Source: Sipunculus nudus
Taxonomy: Eukaryota; Annelida; Sipuncula; Golfingiida; Sipunculidae
DNA length: 64,000 bases
Assembly (NCBI GenBank): GCA_026874595.1
Contig: CM049313.1
Location: 26,472,008-26,536,007, forward strand
Reading direction: 5' to 3'
The notes beneath the pieces were generated by a model. It was not told the origin of the DNA, searched no databases, and saw nothing but the letters and a program-made list of their open reading frames with translations. Below, in pieces: positions 1 through 64,000 of this stretch; position 1 is the stretch's first letter; every line of letters begins with the position of its first letter. The position numbers and the translations under genes are program-made.

Positions 1-332
1 TTTTATCAGTCATGGCGTGAAAAATACCATGGTTTATGACTGACTCAGAGAAGTTTGTTAATACATATAAGCCTGTTTAAAATATTAATATTACATTTTA
101 TAAAATTAACAATGAATAAAATTAATACACAGATATGCAGTATCATTAAATATACGTTCATAGTATTCACTTCCATCTTCCTCTGCCTTATATCGCCCAT
201 TGCGGGCCGTCGAGTCTTTTGTACATGTTTGGTTTTAGCCTAACCTGCGTATTATAGCCGCATCCCTTGTCGAATAAAATTAGTCAGGATTTTCAGTTCT
301 AAGTCTTATTTTATGGCTGCGGCGGCAAAACG
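1..332. other. Unclassified AT-rich sequence
   Basis: No conserved reading frame, RNA gene or repeat end is visible. A short GC-richer patch near 195-215 (TATCGCCCATTGCGGGCC) resembles one at 22019, but I cannot assign it. Confidence 0.4.
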
Positions 333-1561
333 CGGATCTACGGTAATGTAATCTTGCATTGGGTCAAAGATTTCTTAATAAATATGACCATCATTTATGA
401 AAGCTCAGTACAGTTGGCTTGTATTGAATAAAAAATAATATGGAAACACCCGTTTCCTTGATCTTTTGCTATATTTGTATCTGCCAAAACAGAGTTTTGC
501 GGATACTATGTTTTCAGCCCACCGCTGCTGCCGCTGCCACCGCCGCCCCCCGCGTAGGTGTCCGGAAAACTCCTCCGTAACCGCTGGGCGGAATTTTACG
601 AAACCCGGGATTATGTTCAGGTCACATGTGAACTGCTGCGCCCCGATTTTGTTTTGACCTCTGACCTTTCCTCTGCGCTCTGCATCCGTGTGTGCGTCTG
701 TTTCCACACATAAACCCACATATCTCGGGAACCGTTTGACGGATCAGGAAAATTTTTTTGCACAAATGTAGCCCTTGGAAAGCTTTATAACATACACAAA
801 AAATGGTGGCGCCACCTGCAACCATGTTTGCACAGTGTCCATCTGTTTGTCTGCCTTGGGTTAAAATCACTCCTATCTCTGCAGTTATTTGACTAATTCA
901 CCTGAAATTCGGCATGCGTATACATCCTGGATAGCTTTTCTGATTTTATGACAGGTGGCGCCACCTACATTCATGTTTACGCTGCAGACATCCAAGTTCA
1001 TATCTCGGGGAACCGTTTGACAGATTGGGCCAAAATTTTGCATGTGTATAGATCTCACATAGCTCTCAGACCATCATTCACTGTTTTAACCAGACATATA
1101 TGATAAGAATATATGGCAATGTAGAAAGTTTAAACAAAATTGGCATATAGGTTCTGCAACAATTTTACTAGAAGTTGTGAATTGCAGCCCATGATGTCCC
1201 AGGTCATGGATTAATTTTTAACTCATATGGCCATATATTTAACTTTTGAAAACTTAATTACCTTCACACATTATTTGTTTATGAAATGGAACTTTTATAT
1301 GACACTTACCATAGGCCCATTTTTCCCCTTAGTGCATCACTAAATCTTTTCAGGCCAAAGGTTTCATTTATTACACAGTCCATATGCTTTAGCTCATGTC
1401 CATTATTCTATAATTTATAGAGTTTCATTTAAGCTGGGCCATTTTCTCTTAGCTTTTCAAATGGTAATATACATGGAAAAACCAAAAGAAATAAAATTAT
1501 TTTGCAGTTACTAATATTTTCCAAACTTCAGCTGAGCGACGTGACCCATAGGTCCCTTGTT
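333..1561 (+). mobile_element. Family B element, 3' part, split by an HPE insertion
   Basis: Bases about 345-476 match 15509-15650 and bases about 1064-1561 match the later part of the 14498-16140 copy, with a different element (477-1063) between them. The right end has CAGCTGAGC, then GTGACCCATAGGTC, then CCTTGTT at 1529-1561. About 110 bp of the family present at 15650-15760 is missing around the insertion, so insertion was accompanied by a deletion or recombination. It is non-coding. Confidence 0.7.
477..1063 (+). mobile_element. Hairpin-ended Helitron-like element (HPE), 3'-truncated copy
   Basis: The copy begins with a hairpin whose arms are GTATCTGCCAAAAC and GTTTTGCGGATAC around AGA (477-506). 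This is followed by a GC-rich stretch and a core with GGTGGCGCCACC at 805 and 954. It is closely related to the copies at 56622 and 58646 but lacks their 3' hairpin and CTAG end. No intact coding sequence is present; the short open frames in it have diverged between copies. Confidence 0.75.
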
Positions 1562-1566
1562 AGGCA

Positions 1567-4141
1567 TTTTTAGCTCAGCTGACTATAAGTCATCTGAGCT
1601 ATAGTCGTGGTCCATTGTCTGTCATCTGTCCGTCCGTCCGTCCGTCCGTCCGTAGATGTGGCACGTTTTGAAACCGTAAGACTTGGGAATCCAAAATTTG
1701 GCATAATGATAGCTGTCCCCAAGATCTCCTACCAAGCTGAAAACTGGGTCTTTGCGACTTTGTTCCTTTGAGAAATTAAGGAAAAACCTCAATTTTTTAT
1801 TAAAAACCTATTTTCACACTTTAGGGCTGCCTAATATCAAAACCACTCATCTGTTTTTCCTCATATTTACCATGAATATTCCTCTATATAGTTCCTATGT
1901 ACATGCCTGAAATTATGTCTGTATTATATAATTTAAGAAAGTTATGGGCCAGAACATAATGCATTTTGTAAAAAATCAGGAAAGATATTTGATCACTTAT
2001 CACAAAACTTGTTAAACCTATGGACTTTTTTTCAAGTAATATAACTTTAATTAATCAAAATTAAATTGTATACCCAAAATTAGATCAAAATCTTTTAAAT
2101 TTTTTAAAATATTAGCAAAAACAAAAAATTGGTACCTTAAATTTTGCCTAACTTTGACCATGGCACTTTTTTTCTTGTAAGTACTGTGGATTTAATTTTC
2201 TCAGCATGTTTTTGTTAGCATTTTGTCTGTTAACACCAAAAATTTGAAACCAGTTGATCAAAAACTGTAGATTTTATTCAAGTTTTCAAGCACCATGTAA
2301 CATTGTTTACATCAGGCTAGTGTTATGCAGTTTGCAAGAGCTCAGCTCCCCAGCTTAAGCTCTCAGTTCCTAAAATTTGGCATACAATTAGATGTCTCTA
2401 AAATTCTCACCATGCCAAGAAATTGGTCACTTGGACTTAATACCTTTGAGGTATTAATGAAAAACTTCATTTTTCAATTAAAAACCCGTTATTACACTTC
2501 AATACTGCCTAATATCAAAACCACAGATCTGACTTTAATCATATATAATATACATGTTTTTCAATACATTCTCTGTGCACATGCCAGAAATGATGTCAGT
2601 ATTGCGTAATTGTTTTAAGTTATGGGCCCAAACATAATGCACTTTGTAAAAAAACAAGAAATATATTTACTCCCTTAACAAGGGGCTTGCTGAAGCTAGA
2701 GATTTTTTGTCAGGGATGTAAGATTATTTAATCAAGATTCAATTGAATACCCAAAATTAGTTCTGAATTTTTAAAATTTTATAAGTTATTAGTATAAATA
2801 TAAAATTAGTACCTTAAATTTTGCCCAACTTTGACCATTTCACTTTTGTTTAATGTGAGCTCTGTTTATATAATTTTCATATCATGCACACACAAGGATT
2901 TCAGCTTTTTAGTTTAGAAAGCTGAAAGAAATTGGCCAAAAATTGTAGCTTTTATTAATGTTTTTATGAGACCATGTCAGACCTTGGCTCTCTCCAGCCA
3001 CTCTTGAGTCACCTGTATGTTGACCTTGTTGAACTTTCAGCAAATTGTGCACGCTTGAGGCGAGGCAGATACCCGGGCAGCAAGGCAGCTTATGGCCAGC
3101 CACAATTGATCCAGGTGTCCAACCCAACTCATCAAGTAGTTTTAACCAACAACATAACAATAAATTAATCAATTTTTATTGGTTTTTAATAACAAATTAA
3201 AGAAAAATAGAAAAGGAATTTGTTAGTTTATATTAATAGGGAAATAACTTGCAGTTACTGATGATATAAGAATCTTGTATTGATGGATAGAATGTCACGT
3301 ATTCCAAATAACACCATGCAGTCACCTATTGCATTTTTCAGTTCAATTTTAATAATAAAAAGTAAATCATATTATTCATTACTATTCATTAGGGATCATA
3401 TGAAGGAAATTAATGATAGACAAAGATGCAGTTGATAATATTAATCTAGATTCCTACTGTGTCTAGTGTGTACATTGATGTGAAATGAGTCCAAATAAAT
3501 ATATCACATTTATTTTTTTTTTAATATAAATAAAAGCCATAAAACCAGGTACTTATGATCATTATTTAAATGTGTGAATTTTGTACATTCTGGATTCTCA
3601 ACACCATTGTTTGGTGAAAACTGAATAAATACCAGACATGGTGGGAATACTTTGCAATTGTATTTAAATACGAATATGAATATGTACTCCATTATAAAAT
3701 TTCTTGCATAAAGAATGGGAATTCAGGTAAAAATGAAAGTATATGAGTACCAGTGCAAATACTTTCCAAATGTATTCATGAATGCATTCATGAATATATT
3801 CTTTAATATTATTTTAATAATCATTTCAGTTATATTTCATTTTAAAAATCATACGATTCTCTTATTATTTTTAATAAAAATTATATCTGGGACAATATTT
3901 GTAATTTTTTTTAATAAATAGTTAAACTCTTATACTATATGTTCTGCTTATAAGTTATATGGCCAAGTCAAAATCTGTGTGACAATAGTACTCCATTTGT
4001 TAATAAAATAAATGAAATCAATTCTCTTCTCTGTCTCCAATGTACTATCAAAATCATACATAAGCTAAACTACAACAACTCATAATACAGCTTATACTTA
4101 TTACCACACAAAACCAGCATGTGCCTCATTTCTAAATCATA
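1567..4141 (+). mobile_element. Family A element, lacking its last ~50 bp
   Basis: The 5' end TTTTTAGCTCAGCTGACT forms a hairpin (AGCTCAG ... CTGAGCT at 1571-1599, inner stem TGACT/AGTCA) followed by TATAG and a (GTCC)n tract at about 1629-1654. The body is colinear with 4142-6802 throughout. It stops at the sequence AAATCATATTTTTA, where the next copy begins, so the CAGCTGAGC end is missing. It is non-autonomous: no transposase, Rep or helicase frame is visible. Confidence 0.85.
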
Positions 4142-6802
4142 TTTTTAGCTCAGCTGACTATAAGTCATCTGAGCTATAGTCGTGGTCCATTGTCCGTCGT
4201 CCGTCCGTCTGTCCGTCCGTCCGTCCGTCCGTCCGTCCGTCCGTAGATGTGGCACGTTTTGAAACCGTAAGACCTAGGAATCCAAAATTCGGCATAATGT
4301 TAGATATCCCCAAGATCTCCTACCAAGCCGAAAACTGGGTCTTTGCGACTTTGTTCCTTTGAGAAATTAAGGAAAAACCTCAATTTTTTATTAAAAACCT
4401 ATTTTCACACTTCAGGACTGCCTAATATCAAAACGACTCAACTGTTTTTCCTCATATTTACCATAAATATTCCTCTACATAGTTCCTATGTACATGCCAG
4501 AAATTATGTCTGTATTATATAATTTAAAAAAGTTATGAGCCCAAACATAATGCATTTTGTAAAAAATCAGGAAAGATATTTGATCACTTAACACAAAACA
4601 TGTTAAAGCTATGGACTTTTTTTCCATTAATATAACTTTAATTAATCAAAATTAAATTGTATACCCAAAATTAGATCAAAATCTTTTAAATTTTTTAAAA
4701 ATATTAACAAAAATAAAAAATTGGTACCTTAAATTTAGCCCAACTTTGACCATGGCACGTTTTTTTCCTGTAAGTACTGTGGATTTAATTTTCACAGCAT
4801 GTTTTTGTTAGCATTTTTTCTGTTAACACCAAAAGTTTGAAACCAGTTGATCAAAAACTGTAGATTTTATTCAAGTTTTCAAACACCATGTAACATATTG
4901 TTTACATCGAGTTAGTGTTATGCAGTTTGCAAGAGCTCAGCTCCCCAGCTTCAGCTCTCAGTTCCTTAAATTTGGCATACAATTAGATGTCTCCAAAATC
5001 CCCTACCATGCCAAGAATTTGGTCACTAGGACTTAATACCTTCGAGATATTAATGAAAAACTTCATTTTTCCATTAAAAACCCATTGTTACACTTCAAGA
5101 CTGCCTAATATCAAAACAACTGATCTGACTTTAATCATATATAATATACATATTTTTCTATACATTCTCTATGCACATGCCAGATATGATGTCAGTATTG
5201 CGTAACTTTTTTAAGTTATGGGCGCAAACATAATGCACTTTGTAAAAAATCAAGAAATAATTTACTCCCTTAACAAGGAGATTGCTGAAGCTAGAGATTT
5301 TTTTGTCAGGGATGTAACATTATTTAATCAAAATTCAATTGAATACCCAAAATTAGTTCTGAATTTTTCAGATTTTATAAGTTATTAGTATAAATATAAA
5401 ATTAGTACCTTATATTTTGCTCAACTTTGACCATGGCACGTTTGTTTCCTGTGAGCACTGTTGATATAATTTTCATGTCATGCACACATAAGGATTTCAG
5501 CTTTTTAGTTTAGAAAGCTGAAAGAAATTGGCCAAAAATTGTAGCTTTTGTTAATGTTTCTATGAGACCATGTCAGACTTTGGCCCTCTCCAGCCCCTCT
5601 TGAGTCACCTGAATGTTGACCTTGTTGAACTTTCAGCAAATTATGCATGCTTGACGGGAGGCATAAACTGGGGCTCCAGGCAGCTTATTATATAATGGCC
5701 AGCCACAGTTGATCCAGGTGTCCAACCCAACTCATCTAGTAGTTTTAACCAACAACATAACAATAAACAATAAATTAATAAATTTGTGTTGGTTTTTAAT
5801 AACAAATTAAAGAAAAATAGAAAAGGAATTTGTTAGTTTATAATAACAGGAAATTAACTTGCAGTTACTGATGATATAAGAATCTTGTATCGATGGATAG
5901 AATGTCATGTATTCCATATAACACCTAAAGTCACCTATGGTATTTTTCAGTTCAATTTTAATGATAAAAAAGTAAATCATATTATTCATTACTAATGATT
6001 GGGGATCATATGAAGGAAATTAATGATAGACAAAGATGCAGTTGATAATATTAATCTAGATTCCTACTGTGTCTAGTGTGTACATTGATGTGAAATTAGT
6101 CCAAAATGAATATATTACATTATTTTTTTAAATATAAATAAAAGCCATAAAACCAGGTACTTATGATCATTATTTAAATGTGTTAATTTTGTATATTCTG
6201 GATTCTCAACATCATTGTTTGGTGAAAACTGAATAAATACCTGACATGGTACGATTAATTTGCAATTGTATTTAAATACGAATATGAATATGTACTCCAT
6301 TATAAAATTTCTTGCATAAAGAACAGGAATTCAGGTAAAAATGAAAGTATATGAACACCAGTGCAAATACTTTCAAAATGTATTCATGAATGCATTCATG
6401 AATATATTCTTTAATATTATTTTAATAATCATTTCAGTTATATTTCATTTAAAAAAATCATAAGATTCTCTTATTATTTGTAATAAAAATTATATTTGGG
6501 ACAATATTTGTAAAATTATTTAATTAATAGTTAAACTCTTATATTATATGTTCTGCTTATAAGTTATATGGCCAAGTCAAAATCTGTGTGACAATAGTAC
6601 TCCATTTGTTAATAAAATAAATGAAATCAATCCTCTTCCCTGTCTCCAAAGATACTATCAAAATCATACATAAGCTAAACAACAACAACTTATAATACAG
6701 CTTATATTTATTACCACACAAAACCAGCACGTGAATCATATCTAAATCATATTTTTTATCATATATAACAGCTGAGCCCCGTGACCCATAGGTCCCTTGT
6801 TT
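4142..6802 (+). mobile_element. Family A element, full length (about 2.66 kb)
   Basis: This is the best complete copy. It runs from TTTTTAGCTCAGCTGACT to GTCCCTTGTT. It contains the 5' hairpin, a (GTCC/GTCT)n tract at about 4198-4243, and two diverged internal half-repeats beginning near 4260 and 4935 that share the phrase TGCCTAATATCAAAAC. The subterminal inverted repeat GCTCAGCTG / CAGCTGAGC is followed by a GACCCATAGGTC hairpin. It is joined head-to-tail to the preceding copy. It is non-coding. Confidence 0.88.
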
Positions 6803-8922
6803 AAATGCTTTTAAACAATGTAGATTCATGATTTTAGATATTCCTCATGCCAGGCAATGTTTCCAATCACAGGTATACAGCTCTCTGTGGGTATATAAAG
6901 ACGGCTGTACATGGATTATAAATAATTGGTATCCATAGTCAAATTAATTCAAGATTTTGCCTTCAGTGAGATGTATCTGTATTACAATTATGTATTCAAT
7001 ATGCATCTGTATTAATTTTCAGTGAACCTGTGAACTAATGCGATGGTGTGGCGGCGTTTGTCTTCTGTACTTTTACCCATACTATTTTGAAAATGATTGG
7101 AGCTAGCATCATGAAATTTAATGCAAAAAATTAGCCATCTGAAAATTTTCTTAAATTTTATAGAGAAAAAGCTAAAAAAAACCTTTAAAAATCTTCTCCT
7201 CCGAAACACTCGAGCCAAATTGTTCAATATTTCACAGAAATAATCTTTTATACCATCTCCCTCTATATTGTTCAGGAAGTTGAACTTAGTCATCTGTCCA
7301 AAAAAGCATACTAAAATGACAGTCTCAGAAACAGCCAGAGCTCTATCATCACCAAATTTTTTGCCAGTGTTGGTCACATGAGTCATATATGAAATTCAGG
7401 TATTGGTGGCGCCACCTGAATTGACCTATTTTTGTACAGGGGTCATTTATAAATATAGTCATCTGAACATTAATCCATTAATTGGTTGAGTTGTGAAAAG
7501 CTTAAGTTGGTCTTATGGCCATTATTATGTCTTTTTCAAACTGAGGACTGCAATAGTGTTCTTCTACAAAATTATTATTTCAATTATATCTTCTGTAACA
7601 TTGCACAAAAATTATTCTTAGGTGGCCTTGTTCAAGTTTACCAGAATGATTTTTTGCAGAACTATTGGACCTTTAACAATGAAAGTACTGCATCTTTTAT
7701 TATTCTAGATATTTTGATAAAAAGTTTATAAATATCTCGGCTTGAAAAAAGAAGTTTTAACCAAAGTCTTTCAGTATGTGCACAGATATACCAACAGGCC
7801 AAGATTGAATCTGTATCTTTAAATAGGTTGAGAAACTGCCAACTGTTTCAGATTTGGGAACAGATCAAGAGTTCATTCAGTGCAGCCAGATATAGGTCAA
7901 GAGATCAATCAGTGCAGCCAAGCACATGGCATGTGATCACCTCATGGGTGACATGTGAACACCTCATGGGCACCATATGATCACTTCATGGGTTTCATGC
8001 TCCTCAGGGCAGGGCCCCTGCAAGAGCTTATGCAATGGTGTGGCTACTATTTCAGATTTGGCAACAGGCTAGAGGTAAGTCTGGATCTATTTATAGCTCT
8101 GTCAGACTGCCAACTGTGTCAGATTAGGCAACAAGTCAAAGAGTTCACTCAGTGCAGCCAGGTATGGGTCAGGAGTTTACTCAATGCAGTAGCTGCATTC
8201 TATTTATAGCTTTGGCAGACTGCATACTGCATCAGATTTGGCACCAAAGTTCAGCCTGGATATATTTATAGCTTTGGCAGAGTGCCAACTGTGTCAGACT
8301 ATGCAACAGGTCAAGAGTTTTACTCAGTGCAGCCAGGTACAGGTCAAAAGTTCACTCAGTTTAGCCAGGTGCAGGTCATGAGTTCACTCAGTGCAGTAGA
8401 CTGAGCCAGCAAAATTGTCACAGTTCACTCGGGGCAACTGCCTTTCTCACCTAATCCTGGTCAGCCCCATGCATCAGACTCAAGGTAAGTTTGATGTATT
8501 GGCCTGATATTTTGACCTGTCTATATGTCTTTGATGGCTTTCTCGTTCACAAGACAGGTGTCGCCACCTACAATGACTTTTGCACAGTGTATGTGCCTTT
8601 TTATTTCTACAGAGGAATTTGTAATATCAGCCTGAAATTGGGCATATATATACTTATCGAATAGCTTTGTCTGAAATTGGGCATATGTATATATCTCTGG
8701 TAACTTTGTTGTATACAAGACTGGCAGTGCCAGCTACAATCATTTTTGTGTTGTGTGCACCCATGGCAGAATTTCAGCAGTGATGTTTGTGTAATTGTGT
8801 CTTATTCAAAATGTTTAGTACTTGCATTGTTCATATACATGAGAAGTAATGGTCCAGCATTGAAGCATTATACCTGGTGTATTTCCATATGCACAGGTTC
8901 GCATTAGGCCTATAGGCCTTGT
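6803..8922 (+). mobile_element. Family C element, 5' part replaced; intact 3' end
   Basis: The sequence is colinear with 37735-39878 and, in its later half, with 48800-49682. An internal family-C 5' end (AGTGAACCTGTGAACTAATG) sits at about 7016, and the element closes with CACAGGTTCGC at 8892-8902, the palindrome AGGCCTATAGGCCT at 8906-8919 and TTGTTT. GGTGGCGCCACC occurs at 7405. The core is a run of diverged repeats with the phrase AGAGTTCACTCAGTGCAGCC. No protein is encoded. Confidence 0.8.
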
Positions 8923-8931
8923 TTTTTTTGG

Positions 8932-11764
8932 TTTTTAGCTCAGCTGACTATAAGTCATCTGAGCTATAGTCGTGGTCCATTGTCCGTCGTCCGTCCGTCT
9001 GTCCGTCCGTCCGTCCGTCCGTCCGTAGATGTGGCACGTTTTGAAACCGTAAGACCTAGGAATCCAAAATTCAGCATAATGTTAGATGTCCCCAAGATCT
9101 CCTACCAAGCCGAAAACTGGGTCTTTGCGACTTCGTTCCTTTGAGAAATTAAGGAAAAACCTCAATTTTTTATTAAAATCCTATTTTCACACTTCAGGAC
9201 TGCCTAATATCAAAACCACTCATCTGTTTTTCCTCATATTTACCATAAATAATCCTCTATATGGTTCCTATGTACATGCCAGAAATTGGGTCTGTATTAT
9301 ATAATTTAAAAAAGTTATGGGCCCAAACATAATGCATTTTGTAAATAATCAGGAAAAAAATTTGATCACTTAACACAAAACTTGTTAAAGCTAAGCACTT
9401 TTTTTCCAGTAATATAACTTTTATTAATCAAAATTAAATTGTATACCCAAAATTTGATCAAAATCTTTTAAATTTTTTGAAATATTAGCAAAAATAAAAA
9501 ATTGGTACCTTAAACTTTGCCCAACTTTGACCATGGCACGTTTTTTTTCTGTAACTGCTGTGGATTTAATTTTCAAAGCATGTTTTTGTTAGCATTTCAA
9601 CTGTTAACATCTAAAATTTGAAACCAGTTGATCAAAAACTGTAGATTTTATTCAAGTTTTCAAGCACCATGTCACATATTGTTTACATCAACCTAGTGTT
9701 ATGCAGTTTGCTAGAGCTCAGCTCCCCAGCTTCAGCTCTAAGTTCCTTAAATTAGGCATACAGTAAGATGTCTCCAAAATCCCCTACCATGCCAAGAATT
9801 TGGTCACCAGAACTTAATTCCTTCGAGATATTAATGAAAAACTTCATTTTTTTCATTAAAAACCCTTTGTTACACTTCAGGACTGCCTAGTATCAAAACC
9901 ACTGATCTGACTTTGATCATATATAATATACATATTTTTCTATACATTCGCTATGCACATGCCAGAAATGATGTCAGTATTGCGTAATTGTTTTAAGTTA
10001 TGTGCCCAAACAAAATTGACTTTGTAAAAAATCAGGAAAAATATTTACTCAGGTTTCATGAAAATTATTGAAGCTAGAGAATTTTTTTTAAGTATATAAC
10101 TTTGTTTAATTAAGATTCAATTGTATACCCAAAATTAGATCTGTATTTTGTAAATTTTATAAGTTATTAGCATAAACATAAAATCAGTACCTGAAATTTT
10201 ACCCAACTTTGACCATGGCACATTTTTTCCCTGTGAGTACTGTTGATTTAATTTTCTCAGAATGTAAACATAAGTATTTAATGTGTTTAAATCTGAAATT
10301 TGAAACTAAAAGGTTGAAAATTAGGCTAGTTATTGAATTTTATCTTGAGGGTCTATTGTAGTCACTTGCTTTGTTCCAGATGCAGGTAGGCCACTCCAGG
10401 TCACTGGAAGTCAGCTATGCCAGGGTTCCTGATTTGTTTCAGTCACTGGGGGAGATCCCCTGCTGTGACAGGTGTACAATTGTTCTCATATCACACCCCC
10501 TCCCCCCCCCCCCATGAATATATAAATATACATTTGTATGCATGATGTGGTGTTACATGACAAGATTGAGATTTATGATGATGCAATTTAGAATTATGAA
10601 TCAACGTTTATATTCAGAAATTTATGTTATATTGGAAATGTATACAAATTAAACTTAAATTAAAAAAAAAGGATCTAATACAAACATGTGTTCATTATTT
10701 TCGAGCCTCAGCAGAATTGGAGATCAGGCTTTGTTTGCCCTGAATGTTTATGCAAAAGTGTTGTTAATCCCATCTCCTCCCCCCCCCCCCCCCCCCCCCC
10801 CCGGCTGTCATTGATCCTTAGCACCTCATCGTCACCTGTGCACTGGGACATTAGTTAATATTGCAAATGTGTACAATTTTTTCAATTTGAAAGATAATTG
10901 GATTAGAAAAAATTAAGATCTAATATTGAAACATATTCTTGCCCCAGGAGAATGGAACATAAAGTGATCAGCTCTTGTCTGTCCATCATCTCTCAATTAT
11001 CATTAAATATATATACTAATTATGAAATTTTTCCTTTAAGCACTGTTGAAATAACTTTCATATGCTGTATGTGTATGGATTTAAGCCATTAAAGTCTGAA
11101 ATTTGAAAGCAACTTATGTATTAAGATGTGTAATATTGCAGATGAAAAACTTTAAAATATTAAAATATATTATCAGCTTTGTTTGTCTAACAGTCTGTCT
11201 GTCCTTTTTTAAATATTATGTAATTGTGAATGGACTATTTAATCCTGTAAGTATTGTTGAATTAAATGGGAATCCTATATGTATATACACTATGTTAATA
11301 CAGAGATGTTGTAACTCCCATCATTCCAGCCCTCCCCCCCCCCCCCCCCACCACCACCACAAGGTTCTTGCATCTGGGGACTGGAGACATCAGTTATATT
11401 TCAACTGTATACATTTTATAAAATAAAAATACATATATTTAATAATATATATTATGTAAAATAGATCCAATTGAGCAAATGTGTAAACTACTGAACTGTC
11501 AACAAACTATCAAAAAGCCAGCCAATGATCATGGTAATAATATACATCTTATGTTCACAAACTGCTCACATGCTTCAATTTTGACATTAGAGAATGCATG
11601 GTTTGGTCACAAAATATTATTTGCAACAATTTCTCACTCATCAATACAAACCAATCATGTCAACCAGCCATGGCATATATTACCTTTTCATCTTAGACTT
11701 GATCTCCATTATTATTTTAGATTTTTACCTTCAAGGCCAACTTCAGCTGAGCACAGTGACCCAT
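8932..11764 (+). mobile_element. Family A2 element
   Basis: The 5' half has the family-A hairpin, a (GTCC)n tract at about 8990-9026 and a family-A body. From about 10000 it diverges into a variant tail also seen at 57711-60434, including the phrase CTTGAGGGTCTATTGTAG. Long C-tracts lie at 10498-10513, 10781-10802 and 11334-11349. A shortened 3' end, CAGCTGAGCACAGTGACCCATA, is at 11743-11764. It is non-coding. Confidence 0.75.
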
Positions 11765-14013
11765 ATTTATAGCACCATGTCTTGAATGTTTACATCAAGT
11801 CATTGGTTAACAGTGTTCCAGGCTGTTACATAACACCTTCACTCCTTGCCTACTGCTTCTGTGAGTGTCTGGGTCAGGCTGGGTCAGGCAGTAATTACCA
11901 GAGAGCCTTTCTCCTCTCTCTTTCCCTTTCTCTCTTTCTAGCTCTCTTTCTCTCTCTCTCTTTCTCTCTCTCTCACCCCTATGCCTCCCTTCCTCCCTCC
12001 ACCCCATTATGTTGACAGGTACTATAAACCTAATTTATTAGATATATATGTTGATGCAATTAAGAAATGTGAATCAACTGAAATATTCACATATATGTTA
12101 TACTCTAAATGTATAGTTACATTTTCAAACCTGGAAAAAAATGATGTTATAAAAAAGGGAATTTATGTAAAAATTGTTCATAATTTCCTGGCTCAGAAGA
12201 ATGGGAATTAAAATTATTTGCTTTGTTTCTCTAGCTTTCTTGCCTGTTTTAAATATTTAATAATTATGAATAAACTTTTTTTTCCTGTAAGCTCTGATTA
12301 ATTAAATTTCATATCCTGTACGTATATGCAAGGGTATTGTAACTCCCACCATCCCCTTCCCCCACCCCACTAAGTCCTTGCTCCTTCACACTGTCAACAA
12401 TAGTGTTATTGCTATAGCATAAAATTGAATAATTTGAAGAAAATATATACAGAGATTCTGTGAGTGTCTGGGTCAGGCTGGGTCAGGCAGTAATTACCAG
12501 AGAGCCTTTCTCCTCTCTCTTTCCCTTTCTCTCTTTCTGGCTCTCTTTCTCTCTCTCTCTCTTTCTCTCTCTCTCACCCCTATGCCTTCCTTCCTCCCTC
12601 CACCCCATTATGTTGACAGGTACTATAAACCTAATTTATTAGATATATATGTTGATGCAATTAAGAAATGTGAATCAACTGAAATATTCACATATATTTG
12701 TTATACTCTAAATGTATAGTTACATTTTCAAACCTGGAAAAAAATGATGTTATAAAAAAGGGAATTTATGTAAAAATTGTTCATAATTTCCTGGCTCAGA
12801 AGAATGGGAATTAAAATTATTTGCTTTGTTTCTCTAGCTTTCTTGCCTGTTTTAAATATTTAATAATTATGAATAAACTTTTTTTTCCTGTAAGCTCTGA
12901 TTAATTAAATTTCATATCCTGTACGTATATGCAAGGGTATTGTAACTCCCACCATCCCCTTCCCCCACCCCACTAAGTCCTTGCTCCTTCGCACTGTCAA
13001 CAATAGTGCTATTGCTATAGCATAAAATTTAATAATTTGAAGAAAATATATACAGAGAGACAGAGGCGTTGTAACTCCCATCGTAACCCCCCCCCCCTCC
13101 ATCAAGTCCTTCCGCCTGTGGAGTGGGGATTTTATAGCAACTGTATACATATCATAAAATAGAAAAAACAGTTTAATTAAAGTTTAAATTTAAAAAATTG
13201 GATCTCATTAGACAAATATGTAAAAAGTTGAACTGTCAACAGCCTGTCAAAAAGGTATCCAATGAAAGCGCAAGGTCAGATCTTAAAATATTATTTGCAA
13301 CAATTTCTTCAATCATATCAACCAACCATAGCCTAGATTACCTCTTTCTCTCAGACTTTATCTACATTTCATAATATTTTAGATTTTAACCTTCCAGGTG
13401 TTTAAGTACTGTTGAATGCTCCCTCCCTCTCTCTCTATCTCCTTTTCTCTCTACATCCAACCCTCCTTGCTGCCCACACTGTTTCCTTCTCCGAACCCCA
13501 TCCCAATGTCAGCCTCAGTAAACGAGAACAAGTTAATCAGATTTTCATATTTTTATATATTGTATAACTGTTTGTTGCCTATGTACGTGCCAGAAATTAT
13601 GTCAATATTGTGTAATATGTAGATGTGGTGGGCATCAATATAATGTACCTTGTCAAGACCTAAGAGATATCATGTCATACAGTCACAATTCATAAATCCA
13701 CTCTTCAGCATAGTTAATAATAACATTATATATGTCAAATTGAAATCTTGCGGACTTCTATACAATATAGATCCTTCAACAAATAGCCTTATCATCATTC
13801 TACCACTGCTTAGTGTACTGTCATTGCATTCATATTTGCTCAAATATATTGCTATTTTCAACAGCTCCCAAATAAATAAAAAATAAACCACTATATAGCC
13901 AAATAGGTCCATGATATTCATAAGGTTTGTCGACTAAATATAGTATCACAATGGTGATACATTTATAGTTCAATCATGATCAGCTGAGCGTCGTGACCCA
14001 TAGGTCCCTTGTT
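11765..14013 (+). repeat. A2-related composite repeat block with CT-rich tracts
   Basis: This block continues the A2 sequence type: 13065-13398 is a diverged copy of about 11300-11740, and 13565-13640 resembles the family-A core. It ends with CAGCTGAGC, then GTGACCCATAGGTC, then CCTTGTT at 13981-14013. CT-rich low-complexity tracts lie at about 11905-12005 and 12505-12605. It includes the 599-bp duplication described separately. No coding potential was recognised. Confidence 0.6.
11857..13055 (+). repeat. Recent direct tandem duplication, two units of about 599 bp
   Basis: Unit 1 (11857-12455) and unit 2 (12456-about 13055) both start TTCTGTGAGTGTCTGGGTCA and match almost base for base through the CT-rich tract to AGAAAATATATACAGAGA. 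Differences are a handful of substitutions and small CT-length changes. The near identity contrasts with the strong divergence of the surrounding repeat copies, so the event is recent or an assembly artefact. Confidence 0.9.
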
Positions 14014-14497
14014 TTTTATTCCATAAATCATCTTACAAAAAGGAAACTAATATAACAGTACAATACAATCACAAAGCGACTTACAACAAATAATATAACA
14101 ATACAATACAAGCAAAACACAAGTGACGCAGCAAGGTAGTACGTAGAATAAGGAAAGAGTCATACTTAAGAGATAAATGCTACTTGAAACAAAGTACATG
14201 AAATAAAACATAATACGTATTTAGTCAATCGTACAGTAAGAACAGAATGTCTCTTGCACAAGTATTTTAGTAAATATTTAAAAAATAAACGTGATCAATT
14301 TGTTTAAATTTTGTTCATGGTTGCATGAAGATGATCTCAGGGTGGAGAAAGAGGGGTTATCATGATAAAAAAAAAACAAGGAAGAGAGAAGAAAGAAATG
14401 ATTGGAGGGGGGGATTCTTAGAGGTTGTTGTCTGTGTCAGATGGTTTGAATTATTCTCAACTGCTAAGTTGAGGTTTCAGAAAACATTACATCCCAC
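14014..14497 (-). repeat. Retroposon-tail-like AT-rich segment (unclassified)
   Basis: It starts at a T-run and contains CAATACAATCACAAAG and CAAATAATATAACAATACA phrases typical of the poly(A) end of a minus-strand retroposon, followed by a purine-rich GGAAGAGAGAAGAAAG stretch. No reverse-transcriptase residue pattern could be read, so the class is uncertain. Confidence 0.3.
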
Positions 14498-16140
14498 TTT
14501 TTAGCTCAGCTGACTTTCAGTCATGCTGGGCTATAGCGATGGGTCTTTGTCCGGCGTCCTTCCGTCGGTCCGTCCGGCCGGCCGTTAGCAGGGCACAAAT
14601 CGTAACTATAGGGGCTAGGGCCATGAACCCTATGCAGTCTTAGAGGTTCTAAAAAGATCTTGCAAACCTGAAATAAGGTCACTGCGACCTATATTCTCGA
14701 AGTTATGGGGTGTGTTTGCACCCCCCAGAAATAATTCTTTTAGCCAAAATTTTCATCCCAAACCTTCCATCTTTCACATACAGCTCACCTACCAACAGGG
14801 GAAGAACCATAATTATTTTGAGGTCACAAGGTCAAAGGTCAAGGTCACAGAACCAAGTTCTTTGAAAAGCCTCAGGATGCATTTTGCAGTTTATATCATG
14901 GAATCATAGCCATAAACTTAGTTTTCTAGATATCTGAATATTATTATATAGATATACCAGCAAGTTCTGATAATATGTGGGTCTGTACCTGGATTTAGGA
15001 TGGCTTTATTTGATTACAAGACTCTTAGTGATGCTTTCTGCATTTCTTTCCTTTTAGGTTTTGTAGTTTACCTACCCTGCTGACCCCATTGAATAGCAAG
15101 CTGATAATTAAAACAAATTGGACTTGCACTTTTTACATTTGCATGTTCATAAATCTGATATGAGAGCTCTCCAACCTGATCATGCCTTTTGAATTGTTTT
15201 GGACATTCATAACTGTTCTTTGAAGCAATTGCTACAAGTTTAGTGTCTTATTGGAGGATGTGTGATATCAAATGTCAGACTTGTCAGAAAACCATTAAGT
15301 CTGCAAGGTAGCCATTTTAGAAATCCTTTTGCCAGGACAGTTTCTGTGATTTTTTTATGATGTTTGGTCCCTTTTAGAGGATGTTTGTTGTTCAATTTCC
15401 AACCTGTCAGAAATCAAATATGGCCACTAGGATGCCATTTTAAATTCCTTTAGAACATATTATCTCAAGAACTATTAAAGTGAATGCAGTGGGGTGTATA
15501 TTAATGTAATCTTGCATTGGGTCAAAGATTTCTTAATAAATATGACCATCATTTATGAAAGCTCAGTACAGTTGGCTTGTATTGAATAAAAATTAATATG
15601 GAAGCACCCGTTTCACAATAATTCTTGCATGGATTTCCTTGATCTTTTGCTATATTTTGATCTTATATGTGGCCTGTGTGGTATTCCTTTTGAGACTGAC
15701 AGGTATTGAGCAAGCTGTGGGATTAGTTCCTGATAGCTCAACAACCATACATTTTGCCTGAGGCCATCATTCACTATGTTTTAACCAGACATATATGATA
15801 AGAATTTATGGCAATGTAGAAAGTTTAAACAAAATTGGCATATAGATTCTGCAACAATTTTACTAGTTTGCTATATATTTTGATCTTATATTTGCCCTTT
15901 GTGGTGTTCCAGGTATCAAGTAAGCTATGGGAATTGTTCTGGATACCTTAACAATCATACATTTTCCTCAGACCATCAAATCACTGTGTTTTAACCAGAC
16001 ATAGGTGATATATATTTCTGTTGTCCTAGAAAATTTCAACAAATTGGCAAATTGGTTCTTCAAAATTTTGTGAATCTCAGCCCATGATGTCGCAGGTCAT
16101 GCTTGGCAGCTGAGCATCATGACCCATGGGTCACTTGTTT
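14498..16140 (+). mobile_element. Family B element, near full length (about 1.64 kb)
   Basis: The 5' end TTTTTAGCTCAGCTGACT is followed by a weaker hairpin closed by GGGCTATAG, and a GTCCGTCCGG-type tract at about 14560-14583. The interior starts TTAGCAGGGCACAAATCGTA, as in the 34197 copy. It ends with CAGCTGAGCATCATGACCCA and GTCACTTGTT at 16109-16140. A triple nuclear-receptor-like half-site array is at 14829-14847. It is non-coding. Confidence 0.8.
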
Positions 16141-16184
16141 ATCATATATAACAGCTGAGCGCCGTGACCCATAGGTCCCTTGTT
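16141..16184 (+). mobile_element. Solo family A 3' end
   Basis: ATCATATATAACAGCTGAGC followed by GCCGTGACCCATAGGTCCC and TTGTT is identical in type to the last ~45 bp of family A, with no family-A body to its left. It abuts the end of the family B copy, so it is a remnant of an element or a recombination scar. Confidence 0.75.
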
Positions 16185-16752
16185 TTCTACTAGAAATGAG
16201 AGGAACACCATTATAATTTTGAGTTATTTTGTAGAACATGAATAGGTTGATATGCTGGTGCCAAAATATTAATTTTATTTTCTGACCCACACTGACAAAA
16301 CTTGGGTTGAAAATGGCCAAAAATTTAAAGTCAGCTGTTTTTTGTTTGTAATTATTATAGAAGATAAACATCAGCTTAAGGAAAATATAATTTTTTTCAC
16401 CTGAGCTAGTCCCCTGGATGTCATCTTAAACAAATTTTATTTATTGCCTCATTTTTCAGCCTGCATAAGTATCTTTATTGCCAGACGGAAAATTATGAGT
16501 ATTTGTCCAATTTTCATCTTGCTGTAGGAGAACAATATTTAACTTTAACTTATAATAATTTTGACATTACAGTCACCATCAAAAGTTTTGTATATTCTGT
16601 AAGTTTTATGGCTCTAGCAAGCTTTATGTATAAGATATGAGCATCCAAAGTACCTTACAGAATTAGACTGGTTCAATTTATCTGCCACCTCCGCCCCTCA
16701 ATAAGGGCTCAAATCATGAAAAAATTGGTGTTTTCCACCAAGTGATGATGTT
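16185..16752. other. Unclassified intergenic or intronic sequence
   Basis: No supported gene, RNA or element end is visible. Confidence 0.4.
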
Positions 16753-16990
16753 TTAGTGACCAGAGGGTCCAAATGCACATATCAGGATAATATGAAGAAA
16801 ATCTGAGATGGTGGTGCTGGAACTGTTTCCATAATTTGTTGATTTCATTTGGAATGACCCTATAAAACTAGCTTGTAGACAGTGAATATCATGTGGTAGT
16901 TTATTCCATTCTAATGCCCCTGAATAATTAAAACAGCTCTTACCAATTTGGCTTTTACACCTTGGTAATAACAAGTCCATATTACTGGAT
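16753..16990 (-). pseudogene. LINE reverse-transcriptase C-terminal fragment
   Basis: The minus strand reads RSSNMDLLLPRCKSQIG, then CFNYSGALEWNKLPHDI, then a stop at the end of the segment. The pattern S-G-A-x-x-W-N-x-L-P-x-x-I preceded by a basic P-R-C/Y segment is the usual C-terminal end of CR1/Jockey-like non-LTR retrotransposon proteins. Everything upstream of it is missing or too decayed to read. A MITE (16991-17469) has inserted immediately upstream within the old element. Confidence 0.65.
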
Positions 16991-17469
16991 CTTAAGCCTC
17001 GGTCACAACTGGGATATGGTCGCCGCACGGCGAGTGTTTTGGGCTTTTTTGTGCGGTAAACGCACAGCAATCGTGCGTTTTTCAAAGGCCACAGGGACTC
17101 CGCAACGACCGTAACTGACATTAGGGCAAGCCCTTAAGTTGATGCGGCGGCCTTGCGTCAGGCATCCACCTACGGGCTCCCTACGGGCACCGTACAGTAG
17201 ACGTACTGATGCTGTAGGATACCCGTGCGATTTATACTACCTGAGAGACGTACAGCTTACCTGCGGCTGTCGTAAGTGGTCTTTATGGCTTCTGCAAGGT
17301 AAGCTTGCGGCGTTCACAGGGTCAGCTTACTTTACCGTGCGAAGGCCGTGAGAATGAGGAAGACACCGTGCCGTTCCCGCATGTCGGCCGCATGAGTATT
17401 CTTGCGGTTTCAAAAACAGAACGGTGATCTACGTTGTGCGGTGGCTGAAGTGGGTTGTGACCAAGGCTT
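16991..17469. mobile_element. MITE, about 479 bp, with terminal inverted repeats
   Basis: The inverted ends AAGCCTCGGTCACAAC (16994-17009) and GTTGTGACCAAGGCTT (17454-17469) match at 15 of 16 positions. They are flanked by an imperfect 8-bp direct repeat, TACTGGAT (16983-16990) and TACTGGTT (17470-17477). The interior is markedly GC-rich compared with its surroundings and has no credible gene. The 8-bp target duplication suggests a hAT-like or similar cut-and-paste origin; the superfamily is inferred only. Confidence 0.75.
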
Positions 17470-18414
17470 TACTGGTTCCATATGAATACATGTACATTAT
17501 TGGCCAAAATATAACTCCAAGTGAGGTAATCAGTAGCTTTACCATTTACAATTCAATTAACATGCAGTACCGCAAGTGCCATCTGCCAGGTCAGTGCCAG
17601 GACAGGCCAGATAAACAGGTCACTGGTCTCCAGCCCCAGCCTCTTGTTTACTCTAGGCACTACATTATGTTTACAAACTTAATTAATTAATTAGGCTTTT
17701 AGTGATCAATACTGACAATAGCCTTTCTCACCCTCAAAACTGTATATTTATTTATTTATATACCATAGTTATATAACGCTCATTTTTATACATCAGATAT
17801 GTTCAGGAGCATAATTAAAATAAAATGGATTCAATAAATTAATGTGAAGTAGATACTAAAAGTTAAAAAAAACTCTAGAATGCTCCAAACAAGCATGTCG
17901 TAAGATCATTTTAAAGTGTCAACTGAACCGGCCTCTCTGGCATGGGTTGGTAGAATGTTCCAGAGATTAGATGCACTCTAACTAAAACATCTTTTGCCAT
18001 TCATCTGATGATCTGAGCCTTGTGACCTGAGATTTCTAGCTGGAGAATGCACTCAAATACAATTATTACTCATAAAACTCTTATTATTTAGTACACAAAG
18101 AACATAACAGATTTAGATGAAATTAATGTTAATTTTTTGTTTGAATTTTGCTGAATCAGAAAGGTTCCATAAATCCTTAATGCTGCACAAGATCCAGCAT
18201 GTTTGCAGTTATGCACAGAATATAGCCATGAGAATATAGCCATTTGAGGGAGTTCTACATGCCTACAAATTTAGATTGCGCTTTAGTGACCCTCTGAGCA
18301 GTTAAGGGCTAAAAGTTTGAGTTATTGATATGCAAGGAATGGCATGTCAGAGTTTTGTGCATGGGTTATTAGGTATTTATTTTAGGTCTTATTTATTTAT
18401 ACATTTATTCATTT
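17470..18414. other. AT-rich segment, probably old repeat; no gene seen
   Basis: Bases just after 17470 should be the upstream continuation of the disrupted LINE on the minus strand. The stretch 17740-18060 (TTATTTATATACCATAG, then GGTAGAATGTTCCAGAGATT) looks like a widespread invertebrate interspersed repeat, but I cannot name it. No exon was recognised. Confidence 0.35.
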
Positions 18415-19560
18415 TGTCTCCCCTCCCAATGGGAAGAGACATATAGTGTTTGGTCTGTCATCTGTCATTTTCGTAGTCGGCGGCATGGTTGTCGTCGGTG
18501 TCTGTGTCATATTTAGTGAACACAATAACTTTTTAACATGTCTACATTTTTTCATGAAATTTTAAATATAAATTGTTTCTACCAAAATCTCGGACAAGTT
18601 CGAAAACTGGTGACCTTGACCTTTATCATTAAGGTCAAATAGGCCAAAATAGAATTTTTTGGTGAACCCATTACTTTCGAAGTATCACATATTTTTCCTC
18701 AAATTTGAAACATTAAGTGTATTGATCACCTTCTTTGAGGAGCTTGACAATTGGTGACCTTGACCTGGGTCTTTGAGGTCAAATCAGCCAGAAGAGATAT
18801 TATTTGTGAATATCATCACTTTTGAACCCCTTGACATATTTACTTGAAATTCAACTTTTGAAATGTCTCTACCAATACCGTGGATAAGTTAAATAACCAG
18901 TGACCTTGACCTTATCATCAAGGTCAAGTAGGCATAAATAGAATTTTTTCATGAACCCTTAACTGTTTAAGTATTGCATGTTTTTTTCCTTAAATTTGAA
19001 ACACTAGTTATTTTAATCAAGTCCCTTGAGGAGCTTGAAACAGGTGACCTTGACCTGGATCTTCAAGGTCAAATCAGCCAGGATAGAAATTATTTTCGAA
19101 TGCTATAACTTTTGAACCACTTGATATATTTTCATGAAACTCAGCTTGTGAATTGTCTCTACCAGTATCTCAGACAGGTTAAAAAAAAATGGTGACCTTG
19201 ACCTTCATCATCAAGGTCCAATAGGCCAAAATAGAATAATTTGTGAACCCCTTAACTTTAGAAGTATCACATATTTTTTCCTCAAATTTGAATCACTAAT
19301 TGTTTTAATCAAGTTCCTTGAGGAGCTCGAAACCTGGTGACCTTCACCTGGATCTTCAAGGTCAAACCAGCCAGAATAAAATCTTGGATCACTTCATAAC
19401 CTGGGTACCTTCATCATCATCATACAAGGTCAGATCTTTAGAAATCCAGGATTTAAATTAACACCAAACTTTTGAAGGGGTCCATTTTCCCCCTCAAAAT
19501 TGGGAAAGTGAGGCTTGTATAGTCAAGGGAGACATCGGTTGTTTTTGTGTCACAAAAACC
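18415..19560 (+). mobile_element. Family E element (TGTCTCCC ends)
   Basis: The 5' hairpin has arms TGTCTC and GAGACA (18415-18441) and is closed by TATAG. The core is a tandem array of units of about 145 or 290 bp carrying TGACCTTGACCT at about 18613, 18757, 18900, 19042 and 19192. The right end has GGGAGACA at 19527-19534, complementary to the left TGTCTCCC, followed by a perfect inverted repeat GTTTTTGTG-T-CACAAAAAC at 19541-19559. It is non-coding. Confidence 0.75.
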
Positions 19561-20143
19561 AGGTCCTCTAGTTTATATTGTATTGGGGTTAGGAATCCCC
19601 CTCTGTGATGATTTTGGGGTCAAATGGTCAGAGGCCCTAGCTCAGCTGTTTATGAAGAAGTCAGGTCAAAGTTTTTATTTTGTCAAACTCATTGCTCCAT
19701 TACTGTGTGAATATATTTCAGTTAAACTTGAACTGTTATTTAAACATCCTTAAATTTCTAGGCTTGTGATTAGCACTTTATGGAAACAACTTGTTAGGCT
19801 CACAGCTCTGCTATAAATGAAGACATTACATGGACACTGTACAATTGTACAATGTCAGTGCACCAAATTAATAAGAGTGTATGGTAACTTTTAATGTAGA
19901 GGTTATTTGTTAGCTTAACTGAATATGTACATACTTTCATGTTTTTTTTCCAGAACTTCTAGTTCAGTTTATAAATCATATATACTGACTGTATTTTGGG
20001 ATCCACGTTAGTATCATAAATGTGAACATATTATAGACTTTATTTTACTTCTTAGGGGTCATCGTTTGGTGCTCTTCTGTCACCTTTATTCAACCCTGTA
20101 GACTCAGTATGGTGAAAATACACATGAATTTCTCATTATTCAG
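19561..20143 (+). other. Intron 1 end upstream of the first CEP120 exon seen
   Basis: No element end was recognised. The last bases, TTTCTCATTATTCAG, form the splice acceptor of the exon at 20144. A search by eye for a first coding exon of the type M...VVSxLEG|GT found nothing convincing here or further left. Confidence 0.5.
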
Positions 20144-20322
20144 GACGTAATTTTCCCAAACGTCCCCGCCATCACCTGATAGCTGAGGCCCGGTTTGATG
20201 GAGAGCTGTTGGCCACAGACCCTGTGGAGCATATTGAAACACCTGACTTTACACAGGAACTGGCGTGGGAGCTGGACAAGAAGTCACTCCAGCAGCATCG
20301 ACTTCAGAGGGCATCCATCAAG
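20144..20322 (+). CDS. CEP120: CEP120 exon (about human residues 17-76), first C2 domain
   Basis: This exon encodes part of the N-terminal C2 domain of CEP120, a daughter-centriole-enriched protein that works with CPAP and SPICE1 in centriole elongation and is needed for ciliogenesis. The acceptor is CAG at 20141-20143 and the donor is AAG|GTCAGT at 20323. The exon is 179 nt: two bases (GA) complete a split Gly codon, then 59 codons end in phase 0. Diagnostic residues are FPKRPRHHLIAEARFDGE, LATDPVEH, ELAWELDKK and QHRLQRASIK, which align without gaps to the human protein from Gly17 to Lys76 as I recall it. The exon for residues 1-16 was not recognised upstream and may lie outside the window. 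The reading frame has no frameshift or stop and its base composition is clearly richer in GC than the flanking introns. Confidence 0.95.
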
Positions 20323-20350
20323 GTCAGTGAATCTTTAAGACTGCCACCAC

Positions 20351-20372
20351 TTTTTAGCTCAGCTGACAGTAG
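20351..20372 (+). mobile_element. Isolated family-A-like 5' terminus in CEP120 intron 2
   Basis: TTTTTAGCTCAGCTGACAG is the first 17 bases of a family A element with two changed bases after it. The sequence then departs completely (GGTTACAGGGGTGTGG) with no TATAG or GTCC tract. It lies 28 bp after the CEP120 donor and marks the left edge of a coding-like island. Confidence 0.55.
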
Positions 20373-20647
20373 GTTACAGGGGTGTGGATCATTCTATGTT
20401 CGACTCGTCAGACACGGGGAATTCATGAACAAGGATAAGGTGTTTTCTACCACTTACTCGTCTGTGGACAAGTAAAAAAAGACGAAAAAATAATATTAAT
20501 TGAAAATATGAAAAGAATATGTGAGTGAGAATGTATCTGTTATTTCCAACAAAAAAATAGTGCGCACAATGAGAACGTGCTCTGATCCATGTGAACTGCA
20601 TGTTCAGTGTGATAAACACGGAGGCCGAAATTGTTTGCGGATGGTAG

Positions 20648-21043
20648 ACCTGGTCCTGTATACTTAAAAGTCACTATCGTGATTTCTCTGTAGAAGTGAC
20701 AACAAATAATGAGCAAGGGGACAAGTCTGTGCTGGGTTCAACTTCGGTAATCATTGACTACATTCCAATTCGCCCCAATGTGGCCCGCAGTCTTTATGGT
20801 AAATTAATACCATTTTGTTTGCATCCGATTCTGAACTTGTTGGAAATCACCATGAATATCATATTTCTCGAAAAGAGTAACATCTTTGAAAATGGTCAGC
20901 ATCCATCAGATATCTTTGAAGTGGAGAGCATGAACCACCTCAGCGGCCCTGAGAGTGGTTTAATTTATGTCAGCTGCCGCGAGAGGCCAGCATTCAAAGA
21001 CCGTAGCTCATGGATGACCATAATGGTGTATTCAAATGAATAA
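20648..21043 (+). pseudogene. Coding-like open frame of unknown identity
   Basis: A frame open for 132 codons ends at TAA (21041-21043) and lacks a convincing ATG start. It reads HYRDFSVEVTTNNEQGDKS, then SVIIDYIPIRPNVARSLYG, then DIFEVESMNHLSGPESG, with mixed composition unlike the low-complexity peptides of nearby repeats. I do not recognise the family. It lies inside CEP120 intron 2, in the same orientation, and does not match any CEP120 segment. It could be a captured or retro-inserted gene fragment, a decayed exon of another gene, or chance. Confidence 0.35.
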
Positions 21044-21287
21044 TTAGGCAATTGTAATGGACGATTGTAACTTTTTTTTCACTATGAACTTTATTCTTCA
21101 GCAATTATACAGAGCTCTGGCAATTGCTGGGAAATCTCAAGGTTTGTTATTCATAGAACCTGTGTGTGGTCTGTTGATAATTAATAAGAATTATATCTAC
21201 ATCATATAGAATGTAATTTGACTGAAAACTAAGATTTTTGTTTCAGCGACAATAAAAAAAACTTAAAATATCTCAAATGTGAGTTGC

Positions 21288-21930
21288 TTAATTGTCTGGG
21301 ATGCGAGCGACACGCCGTGAATCAGTGACAGACGTCCATGAAGTTTGACGGAGGTTGGAAATTGGATAATCAGGATTAACTCCGTAAATGATCTCAAGAC
21401 CACTAGCTTTACGTGCACCGTAAAGGGGGATTTCCGTGTGTAAGCCAGGTTCAAATTGGTCTCTTTCAAGCAAGCTCGGCGTTCCAGTGTATGTAATGCC
21501 CATGTTAATCAGTTTGAAAATGAATGCTAATTTCCATTAAAACATTTACAATAAATATCTTGAATGTCACACCAGAACAACTTAATTTCGAGTACCCGGG
21601 CTCCATATCACCCAACAAACAAGTCACACGAGATCAAACTGTACATCAAAGCGCTGGCAGACGTTCATGAAGTTTAACGGAGGTTGGATATTTGATATTG
21701 TATAATCAGGATCGATTAACTCTTCAAGTGATCTAAAGACCTCTAGCTTTTTGTGCACCATTAGTGGGGATTTCCATGCGTAAGCCGCCTGAAGAACATT
21801 CTCTCCGGGGCAAGCACCGGATGTCACGCAAGCATGTACGGGTGTCGAGCTTCATGACAGCATTAAGTTCTTCAGATATACTTTTCAGATTCCTTTTCCA
21901 AACTGATTTAATATAGAATAAACAACACAA
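21288..21930 (-). pseudogene. Two diverged copies of an unknown coding-like module
   Basis: On the minus strand, 21288-21503 reads GLHTEIPLYGARKASGLEII, then NPDYPISNLRQTSWTSV. The segment 21640-21900 reads GLRMEIPTNGAQKARGL, then after a frame change DPDYTISNIQPP. The two share the pattern EIP-x-x-GA-x-KA-x-GL and PDY-x-ISN at equal spacing, so they are duplicates of one protein-coding module, the upstream one frameshifted. The family is unknown to me. The pattern of conserved residues with synonymous differences argues against chance. Confidence 0.5.
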
Positions 21931-22050
21931 GTTTAGAAAATAATGTTTTTAGTCATGAAACTTCATGGTTCACACGGATGAATGCAAAATTGGCGAATGA
22001 ATACTTGAGGCTCCTTTTATCGCCCACTGCCGACGAGGCATTTTAACTTG

Positions 22051-22369
22051 TCAAGACCATAATTTTAAAACTGCTGAAATCAACTGTTAAATTTCGGACT
22101 TCCACAAATTTAATTATATTTTTCTGTACCAAATTTCACAGATTTTACGGTAATTATATCTGATTCAGAATATTAAATGTTTATACTTTGCAACTTCAGC
22201 CAGAAGCGGCGATGTTAATGAGGCCTTAAAGCTGATGATATACTCAGCATATTCAACATAATAAAGGGTAAAATGAAAAAGGCATATTGATTTTGGTTAA
22301 TGTCATCAATAACTTTGAATTAAAGATGTTTTATTCAGACAAGTTGGAAATAGCTGCTGACAACCGGAT
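22051..22369. other. Unclassified intronic sequence
   Basis: AT-rich CEP120 intron 2 sequence in which I recognise no gene or element. Confidence 0.4.
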
Positions 22370-22926
22370 TTTTATAAGCCCGTCATATGAAGTATTATGG
22401 TATACCCACTGTCGGTCTGTTAAATTTTAGTGTTGCCACGATAACTTACCAGGGCTTTGATGGATTTTCACGAAACTCACCATAACTACTTACCAACAGA
22501 TCATCTTGCCTGAGTTTGATTATGGGCAACATCTACTCATATTTTATAAGGTCATGGTCACTAGGCTACTCTGTGATGTTGCCGCGATAACTTATTAAGA
22601 ATATGGAAGATTTTGATAAAACTCTTAAAAAATGTTAATCAATAAAATATCTCGCCTAACTTGATTTTCCAGCAAAATCCATGCATATTTAATGAGGTAA
22701 GAGGTCACCGCACTTTGGAGGCACTTAGGTGACTTACTAAAAATCCTATGGATTTTCATGAAACTCATCTATATTTACCAATAGAGTTTCTCACCTGAAT
22801 TGCCTTCTAATCAAAATTCACCCATATTTAATGAGGTCAGAAGTCACCAGATACACGACGGGTGTATTATGCACATTTGCAGTGCTCTTGTTGCATTACA
22901 CTTGTCCACTGACAAGCAAAGAAATT
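22370..22926 (+). repeat. Family H-like tandem repeat block
   Basis: It begins with CCCGTCATATGA and AGTATTATGG, a decayed form of the palindromic start seen at 45453. It continues with about three diverged units of roughly 150-170 bp sharing CACGATAACTTA..., GATTTTCATGAAACTCA and TTAATGAGGTCA. It is non-coding. Confidence 0.5.
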
Positions 22927-22929
22927 TCA

Positions 22930-23320
22930 TATTTCCACACTCATGGGTCATCTGAGCTATAGTCCTGGACCTTTGGGCGTCATCCATCTGTCAGTCTGGC
23001 TGGACATCCATTAATATGGCACATTTTGAAACCATTAGACTTTCAAATCCAAAATTCCATATACAGTTATATGTTCCCAAGTTCTCCTAACAAACCCAAA
23101 ACTACCGGTAGGTCACTGTGACTATGTTCCTTTGAGAAACCAAGGAAAAACCTCCTGGTTCCATTTTCCATTAAAACTCTATTGTAACACTGTAAGACTG
23201 CCTACTTTCTGCCTACTACCACTGGTGTTGTTTTGTTCACATTTGGCATAACTATACCATATATTACCTATATACATGTCAGAAATTAGATCAATATTGC
23301 GTAATTTGTTGGAGTTATGT
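22930..23320 (+). mobile_element. Family A fragment (5' half, end lost)
   Basis: GTCATCTGAGCTATAGTCC, then a degraded GTC-rich tract and GGCACATTTTGAAACC reproduce the start of family A without the first 20 bases. The copy ends abruptly at a SINE at 23321. Confidence 0.65.
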
Positions 23321-23490
23321 GGGGGTGGACTGTAGTGTAATGGTTATGGTGCGGGGCTCATGATTGATAGGTCTTGAGTCCGAATCCCTTTCAGACCACC
23401 ACTGTGCAGTACCCTTGGGCAAGGTCCAAACCACAAGTGTGCCTCTGTCCACCCAGTAAATACTGGCTAGGTTACCTGCAATGGACTATA
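23321..23490 (+). mobile_element. tRNA-derived SINE
   Basis: The head GGACTGTAGTGTAATGGTTA contains an RNA polymerase III A-box-like TAGTGTAATGG. A B-box-like GAGTCCGAATCCC follows about 40 bp later (23376-23388). The body then has CCCTTGGGCAAGGTCC, a phrase shared by CORE/Deu-type SINE bodies and L2-type tails. It sits between a family A fragment and a family C fragment in CEP120 intron 2. No clear poly(A) or target duplication was identified, so the right boundary is approximate. Confidence 0.7.
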
Positions 23491-23497
23491 TTGAACC

Positions 23498-23900
23498 ATC
23501 CAGGTGCAGGTTAAGAGTTCATTCTGTGCAGTAGCTGCAGAGAGCATTTCATTCTGGGACACAAGGGGTAAATGCCTTCCTCACTTAAGCACTCAAGAGA
23601 AGTTTTATTGGCCTGATATTTTGACCTGCCATGCATCTTTGATGGCTTTCTTGTTCACAAGACTGGTGGCGCCACATACAATGACTTTTGCACAGTGTAT
23701 GTGTCTTCTTATTTCTCAGGACGGATTTGATATATCAGCCTGAAATTGGGTATATTTATACATATTTGATAGCTTTGTTTTATACAAGACTTGTGGCGCC
23801 ACCTACACTAATTTTTGCACAGTGTATGTCACTGCATATTTCTCAGTAGGGGTTTGATATATCAGCCTAAAGTTGGGCATATGTATACATCTCGGATAGC
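23498..23900 (+). mobile_element. Family C fragment (3' core)
   Basis: The phrases GTGCAGGTTAAGAGTTCATT and TTTGCACAGTGTATGTG, plus degenerate GGTGGCGCCACA/C palindromes at about 23665 and 23788, align with 8500-8700 and 49150-49420. It stops where the A2 element begins at 23901. Confidence 0.65.
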
Positions 23901-25755
23901 TTTTTAGCTCAGCTGGCTGTAAAGTCATCTGAGCTATAGTTGTGGTCCTTTGTCCTTTGTCCAGCCGTTCCCCTATTAACAGGGCACGTTTTGAAACTGT
24001 TGGACCTATGAATCCATACGTTTGCATACAGTTTGATGTCCCCAAATCTCCTACCATACCGAAAATTGGGCCAGTAGGCCTTGGTTCCTTTGAGATATTA
24101 AGAAAAAACCTCCCGTTTTCCATTAAAACCCATTGTTACAATTTAAGATAGCATAATATCAAAACCACTGGTCTATTCTTGTTCATATTTAGTATTTGTA
24201 TTCTTCTATACATTTTCTATTAACATACCAAAAATTTGGTCAGTATTGAGTATTGTTTTGAAGTTATGGGCCCAAATATAATGCAATTTTTAAAAAATCA
24301 GGAAATATATTTATTTACTTAACATGAGAATTGCTGAAGCTGGAGACTTATTTCTGGGATATAACTTTATTTAATCAAGATTCAATTGTTTACCCAAAAT
24401 TAGATCTGAATTTTGCAAATGTTTTATGTTATTAGCATAAATAAAAAATTAATATCTTAAATTTTGTCCAACTTTGGCTACGGCACATTTTTTCCCTGTG
24501 AGCACTGTTGATTTAATTTTCAGAGCATATAAAAAAGGATTTAATCTTTTTAATTTTCGAAATTTCAAAGGAATTGATTGAAAAGGGAAGCTTTTATTCA
24601 AGTTTTCATACACCATGTCAAGTGTTGTTCACATCAGGCCCACCTAGTAGTACAGCCTTCACTTGTTTTATGTAACCCTCTACAGGCAGCTTGCCTTGGC
24701 TCAGCTTGGCCACTACCAGCAGGCTTCCCCTTTGCCCTGCACTCCCCCCCCCCAGCTGGTGCATAAACTAGTTGAATGTTATAATTTTCTGTATTTGATT
24801 CATGTAGGCTATGCTACATTTTAGATTTTGTATTGTACCACCAGGGTTACAATGATTAAAGTGCACATTTAATCTTGTCCACAAAGGGATTTACTGCTAT
24901 ATGAAAGTATGGATGTTCATCAGATAAGTAATTCTTTACTTCAGAAGAGTAAAACTTCACCAGGTGTGAAATTGACTATTAATTCCAGTAAATAATTAAA
25001 GCTGAGATAGATATTAGCACAATGATGTTGTTTGCCCTCATTCAACCTACAGTGTGTATACTTTGTTTGAAAAGATGGTTTTATTTTATCAAATTTACTG
25101 AATCTTTAATATCGGTGAATAAAATTAAGCATGTACTGAAAATGCCAATGTTTAAAACTTTTTATTAATGATTCAAGGAATAATCTTGAAGATGCATGGT
25201 TGTGGCATTATTTTCTTTTAAATTCAGTTTAAACATTTGTGATTTAAAAATAATAAAATATATGTGTATGCATAATATGACCCAATATGAGCTACATTCT
25301 GGATAAATTATGATTGCAACTTAGAATTCTGATATTTTAACTTATATTTTCAGTTTTTTTCATTACAAATTTATAAAACTTGTAAATAAAAAAAAATGAA
25401 TCTGATAAAAAACTATTAATAGAAAAAGTGGATATGCTAAAGAAATGGGCTTAAATATAAAATTAAATGCATTAGTCCATTCTCTCCACTTGCCTGTCCA
25501 TCTGTAATTTTTTCATATGCATCACAGTATCTCAAAACTGTTACTGTTTTTCTTCATGACAGTCTTGTCAGAGTATTAGTTTTGCAATCATATATTTAGA
25601 TCTTTATTATAACCAAGTAGGAGGGCCTCTTTCCTCTTAGCTTCTCATATGCTTGTATATATGAAAAAACATTACAATAGAATATTTTGCATAATTTGCA
25701 TTTGCAAAAATTTCAAACATCAGCTGAGCGCCATGACCCATGGGTCCCTTGTTTG
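23901..25755 (+). mobile_element. Family A2-type element, complete (about 1.85 kb)
   Basis: The left end TTTTTAGCTCAGCTGGCTG with hairpin and CTATAG is followed by a GTCC-poor tract and AACAGGGCACGTTTTGAAAC. The right end is CAGCTGAGCGCCATGACCCA followed by GGGTCCCTTGTT. The copy at 60803 shares its whole left 1.45 kb. It is non-coding. Confidence 0.78.
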
Positions 25756-26329
25756 TTGAAGTTATAAGCCCAAACATAATGAAGACTATAACTGCAGTTT
25801 ACATTAGGCAAGGTCACTGCACAGGTTATGTGGCCGGATGACAAAAGCCCACCCAGACAAAAGCCCTACCCCTAAAAATGCAGACTAGGACAAAAGCCCA
25901 CCCTTGACTAAAATATAAAATTAAATCATTTTTATGCCACCTGTAACTTATTTGGGGGAGCTGATCCAGGTCAGCCAGCTATCAGCAGTGCAGCAAGTAA
26001 CTACAGACTTGTCAGGTTACAGTAACTCATAGTCTGTCAGATACAGGCTAAGAATACTCAGCAGATGGAAAGTCAGCTTCTAACTGTTATTATATTTAAT
26101 TACTGTATAATATTTTGCTGTTCATATTTGATCTGTTATGTATTGTGTTCCTTTTAAGTGCAATGTGACTTTAGTTCATGGTCACATCAGTATATACAAG
26201 CTTGTCAGGTTCACTAAATGTTTATCTTTAAGTTTCAGGAATATTGACTCAGCTGTAATATCACTCAGACATATTTGTCAAAGTATTGTCCTTTGTCTGT
26301 GTAGATAAGAGTCTTTTGTATTTTTATAG
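25756..26329 (+). other. CEP120 intron 2 end
   Basis: A small repeat of the phrase GACAAAAGCCC lies at 25849-25906 (three copies). Otherwise there is nothing beyond the acceptor of the exon at 26330. Confidence 0.5.
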
Positions 26330-26419
26330 GTCCAGTGTTATGCAGTTGACACACAGAGTACAGCAAAAGAAGCTGTGGGCTATGTGATATTGGATCTGCG
26401 TTCTGCCCAATCACAACAG
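26330..26419 (+). CDS. CEP120: CEP120 exon (about human residues 77-106), end of first C2 domain
   Basis: This 90-nt, 30-codon exon has phase 0 at both ends. The acceptor is TTTTTATAG at 26321-26329 and the donor is CAG|GTGATG at 26420. The peptide VQCYAVDTQSTAKEAVGYV followed by ILDLRSAQ matches the human segment LQCFALDP...TIGYIVLDLRTAQ, a beta-strand pair of the C2A fold. The donor GTGATG is weaker than the GTRAGT consensus. It is also the first base pairs of a 47-bp minisatellite that fills most of the following intron, so decoy donors occur downstream. Exon identity is nearly certain; use of exactly this donor is inferred from phase and alignment. Confidence 0.94.
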
Positions 26420-27110
26420 GTGATGTCTCACACCAGTGACCACTCAGTTTATACCATGTAAAATATGTCTCACATCAGTGATCACTCAGTGTTATACCAT
26501 GTAAAATATGATGTCTTGCACCAGTGATCACTCAGTTTTATACCATGTAAAATATGATGTCTGACACCAGTGACCACTCAGTTTTATACCATGTAAAATA
26601 TGATGTCTGACACCAGTGATCACTCAGTGTTATACCATGTAAAATGTGATGTCTGACACCAGTGATCACTCAGTGTTATACCATGTAAAATATGATGTCT
26701 TGCACCAGTGATCACTCAGTTTTATACCATGTAAAATATGATGTCTGACACCAGTGATCACTCAGTTTTATACCATGTAAAATATGATGTCTGACACCAG
26801 TGATCAATCAGTGTTATACCATGTAAAAATATGATGTCTGACACCAGTGATCACTCAGTGTTATACCATGTAAAAATATGATGTCTGACACCAGTGATCA
26901 CTCAGTTTTATACCATGTAAAATATGATGTCTCACACCAGTGACCACTCAGTTTTATACCATGTAAAATATGATGTCTCACACCAGTGATCACTCAGTTT
27001 TATACCATGTAAAATGTGATGTCTGACACCAGTGGTCACCAACAACACCAACTTTTTTACCATGTAAAATTTGATGTCTCATATCAGTGATCAAGGGTAA
27101 ATATAATGAA
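26420..27110 (+). repeat. Minisatellite, about 14 units of ~47 bp, starting at a splice donor
   Basis: Units read TGATGTCTGACACCAGTGAT, then CACTCAGTGTTATACCATG, then TAAAATA. They vary mainly at TCTCAC/TCTGAC/TCTTGC and GTTTT/GTGTT. Most contain the 10-bp palindrome AGTGATCACT. The first unit starts at the exon's GT donor and the last two units are degraded (27020-27110). It makes up most of the 856-bp intron. Confidence 0.92.
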
Positions 27111-27275
27111 TTAAGTCTGAAAGTATAGTTGACAAGAGAGATTGAAAGAGGCTTTTCCATTGTCATTTATAGCTGTCATTAAAATACCTATCTGTATCTG
27201 TTGTCACAGGGTTTGGGTCTTGCCTTGTTGTGGTACATTGTTACTGATGATATTCAGTATCTCCTATTTTACCAG
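27111..27275 (+). other. Short non-repetitive intron end
   Basis: This unique sequence leads to the acceptor TTTTACCAG at 27267-27275. No branch point can be fixed by eye. Confidence 0.5.
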
Positions 27276-27417
27276 GCTGGCAAGTGGTATCCACTCCTCC
27301 ATTCAAAGTACAGCAAATCTAAACCTGGGGTGAAGCTGAACATTTATATAGATGCTGACAAAGGAGCAGAGCAGCCCAGCTTCAAGGCAGCAGGGGCTCC
27401 TGTTAGACCAGCACCAG
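27276..27417 (+). CDS. CEP120: CEP120 exon (about human residues 108-151)
   Basis: The acceptor is TTTTACCAG at 27267-27275 and the donor is CACCAG|GTGAGA at 27418. The exon is 142 nt: 47 codons plus one base, leaving phase 1, which fits the next exon. The peptide starts AGKWYPLLHSKYSKSKPG and later has SFKAAGAPVRPAP. These match the human KWYQLLSNKYTKFK and SFKAKGAPPRD segments that close the C2A domain and begin the linker to DUF3668. The preceding intron is only about 856 bp, the shortest in the window, and is mostly minisatellite. Confidence 0.94.
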
Positions 27418-29293
27418 GTGAGAGACATCACAGTCATGTTGGTCAGACCAAGAAGTTTTAAAAGAAGGAGTGCTTACACGGACGAAGATTGTTGGCCAAG
27501 CTGTCCCCCGAATTTTATTGCCCTATGCAATTGTCCCGGCTGTATTCAGTTATTAGCTCAGCTGACTATAAGTCATCTAAGCTATAGTCGCGGTCCATTG
27601 TCCGTCAGCTGTCCATCCGTCCATCCGTTAAACTGGTACATTTTAAAACAGTTGGACCTATGAATCTGAAATTTGGCATACCTTTAGATGTCCCCAAAAT
27701 CTCCTACCATACTGAAAATTGGATCACTAGGACTTGGTTCCTTCGAATTATTAAGGGAAAAACCTCCGTTTTCCATTTAAAACCCATTGTTACACTTCAA
27801 GACTGCCTAATATCAAAACCACTGACCTGATACTTATCATTTTCTAAATATTAATTCCTCTATATATTTCCTATGTACATACCAGAAATTAGTTCAATAT
27901 TTTTTATAAATTCTTGAAGTAACAGGCCCAAACATATTCAGGAAATATTTTTACTTCCTTAACTTGAGAATTGCTGAAGCTAGAGACTTTCTTTCAGGTA
28001 TATAACTATATTTAATCAAGATTAAATTGTATACCCAAAATTAGAAAAAATTAGAAATTGATTTTTTTAAATTTTATAAGTTAATAGCATAAATATTAAA
28101 TCAGTACGTTAAATTTTGCCCAGATTTGACCATGGCACATTTTTTTCCTGTAACTGCTTTAAATTTAATTTTCACAGCATGTTACCATAAGCATTTCACC
28201 TGTTAACATCTGAAATTTTAAACTAGTTGATCAAAAACTGTAGATTTTATTCAAGTTTTCAAGCACCATGTAGAGTATTGTTTAGATCAAGCAAGTGTTA
28301 TGCAGTTTGCTAGAGCTAAGCTCCCCAGCTTCCCAGGCTGGCTCTCAGCTCCCAAAATTTGGCATACAGTTAGATGTCCCCCAAACCCCCTACAAGACCA
28401 AAAGTTTGGTCACTAGAAATTCATTCCTTCGAGGTATAAAGAAAAAACTTCAATTTTCAATTAAAAAACTCACTGTTACACTTCAAGACCGCCTAATATC
28501 AAAACCACTGATCTGACTTTGATCATATATAATATACATAATATGTTTTATTCTATTCTTACTCTATGCACATGCCAGAAATGATGACAGTATTGCGAAA
28601 TTGTTTTAAGTTCTGGGCCCGAACATAATGCACTTTGTAAAAAAAGCAAGAAATACATTTACTCCCTTAACATCAGAATTGCTGAAGCTAGAGATTCAAT
28701 TGTATATCCAAAATTTTTCTGCATTTTTCAAATTTTATAAGTTATTAGAAAAATATAATATCATTATCTAAAATTTTGCCTAAATATGAATATGGCATGT
28801 TTTTTTCCTGTAAGCACTGTTGATATAATTTTCATATCATTCAGACAAAAGGATTTCAGCTTGTTAGTTTTGAAAGTTGAAAAATTGGCCAAAAACTGTA
28901 GCTTTTATTAAAGTTTTTATGAGACCATGTCAGACCCAGGTTCCACCAAGCCCCTCTTCAGTCACCTGTATGTCCTGTAGTTGACCTTTCAGGCCAATTA
29001 TGCACGCTTGAGGCGGGGCATATACTGGTCAGCCTGGCAGCTTATGGCTTGCCTCATTTGATTCAGGTGTCTGACCCAGTTCATCTATTAGTTGTTTAGA
29101 CCAACAGCATAACAATAAACAATAAATAAATAAATTTTAATTGGTCTATAATAACAACTTAAAAAAAATCAGTAGAAAAGGAATTTGATAGTTGATGAGT
29201 AACAGGGAATTACCTTGCAATTACTGATGTTTTATAGATTTTGTATGGATATATGAAAATGTTTTCCAAATAACACCATTGAGTCACCAATGG

Positions 29294-29732
29294 TATTTTT
29301 AGCGAACCTGTGAGCTTATGCGATGGTGTGGCATCATCCATCGTTTGTACGTTAACCCATACTGTCTTGAAAAAGGCAAGAGTTAGCATCACAAAATTTT
29401 ATGCACAAAATTAGTCATCTAAAAAACTCTATCAGATTTTGCTTATTTTTTGGCTAACTGCATTTCTTAGATTTTATAGGGAAAAGCAAAAAAAGCTTTA
29501 AAGATCTTCTTCTCCGAAACTGTTCTGCCAAATTGTCCAATATTTCACAGAAATGATTCTTTGAACAATCTTTCTCAAGTTTGTTCGAATGGTTTAAGTT
29601 CAATGATTTTGGCTTAGTTACAGGCAGTTGAACTTAGTCATCTGTCAATAAAAGCATACTAAAATTACAGTCTCAGAAACGGCTTGAGCTATCATCACCA
29701 AATTTTATGCCAAAGTTGGTCACATGAGTCAT
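29294..29732 (+). mobile_element. Family C 5' fragment nested in family A
   Basis: It begins TTTTTAGCGAACCTGTGAGC at the T-run of the host element (ATGGTATTTTT) and continues with GCTTATGCGATGGTGTGGC and CTTCTTCTCCGAAACTGTTC, colinear with 36556-36995. It stops at GAGTCATATC before a run of T. Confidence 0.75.
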
Positions 29733-29920
29733 ATCTTTTTTTTTTTTTTATTATACAAATAAACATATACAAAACTATGACAAAATACATATACAGGGAA
29801 CAAATAACAAACATAACACAGTGTTACACATACACAAGTTAGAGCATGTTCATATGTATGAACTTATGTAAATATACTTCATTAGAGTTGATTAGTTTAA
29901 AATCAAATCAAAGTTACAAT
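29733..29920 (-). mobile_element. Retroposon 3' tail (T-run led), nested
   Basis: A run of 13 T followed by ATTATACAAATAAACATATA and similar A-rich sequence looks like a minus-strand poly(A) retroposon end. No coding part was recognised, so it could also be a simple AT-rich filler. Confidence 0.35.
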
Positions 29921-30591
29921 ATTTTTAATATAAATAAAAGCCATAAAACCAGGTACTTATGATCATTATTTAAATTTGTGAATTTTGTTTATTCTGGATT
30001 CTCAGCATCATTGTTTGGCTAAAACTGAATAAATACTAGACATGGTGCCAATGCTTTGCAAATGTAATTGAATACGAATATGAATATGTACTGCATTAAA
30101 AAAATTTTTTGCATAAGAATGGGAATTCAGGTAAAAATGAAAGTATTTGAATACCAGTACAGATACTTTCAAAATGTATTCATGAATGCATTCATGAATA
30201 TATTCTATAATATTATTTTAATAATCATTTCAGTTATATTTTATTTTAAAAAATCATATTATTTTTTTTTAAATAAAAATTATATTGGCACAATATTTGT
30301 TGTTAAATTTTAATAAATAGTTAAACTCTTTTATTATATGTGCTGCTTATAAGTTATATGGCCAAGTCAAAATCTGTGTGACAATAGCACTCCATTTGTT
30401 AATAAAATAAATGAAATCAATCCTTTTCCCTGTCTTCAGAGATACTATCAAAAGCATACATAAGCTAAACACCAACAACTCATAATGAAGCTTATATTTA
30501 TTACCACACAAAACCAGCATGTGCCTCATTCCAAAATCATATATTTTATCATATATAACAGCTGAGCGCCGTGACCCATGGGTCCCTTGTT

Positions 30592-30950
30592 AATACCCCC
30601 TTGCTTGCCACTTGACAGTACTGTGAACATTTCAAGTAAAAACCAATGGACAAATTTCTTTCATATTATGCATATATACATAGGTTATGGGATCGGGTAT
30701 ATTTTCATTGGGATCATAAAATCTCCTATGAGAGGTGCCTTGACCTTGAAAATTCCCATATTTGGCGAAAAATATTGTTTCTCAGGTTGATAGATGGAAG
30801 AAACCATGGTCACTTGCCAAGTGTCAGTATATGCTGGTGAAGATGGGGGGCCTATTCTTAAGGGGGGGGGGGGATTAATTGTCTGGGGATATTATGGCAC
30901 CACACAAGAAATTCTAGTTTTTTCCTGCCTCAGCAGAACATTTAACACTG
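30592..30950. other. Unclassified intronic sequence
   Basis: A G-run lies at 30863-30872. No gene or element end was recognised. Confidence 0.35.
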
Positions 30951-31668
30951 TAATAATAATAATAATAATATATAGTATTTATATAGCGCCAAAATCTCCG
31001 ATGGTCGGACTCACAGCGCAATTCACACACACACGCAAAGGCCGATAGGTTAATATTTTTTCACTCAAATATGATGGAAGTGAGTCATCAAAATGGCGGT
31101 AAACAAAAACAGCAATTTTGTATTGTATACAGTACTTGACAGGAAGCCAATGGAGCTGTTTGAGCAGCGGGGTGACGTGGTCGGCCTTACACTTCTTAAG
31201 AATGAGACGGGCCGCATTATTCTGGACTATCTGTAGCCGCGAGACTTGCTCTGCAGGTAACCCAGCAAGAACTGAATTACAATAATCCAGGCGAGATATT
31301 ACTGTGGCGCAAATGAGCCGACAGCACGCATTAATAGAGAGGAAACGCGGGATTGAAGCTATACAGCAGAGCTCGAGAAAGGCCGCACGACATATACTAC
31401 TAATATAATCATGCATTGAAAGATTACGATCAATCTTAACACCTAGATACTTCACTGTATTTTGAAATGGAACAGTGCAGCCCCCAAAGCTAATAGACTC
31501 ACTGTCAGTCATCCTTAGAAGGGGTTTGGATCTGACAGGCATAATTTCAGTCTTGTCAGTATTCAATTTAAGTTTGTTGCTGGTCATCCATGATAGTATA
31601 TCCTCGATACAAGCTTGTATGCTTAACTGGACAGAGCTGAACTCACCTGGTTTACTACTTTTTGACAT
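30951..31668 (-). pseudogene. 5'-truncated CR1/L2-like LINE, reverse-transcriptase C-terminal part
   Basis: The minus strand is open for 229 codons without frameshift. It contains SNKLKLNTDKTEIMPV, VKYLGVKIDRNLSM, SRLDYCNSVLAGLP, LQIVQNNAARLILKK, HWLPVKYCIQYKIAVFVYRH and LPSYLSEK. This order (NxKT, YLGV, SRLDYCNSLL, LQxxQNxAAR, LHWLPV) is the C-terminal part of CR1/L2-clade reverse transcriptases. The catalytic F/YxDD segment and the endonuclease are absent. The 3' tail is a TTA microsatellite (30951-30970 on the plus strand), the usual short-repeat tail of these elements. It is the youngest-looking LINE in the window. Confidence 0.88.
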
Positions 31669-31999
31669 TCAGTGTCTGTCTTTCTGTCTCTCGTATGTTT
31701 TATGGTTATTTTTGATACTACAAATTATGATTTATTTTTAATAATTGAAAAATAACTTGATGTGATAAAAATTGGGATCCAATACAAACAACATCACATG
31801 TATTTGAAACTAAGAGAAAGGAGACTATACATGAATGACAGACTTATTACTGATATAACTAAATGGCTGTAGCATTTTGATTTATAGTTGAATAATATAA
31901 TAAAAAAAAACTGTAAACCTTTCTGTATGCCAGGAGTTGATAAATTTCTGTCATAGTCAAATTCAGCTGAGCTCCATGACCCATAGGTCCCTTGTTTAT
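31669..31999 (+). mobile_element. Family A2-like 3' part
   Basis: It contains GGGATCCAATACAAACAAC and ends CAGCTGAGCTCCATGACCCA followed by TAGGTCCCTTGTT at 31964-31997. The left end is not recognised; it may have been split by the LINE insertion at 30951-31668. Confidence 0.55.
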
Positions 32000-32610
32000 T
32001 AATTATGGTTTATCTGACTGCATGATTTCAGAAATGCATTTAGGCCGCAGTTGTTTAAATCAAGAGGTCCTCTCTGAATGTGACTGCTGGTCAATCGGGA
32101 CCGTCTTCACTCATTGTTTATGGCTGACGTCAACAACAGCAGAGTGGTGAATGGTCGGCTGTAGTTGGTCGGATTATTTTTGTTTAAAATCCAACCCGGC
32201 ATCTGTCCATCATGTCACTCGTTTTCCTGGAAGGGCATGCAGCACCTGGCTCTCCTCCACTGGGCCAAAAATAAGGGCCACCTGCCGCCACCCAACTGTG
32301 TAGGTCACTTGTATCGCATTTTATCCGCTGACCTAAGCTTGAATAGTTGAACAGAAATTCCCATTCATACTCACTTGAATCTGAAATCCCTAACCATTTC
32401 CTGTACCAAGTATGGAAAATCTGACCACTTAATATCATGAAATAATGTCATGGAATTGATGCCAGTTCAAACATAACGTCATGTAAAATAATAACAAGGT
32501 GATCTCTATTTACAGAATGTAACTGTTACTTGTTCAATCACTGTACATTTTGTGTGTTTCTGCACCTCTGCCCCATAAGGGATAGCAGGCACTATAATCT
32601 TTTTAACAGT
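32000..32610. other. Non-repetitive intronic segment
   Basis: A GC-richer stretch at 32040-32340 has short open frames on both strands, but none matches a protein I know and none fits as a CEP120 exon. The remainder is unremarkable. Confidence 0.35.
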
Positions 32611-32612
32611 TC

Positions 32613-32760
32613 TTTTTAGCTTAGCTGACTATAAGTCATCTGAGCGATAGTCATGGTCCATTGTCCGTCGTCCGGCCGTCCGTTAACAGGGCACATTTTG
32701 AAACTGTTGGACCTACGAATCTGAAATTCAGCATACACTTAGATGTTCCCAAAATAATTT
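32613..32760 (+). mobile_element. Family A 5' fragment
   Basis: TTTTTAGCTTAGCTGACTAT, a hairpin with CTGAGCGATAG, GTCCGTCGTCCGGCC and ACAGGGCACATTTTGAAAC mark the first ~140 bp of a family A/A2 element. It then breaks off. Confidence 0.7.
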
Positions 32761-32769
32761 ATATATATT

Positions 32770-33480
32770 ATGAATTATTTTTTTCTAGTCAGCTATCATG
32801 GGAATCTACAAATGAATGAACAAAGCTATCCAAGACAGATAAACATGCCAAAATTTCAGGCTTAACATCCATCCCACTCATCAGATATGAGCAATAATTA
32901 CCCAAAGCAAATAGATGGATGGACACCACCCAAAGAGAACTGCAGGTGGTGCCACCAGTCTTCAATACAAGATGGAGGTATCAAAGATCTATGGACATGC
33001 ACAATTTCAGGCCAATATGGCAAATCACTTCTGAGAAAAGGGCATTTATTTATTCTGTGAAAATCGAAAGGTTGGTGGCACCACCTGTCTGGTCTATGAA
33101 AAAAACTATCCAAGATGTGTGGACATGCCAAATTTCAGAACAATACACTGAACAACTCCTGAGATAGGACCAATTTTCACCTAAATCAAATGTACAGTTG
33201 GACGCCATACGAAAACAATGGCAGATCGTGCCACCAGTCTTGAATACATTATGGAGGTATCCAAGATTTTATGGACATGCACAATTTCAAGCCAATATGG
33301 TGGATCACTCTTGTGAAAAGGGGATTCATTTATACTATTAAAACAGTAAGGTAGGTGGCGCAACCTGTCTGGTTGATGAGAAAAATCTCCAAGATGGATG
33401 TACATGCCAAATTTCAGACCAACACATTGAACAACCCATGAGATATGAGCAATTGTGACATCAAAACAAAACCATCTTGT
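32770..33480 (+). repeat. Tandem repeat block with degenerate GGTGGCGCCACC motifs
   Basis: Units of about 290 bp share TGGACATGCACAATTTCA, GCCAATATGG and GGTGGCACCACCTGTCTGG. Palindrome variants lie at about 32945, 33073, 33228 and 33355, about 128, 155 and 127 bp apart, the same alternation as in the HPE at 58646. The block ends about 100 bp before the CEP120 exon at 33584. Confidence 0.6.
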
Positions 33481-33583
33481 CTACAAAAGCAGCTTTTAAT
33501 CTGGACAGGCCTTATAATTCATGAATACGCCATGACCATTTTGTTAAATTTATGGTTATGCTGTATGGTTTTGTGATTTTCAG

Positions 33584-33741
33584 TGTTGGTGTCGGGCCCA
33601 GGCCTTCCAGGGATAGACCCCAGGGACCTTAGACCAGTGTTGAATGAACCTGATGGTTTCTACCAGATTGGTCCCGAGGATTCCTGCAGTGATTCGTTCA
33701 TCTTATCTGTCACCATAGGTTATGCAGTGAATTTACCCAAT
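33584..33741 (+). CDS. CEP120: CEP120 exon (about human residues 152-205), DUF3668 start
   Basis: The acceptor is GTGATTTTCAG at 33573-33583 and the donor is AAT|GTAAGT at 33742. The exon is 158 nt: TG completes a split Val codon, then 52 codons end in phase 0. Matches to human CEP120 include GIDPRDLRPVLNE, GFYQIGPEDSCSDSFI and LSVTIGYAVNL. The Ala in the GYAV segment aligns with human Ala199, the residue reported as Ala199Pro in Jeune-type ciliopathy, so the wild-type residue is conserved here. That residue number comes from memory. The flanking introns are about 6.2 kb and 11.1 kb, both packed with nested elements. Confidence 0.95.
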
Positions 33742-34196
33742 GTAAGTGGTCAGTACCGACACAAGGGGAGCTAATCTTTGCCCTGAATAGATAAACATGT
33801 GTGCAAAATGCAGAACTTTAATACATATACCAGTATTTGTAAATATGTCTCATTACATTGAGTTGATATGGCTACACAGACTAATAAAGTTAAGATTAGC
33901 TTGGTGATGGTCAGCTTCCTCTCAGGTGTACATGCAGGTTGTTACTAAAACGCGTGCATGCAGATTTCCACACCTTACGAACAAGCTAAAACATTTGCCT
34001 TCCTTGGTGAACATGTAACTTCCAAAAATCAACCTAAATATTATGGTTTTTTTTTTCTGAATCTCATGGTCAAATACATGATGACAGTAATTCAACTACA
34101 ACCCCAGTGGTTTGGCTGACATCGAGATGTGTGTCTGCATGGATCCTGTACTATAACAAAATACCTCTGAAGCATAGTTTAATTTGTCATCTGTGA
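33742..34196. other. CEP120 intron sequence, nothing recognised
   Basis: Apart from the GTAAGT donor at 33742, no feature is visible. Confidence 0.4.
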
Positions 34197-35893
34197 TTTT
34201 TAGCTCAGCTGACTGAAAGTCATCTGAGCTATAGGGATCACCCTTTGTCCGTCCGTCCGGTCGTCCGGCCGTCCATTCGTTAACAGGGCACAAATCGTAA
34301 CATCTGGGCCTGGAATCTTGCATTTTGACATCCCGGGAAGTCCATGAAAAATCTCCTTGGAAACCTGAAATTAGGTCTCTGTTACCAATATCCTTTGAGC
34401 TATGGGGCTCCGAAGTACCCCCAGAATAATGCAAATTTTGATACAAAAGCTCAAGTATCTAAATATCTACTGCATTGATCACCATGATTCTTTGCATGAA
34501 TATTTATAATGGGATGTTCCATTTCTTCTTGCAGACTGGTGGCCCCACCTTTATTTTTTCAAATTTGTATGAATTTTTTTCTCTTTTTTTTCAGACCTGC
34601 AATGAAACTGTCACTGTTAACAGGGCACAAATCGTAACCACTAGACCTGGAATCTTCTAACTTAAAATACAGGGAGGTCCATGAAAAATCTCCATGAAAA
34701 CCTGAAATTAGGTCTCTGTTACCCATATCCTTCGAGCTATGGGGCTCCAAAGTATCCCCCAGAATAATGCAAAATTTGATTCAAAAGCTCAAGTATCTGA
34801 ATAACTAGTGCATTGATCACCATGATTCTTTGCATGAATATTGATCATGGGATGTTCCGTCACTTCCTGCAGACTGGTGGCGCCACCTGTTTTTATCCAA
34901 TTTTTACAAATTTTTTTCTCTTTTTCAGACCTGAAATGAAACTGTCATCTGTTAACAGGGCACAAATCGTAACCATTGGTCTGGAATCTTCAAACTTAAT
35001 GTCAAGGGAGGTCCATGAAAAATCTCCTTGAAAACCTTAAATTAGGTCTCTGTTACCCATATCCTCTGAGCTATGGGGCTCAGAAGTAGCCCATCCCCCC
35101 CCCACCCCCACCCCCAGATTAATTGAAAATTTGATAGGAAAGCTCTAGTATCTGAAAAACTAATTCATTGATCACCATGATTTTTTGCATGAATATTGAT
35201 TATAGAGTGTTTCTTCAGTTCCTGCAGACTGGTGGTGCCACCTGTATTTTTTTTCAAATTATTACACATTTTTTTCTCTATTATTGAGACCTTCAAAGAT
35301 TTGGTCATCTGTTAATAGGGCACAAAATGTAACTACTAGACCTATAAAATCTTCCAACTGGACATCCCTGAAGGTCCATGAAAAATCTCCATGGAAACCT
35401 GAAATTAGGTCTCTGTTACCCATACGATCCGAGCTAAGGGGCTCAGAAGTACCCCCCCAGAATAATTGAAAATTGGATACAAAAGCTCCAGTATCTGAAC
35501 AACTAATGCATTGATCAAGTGCTGTGATTCATTGCATACATATTGATCATGGAGTGTATCATCAGCTCCTGCAACATGATGGCACCACCTGTTTTTTTTT
35601 TCGAATTTTCACAAATTATTTTCTTTATTTTTGAGACCTTCAAAGATGTAATCATCTGTTAACAGGCCACCAATCATCACTGTTGGACCTAGATTTTTCT
35701 TACTTGACATCCTGGGAGGTCCATGAAAAATCTCCTTGGAAACCTGAAATTAGTTCCCTGTTGCCAATATCCTCCAAGCTATTCTTCAGTTGAATGGGGA
35801 TACCATCTTCAAAAATTTGCATTCATATGATAAAATTCCTTTTGTGAATGTCTTCCTTGTCAGCTGAGCATCATGATCCCTAGGTCACTTGTC
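34197..35893 (+). mobile_element. Family B element with ~340-bp tandem core
   Basis: The 5' end TTTTTAGCTCAGCTGACTGA carries the hairpin closed by CTATAG and a GTCCGTCCGG tract. The phrase AACAGGGCACAAATCGTAAC recurs at about 34282, 34620 and 34956, and in decayed form at 35314 and 35661, so the core is about five tandem units of 336-358 bp. The 3' end is CAGCTGAGCATCATGATCCC then TAGGTCACTTGT at 35862-35893. GGTGGCGCCACC is exact at 34876 and degenerate in neighbouring units. It is non-coding. Confidence 0.85.
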
Positions 35894-36002
35894 AATTCTC
35901 TTAGTACCATCAACATAAATAGTGATATGATGAATATAATCTGCGCTAAATGCCAAGAGGAGAGACTGGATTTAAAGAAAAAAATTTAATTGTGATTTAT
36001 TT
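35894..36002. other. Short unclassified spacer
   Basis: AT-rich sequence between the family B and family F elements. Confidence 0.4.
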
Positions 36003-36303
36003 TTATGCCCCCGCCGCAAAGCGGCCAGGGCATATAGTTTTGCCCATGTCGGTCCTTCCATCATTCTGAAATCAAACTGTTGTACGGACTTTTTTTCGCA
36101 ATGCCTGCAGATACTGGCCTGATTTTTGGTGTGTTGGCAGATAATGACCAGTTACAGATCGAGTTCGTGTTTTGTCCCAGTTGACTTACTTTTGACAGTT
36201 TGACTGCTCCTGAACATAGAAAGTTTCATGAAAAATAGAAATTTTCATAACAAATGCATATGTACGGACTTTTTTTCTGCAATGCCTGCAGATACTGCCC
36301 TGA

Positions 36304-39300
36304 TTTTTAGCTCAGCTGACTATAAGTCATCTGAGCTATAGTCGTGGTCCATTGTCCGTCGTCCGTCCTTCTGTCCGTCCGTCCGTCTGTCTGTCCGTCC
36401 GTCCGTTCGTCCGTCCGTAGATGTGGCACGTTTTGAAACCGTAAGACCTAGGAATCCAAAATTTGGCATAATGATAGATGTCCCCAAGATCTCCTACCAA
36501 GCCGAAAACTGGCTCTTTGCAACTTCGTTCATTTGAGAAATTAAGGAAAAACCTCAATTTTTAGCGAACCTGTGAGCTTATGCGATGGTGTGGCGTTGTC
36601 CATCGTCTGTACGTTAACCCATACTATCTTGAAAACGGCAAGAGGTAGCATCATGAAATTTTATGCAAAAAATTAGTCATCTAAAAAACTATATCGGATT
36701 TTGCTTATTTTTTGGCTAACTGCATTTTCTTAGATTTTATAGGGAAAAAGCTAAAAAAGCTTTAAAAATCTTCTTCTCCGAAACTGTTCAGCCAAATTGT
36801 CCAATATTTCACAGAAATGATTCCTGGAATAATCTTTCTCAAGTTTGTTAGAATGGTTTAAGTTCAGTGATTTTTGGCCAAGTTACAGGAAGTTGAACTT
36901 AGTCATCTGTCCATAAAAGCATACTAAAATTACAATCTCAGAAACGGCTAGAGCTATCATCACCAAATTTTATGCCAATGTTGTTCACATGAGACATATC
37001 TGAAATTGAGGTATTGGTGGCGCCACCTGCATCGACCTTTTTTGTACGGGGGTCATCAGTGCCCGTATCATACTGACGGCTACAAAAAACTTCTTCTCTG
37101 AAACCATATTGCCAAATAGTTTAATATCGCACAGAAATGATCCTAGGGTAGTGCTTTCTGAAATTTGTTCAAATGGTCTAAGTTCAGTGACTTTTGGCTG
37201 AGTTATGGGAAGCTGAATTTAGTCATATGCTGTAACAGCCCATTTTAGCTCAGTGGCTACAAAGATCTTCTCCTCAAAAACCACTGGGCCAATTTCTTAA
37301 ATCTTACACATTACTTATCCTTAGATGTTGAGAATTCAAGTTTGTTCAAATGGTTTTGGTTCAGTGATTTTTGGCTGAGTTATGGGAAGCTTAACTTAGC
37401 CATTTTGCTGTATTTTCCCATATGAGTTATAAACCTGTAAAAATTTTTGACTGACCCTACTCAGGCCAGTTTGTTTAATATATTACAAGAATAATCCCCT
37501 GAATAATTCTTATAATAATTGTCTTTTATGGTTCCAAAGAATTTTGGCTGAATTATAAAGGTTCAATTGAGTCATTTTACCATATATGTTAGCTGTGTCA
37601 AGCAGATACACAGATACATCTAGATACATCTAGACTGGCACCAGTTTATCAGCATTTATTACATCATGCCTCTAGACATTTAGATTTCAGGTTATCTATG
37701 GTTAATATTGACAAGAATGTTTTTTAAAAGCTTTTAAAAAATGTAGATTTATAATTTTTAGATATTCATCATGCCGGGCAATGTTTACAATCACAGCTAT
37801 ACAGCTCTCTGTGGGTATATAAAGACATCTGTAAATGGATTATAAATAATTGGTATCCCTACTCAACTTAATTCAAGAATTTGCCATCAATGAGATATAT
37901 CTGTATTTTAATTTTGCATTCAATATGCACCTGTATTAATTTTTAGTGAACCTGTGAACTAATGCGATGGTGTGGCGGCGTTTGTCTTCTGTACTTTTAC
38001 CCATACTATTTTGAAAATGATTGGAGCTAGCATCATGAAATTTAATGCAAAAAATTAGCCATCTGAAAATTTTCTTAAATTTTATAGAGAAAAAGCTAAA
38101 AAAACCTTTAAAAATCTTCTCCGACGAAACACTTAAGCCAAATTGTTCAATATTTCACAGAAATAATCTTTTATACCATCTCCCTCAATTTTGTTCAGGA
38201 AGTTGAACTTAGTCATCTGTCCAAAAAAGCATACTAAAATGTCAGTCTCAGAAACAGCCAGAGCTATCATCACCAAATTTTTTGCCAGTGTTGGTCACAT
38301 GAGTCATATATGAAATTCAGGTATTGGTGGCGCCACCTGAATTGACCTAATTTTGTACAGGGGTCATTGGTCATCTGTACATTAATCCATAATTTCTCAG
38401 GAATAGCAGGAGCTACCATTCCCAGATTTTATACAATAATCTGTCAAATATCAAATTTTGTGGGATTCAGCTTATTTTTTTGCTATCTGCATTTACTTAG
38501 ATTTTATAAGGAAAAAGCTGACAATATCGTCGTCTTCTTGTAGACGGTCCAGCCAAATTGTTAAATATTTTACATAAATGATCCCAGAGGCAAGCCCTCT
38601 CAAGTTTGTTCAAATGGTTTGTATTTGATGAATTTTAGTGGAGTTACACAAATTTGAACAGTCATTCGGCCAAGTAAGCATACTGACATAGTACTCTCAG
38701 AAATGACAGAATCTAGCATTACCAGGTATTGTGCAAATGTTGGTCACATGACTCATATTTGAAGTTGTAGATTTAGTGGTGCCACCTACATTGACCTGTT
38801 TTTTATGGGCAAAAAACCTCATAATTTTAGCCTCTTTCAGCTTAATGATGAAACTGTCAAGTTGAATTGTTCAATTTTTCAAAAGAATTATCCTAGGACA
38901 TGGTTCCTTCAATCATATCAGAATATACTGAGTTTGTTGATTTTTGGTTGAGTTGTGAAAAGCTTTAGTTGGTCTTGTGGCCATTATTATGTCTTTTTCA
39001 AACTGAGGACTGCAATAGTGTTCTTCTACAAAATTATTATTTCAATTATATATTCTGTAACATTGCACAAAAATTATTCTTAGGTGGCCTTTGTTCAAGT
39101 TTACTAGAATGATTTTTGGCAAAACTATTGGACCTTTAACAATGAAAGTACTGCATCTTTTATTATTCTAGATATTTTGATAAAAAGTTTATGAATATGT
39201 TGGCTTGAAACCAATTTTAACCAAAGTCTTTCAGTATGTGTAAACAGATATACCAACAGGCCAAGATTGAATCTGTATCTTTAAATAGGTTGAGAAACTG

Positions 39301-42234
39301 CCAACTGTTCCAGATTTGGGAACAGATCAAGAGTTCATTCAGTGCAGCCAGATATAGGTCAAGAGTTCAGTCAGTGCAGCCAAGCACATGGCATGTGATC
39401 ACCTCATGGCTGACATGTGAACACCTCATGGGCACCATGTGATCACTTCATGAGTGTCAAGCCCCTCAGGGCAGGGCCCCTGCATGAGCTTATGCAATGG
39501 TGTGGCTACTATTTCAGATTTGGCAACAGGCTAGAGGTCAGTCTTGATCTATTTATAGCTTTGGCAGACTGCCAACTGTATCAGATTAGGCAACAGGTCG
39601 AGAGTTCACTCAGTGCAGCCAGGTATGGGTCAGGAGTTTACTCAGTGCAGTAGATGCATTCTATTTATAGCTTTGGCAGACTGCCAACTGTGTCAGATTA
39701 TGCAACAGGTCAAGAGTTCACTCAGTGCAGCCAGGTACAGGTCAAAAGTTCACTCAGTCTAGCCAGGTGCAAGTCATGAGTTCACTCAGTGCAGTAGTCT
39801 GAGCAAGCAATTTGTCACAGTTCACTCGGGGCAACAGCCTTTCTCACCTAAGCCTGGTCAGCCCCATGCATCAGACTCCTAATATCAAAACCACTCATTT
39901 GTTTTTCCTCATATTTACCATAAATATTCCTCTGTATACTTCCTATGTACATGCCAGAAATTATGTCTGTATTGTATAATTTAAAAAAGTTATAGGTCCA
40001 AACAAAATGCATTTTGTAAAAAATCAGGAAAGATATTTGATCACTTAACACAAAACATGTTAAAGCTATGGACTATTTTCCAGTAATATAACTTTAATTA
40101 ATCAAAATTAAATTGTATACCCAAAATTAGTTCAATTAGTTCTTTTAAATTTTTTAAAATATTAACAAAAATAAAAAATTGGTACCTTAAATTTTGCCTA
40201 ACTTTGACCATGGCACGTTTTTTTCCTGTAAGTACTGTGGATTTAATTTTCACAGCATGTTTTTGTTAGCATTTTGTCTGTAAACACAAAAAATGTGAAA
40301 CCAGTTGATCAAAAACTGTAGTTTGTAGATCAAACTTAAGTTTTCAAGCACCATGTAACATATTGTTTACATCAAGCTAGTGTTATGCAGTTTGCAAGAG
40401 CTTAGCTCCCCAGCTTCAGGTCTCAGTTCCTAAAATTTGGTATACAATTAGATGTCTCAAAAATCCCCTACCATGCCAAGAATTTGGTCACCAGGACTTA
40501 ATACCTTCGAGATATTAATGAAAAACTTCATTTTTCCATTAAAAACCCATTGTTACACTTCAAAAATGCCTAATATCAAAACCACTGATCTGACTTTAAT
40601 CATATATAATATACATATTTTTCTATACATTCTCTATGCACATGCCAGAAATGGTGTCAGTATTTTGTAATAGTTTTAAGTTATGGGCCCAAACATAATG
40701 CACTTTGTAAAAAATCAAGAAATATATTTACTCCCTTAACAAGAGGATTGCTGAAGCTAGAGATTTTTTGTCAGGGATGTAACATTATTTAATCAAGATT
40801 CAATTGAATACCCAAAATTACTTATTTAAAAAAGTTATTAGTATAAATATAAAATTAGTACCTTAAATTTTGCCCAACTTTGACCATGGCATGTTTGTTT
40901 CCTGTGAGCACTGTTGATATAATTTTCATATCATGCACACATAAGGATTTCAACTTTTTAGTTTAAAAAGCTGAAAGAAATTGGCAAAAAATTGTAGCTT
41001 TTATTAATGTTTTTATGAGACCATGTCAGACCTTGGCTTTCTCCAGCCCCTCTTGAGTCACCTGTATGTTGACCTTGTTGAACTTTCAGCAAATTATGCA
41101 TGCTTGAGGCGAGTCATACACTGGGGCAGCCAGGCAGCTTATGGCTAGCCACAGTTGATCCAGGTGTTCAACCCAACTCATCTAGTAGTTTTAACCAACA
41201 ACATAGCAAAAACAATAAATTAATAAATTATTGGTTTTTAATAACAAATCAAAGAAAAATAGAAAAGGAATTTGTTAGTTTATAATAACAGGAAATCAAC
41301 TTGCAGTTACTGATGATATAAGAATCTTGTATCAATGGATAGAATGTCACGTATTCCAAATAACACCATGCAGTCACCTATGGTATTTTTCAGTTCAGTT
41401 TTAATGATAAAAAGTAAATCATATTATTCATTACTAATCATTAGGGATCATATGAAGGAAATTAATGATAGACAAAGATGCAGTTGATAATATTAATCTA
41501 GATTCCTACTGTGTCTAGTGTGTACATTGATGTGAAATTAGTCCAAAATGAATATATTACATTTATTTTTTCTAATATAAATAAAAGCCATAAAACCAGG
41601 TACTTATGATCATTATTTAAATGTGTGAATTTTGTATATTCTGGATTCACAACATTATTGTTTGGCTAAAACCGAATAAATACTAGACATGGTGCAAATG
41701 TTTTGCAAATGTATTTAAATACCAATATTAATATGTACTGCATTAACAAATTTTATTGCATAAGAATGGGAATTCAGGTAAAATGAAAGTATTTGAATAC
41801 CAGTGAAGATACTTTCAAAATGTATTCATGAATGCATTCATGAATTTATTCTATAATATTATTTTAATAATCATTTCAGTTATATTTCATTTTAAAAAAT
41901 CATATCTTATTATTTTTAATAAAAATTATATTTGGGACAATATTTGTAATTTTTTAAAATAAACAGTTAAACTCTTATATTATATGTTCTGCTTATAAGT
42001 TATATGGCCAAGTCAAAATCTGTGTGACAATAGTACTCCATTTGTTAATAAAATAAATGAAATCAATCCTCTTTCCTGTCGCCAAAGGTACTATCAAAAT
42101 CATACATAAGCTAAACACCAACTCATAATACAGCTTATATTTATTACCACACAAAACCAGCATGTGCCTCATTCCAAAATCATATATTTTATCATATATA
42201 ACAGCTGAGCGCCATGACCCATAGGTCCCTTGTT
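36304..42234 (+). mobile_element. Family A element nested in F, itself split by C
   Basis: The left part (36304-36557) has the 5' hairpin and a long GTCC/GTCT tract (36357-36418). The right part resumes near 39878 at CTAATATCAAAACCACTCAT and ends CAGCTGAGC...GACCCATAGGTC...CCTTGTT at 42203-42234. Removing the inner element leaves about 2.6 kb, the normal family length. Family F sequence flanks both sides. Confidence 0.85.
36556..39877 (+). mobile_element. Family C composite nested in family A
   Basis: It starts TTTTTAGCGAACCTGTGAGC inside the family A phrase CCTCAATTTTT, and a second family-C start (TTTTTAGTGAACCTGTGAAC) lies at about 37941. The segment from 37735 onward matches 6803-8500, so the C-in-C composite existed before it was copied. 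GGTGGCGCCACC lies at 37016 and 38326. The right end lacks CACAGGTTCGC and stops at CATGCATCAGACTC. Confidence 0.78.
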
Positions 42235-42378
42235 TATGTATGGGAGATAATGACCTATTACAGATTACGAGTTTGCATTTCGTCCCGGTTGACCTACTTT
42301 TAATTGTTTTATGGCTCCTTAACATAGAAAATTTCATGAAAAATAGAATTTTTTTATAACAAATGTACATGTATAGCC

Positions 42379-43046
42379 TTTTTTAGCCCTCAGCTCATAG
42401 GATGATGGGCTATTGTCGTCACCCAAGCTGTCTGTCTGTCCATCCGTCCCTCTGTCCATCTGGCAACAGTCCGTCCCGTGTCCGTTAACTTTTACCTTGT
42501 GAGCGGGATATCTCTTAAAGGATTTGCCGTTGGAATTTTATATCATCAGTGAAGATGTATATCAACAAAATCTTGGTCAAGTGCGAAGGTGGGTGACCTT
42601 GACCTATTTTTCTTTGTTTTAGAGCTGATTATACATAAACACTCAGAAGCTTATATCTCAGGAACCTTTGTGTGGATTTTCACAAACTTACTATGATCAT
42701 TTGGAATGATGGTCGGTACGTGCTGCACAATTTTGGTGGCACCACCTATAATTTCTGGGTTTTTTTAAAGAATTTTTATCTGATTTTTCAGTTTTTGCCT
42801 TTTGTGCAGGATATCTCCAAAGGTATTCAACACAGGAATTTCATTTCTTCAGTGCTATTGCATGATCTTGGTCAAGTTCAAAGATGGGTGATCTTGACCT
42901 ACTTTTCAAGGTCACAGAGCTTAGTATAGGAAAAAACTTAGGAGCTTATTTCTCAGGAAGCATTTGGTGGATTGTTATGAAACATGGTACATACCTCTCC
43001 AATTTAAATTTATAACTGATTATCAGCTTTTGCTAATATTCTAGTT
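42379..43046 (+). mobile_element. Family G element nested in family F
   Basis: TTTTTTAGCCCTCAGCTCAT opens a hairpin-like start closed by GGGCTATTG, followed by a GTCTGTCTGTCC tract. The right end is ATTCTAGTTTT, after which family F resumes (CAGTGCAATGC). It contains GGTGACCTTGACCT at 42592 and a GGTGGCACCACC palindrome variant at about 42736. Confidence 0.6.
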
Positions 43047-43430
43047 TTGCAGTGCAATGCTTACTGATACTACTGGCCTAATGTTTGGTCTGTGGGGGCA
43101 TAATGACCACTTACAGATCGAGTTTGTGTTTAGTCCAAGTTGACGTATTTTAGGCCATATGACAGATCCTGAACATAGAAAATTTCATGAAAGAAATTTT
43201 TATGAAAAAATGCACATGTATGGACTTTTTTCACAATGCCTGTAGATGCTGGCCTGATTTTTGGTGTGTTGCTTGATAATGACCTATTACAGATTGAGTT
43301 TGCATTTTGCCCTTGTTGACCTACTTTTGACTATAAGACACCTCCTGAACTTAAAAAATTTAACAAAATTCAACAGATATTTCTAATTTGCTCCAGCCGG
43401 GGCATTCGTGTCGTTCCAACACATCTAGTT

Positions 43431-44452
43431 TTTCTTCTTATGCTAAAAACTACAAATTTATGTATTGAATCAATATCAATGGCATATGATACCTTGAATA
43501 TTTTTTCTGTGTCAAAATGTTATTGTAACACAATTATTTACCATGTAAAATAAAACAATACAGTACAACAATAAATGAAATTTAAATAGAATATGAACTT
43601 ATGAAATATATGATTTTTTCGACAGACCAATGGGTTTTTAGTTATATAATAATCTTAAACATATCTTTCACTTTGAAGGTGTGATAATATACAAGATTTA
43701 GGTTGATTTCTGCAAGATTTATGTCTATACCCTGTCCGCACCCATTGCTGCATGCGTTTTAGCATGTTTGATAACAGTTGAAATCAGCCTGCACATGCGC
43801 GTGCATGCATGAATGTGTACATATTAATTAGTAACAACCATACATGCAGCTTTGTCCAGTTCCTAGTAGTTCTGGACCAGGTGACAAGCATTATGTGGTT
43901 GCTCTCCATAATCTTGTAGTTTGTTGTGGGCTTTATCCCTGGTGGTTCCTCATTGACCTATTTTGACTATATAAATTACTGATTATTTAATTACACAATA
44001 GATCTTACATCATCATGGAGAAAATGCAATTATCCATGTCAACAACAAGAAGGAACAACTACTAAGCTCTGTTTAACTTGAGGAAGAGGGCTGAGCATCA
44101 TAAAGCTGGAAGTGAGACATCGGGCTTGTCTGAAAATCATAAAGCCCGCTTTTCATTTACCTTATCTATATAAAATTGATACTATTTCTGGCTTATTCTG
44201 CATTGAGAAAAATTCTTATAATGCCTCTATGATAGATGAATGAGCTTGTTTATATACAGGTTGTTAGTAATGTTGGCAAATGAAAAAACATGTAACCTAA
44301 GCTGTAAGGTGGTGGTCGCAAATAAGCAGAGGTTGAAAGGTCACCAGTTGCAAAACACCCTTTACAAAATCAAATGTATTTGTTGAAATTGTTATATTTT
44401 TGTGGGCCCCTACTTTATAAACACATGGCTATAAACAAAACAGAACTTCAGG
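43431..44452. other. CEP120 intron sequence, nothing recognised
   Basis: It is AT-rich. A stretch at 43745-43830 (GCATGCG, CATGCGCGTGCATGCATG) is rich in alternating CATG/GCATGC motifs but has no evident role. Confidence 0.35.
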
Positions 44453-44736
44453 TATTATTATTTTATACCAACAGACACCAATGGCAGATCAGTTATTATT
44501 ATTTTATACCAACAGACACCAATGGCAGATCAGTTATTATTATTTTGTACCAATAGACAAACATGACAGATCAGTTATTATTTTGTACCAACAGACACCA
44601 ATGGCAGATCAGTTATTATTATTTTGTACCAATAGACAAACATGACAGATCAGTTATTATTATTTTGTACCAATAGACAAACATGACAGATCAGTTATTA
44701 TTATTTTGTACCAATAGACAAGCATCACAGTTCAGA
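44453..44736 (+). repeat. Minisatellite, about 7 units of 41-45 bp
   Basis: Units consist of TTATTATTATTTTRTACCAA, then either CAGACACCAATGGCAGATCAG or TAGACAAACATGACAGATCA. The two unit types alternate irregularly, showing unequal exchange or slippage. It ends about 130 bp upstream of the CEP120 exon at 44867. Confidence 0.9.
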
Positions 44737-44866
44737 TATTAGTATCCACTGGCTACTTGATAACAACATATATAACAGCTGTAACAGTAATAAGCAGTTT
44801 AAATGGACACAGCCTGTCTTTGGTGATGTTTTGATAAAAATACAGATTTTTTCACCTTCAATACAG

Positions 44867-45064
44867 CTTATACCAGCTTCTGTGCCCCTCCCAGCGAATG
44901 CAGAAGGGTATTTCTTCTACTATTCTCTGCTTGGGAATGACATTACAAATGAGCCATTCCAAGATTTGTTGACCCCAAACTTCCAGGCGGAGAGAGCATC
45001 TGTCAGGTTACGTAGCAGTGTGGATGTGCTCCGTGCCTTCTTCAACAGTCAGCCTGGCCTTGAG
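44867..45064 (+). CDS. CEP120: CEP120 exon (about human residues 206-271), DUF3668
   Basis: The acceptor is TTCAATACAG at 44857-44866 after a pyrimidine-rich tract, and the donor is GAG|GTGAGC at 45065. The exon is 198 nt, 66 codons, phase 0 at both ends. Its peptide contains FFYYSLLGNDITNEPFQDL, PNFQAERASVRLRSSVDVL and FFNSQPGLE, close to the human FFFYYSLLGNDVTNEPF and ERASVRIRSSVEIL segments. A second in-frame acceptor, ATACAG at 44840-44845, would add seven codons (IFSPSIQ). I prefer 44867 because joining it to the preceding exon gives NLPN-LIPAS, which aligns gap-free with the human sequence. Confidence 0.95.
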
Positions 45065-45452
45065 GTGAGCCTTTTAGTATTTATGTAATGTCAGCTGTAA
45101 CCTGTCATCTTCACCCCAAGGCAGACTTAGTCTCACCTCACAAATGAATTGGTACAGCATTATATGCATGGGATGAATAAGAAAAGCATAGAGCAAGTTG
45201 TAAATTGATTGTCAACATCACTCTCGCTTTTGTACTGACACTTGATGTAACATGATGTCTTGGCACCAGTTCCATTGCTACATGTCATCAGCATGAATAC
45301 ACAATTTTTGCCATCTTTAAAATACAAATTAAATATTTTAATCTTATAATTTAGTTTATTTTGTAATTACTGAATTTTTGTTAAAGCACTGCTTATACAT
45401 AATCCATTGAAATATTTCTAAGGTTCTTACAGTGATCAGTCTTTGATTTATT
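45065..45452. other. CEP120 intron start, nothing recognised
   Basis: Follows the donor GTGAGC. No supported feature. Confidence 0.4.
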
Positions 45453-45666
45453 ATACTCCTGTCATATGACAGGAGTATTATGGTTTACTCACCATCCATC
45501 CATCCATCCATCAGTCTGTCTGTCCGTTAACTTTAAGTGTCACCACGAAAACTAACTGGGGCTTTGATGGTTTGTGAAACAGGCTGTACATCTATATATA
45601 TGTGACTACTGTCATGATTAAAACTCGAGATGTTAAAAACCTTCATGTGGATGGTCCCGTTTAATT
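45453..45666 (+). mobile_element. Family H 5' end with 26-bp perfect palindrome
   Basis: A perfect palindrome with arms ATACTCCTGTCAT and ATGACAGGAGTAT occupies 45453-45478. It is followed by CATCCATCCATCCATC and GTCTGTCTGTCC and the phrase CACGAAAACTAACTGGGGC, also seen decayed at 22390. It is cut off at the start of family D. Confidence 0.65.
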
Positions 45667-46610
45667 AGGGCCCGGCTTGAAAAGCGGGTGCCCTATAGTA
45701 ATCGACCTGTCCGTCAGTCTGTCCGTCCGTCCGTCCGTCCACAATTTCTTTTCCGGATGATAACTCCAGTTAAGATTCACAAACTCCAGTTAGGATTCAC
45801 GGATTGAGTTCAAACCTAAAAATGTATTAACTATCAATTATGGTAAGATCCCTATCGATTTTGGGGTCCGGAGGTCAAAGGTCAAAAAAGTGATTCACAG
45901 TTTGGTGTTAAATTTTAGGTCCCTCTTTCAGCAGGGCAGAAATCATAATTGTAACCATAATTGTTTGTTCCACCTTAACAGTAGGACAGGTCCTCATGTC
46001 AACAGCAACGCGGCATGATATATGGTCATAGTCAGCCATTTTTCTGTAAGTTATGCGGTAAAAACCATTACTGAACACCTTGTAAGGTTGCACTTTCTTA
46101 GCAAATATGCATGCAAAAGGACACGCATTGTTAACACAATAACTCATAAAAAGTATTTCATATAAAGTCCCCAGACTCACGGCAGTGATGGACCTTTTGA
46201 TGAACTACATCATGTTTGAAGATGGGTGACCTTGATGGATTTTCAAGGTCACAGAGGTGATAATGCTAAAATGATGTTAACCAAATAGCTCACAAACAAT
46301 TTGACTAACACTCGCTGAACTTGAACCAGTAATGTTTGTTATGACAGGCTAGGTCAAGTTTGAAGATGGGTGACCTTGGCAGAGGCAATAATTCTCAAAT
46401 GATGTTAATGCAATAACCCGCAAAGAATTTGATGAACAATCAAATTCGTTTCTGCATAATAACTCCCCTAACATATGATGGATAGGATTCAAACATAAGA
46501 TGTATCACGCATGGCCTTAGGGAGAAGCTTATTGATATTTGGGTCAGAAGGGTAAAAAAAGTAATACACAGTTTGGTGTTCAGTTGCTGGTGTCTCCTTC
46601 AGCAGGCCAG
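45667..46610 (+). mobile_element. Family D element
   Basis: The 5' hairpin has arms TAGGGC and GCCCTA with inner CGGCTT/AAGCGG (45667-45696) and is closed by TATAG, followed by a (GTCC)n tract. The core has repeats of GATGGGTGACCTTG and TTGATGAAC. The 3' boundary is uncertain. A perfect DR1 motif lies at 45872-45884. Confidence 0.6.
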
Positions 46611-47311
46611 AAATGGATGAATCTTTTTCGAGTCACTTGTGTACAGCAGCATTACATTTTCAGAGCATATTTTGTACAGACAATTTGAAGATTCCCCAGA
46701 AAAGGATACACTTGCCCAACGCACCACAGTGGCTCTCATTTAGATCATGTTTGGACAAATCTATCTCCACTTCCAACATCTCAAGGAATTTAGACCTATT
46801 ATAGTGACCATCAACAATTTACATTGATATTCATATGTAGCCATTCTACACATCACAGCGCATCTGTACACCCAAGCCCAAGAACAGCTGAATCTCAGTT
46901 CAAGAGAATGACCATTTTATCACTACTAACAAACAGCTGACTCTCTCTAATACTACAAGGTTCATGTACAGACTCAAGCCTCACATATATTAGGCTAATT
47001 CAACATACAAATACTGGAAAAATATTTGACACAGCCCAGCCAAGACTTAAACCAAGAATAATTGGCACAGGTAATACAGAAATACAGAAACTAAAAATGC
47101 ATGCAGTTCTTTTATATCATTATTATGATAGCTTTGAACATTTTCACTTTACCATATCTTTTCTTCCAGTTTAAACATGTCAGCTGTTCTTCACAGGTTC
47201 TTTAATTTTCAAATATCACTCTTTCAGCCCATGCTACCAAAGTACACCAAATTCACAGTACTTCAATTTATAATGACTGCATCTTTTGCGGGGCCCTTAC
47301 TGACCTGTCAG
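46611..47311. other. Unclassified intronic sequence
   Basis: Short open frames only; nothing recognised on either strand. Confidence 0.35.
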
Positions 47312-49682
47312 TTTTTAGTGAACCTGTGAGCTTATGTGATGGTGCGGCATCGTGCGTTGTCTGTACGTTAACCATAGCTATCTCAAAAACGGCTGGAGCT
47401 AGCATCACCAAATTTTTTGCAAATAATCAGTCATCCAAAAAACTATATTAGATTTTGTTTATTTTTTTCATAACTGCATTTTCTTAGATTTTGTAGGGAA
47501 AAAGCTAAAAAAGCTTTAAAAATCTTCTTCTCCGAAACTGTCCAGCCAAATTGTTCAATATTTCACAGAAATGATCCCTGGAACAATCTTTCTCAAGTTT
47601 GTTCGAATGGTTTTAGCTGGGAGATTTTTGGCCGAGATACAGGAGGTTGAACTTTGTTAACTGTGCAAAAAAGCATATTAAAATTTAAATCTCAGAAACG
47701 GCTGTAGCTATCATCACCAAAATTTATGCCATTGTTGGTCACAAAGGTCATATCTGAAATTGAGGTATTGGTGGCGCCACCTGCATCGGCCTTTTTTGTA
47801 CAGGGACATCAGTGCCTGTATCACACTGAGGGCTACAAAAATTTCTTCTCTGAAGCCATATGGCCAAAATGTTTAATATCGCACAGATATGATCCTAGGG
47901 TAGTGCTTTCTGAAATTTGTTCAAATGGTCTCCTTTCAGTGACTTTTGGCTAAGTTATGGGAAGCTGAATTTAGTCATATGCGATAACAGCCCATTTTAG
48001 CTCAGTGGCTACAAAGGTCTTCTTCTCAAAAACCACTGGGCTAAATTCTTAAATCTCACACATTAATTATCCTCAGATGTTGATAATTCAAGTTTGTTCA
48101 AATGGTTTTGGTTCAGTGCTTTTTGGCTTAATTATGGGAAGCTGAACTTAGCCAGTTTGCTGTATTGTCCTCTATGAGTTATAAACCTGCAAAATGTTTT
48201 TTGACTGATGCCACTGAAGCCAGTTTGTTAAATAATTAACAAGAATAATTCCTACAATAATTCTTAATAATAATTGTCAGTAATGGTTCCACATGAATGA
48301 TTTTTGGCTGAATTATGGAGATTGAATCGAGTCATATTACCATATATGCTAGCTGTGTGATGCTGTTACATCTAGCCTGGCACCAGTTTATCAGCATCTA
48401 TTACATCATGCCACTAGACATTATGATTTCAGGTTATATTTGGTTAATATTGACAAAGTTTTTTTAAAAGCTTTTAAAAAATTTAGATTTATGATTCAAG
48501 TTATCATACCAGGCAATGTTACAATAATGGATATTCAGCTCTCTGTGGCTATATAAAGACAACTGTACGTGGATTATAAATTATTGGTATCCCTACTCAA
48601 CTTAATTCAAGAATTTGCCATCAATGAGATATATCTGTATTTAATTTTGCATTCAGTATGCATCCGTAATAATTTTACATATATTCCTGATTTTTTTATA
48701 AAAAGTCAGCTGAAAAGCATTTTGTATTGGGAAAATAAATTTCAAAGTTATTTCAAGTAGGGAACACTTTTGTGTTCAGATGGCAGCACTTGGTTTACCA
48801 TTGGCAGATTGCCAGTGCCTTGATGTTGGCCATTAGCCAAGATGATGTCATCTCTATAAATAGTTTTTGCACAGTGCCAGGATTGGAAGAAGTGCAGCCA
48901 GGTATAGGTCAAGAGTTCACTCAGTGCAGTAGCTGCATTCTATTTATAGCTTTGGCAGACTGCCAACTGTGTCAGATTATGCAACAGGTCAAGAGTTAAC
49001 TCAGTGCTGCCAGGTACAGGTCAAAAGTTCACTCAGTCTAGCCAGATGCAGGTCAAGAGTTCACTCAGTGCAGTAGCTTGAGGCAGCAATTTGTCACAGG
49101 TCACTCGGGGGGCCTTACTCACCTAAGCCTTGTCAGCCCAGTGCATCAAACTTTTGGGAAGTTTGATGTATTGGACTGATATTTTGACCTGTCTATGCGT
49201 CATTGATGGTATTCTCATTTACAAGTCAGGTGGTGCAATGTACATTGACTTTTGCACAGTGTATGTGCGTGCTTATTTCTACAGAGGAATTTGATATATC
49301 AGCCTGAAATTGGGCATATTTATACATATCGAATAGCTTTGTCGTATAAAAGACTGGTGGTGCCACCTACAATAATTTTTGCACAGTGTGTGTCCCTGCT
49401 TATTTCTCAGGAGGGGTTTGATATATCAGTCTGAAAATTGGCATGTGTATTTCTCTGATAGCTTCATTGTATACAAGACTGGTGGTGCCAGCTACAATAG
49501 TTTTTATGTTGTATGCACCCATGCCAGAATTTCAGCAGTGATGTTTGTGTAATTGTTTCTTATTCAAAATGTTTAGTACTTTCATTGTTCATATACATGA
49601 AAAGTAATGGTCCAGCATTGAAGCATTATACCTGGTGTATTTCCCAATGCACAGGTTCGCATTAGGCCTGTAGGCCTTGTTT
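47312..49682 (+). mobile_element. Family C element, complete (about 2.37 kb)
   Basis: It runs from TTTTTAGTGAACCTGTGAGC to CACAGGTTCGC (49650-49660), AGGCCTGTAGGCCT and TTGTTT. This copy lacks the internal C-in-C insertion seen at 7016 and 37941, so it shows the simple form of the family. GGTGGCGCCACC is exact at 47770 and degenerate at about 49228, 49360 and 49488. It is non-coding. Confidence 0.85.
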
Positions 49683-50220
49683 AGTTTTTCCTCCGATCAA
49701 GTGAGGGTTTAAGTTTGCCATGAACGTTTTTAGGTTGGGCATTATAACTAATTGCCAATGTATTGGGTGATACAACTTAAGCTGATGTATGGCACCTGTC
49801 AATCACGGCTGATTTGTTCCTTTGTAAGGCTTGGGTCAAGCTGAGCTTGTTTACTCAACCCTGACCATGGTACAGGTGCACCAGTGTGATAAGCACCGAG
49901 CCACCGGTGTTCTGTCTCTGTCATCCTACATATGTTTTTTCTTGCGCATGGAGATATAAATAACCATGATTTCCTAAACTTTTCATTGTCTTTCCACAAA
50001 TTCATATAAATAACCATGATTTCCTAAACTTTTCATTGTCTTTCCACGAATTCATATACCCCACGATATGCATTTTGTACAAAAACCACAAAATTTTAAG
50101 CCCACAATATTATCTGAATCTACAGTATGTTAGTGATGGAATGCCTTTATGTATAATAGCTGAAATAACATGTTACTTGGTGTGAGTGATGATATGCCTT
50201 TATTTATAGTAGCCGTAATA
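49683..50220. repeat. Unclassified segment with a 50-bp direct duplication
   Basis: The phrase ATATAAATAACCATGATTTC, then CTAAACTTTTCATTGTC and TTTCCAC, then AATTC, occurs twice in tandem at about 49955-50054. Another imperfect pair, GATGGAATGCCTTTAT and GATGATATGCCTTTAT, lies at 50133-50205. No gene. Confidence 0.5.
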
Positions 50221-51421
50221 ATATGTTATCTGTTAGCAGGGCACAAATCATAACCACATGACCGAGAAACTTCTAAGTGTACATCTGTGAAGGACAATAA
50301 AAAATCTCCTTGGAAATCTGAAATTAGGTCAGTGTGACTTATATCCTCCAAGCTATGGAGCTTCATAGTACCCCCAGGAAAAAAATAAATGTGATACAAA
50401 AGTTACAGTATCTTGATAATTAATGCATGGATCTTGTCTCAAATATTGACCATGTCTATTTTTGTCAGATCCTGAAAACTGGTGGGACCACCTGTATTTC
50501 TTTCTAATTTTTACAATTATTTTCTGGTTTTGAGACCGTTAAATGACAGAAATTATGTCAGTATCTCAGCAATTGTATTGATACTATCAGATTTGCAACT
50601 GTGGTTTCATCTGTGTCCTGAAACCTTGTGTTGTTTTTAAGAGCCCGGCATGAATAAGCGGATGCCCTATATTAATCACCCTGTCCATCCGTCTGTTTGT
50701 CTTTCTGTTAATGTCCATGAAATTTGTTTCCTGATGAAAACTCCAGTTTGGATTGACATATGGTTTCAAGCTTGACTTATATATGGCCCACCTCTAACGC
50801 AAGGACTCTATTGATTTTGGGGTCATGAGTTCAAAGGTCAAGGACACAGGACCGAGAGGACCCACATATTTAGAAGATTGTTGATGCATATTAAGCCACA
50901 CTTTTCATCCATCTTGCACATATAGCTGACTCTTCCAATAGTAGAAGAACCTGATTGATATTGGGGTCACAAGGTCAAAGGTAAAGGTCACAGGGGCCAT
51001 CTGTCCACATATTTGATTCTAGATGATAACTCCAGCTTGGAGTGACATGTTGGTTTCAAACTTGACTTATATGACCTACCAATAATGTAAGAAACCTTTT
51101 GATTTTGGGATCATGAGGTCAAGGTCAAGGTCACAGGAACCACCTCTTAAAAAAATTGTGGATGCATTTTAAGCCAAACTTTTCATCCCAAACCTTCCAT
51201 CTTCCACATGGAGCACCTGCCAATAGGGAAGGTTCCTATTGATTTTGGGGTCACTAGGTCAAAGGTCACAGGGCCAATCCATTAACAAATTAGTTTATGG
51301 ATGAAAACTCCAGGTGGATTGACAGGTTGGCGTCAGACTGATCACATGACCCATATTTTGAAAAAAAAAAACTATCCTTATGGACAAATTCAGCTGAGCG
51401 TTGAGATCCATGGGTCCCTTG
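50221..51421 (+). mobile_element. Family B/D composite, 3' end intact
   Basis: 50221-50520 matches the family B unit (GTTAGCAGGGCACAAATCAT). A family D hairpin start (GAGCCCGGCATGAATAAGC then GATGCCCTAT) follows at 50640. The block closes with CAGCTGAGCGTTGAGATCCA then GGGTCCCTTGTT at 51391-51421. Arrays of AGGTCA half-sites occur at 50979, 51116 and 51256. Confidence 0.6.
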
Positions 51422-51528
51422 TTATTTGATGCCATTTATAACTATATGGTTGTTATTCAGCTTAATAACCAATTCAGTTGAATATTATGTCACTTTGGGT
51501 GAACCAGTATTCATTTATTTCCTGTTAG

Positions 51529-51648
51529 GTGCACTTGTGTTGTGGAGACCAGTCACTGGGCAGTTGTGAAGTTCCTCTCAATAACCTGCTGAAAAAAGAC
51601 AGCACAGAGATCTACATGAAGCCTGTTAATATTGAAGACAGCTTTAAG
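51529..51648 (+). CDS. CEP120: CEP120 exon (about human residues 272-311), DUF3668
   Basis: The acceptor is TTTCCTGTTAG at 51518-51528 and the donor is AAG|GTTTGC at 51649. The exon is 120 nt, 40 codons, phase 0. [17 protein letters not shown] is the most conserved stretch, matching human [17 protein letters not shown], followed by [10 protein letters not shown] and VNIEDSFK. This is the last CEP120 exon I can recognise. The following sequence up to the window end is repeat, so the exons for the second and third C2 domains and the C-terminal coiled coil must lie downstream, after an intron of more than 12.3 kb. Confidence 0.94.
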
Positions 51649-52429
51649 GTTTGCTCAGTTATACCAAACATAATGCAAAAATATTTCAAGACACATATTA
51701 ATTGTATAATTTATTATATTGCTGTTATTTGACAAGTAAAGCCAGTTATGCTGGTTAATTTGGATTCTTCTTTGTTCTTGGAGTACAATAGGTATCACCT
51801 GGTATTTTATATCCCACTAAAGTCATATTTACACAGAACATAAAGAGGAATGTATTGTAGGCTGTACTAGGCATGTTTTTGGCTGACTTTCTTCATGCTC
51901 AGCTAAAGGGATTTCTGGTCTTTTTGCCTGGATAGCTGAGTGTGAGGAGAGCACAAAATGTTACAACTACACCTGCTGAGTTCTAACATGATATCTAGAA
52001 ATGTACTGGTGAAACCCCCTTTTGGAAACACAAAATATGTACATGTTGTCATATATCCTGCAAGGTAAGGGGTCATTTTTGCTCCTGGCTACATATAATC
52101 TATTTCAGAGACTGATTTAATGATGGTTTCGTTATATAATTTAACACAATTTAAAATTTACATGATAAAGATTTAAACTGTCATCCCTGTGCTATACAAT
52201 AAATGGAACCATTCAGCTTTTCTCATTCCCTGTGATAATAAGTTATTGAAATGAGATGCCATATTTATAATACAGGTGCTCTGCACTGTAAAATATTATT
52301 GAATAAATACCAATACGTCGTAAAAAGTTAAGCCTGCATCATATTAAGAAAAACAGTGCGGGAAAAACATTATTTGGTCTCAGCCCTTCAAGCTATATAA
52401 TTCATGAAATATTGAATATGCTAGGCAGT
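51649..52429. other. Start of last CEP120 intron, nothing recognised
   Basis: No continuation of CEP120 (the segment after about residue 311) could be read here. Confidence 0.4.
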
Positions 52430-52540
52430 ACTGAATAATTTTGTTTTCAACAAGATTTTAAGTGTCTTTATATTATCTTTGATGTGTTCAGGGATATTAT
52501 TCCAAACATTTGACACAGCATTGTCCTTGTCATGTGAACC
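52429..52540 (-). pseudogene. Decayed LINE reverse-transcriptase C-terminus
   Basis: The minus strand reads DKDNAVSNVWNNIPEHI, then KTLKILLKTKLFSTA and a stop. The pattern VWN-x-(I/L)P-x-x-I followed by LK-x-x-LKT-x-LF is the usual C-terminal end of CR1/L2-like reverse transcriptases. No upstream domain survives in frame. Confidence 0.55.
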
Positions 52541-52805
52541 CCAGTAGACCTTTGTGCATGGCTTGGTTCAGTTTATATTCAGTTTGTGAGGAAACAGGAT
52601 GTTTCATTAGTGGAGATACATATTCTTAAATCAATCTAGTGGCACAGCTCTGTGGATCGTGCAGTTTATTTATTGCATACTTTGGCCAACTATGTATTAA
52701 AGTAATAGCCCAGATTAGAGCTTTTTTGGCCTCACATGAGAACTGTAGGTAAATTCTTGTACTATGGCACAAATTTTTATCCCTGAACCAGTGTTTCACT
52801 TGTCT
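52541..52805. other. CEP120 intron sequence upstream of a family C element
   Basis: Nothing beyond possible LINE remnants. Confidence 0.35.
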
Positions 52806-55800
52806 ATTTTTAGTGTACCTATGAGCTTATGGGATGGCGCATCGTCATGCATGGTCCGTCGTCTGTACATTAACCCATACTATCTCAGAAACAGCAGGAG
52901 CTAGGATCATAAAACTTTATGCAAAAATAAGTCATCTAAAAAAACTCTTATCAGATTTTTAGGGAACCTGTGACCTTATGCGATGGTGCGGCGTTGTCCA
53001 TCGTTGCGTCATGCGTTGTGCGTTGTCCTTTGTCTGTACGTTAACCACAGCTTACTCAAAAACAGCAGGAGCTAGCATCACCAAATTTTTTGCAAATAAT
53101 CAGTCATCTGAAAAACTCAGTGTTTATTTTTAGCTCAGCTGACTATAAGTCATCTGAGCTATAGTCGTGGTCCATTGTCCGTCGTCCGTCCCTCTGTCCG
53201 TCCGTCCGTCCGTAGATGTGGCACATTTTGAAACCGTAAGACCTAGGAATCCAAAATTCGGCATAATGTTAGATGTCCCCAAGATCTCCTACCAAGCCGA
53301 AAACTGGGTCTTTGCGACTTCGTTCCTTTTAGAAATTAAGGAAAAACCTCAATTTTTTATTAAAAACCTATTTTTACACTTCAGGACTGCCTAATATCAA
53401 AACCACTCATCTGTTTTTCATCATATTTACCATAATTATTCCTCTATATAGTTCCTATGGACATGCCAGAAATTATGTCTGTATTATGTAAATTTAAAAA
53501 GTTATGGGCCCAAACATAATGCATTGTGTAAAAAATCAGGAAAGGTATTTGATCACTTAACACAAAATATGTTAAAGCTATAAACTTTTTTTCCAGTAAT
53601 ATAACTTTAATTAATCAAAATTAAATTGTATACCCAAAATTAGATCAAAATCTTTTAAATTTTTTAAAATATTAACAAAAATAAAAAATTGATACCTTAA
53701 ATTTTGCCCAACTTTGACGATGGCATGTTTTTTTCCTGTAAGTACTGTGGATTTAATTTTCACAGCATGTTTTTTTTAGCATTTTGTCTGTAAACACCGA
53801 AAATTTGAAACCAGTTGATCAAAAACTGTAGATTTTATTCAAGTTTTCAAGCACCATGTAACATATTGTTTACATGAAGCTAGTGTCATGCAGTTTGCAA
53901 GTGCTCAGCTCCCCAGCTTCAGCTCTCAGTTCCTAAAATTTGGCATGCAATTAGATGTCTCAAAAATCCCCTACCATGCCAAGAATTTGGTCACTAGGAC
54001 TTAATACCTTCGAGATATTAATGAAAAACTTAATTTTTCCATTAAAAACCCATTGTTACACTTCAAGACTGCCTAATATCAAAACCACTGATCTGACTTT
54101 AATCATATATAATATACATATTTTTCTATACATTCTCTATGAACATGCCAGAAATGATGTCAGTATTGCGTAATTGTTTTAATTTATGGGCCCAAACATA
54201 ATGCACTTTGTAAAAAATCAAGAAAAATATTTACTACCTTAACAAGAGGATTGCTGAAGCTAGAGATTTTTTGTCAGAGATGTAACATTATTTAAACAAG
54301 ATTCAATTGAATATCCAAAATTAGAAAGAAATTGGCCAAAAATTGTAGCTTTTATAAATGTTTTTATGAGACCATGTCAGACCTTGGCTCTCTGTAGCAC
54401 CTCTTGAGTCACCTGTATGTTGACCTTGTTGAACTTTCAGCAAATTATGCATGCTTGAGGCGAGTCATAAACTGGGGCTCCAGGCAGCTTATTATATAAT
54501 GGCCAGCCACAGTTGATCCAGGTGTCCAACCCAACTCATCTAGTAGTTTTAACCAACAACATAACAATAAACAATTATTGGTTTTTAATAACAAATTAAA
54601 GAAAAATAGAAAAGGAATTTGTTAGTTGATAATAACAGGAAATTAACTTGCAGTTACTGATGATATAAGAATCTTGTATCGATGGATAGAATGTCACGTA
54701 TTCCAAATAACACCATGCAGTCACTATGGTATTTTTCAGTTCAATTTTAATGATAAAAAAGTAAATCATATTATTCATTACTAATCATTAGGGATCATAT
54801 GAAGGAAATTAATGATAGACAATGATGCAGTTGATAATATTATTATCTAGATTCCTACTGTGTCTTTACTTAGTACATTGATGGGAAATTAGTCCAAAGT
54901 GAATATATTACATTTTTTTTATATAAATAAAAGCCATAAAACCAGGTACTTATGATCATTATTTAAATGTGTGAATTTTGTATATTCTGGATTCTCAACA
55001 TCATTGTTTGGTGAAAACTGAATAAATACCAGACATGGTGTGAATACTTTGCAATTTTATTTAAACACGAATATGAATATGTACTCCATTATAAAATTTC
55101 TTTCATAAGAATGGGAATTCAGGTAAAAATGAAAGTATATGAATACCAGTGCAAATACTTTCAAAATGTATTAATGAATGCATTCATGAATATATTCTCT
55201 AATATTATTTTAATAATCATTTCAGTTATATTTTATTTGAAAAAATCATACTATTCTCTTATATTTGGGACAATATTTGTAATTTTTTTAATAAATAGTT
55301 AAACTCTTATATTATATGTTCTGCTTATAAGTTATATGGCCAAGTCAAAATCTGTGCCACAATTGCACTCCATTTGTTGATAAAATAAATTAAATTAATC
55401 CTCTTTCCTGTCTCCAAAGTACTATCAAAATCATACATAAGCTAAACAACAACAACTCATAATACAGCTTATTTTTATTACCAAATAAAACCAGCATGTG
55501 CCTCATTTCTAAATCATACTTTTTTTAATATATATTACAGCTGAGCGCCAAGACCCATAGGTCCCTTGTTTTTTAACTGCGTTTTCTTAGATTTTATAGG
55601 GAAAAAGCTAAAAAAGCTTTAAAAATCTTCTTTTCCAAAACTGTACAGCTTAATTGTCCCATATTTCACAGAAATGATCCCTGGAACAATCTGTCTCAAA
55701 TTTGTTAGACTGGTTCCAGTTCAGAGATTTTTGGCCGAGTTACAGGAGGTTGAACTTAGTCATCTGTCCAAAAAAGCACACTAAAATTTCAATCTCAGAA

Positions 55801-56621
55801 ACGGCTAGAGCTGTCATCACCAAATTTTATGCTAATGTTTGTCACATATGTAATATCTGAAATTGAGGTATTGGTGGCGCCACCTACATTGATCTGTTTT
55901 TTACAAGCGAAAATGTAATTTTAGCTTTTTCTAGCTTATACATTGTTTTGTGATGAAACTGTTAAGCTGATTTGTTTGAACATTACAAGAATTATTCTAT
56001 GGTAGGATTCTGCCAGTTTTATAAGAATAGATTGGGAAATGCAGCTTTAAAGAAGTACTGTAGCCAATTGAAAAAGGCTTTCTGTGTTTGAAAACAGATT
56101 TGACAACATGCTGAGTTTCAGCAGCCAAGTCAAGAGGTCACTCAGTACAGCCAGGTGAGGTCCTGACATCACCATAGCAACTGTCCTGGCTCTGTCTGGT
56201 TTCTAGACAATGTGTCTAGACGTGTAGACACATCGTCTAGACACATTGTCTAGACGCAGAAAGCCCAGATTAGAACTATTGGAACTATATTTTGTAACTG
56301 TTTGGAATAACTTGGTTTGCTTTTTTAGCGAATCTGTGAGCTTATGAAATGGTGTGGCGTCGTGCGTCATAGCTATCTCAAAAAGGGCAGGAGCTAGCAT
56401 CACCAAATTTTTTGCAAAAAATTTGTCATCTAAAAAATTCTATTGGATTTTGCTTATTTCTTGGCCAACTGCATTTTCTTAGATTTTTTAGGGAAGAAGC
56501 TAAAAACCATTAAAGATTGATCATCTCCGAAGCCATGCTGCCAAATTATCCCAATAATCCTCCCTGGCAAAAATAACATATTGGAAAAATCCTGACTGAT
56601 ACATGCTAGTTGTATTCGCAA
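52806..56621 (+). mobile_element. Family C elements (several starts) split by family A
   Basis: Three family-C starts are visible: 52806 (TTTTTAGTGTACCTATGAGC), 52959 (TTTTTAGGGAACCTGTGACC) and 56324 (TTTTTTAGCGAATCTGTGAG). The second is interrupted at 53127 and resumes at 55571 with TTTTAACTGCGTTTTCTTAG, matching the uninterrupted family at 36700. GGTGGCGCCACC lies at 55873. A local inverted repeat of GTCTAGACA motifs is at 56200-56255. Confidence 0.78.
53127..55570 (+). mobile_element. Family A element, complete, inserted in family C
   Basis: It starts TTTTTAGCTCAGCTGACT and ends GTCCCTTGTT. Both flanks are the same family C copy, and the insertion point is a T-run (TTTATTTTT on the left, TTTTAACTG on the right), where the uninterrupted relative has TTATTTTTTGGCTAACTG. 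This gives the length, about 2.44 kb, and shows no obvious target duplication beyond T. Confidence 0.88.
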
Positions 56622-57710
56622 AAACTCTGTTTGGCGGATACTATGTTTTCAGTCAGATGCTGCCGCAGCATAGGTTTCCAGAGAACTCCTCCATAACCAC
56701 TAGGCAGAATTTTTTTGAATTCAGGATTATGATTGGGTCACATGTGAACTCCTGTGCCCTCATTTTTGGTTGACCTCTGACCTTTCCTCTCTGCCCAGTG
56801 TCCATTTGTGCCTCTGTATCCATACATAAATCCACACATCTCAGGGATCATTTGACTGATCAGGCTAAAATTTTGCACAAATGTAGCTCTGTGATAGCTT
56901 TATAACATACACTAAAAATGGTGGCGCCACCTGCAACCATTTTTACACAGTGTTCATCTATTCATCTGCCTTGGGATAAAATCACTCATATCTCTGCATT
57001 GGTTGGACTTATCCACCTGAAATTTTACATGTGTATACATCCTGGATTGATTTCTTGATTTAATGACAGGTATTGTTACCTACATTCACGTTAATGCTGC
57101 AGACATCCAAGCTCATATCTCAGGAACCATCTGACAAATTGGGCCAAAACTTTGCATGCTTATAGATCTCACATAGCTCTTTATGGTCACGCCTCCTGCA
57201 ACCATTTTTGCACAGCGTCCGTTTGCCGTGGGATACATCAGTTTATACATCTTGGATAGCTTTCTGGATTTTGTGGCAGGTGACGCCTCCTTTATGTTTA
57301 CGCTGCAGACATCCATGCTGATATCTCAGGACTGGCTTGATAGATATAGATCATATATGATTGTATAGATCACACATAGCTCTTAAACATACACAAAATT
57401 GGTGGCACACCTGCAACCATATTTGCACAGCATCCTTCTGTTTGTCTGCTGTTGGATAAAATCACTCGTATACAAGCATTGGTTTGACTTATCTGCCTAA
57501 AATTTTGCATATGTATACAACTTGGATAGCTTTCTGGATTTTGTGGCAGGTGGCACCACCTACATTCACATTTCTGCTGCAGAAATCCATGCTAATATGC
57601 AACACACCTCACTTTATTTCCCCTTGCCACTAGATCCATGCCTCTCTTCACCCGTCCCACTCTGATTTCTGCGGATACACGTAGTTGCTTGTCGACTACC
57701 CGTATTCTAG
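56622..57710 (+). mobile_element. HPE Helitron-like element, both ends present
   Basis: The 5' hairpin starts GTATTCGCAAAAACTCTG and ends GGCGGATAC (56651). The 3' end has a hairpin of GTAGTTG and CGACTAC around CTTGT (57681-57699), then CCGTATTCTAG at the end, followed by T. GGTGGCGCCACC is exact at 56920, with degenerate copies further on. Left flank is family C and right flank family A2. It is non-coding. Confidence 0.78.
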
Positions 57711-60434
57711 TTTCTTTAAGTTATGGGCCCGAACATAATTGACTTTGTAAAAAATCAGGAAAAATATTTACTCACTTAACTTGAAAATTTTTGATGCTAG
57801 AGAATTTTTTCCCCAAGTATTTAAACTTTTTGAATTAAGATTCTATTGTATACCCAATATTAGATCTGAATTTTGTAAATTTTTTAAGGTATTAGCATAA
57901 AAATAAAATCAGTACCTTAGATTTTGCCCAACTTTGACCATGGCATGTTTTTTTACTGTGAGTATTGTTTAATTTTCACCGCATGTAAACATAAGTATTT
58001 AATTTGTTTAAATCTGAAATTTGATAATAAAAGGTTGAAAATTAAGCTAGTTATAGAATTTTTTCTTGAGGCCCTATTGTAGTGACTTGCTTTGTCCAGA
58101 TGCATGTTGGCCACTCCTGGTCACTGGAAGTCAGCTATGCCAGGGTCCTGATTTGTTACAGTGACTGGGGAAGATCCCCTGCTGTGACAGGTGAACAGTT
58201 ATTCTCATATCAAACCACCCCCCCCCCCTTCCCCACCAAGTGTTATGCAGTGATCGTTATTGTTTACCCTGTATTTCCTTAATTGTAATGGTGTTTCCAC
58301 TCTAATATACAGATTATTTTTAAATAGTAATTCAAGGAGTAATCCAAAAGATGCAATGTCATTATATAGCATTTTTAAAGAAATTAATTTTCTGTTAAAT
58401 AATTTTAGTAAATTAAAATATAACTAAACCCATCAGTATGCATAAATTGATAATATATGAGCCAAATCATGTATAAAAAAAGCACAATTTAAAATTGTTA
58501 ATTCTAAATCTAGTATTATTTCCAGATATATTTATTGTTTTGCAAATTAAAAGAGATATTGTTGTGGTTAAAAAAAACAAATACATTTATATGCATAATG
58601 TGTTGTTATCTAACAAAATTGAGATATATGATGATGAAATTATAACTAGAATACGGGTAGTCGACAAGCGACTACGTGTATCCGCCTAAATCAGAGTGGA
58701 ACGGGTGAAGTGAGGCATGGATTAAGTGGCAAGGGGAAATAGAGTGAAGTGTTGCATATTAGCATGGATGTCTGCAGCCAAATTGTGTATGAAGGTTGCC
58801 CCCCCTACCACAAAATCCAGAAAGCCGTCCCAGTTGTATACATATGCAAAATTTAAGGCAGATAAGTCAAACCACTGCATGTATATGAGTGATTTTAGCC
58901 CGTGGCAGACAATCAGATGGACGCTGAGCAAAAATGGTTGCAAGTGATGGCACCAGTTTTGCGTATGATAAAGAGCTATGTGAGAACTATACACATGCAA
59001 AACTTTGGCCCAATGTGTCAAACGGTTCCCAAGATATGAGCTTGGATGTCTGCTGCATAAACTAGAATGCAGGTGGCTCCACCTGTCATAAAATCAAGAG
59101 AGCTGTTGGGGATGTATAAACCTGTAAAATTTTAGCCAGAAATGTCAAACCACTGCCGAGATATGAGTGATTTTATCCCATGGCAGACAAACAGACAGGA
59201 GCTGTGCAAAAATGGCTGTAGGTGGCGCCACCAGTTTTGCCTATGTTATAAAGCTCTCCAAGGGCTACATTTGTGCAAAAAAATTTTCCTGATCGGTCAA
59301 ACGGTTTCCGAGATATGAGCTTGGATGTCTGCAGCGTAAACGTGAATGTAGGTGGCGCCACCTGTCATAAAGTCAGAAAAGCTATCCAGGATGTATACGC
59401 ATGCCGAATTTCAGGTGAATTAGTCAAGTCACTGCAGAGATATGAGTGATTTTAACCCAAGGCAGACAAACAGATGGACACTGTGCAAACATGGTTGCAG
59501 GTGGCGCCACCATTTTTTGAGTATGTTATAAAGCTCTCCAAGGGCTACATTTGTGCAAAAAAAATTTCCTGATCGGTCAAACGGTTCCCGAGTTATGAGC
59601 TTGGATGTCTGCAGCGTAAACGTAAATGTAGGTGGCGCCACCTGTTTCAAAATCAGAAAAGCTATCCAGGATGTATACACATGCCAAATTTCAGGTGAAT
59701 TAGTCAAGTCACTGCAGAGATATGAGTGATTTTAACCCAAGGCAGACGAACAGATGGACACTGTGCAAACATGGTTGCAGGTGGCGCCACCATTTTTTGT
59801 GTATGTTATAAAGCTCTCCAAGGGCTACATTTGTGCAAAAAAAATTTTCCTGATCCGTCAAACGGTTCCCGAGATATGTTGGTTTATGTGTGGAAACAGA
59901 CGCACAAACAGACGCAGAGCCCAGAGGAAAGGTCAGAGGTCAAAACAAAATCGGGGCGCAGCAGTTCACATGTGACCCAATCATAATCCCGGGTTTCGTA
60001 AAATTCCGCCCAGCGGTTACGGAGGAGTTCTCCGGAAACCTACTCGGCGGCGGCGGCGTGCAGCTGAAAACATAGTATCCGCAAAACTCTGTTTTGGCGG
60101 ATACAATTATAAATTAACATTTATATACAGATATATATGTTATATTGGGAATGTATATAAATTACAAAAAGCCAACCAATGATCATGTTAATAGTACTGA
60201 TTGTATGTTCACAAACTTCTCACATGCTACAGTTTCAACATTAGGACACATGGTCAGGTCACAAAATATTATTTGCAACTATTTCTTACTTATCAGTACA
60301 AACCAATCATGTCAACCAGCCATGGCCTATATTACTTCTTCCTCTCAGACTTTATCTCCATTTGATATTATTTTAGATTTTTACCTTCATGGTCAACTTC
60401 AGCTGAGCACAGTGACCCATGGGTTCCTTGTTTC
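57711..60434 (+). mobile_element. Family A2 element, 5'-truncated, split by HPE
   Basis: 57711-58645 matches about 9990-10590 of the 8932 copy. After the HPE it resumes at 60105 and ends CAGCTGAGCACAGTGACCCA then GGGTTCCTTGTT at 60402-60433, like the 11743 end. It has a C-run at 58220-58228. Confidence 0.75.
58646..60104 (-). mobile_element. HPE Helitron-like element, full length (1459 bp), minus strand
   Basis: Read on the minus strand, it starts with GTATCCGCCAAAACAGAG and a hairpin closing with GCGGATAC. It ends with the hairpin GTAGTCG-CTTGT-CGACTAC, then CCGTATTCTAG, followed by T. Plus-strand start 58646 (CTAGAATACGGG), end 60104. GGTGGCGCCACC is exact at 59221, 59351, 59500, 59631 and 59780, and one-off at 59072. 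AATTATAA flanks both sides, but related A2 sites carry both halves without the insertion, so it need not be a target duplication. Confidence 0.82.
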
Positions 60435-60802
60435 CTTATTACATCATTAAATGGTTTCAGGACACAAGTTTTATTTATTACACAGTGTAAATGGGTAATA
60501 TACCTACCATATTTCCTTGATCAGACGTTGGGCCTTAAACAGTCGCATGCCTTATTTAGTAGCCAGGTCAAAACAATGTCTAAGATAAATAAACGCCGGC
60601 CTTAAATTGACGCCAGGTCTTGTTCAGAGGCTGAGTACCAGAGAAGTTTCCATGTTTGCCACCATGTCTTTTCTTGTCACTATTGTGTATGCATGTATGG
60701 GCCATATTGACCAGAGAAGATTGTTCTATGAATTTGTATTTTTGTGTGTGTTAATAAAATGTTTAATTCCTCTATAAATCTTTCTATTAAGTGTCATGCC
60801 TT
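60435..60802. other. Unclassified segment
   Basis: It shares the phrase TTATTTATTACACAGT with 1359-1378. Otherwise nothing is recognised. Confidence 0.4.
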
Positions 60803-62294
60803 TTTTTAGCTCAGCTGCCAATAAGTCATCTGAGCTATAGATGTGGTCCATTGTCCGTCGTCTGGCCGTTCGGCCGTCCGGCTGTCCGTCCAGGGCACAT
60901 TTTGAAACTGTTGGACCTATGCCGAATCCAAAATTTTGCATACAGTTAGATGTCCCCAAAATTTCCTACCAAATTGGGTCACTAGGACTTTGTTCCTTTG
61001 AAATATTAAGGAAAAACCTCCGTTTTCCATAAAAAAAGCCATTGTTACACTTCAAGGCTGCCTAATATCAAAACCACTGGTCTGTTTTTGATCATATTTA
61101 GTGTTCATGTTCTTCCAAACAGTTTCTATTAACATACCAAAAATTAGGTCAGTATTGAGTATTGTTTTGAAGTTATGGGCCCAAATATAATGCAATTTTT
61201 TTAAAATCAGGAAATATATTTACTCGCTTAACATGAGAAATGCTGAAGCTGGAGACTTTTTTTTCTGGGATATAACTTTATTAAATCAAGATTCAATTGC
61301 TAACTCAAAATTAGATCTGAATTTTGCAAATTTTTTAAGTTATTAGCATAAATAAAAAATTAATACCTTAAATTTTGTCCAACTTGGCTACAGCACATTT
61401 TTTCCCTGTAAGCACTGTTGATTTAATTTTCAGAGCATATATACATAAGGATTTAATCTTTTAAATTTCTGAAATTTCAAAGGAATTTATTGAAAAGAGA
61501 AGCTTTTGTTCAAGTTTTCATACACCATGTCAAGTGTTGTTTACATCAGGCCCACCTAGTAGTAAAGCCTTCACTTGTATTATGTAACCCTCTCCAGGCA
61601 GCTTGCCTTGGCTCAGCTTGGCCACTACCAGCAGGCTTCCCATCTGCCCTGCATTCCCCTCCCCCCCCCCCCCCACTCCCCAAGCTGGTGCATAAACTAG
61701 TTGAATGTTATAATTTTCTGTATTTGATTCATTCTTATTCTAGGCTATGCTACATTTTAGATTTTTTATTGTACCACCAAGGTTACAATGATTAAAGTGC
61801 ACATTTAATTGTTCCCACAAAGTGGTTTATTGCTATATGAAAGTATGGATGTTCATCAGATAAGTAGCTCTTTTTCATCAGAAGAGTAAAACTTCACCAG
61901 GTGTGAAATTGACTATTAATTCCAGTAAATAATTAAAGCTGAGATAGTAATTAGCACAATGATGTTGTTTGTCCCTCATTCAACTTACAGTGTGTATACT
62001 TTATTTGAAAAGATGGTTTTATTTTATCAAATTTACTGAATCTTTTATTTTGGGGAATAAAATTAAGCATGAACTGAAAACTCCAATGTACAAAACTTTT
62101 TAAAAGTGATTCAAGGAATAATCTTGAAAATGCATGGTTTTGGCATTATTTTTAAAAAAAATTCAGTTTAAACATTTGTGATTTAAAAATAATAAAATTT
62201 ATGTGTATACATAAAATAACCCGATATGAGCTACACTCTGGATAAATTATGATTGCAACTTAAGAATTCTGATATATTAACTTATATTTTCAGA
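60803..62294 (+). mobile_element. Family A2-type element interrupted by family A
   Basis: It is colinear with 23901-25353, including the phrase TTGCCTTGGCTCAGCTTGGC and a C-run at 61658-61673. It stops at CTTATATTTTCAG, where the 23901 copy continues with T-run, and a family A copy starts. Confidence 0.78.
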
Positions 62295-64000
62295 TTTTTA
62301 GCTCAGCTGACTATAAGTCATCTGAGCTATAGTCGTGGTCCATTGTCCGTCGTCCGTCCGTCTGTCCGTCCGTCCGTCAGTCCGTCCGTCCGTCCGTCCG
62401 TAGATGTGGCACGTTTTGAAACCGTAAGACCTAGGAATCCAATATTCAGCATAATGTTAGATGTCCCCAAGATCTCCTACCAAGCCGAAAACTGGGTCTT
62501 TGCGACTTCATTCCTTTGAGAAATTAAGGAAAAACCTCAATTTTTTATTAAAAACCTATTTTCACACTTTAGGACTGCCTAATATCAAAACCACTCATCT
62601 GTTTTTCCTCATATTTCCTATAAATAATCCTCTATATAATTCCTATGTACATGCCAGAAATTATGTCTGTATTATATAATTTAAAAAAGTTATGGGCCCA
62701 AACATAATGCATTTTGTAAATAATCAGGAAAGAAATTTTATCACTTAACACAAAACTTGTTAAAGCTAAGCACTTTTTTTCCAGTAATATTACTTTTATT
62801 AATCAAAATTAAATTGTATACCCAAAATTAGATCAAAATCTTTTAAATTTTTAAAAATATTAGCAAAAATAAAAAATTGGTACCTTAAATTTTGCCAAAC
62901 TTTGACCATGGCACGTTTTTTTGCTGTAACTGCTGTGGATTTAATTTTCACAGCATGTTTTTGTTAGCATTTCAACTGTTAACACAAAAAATTTGAAACC
63001 AGTTGATCAAAAACTGTAGATTTTATTCAAGTTTTCAAGCACCATGTCACATATTGCTAGTGTTATGCAGTTTGCTAGAGCTCAGCTCCCGAGCTTCAGC
63101 TCTAAGTTCCTTAAATTTGGCATACAGTTAGATTTCTCCAAAATCCCCTACCATGCCAAGAATTTGGTCACTAGGACTTAATTCCTTCGAGATATCAATG
63201 AAAAACTTCATTTTTCCATTAAAAACCCAATGTTACACTTTAAGACTGCCTAATATCAAAACCACTGATCTGACTTTAATCATATATAATATACATATTT
63301 TTCTATACATTCACTATGCACATGCCAGAAATGATGTCAGTATTGTGTATTTTTTTTAAGTTATGGGCCCAAACATAATGCACTTTGTAAAAAATCAAGA
63401 AATATATTTACTCCCTTAACAAGGGCATTGCTGAAGCTAGAGATTTTTTTGTCAGGGATGTAACATTATTTAATCAAGATTCAATTGAATACCAAAAAAT
63501 TAGTTCTGAATTTTTCAAATTTTATAAGTTATTAGTATAAATATAAAATTAGTACCTTAAATTTTGCCCAACTGTGACCAAGGCACGTTTGTTTCCCGTG
63601 AGCACTGTTGATATAATTTTCATATCATGCACACATAAGGATTTCAGCTTTTTAGTTTAGAAAGCTGAAAGAAATTTGCCAAATATTGTAGCTTTTATTA
63701 ATGTTTTTTATGAGACCCTGTCAGACTTTGGCTCTCTCCAGCCCCTCTTGAGTCACCTGTATGTTGACCTTGTTGACCTTTCATCAAATTATGCACGCTT
63801 GAGGGGAGAATCCAGGCAGCTTATGGCCAGCCACAGTTGATCCAGGTGTTCAACCCAACTCATCTAGTAGTTTTAACCAACAACATAACAATAAACAATA
63901 AATTAATAAATTTTTATTGGTTTTTAATAACAAATTAAAGAAAAATAGAAAAGGAATTTGTTAGTTTATAATAACAGGAAATTAACTTGCAGTTACTGAT
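62295..64000 (+). mobile_element. Family A element running off the window
   Basis: It has the full 5' hairpin, TATAG closure and a (GTCC)n tract at 62346-62400, and is colinear with 4142-5870. Its 3' end, and the rest of the interrupted A2 copy, should lie within about 1 kb beyond the window. Confidence 0.85.

Follow-up and report, generated by a model that had tools for sequence, protein, structure and literature searches.

Occurrence of the palindrome

One 12-bp palindrome recurs in several repeat families across the window, the whole 64-kb stretch of Sipunculus nudus DNA analyzed here, which raises the question of how a single short site came to lie in all of them and what keeps it there. 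We found 14 exact copies, all at the starts that an earlier note on this DNA had listed, and 26 sites with at most one mismatch, whereas none of 100 dinucleotide shuffles contained any exact copy. The expectation from the window composition was 0.0002 copies, lower than the 0.004 in 64 kb that the note had assumed. Among its six named near-copies, those at 23665 and 32945 had been placed exactly, those given as 33073, 42736 and 49360 start at 33074, 42735 and 49356, and the one given as 38774 starts at 38775 and carries two mismatches instead of one.

Across the 1.43-Gb genome, the palindrome occurs 111,729 times, compared with 14 occurrences of its reversed-letter counterpart, a palindrome of identical composition; this is the kind of genome count that the note had proposed. 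The genome mean of one per 12.8 kb predicts 5 copies in the window, against the 14 exact ones found. A CpG occupies the palindrome centre, and CpG transitions alone account for 45,683 single-change copies. The core is often extended by one flank to TGYAGGTGGCGC (62,948 strand hits). The palindrome-bearing features and the left ends discussed below are listed in Table 1.

Table 1. Palindrome-bearing arrays and cores, and left ends, in the window
Feature	Position	Strand	Palindromes (mm, mismatches) and remarks
Second left-end type, GCCAAAAC..AGTTTTG	~483-510		upstream of the 719..1066 array
Family I array, 130/149-bp units	719..1066	-	805, 954
Left end TTTTTAGCTCAGCTGAC..GTCATCTGAGCT with GTCC microsatellite	1566..1653	+	one of ten aligned copies
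Other nine left-end starts	near 4141, 8932, 23901, 27550, 32613, 36303, 53126, 60803, 62294
Family III core (dispersed; HPE of the earlier note)	7334..7464	-	7405-7416
Decayed family I array	8489..8722	-	8557-8568 (1 mm)
Family I array	23634..23903	-	23665, 23792 (1 mm each)
Element starting TTTTTAGCTCAGC	~23901		adjoins the end of the 23634..23903 array
Left end, internal inverted repeat and GTCC microsatellite	32613..32755	+	followed by family I array
Family I array	32816..33470	+	32945, 33074, 33354 (1 mm each)
Family II array, 337-bp units	34279..35782	-	34538 (1 mm), 34876 (exact), 35231 (1 mm), 35578 (2 mm)
Family III core	36946..37097	-	37016-37027 (exact)
Family III core	38257..38404	-	38326-38337 (exact); relative at 38775 (2 mm)
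Family V palindrome	42735..42746	.	1 mm
Family III core	47700..47846	-	47770-47781 (exact)
Decayed family I array	49160..49540	-	49356 (1 mm), 49481 (2 mm)
Family III core	55803..55884	-	55873-55884 (exact)
Family I array	56850..57602	-	56920 (exact), 57549 (1 mm)
Family I array, alternating 130/149-bp units	58756..59878	+	59221, 59351, 59500, 59631, 59780 (exact); 59072 (1 mm)

A mobile motif of microbial origin was considered and rejected, both for prokaryotes, where a 16-mer was present in 53 stretches against about 120 expected (257 Gb of genome contigs, even composition), and for viruses, where a 14-mer was present in 52 stretches of viral contigs. The sole occurrence of the 12-mer in the literature text searched was unrelated, and its central 10-mer did not occur there alongside bivalves.

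Kinship of the repeat families

The earlier note regarded the carrier families as unrelated and suggested that the palindrome might have been kept or spread independently of its surroundings. Read directly, the flanks indeed do not match between families. When the arms were compared as profiles with the palindrome left out, however, five of the six families were linked. The five arm links for which no null scored as high share one polarity; a weak link between arm A of family IV and arm B of family VI runs against it (2 of 156 nulls as high). Alignment of the consensus arms gave three pairs at p<0.003 (III-VI, V-II and V-IV) and missed I-II and I-IV, which were found by profile tests, one of them with column shuffles; the link of family V to the others is weak. 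In five consensus arms the palindrome is followed at similar spacing by two blocks, both chosen by eye: one at about 25-27 bp and an A/T block at about 43-46 bp. Since the families were first gathered through the palindrome, relatives without it could be missed.

Considering that the arms are linked in five of the six families, common descent of one core repeat, which the note had kept as its alternative, appears to explain the distribution of the palindrome better, as judged from sequence profiles, and independent spread through unrelated repeats was rejected on account of the arm homology.

Conservation of the palindrome relative to its arms

To the question of whether the palindrome is better kept than the neighboring sequence, as the earlier note had supposed and proposed to check, the families gave different answers. 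In 136 family I copies found by their arms alone, the palindrome had 1.02 mismatches of 12, compared with a mean of 3.87 and a best value of 2.45 among 27 other 12-column segments, none of which matched it; in this arm-found set, 102 of 137 copies came from the C1 places used for model training. The palindrome distance between family I pairs reached a plateau, at 0.123, 0.134 and 0.137 for arm distances of 0.252, 0.368 and 0.425. At arm distances of 0.05-0.2 it changed at about half the arm rate, in the 50 closest pairs both distances were 0.030, and at the smallest distances, in 23 copies, the palindrome value was 0.100 against 0.065 for the arms. Outside the CpG, the two halves had 36 and 22 changes, and both are constrained. 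The tests of families II and III used 5 to 14 arm-found copies each and did not place the palindrome first; better runs numbered 80 and 23 of 142 in family II, and 5 and 43 of 142 in family III. The supposition thus held for family I, by segment rank and by the plateau, and did not extend to families II and III.

The first arm-only count contained register errors. A masked alignment in which the palindrome was not re-placed showed no advantage for it, with ratios to the arms of 2.03 for near and 1.17 for far copies, which we attribute to indels beside the palindrome. Because of the plateau and of the arm-like change in the closest pairs, source lineages seem, from these sequence distances, to keep the palindrome as inserted copies decay. 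Considering the half-rate change at intermediate arm distances, there may also be some protection of individual copies.

Left ends and Helentron-type structure

In oyster non-autonomous Helentrons (HINEs), the left end includes a microsatellite of the GTCC type as well as an internal inverted repeat, according to the accessible part of PMC7492417. Ten left ends in the window have TAGCTCAGCTGACT..AGTCATCTGAGCTA in common with small changes and show a subterminal repeat with a complementary inverted repeat, and (GTCC)n or GTCC-like runs lie beside them, eroded at 23901, 27550, 32613 and 60803. The left-end model gave four further, weaker matches in the window and at five sites hit the two strands at one position, and an exact 29-base word from the left end occurs 14,752 times genome-wide. 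Palindrome arrays follow the left ends at 32613 and ~483, with opposite polarity of the family I array relative to each; most palindrome units in the window were not joined to a left end. The genome encodes Helitron-type proteins (143 Helitron_like_N matches among 150 scored of 195 candidates, in open frames of up to 2,426 codons), none of which was linked to these ends.

Alternative explanations

Under common descent alone, the palindrome would be a functionless remnant of an old satellite-like core repeat that happens to be well preserved. The arms are homologous between families, the palindrome decays like the arms at the smallest distances, and other segments are equally well kept in families II and III, all as such a relic would have it. 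We nevertheless consider it rather unlikely, since every other 12-column segment of family I is less conserved than the palindrome and a neutral sequence would not be expected to show a plateau, least of all when its centre is a CpG. Individual copies might instead be kept for host use, as the site of an architectural or transcription factor such as CTCF, E2F or a CACCTG E-box factor. The frequent extension to TGYAGGTGGCGC, which we take to fit the middle of the CTCF motif, and the slower change in the middle distance bins are consistent with this. A single CTCF site would need only one of the two conserved halves, though, the upstream CC of the CTCF motif was not seen in the consensus arms, and the closest pairs show no protection, and a host factor site is therefore improbable.

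The palindrome could also act by self-pairing: single-stranded DNA or RNA might form a hairpin or dimerize at this site as rolling-circle copying proceeds, or the site might seed tandem duplication. The right ends of oyster HINEs have, after a subterminal repeat, a terminal palindrome that can fold into a stem-loop (accessible part of PMC7492417), published bivalve work, as far as its accessible text goes, ties palindromes to the repeat junctions of another satellite, with one near the DTC84 junction, and in two family VI copies the match begins at the palindrome and extends outward only. However, six of six copies folded no better than shuffles (z -0.69 to 0.44), and dyad-keeping double changes numbered 1 against 3.0 expected in 131 copies, so that what is conserved seems to be the sequence itself and not its pairing; the self-pairing site put forward in the earlier note found no support in these two small tests. 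With Rfam, neither the window searched at gathering scores nor positions 58650-60000 searched with E values of up to 5 gave a match, which speaks against self-cleaving ribozyme repeats (retrozymes), with a known ribozyme in each unit. When the printed families were read by eye, the arms ran on past the palindrome on both sides; the palindrome is therefore not a terminus, and a terminal hairpin of the element was rejected, although the two family VI copies match only outward. Altogether, we regard a self-pairing role as very doubtful.

Proposed role of the palindrome

The explanation toward which we lean, by a little, is an old core repeat in HINE-like elements whose most conserved block, the palindrome, is kept in source elements as a candidate protein-binding site. 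The core, with the palindrome and the two spaced blocks, would be ancestral to five of the six families, and the elements carrying it would be built like non-autonomous Helentrons. Inserted copies would drift, while selection acting on the copy-making source elements would maintain the palindrome. The palindrome would be a double-stranded, dyad-symmetric site bound by a host factor or by the element's replication protein and needed for efficient copying, and arrays would multiply it. Protein binding is the leading explanation for this putative site, which is probably a duplex DNA site bound by a symmetric protein and aiding multiplication of the element; to judge from the pattern of conservation, the elements seem to depend on it for their multiplication. 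A bolder version, which we hold only tentatively, is that HINE-type elements cannot do without the palindrome as an internal recognition site, to which a dimeric protein of the host or of an autonomous Helentron must bind for copying, and that this one requirement held 12 bases constant across families diverged nearly beyond recognition.

The accessible parts of published accounts leave open what satellite-like arrays and surviving motifs do in bivalve Helentron-type elements. A fixed dyad-symmetric 12-mer under source-level constraint turns this into a concrete question, namely which protein binds it and whether a non-autonomous element stops multiplying without it. The palindrome also serves as a tag for tracing repeat families that barely align.

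Comparison with known systems

The CENP-B box of alpha satellite is a short protein-binding box kept within diverging satellite monomers. The likeness to the present repeats, drawn by description rather than by sequence comparison, is that of a short box kept in diverging monomers; the present arrays differ from alpha satellite in being short and dispersed.

The BIV160 and Cg170 satellites and the pearl elements CvA and DTC84, widespread in bivalves, have two well-conserved motifs in divergent monomers, as described in the accessible text of PMC5139131. The repeats here, with the palindrome, the two spaced blocks and 130/149-bp units, were compared with the BIV160 type by description, not by motif letters. 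According to the same text, DTC84 resembles them in that a palindrome is conserved close to the junction of its repeats, and CvA has a microsatellite-like segment where the palindrome would be.

The present elements differ from Cg_HINE of the Pacific oyster in that the palindrome letters are absent from the bivalve literature, as far as its main text was searched. In the accessible part of PMC7492417, Cg_HINE resembles them in the inverted repeat and the microsatellite of GTCC type at its left end, in short satellite-like repeat arrays, with unrelated arrays possible behind related ends, and in two motifs common to otherwise divergent monomers.

The palindrome and the repeats that carry it

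The 12-bp palindrome GGTGGCGCCACC is present in the window as 14 exact copies, at all the starts listed in the earlier note, and at 26 sites when one mismatch is allowed, against means of 0.00 exact copies and 0.01 copies with at most one mismatch in shuffled windows (n = 100). It makes up 14 of the 58 occurrences of all 12-bp palindromes in the window, the runners-up having 5 each. Genome-wide (1.4265 Gb, 153 contigs), the palindrome was counted 111,729 times, where the composition of the window alone predicts about 5, and the control proposed earlier, a palindrome of equal composition, was provided by the same letters read backward, which occurred 14 times. In an unselected sample of 29 places (203,000 bases), taken from chromosome-sized contigs at round coordinates, we found 9 exact and 8 one-mismatch palindromes, the exact copies lying in 6 of the 29 places. 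The observation is genuine, and larger than could be told from the window.

We collected 168 palindromes with at most one mismatch, 118 of them exact, from the window (26), the unselected places (17) and 39 places on contig C1 of the same assembly (125), the latter picked from the genome match list and containing 95 of the 100 exact sites among the matches listed. The sites were sorted into families by the similarity of their two flanks, denoted as arms A and B. The two family VI copies (L058:5927 and L064:360, place and position) are similar on one side only, starting at the palindrome, as if an arm had been exchanged there. Elsewhere in the window, the word TGACCTTGACC of a tandem array differs from the palindrome, although the units are similar in size.

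Palindrome families and other features of the window
Feature	Sites	Window position	Description
Family I	114		units alternate 130/149 bp
Family II	19		337-bp units
Family III	20		HPE of the earlier note
Family IV	9
Family V	3
Family VI	2
Singleton	1		G+C-rich surroundings; may be chance
Tandem array		18571-19382	145-bp period, near palindrome-unit size
TGACCTTGACC or complement		18611, 18755, 18901, 19045, 19193	in five units of that array
Tandem repeat		26421-27039	46-bp unit, 13.5 copies, 93% match
Open frame		30979-31668	229 codons; sub-threshold RVT_1 (reverse transcriptase) match, 19.6 bits vs cut-off 29.6
Adjacent 2.6-kb copies		1566-4146 / 4141-6756	92% identity; common left end and GTCC microsatellite at each start; more copies elsewhere in window

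Outside the chromosome-sized set, frames of 489 to 578 codons with COX1 (oxidase subunit I) matches lie on contigs C60, C61, C62, C66, C72, C74, C75, C89 and C123. Those on C60 and C123 look bacterial, the latter cbb3-like, so cobiont or symbiont DNA may be in the assembly.

Conservation of the palindrome

To choose copies independently of the palindrome, arm models built from C1 copies were run on the 29 unselected places as well as the window. For family I, palindrome identity came to 0.884 among the 28 copies located via one arm and 0.862 among the 32 via the other, compared with 0.71-0.74 for the arms, and 0 of 141 12-column runs were better conserved; the window supplied 26 of the 35 distinct copies. 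The corresponding identities were 0.850 (5 copies) and 0.867 (10) in family II, with 80 and 23 of 142 runs better conserved, and 0.972 (6) and 0.851 (14) in family III, with 5 and 43 of 142.

A larger family I test kept 137 of 142 arm-found copies, from 24 loci (26 window, 9 unselected, 102 on C1). C1 copies were kept only if their place contained a further exact palindrome, a rule intended to offset place selection; the training/test overlap on C1 affects the palindrome and other segments alike. We masked the 12-column segments one by one and allowed each to be re-placed up to 5 bases away. Over 136 copies, the palindrome then showed 1.02 mismatches per 12 (69 copies exact, 106 within one mismatch), while the other segments (n = 27) averaged 3.87 with a minimum of 2.45, and a palindrome placed by chance averaged 7.36. 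The expectation that the palindrome is better kept than its surroundings was thus borne out in family I, where none of the 27 segments did better, while in families II and III the palindrome did not rank first. The family I invariance is not explained by descent and points to a cis-acting site selected in source elements.

Single-change copies were counted over the whole genome with both strands pooled. The change lay at the outermost G/C in 11,860, the second position in 13,978, the T/A pair in 4,375, the fourth position in 12,010 and the fifth in 7,722; the central CpG had become TpG or CpA in 45,683, and central C to A, by subtraction of two counts, numbered 7,561. Among these classes of change, CpG is the commonest site of difference and the T/A pair the rarest. 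Single-stranded DNA folding of six copies from four families gave stabilities no greater than those of shuffles, and 131 family I palindromes held no excess of dyad-keeping double changes (1 observed, 3.0 expected). Outside CpG, changes fell in both halves, 36 on the arm B side and 22 on the other. The kept feature therefore appears to be the base sequence of both halves rather than their pairing, and a putative duplex site for a symmetric protein would fit this conservation.

Source lineages, inserted copies and common descent

Conservation could act on source lineages or on inserted copies. We binned pairs of arm-found family I copies, which are non-independent, by arm distance and measured palindrome distance without CpG. 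The latter was 0.030 at an arm distance of 0.030 (50 pairs), 0.042 at 0.081 (172), 0.063 at 0.128 (451), 0.101 at 0.175 (639), 0.123 at 0.252 (1,801), 0.134 at 0.368 (2,872) and 0.137 at 0.425 (3,195); 6 of 27 segments were less diverged than the palindrome in the first bin and 0 of 27 in every later one. A smaller pair test likewise reached a plateau, near 0.16-0.20. The plateau suggests that source lineages shared one palindrome and that copies drifted afterwards. At intermediate arm distances, palindromes change at about half the arm rate; part of the signal may therefore come from weak copy-level protection or from subfamily structure. Nearest neighbours among 35 copies gave palindrome versus arm values of 0.100 vs 0.065 (23), 0.136 vs 0.158 (11) and 0.300 vs 0.215 (1). 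A masked test without re-placing was adverse: the palindrome-to-arm ratio fell from 2.03 near to 1.17 far, the far value being the lower one in 285 of 300 resamplings. We attribute this to indels shifting the palindrome out of register.

The earlier note held that flanks do not match between families, but palindrome-free arm profiles link five of them. Scored against identical profiles at wrong offsets or strands, 10 of 60 arm pairs passed the reporting level (at most 3% of nulls equally high). The arm A links were I-II (17.8; 0/148 nulls as high, top null 16.1), I-IV (15.6; 0/146, top null 13.3), III-VI (20.1; 0/158) and II-VI (11.0; 0/158), and those of arm B were II-IV (10.0; 0/142) and I-III (11.2; 2/148). 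These six same-arm links share a single polarity, contrary to which IV arm A matched VI arm B (8.5; 2/156); family V had three weak, mutually conflicting links (1 to 4 of 146 nulls as high). With a column-shuffle null on an earlier site grouping, I-II, I-IV and II-IV each gave 0/300, and I-III was weakly supported. Comparison of consensus sequences detected III-VI but missed I-II and I-IV, indicating that the arms are strongly diverged. Two further blocks, whose words were picked by eye and post hoc, recur in the consensus arms A of the five families: one of CA(A/T)G type that begins 25-27 bp from the palindrome and an A/T one that begins at 43-46 bp.

Element setting and similar known elements

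Ten left ends in the window open with (A)TTTTTAGCTCAGCTGAC.. or a near variant and contain, besides a GTCC-like microsatellite, an internal inverted repeat; an exact 29-base word from them occurs 14,752 times genome-wide. Upstream of the 719-1066 array is a second type, GCCAAAAC..AGTTTTG. At family II sites, the first type begins about 20-25 bp past the palindrome (L012:362, L056:1973) and the second about 10 bp past it (L011:1278, L035:727). Family I arrays have opposite polarity behind two left ends, one near 483 and one at 32613. Helitron-type protein matches in the genome number at least 143 (150 of 195 candidates scored).

In PMC7492417, oyster elements that contain satellite-like arrays, and whose left ends carry GTCY, GTCC or GTCK microsatellites, are described as non-autonomous Helentrons. 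The distribution of the palindrome is accounted for by descent within a known kind of element, probably this one. As described in PMC5139131, BIV160/Cg170 monomers retain two motifs despite great divergence, and the related element DTC84 has a conserved palindrome.
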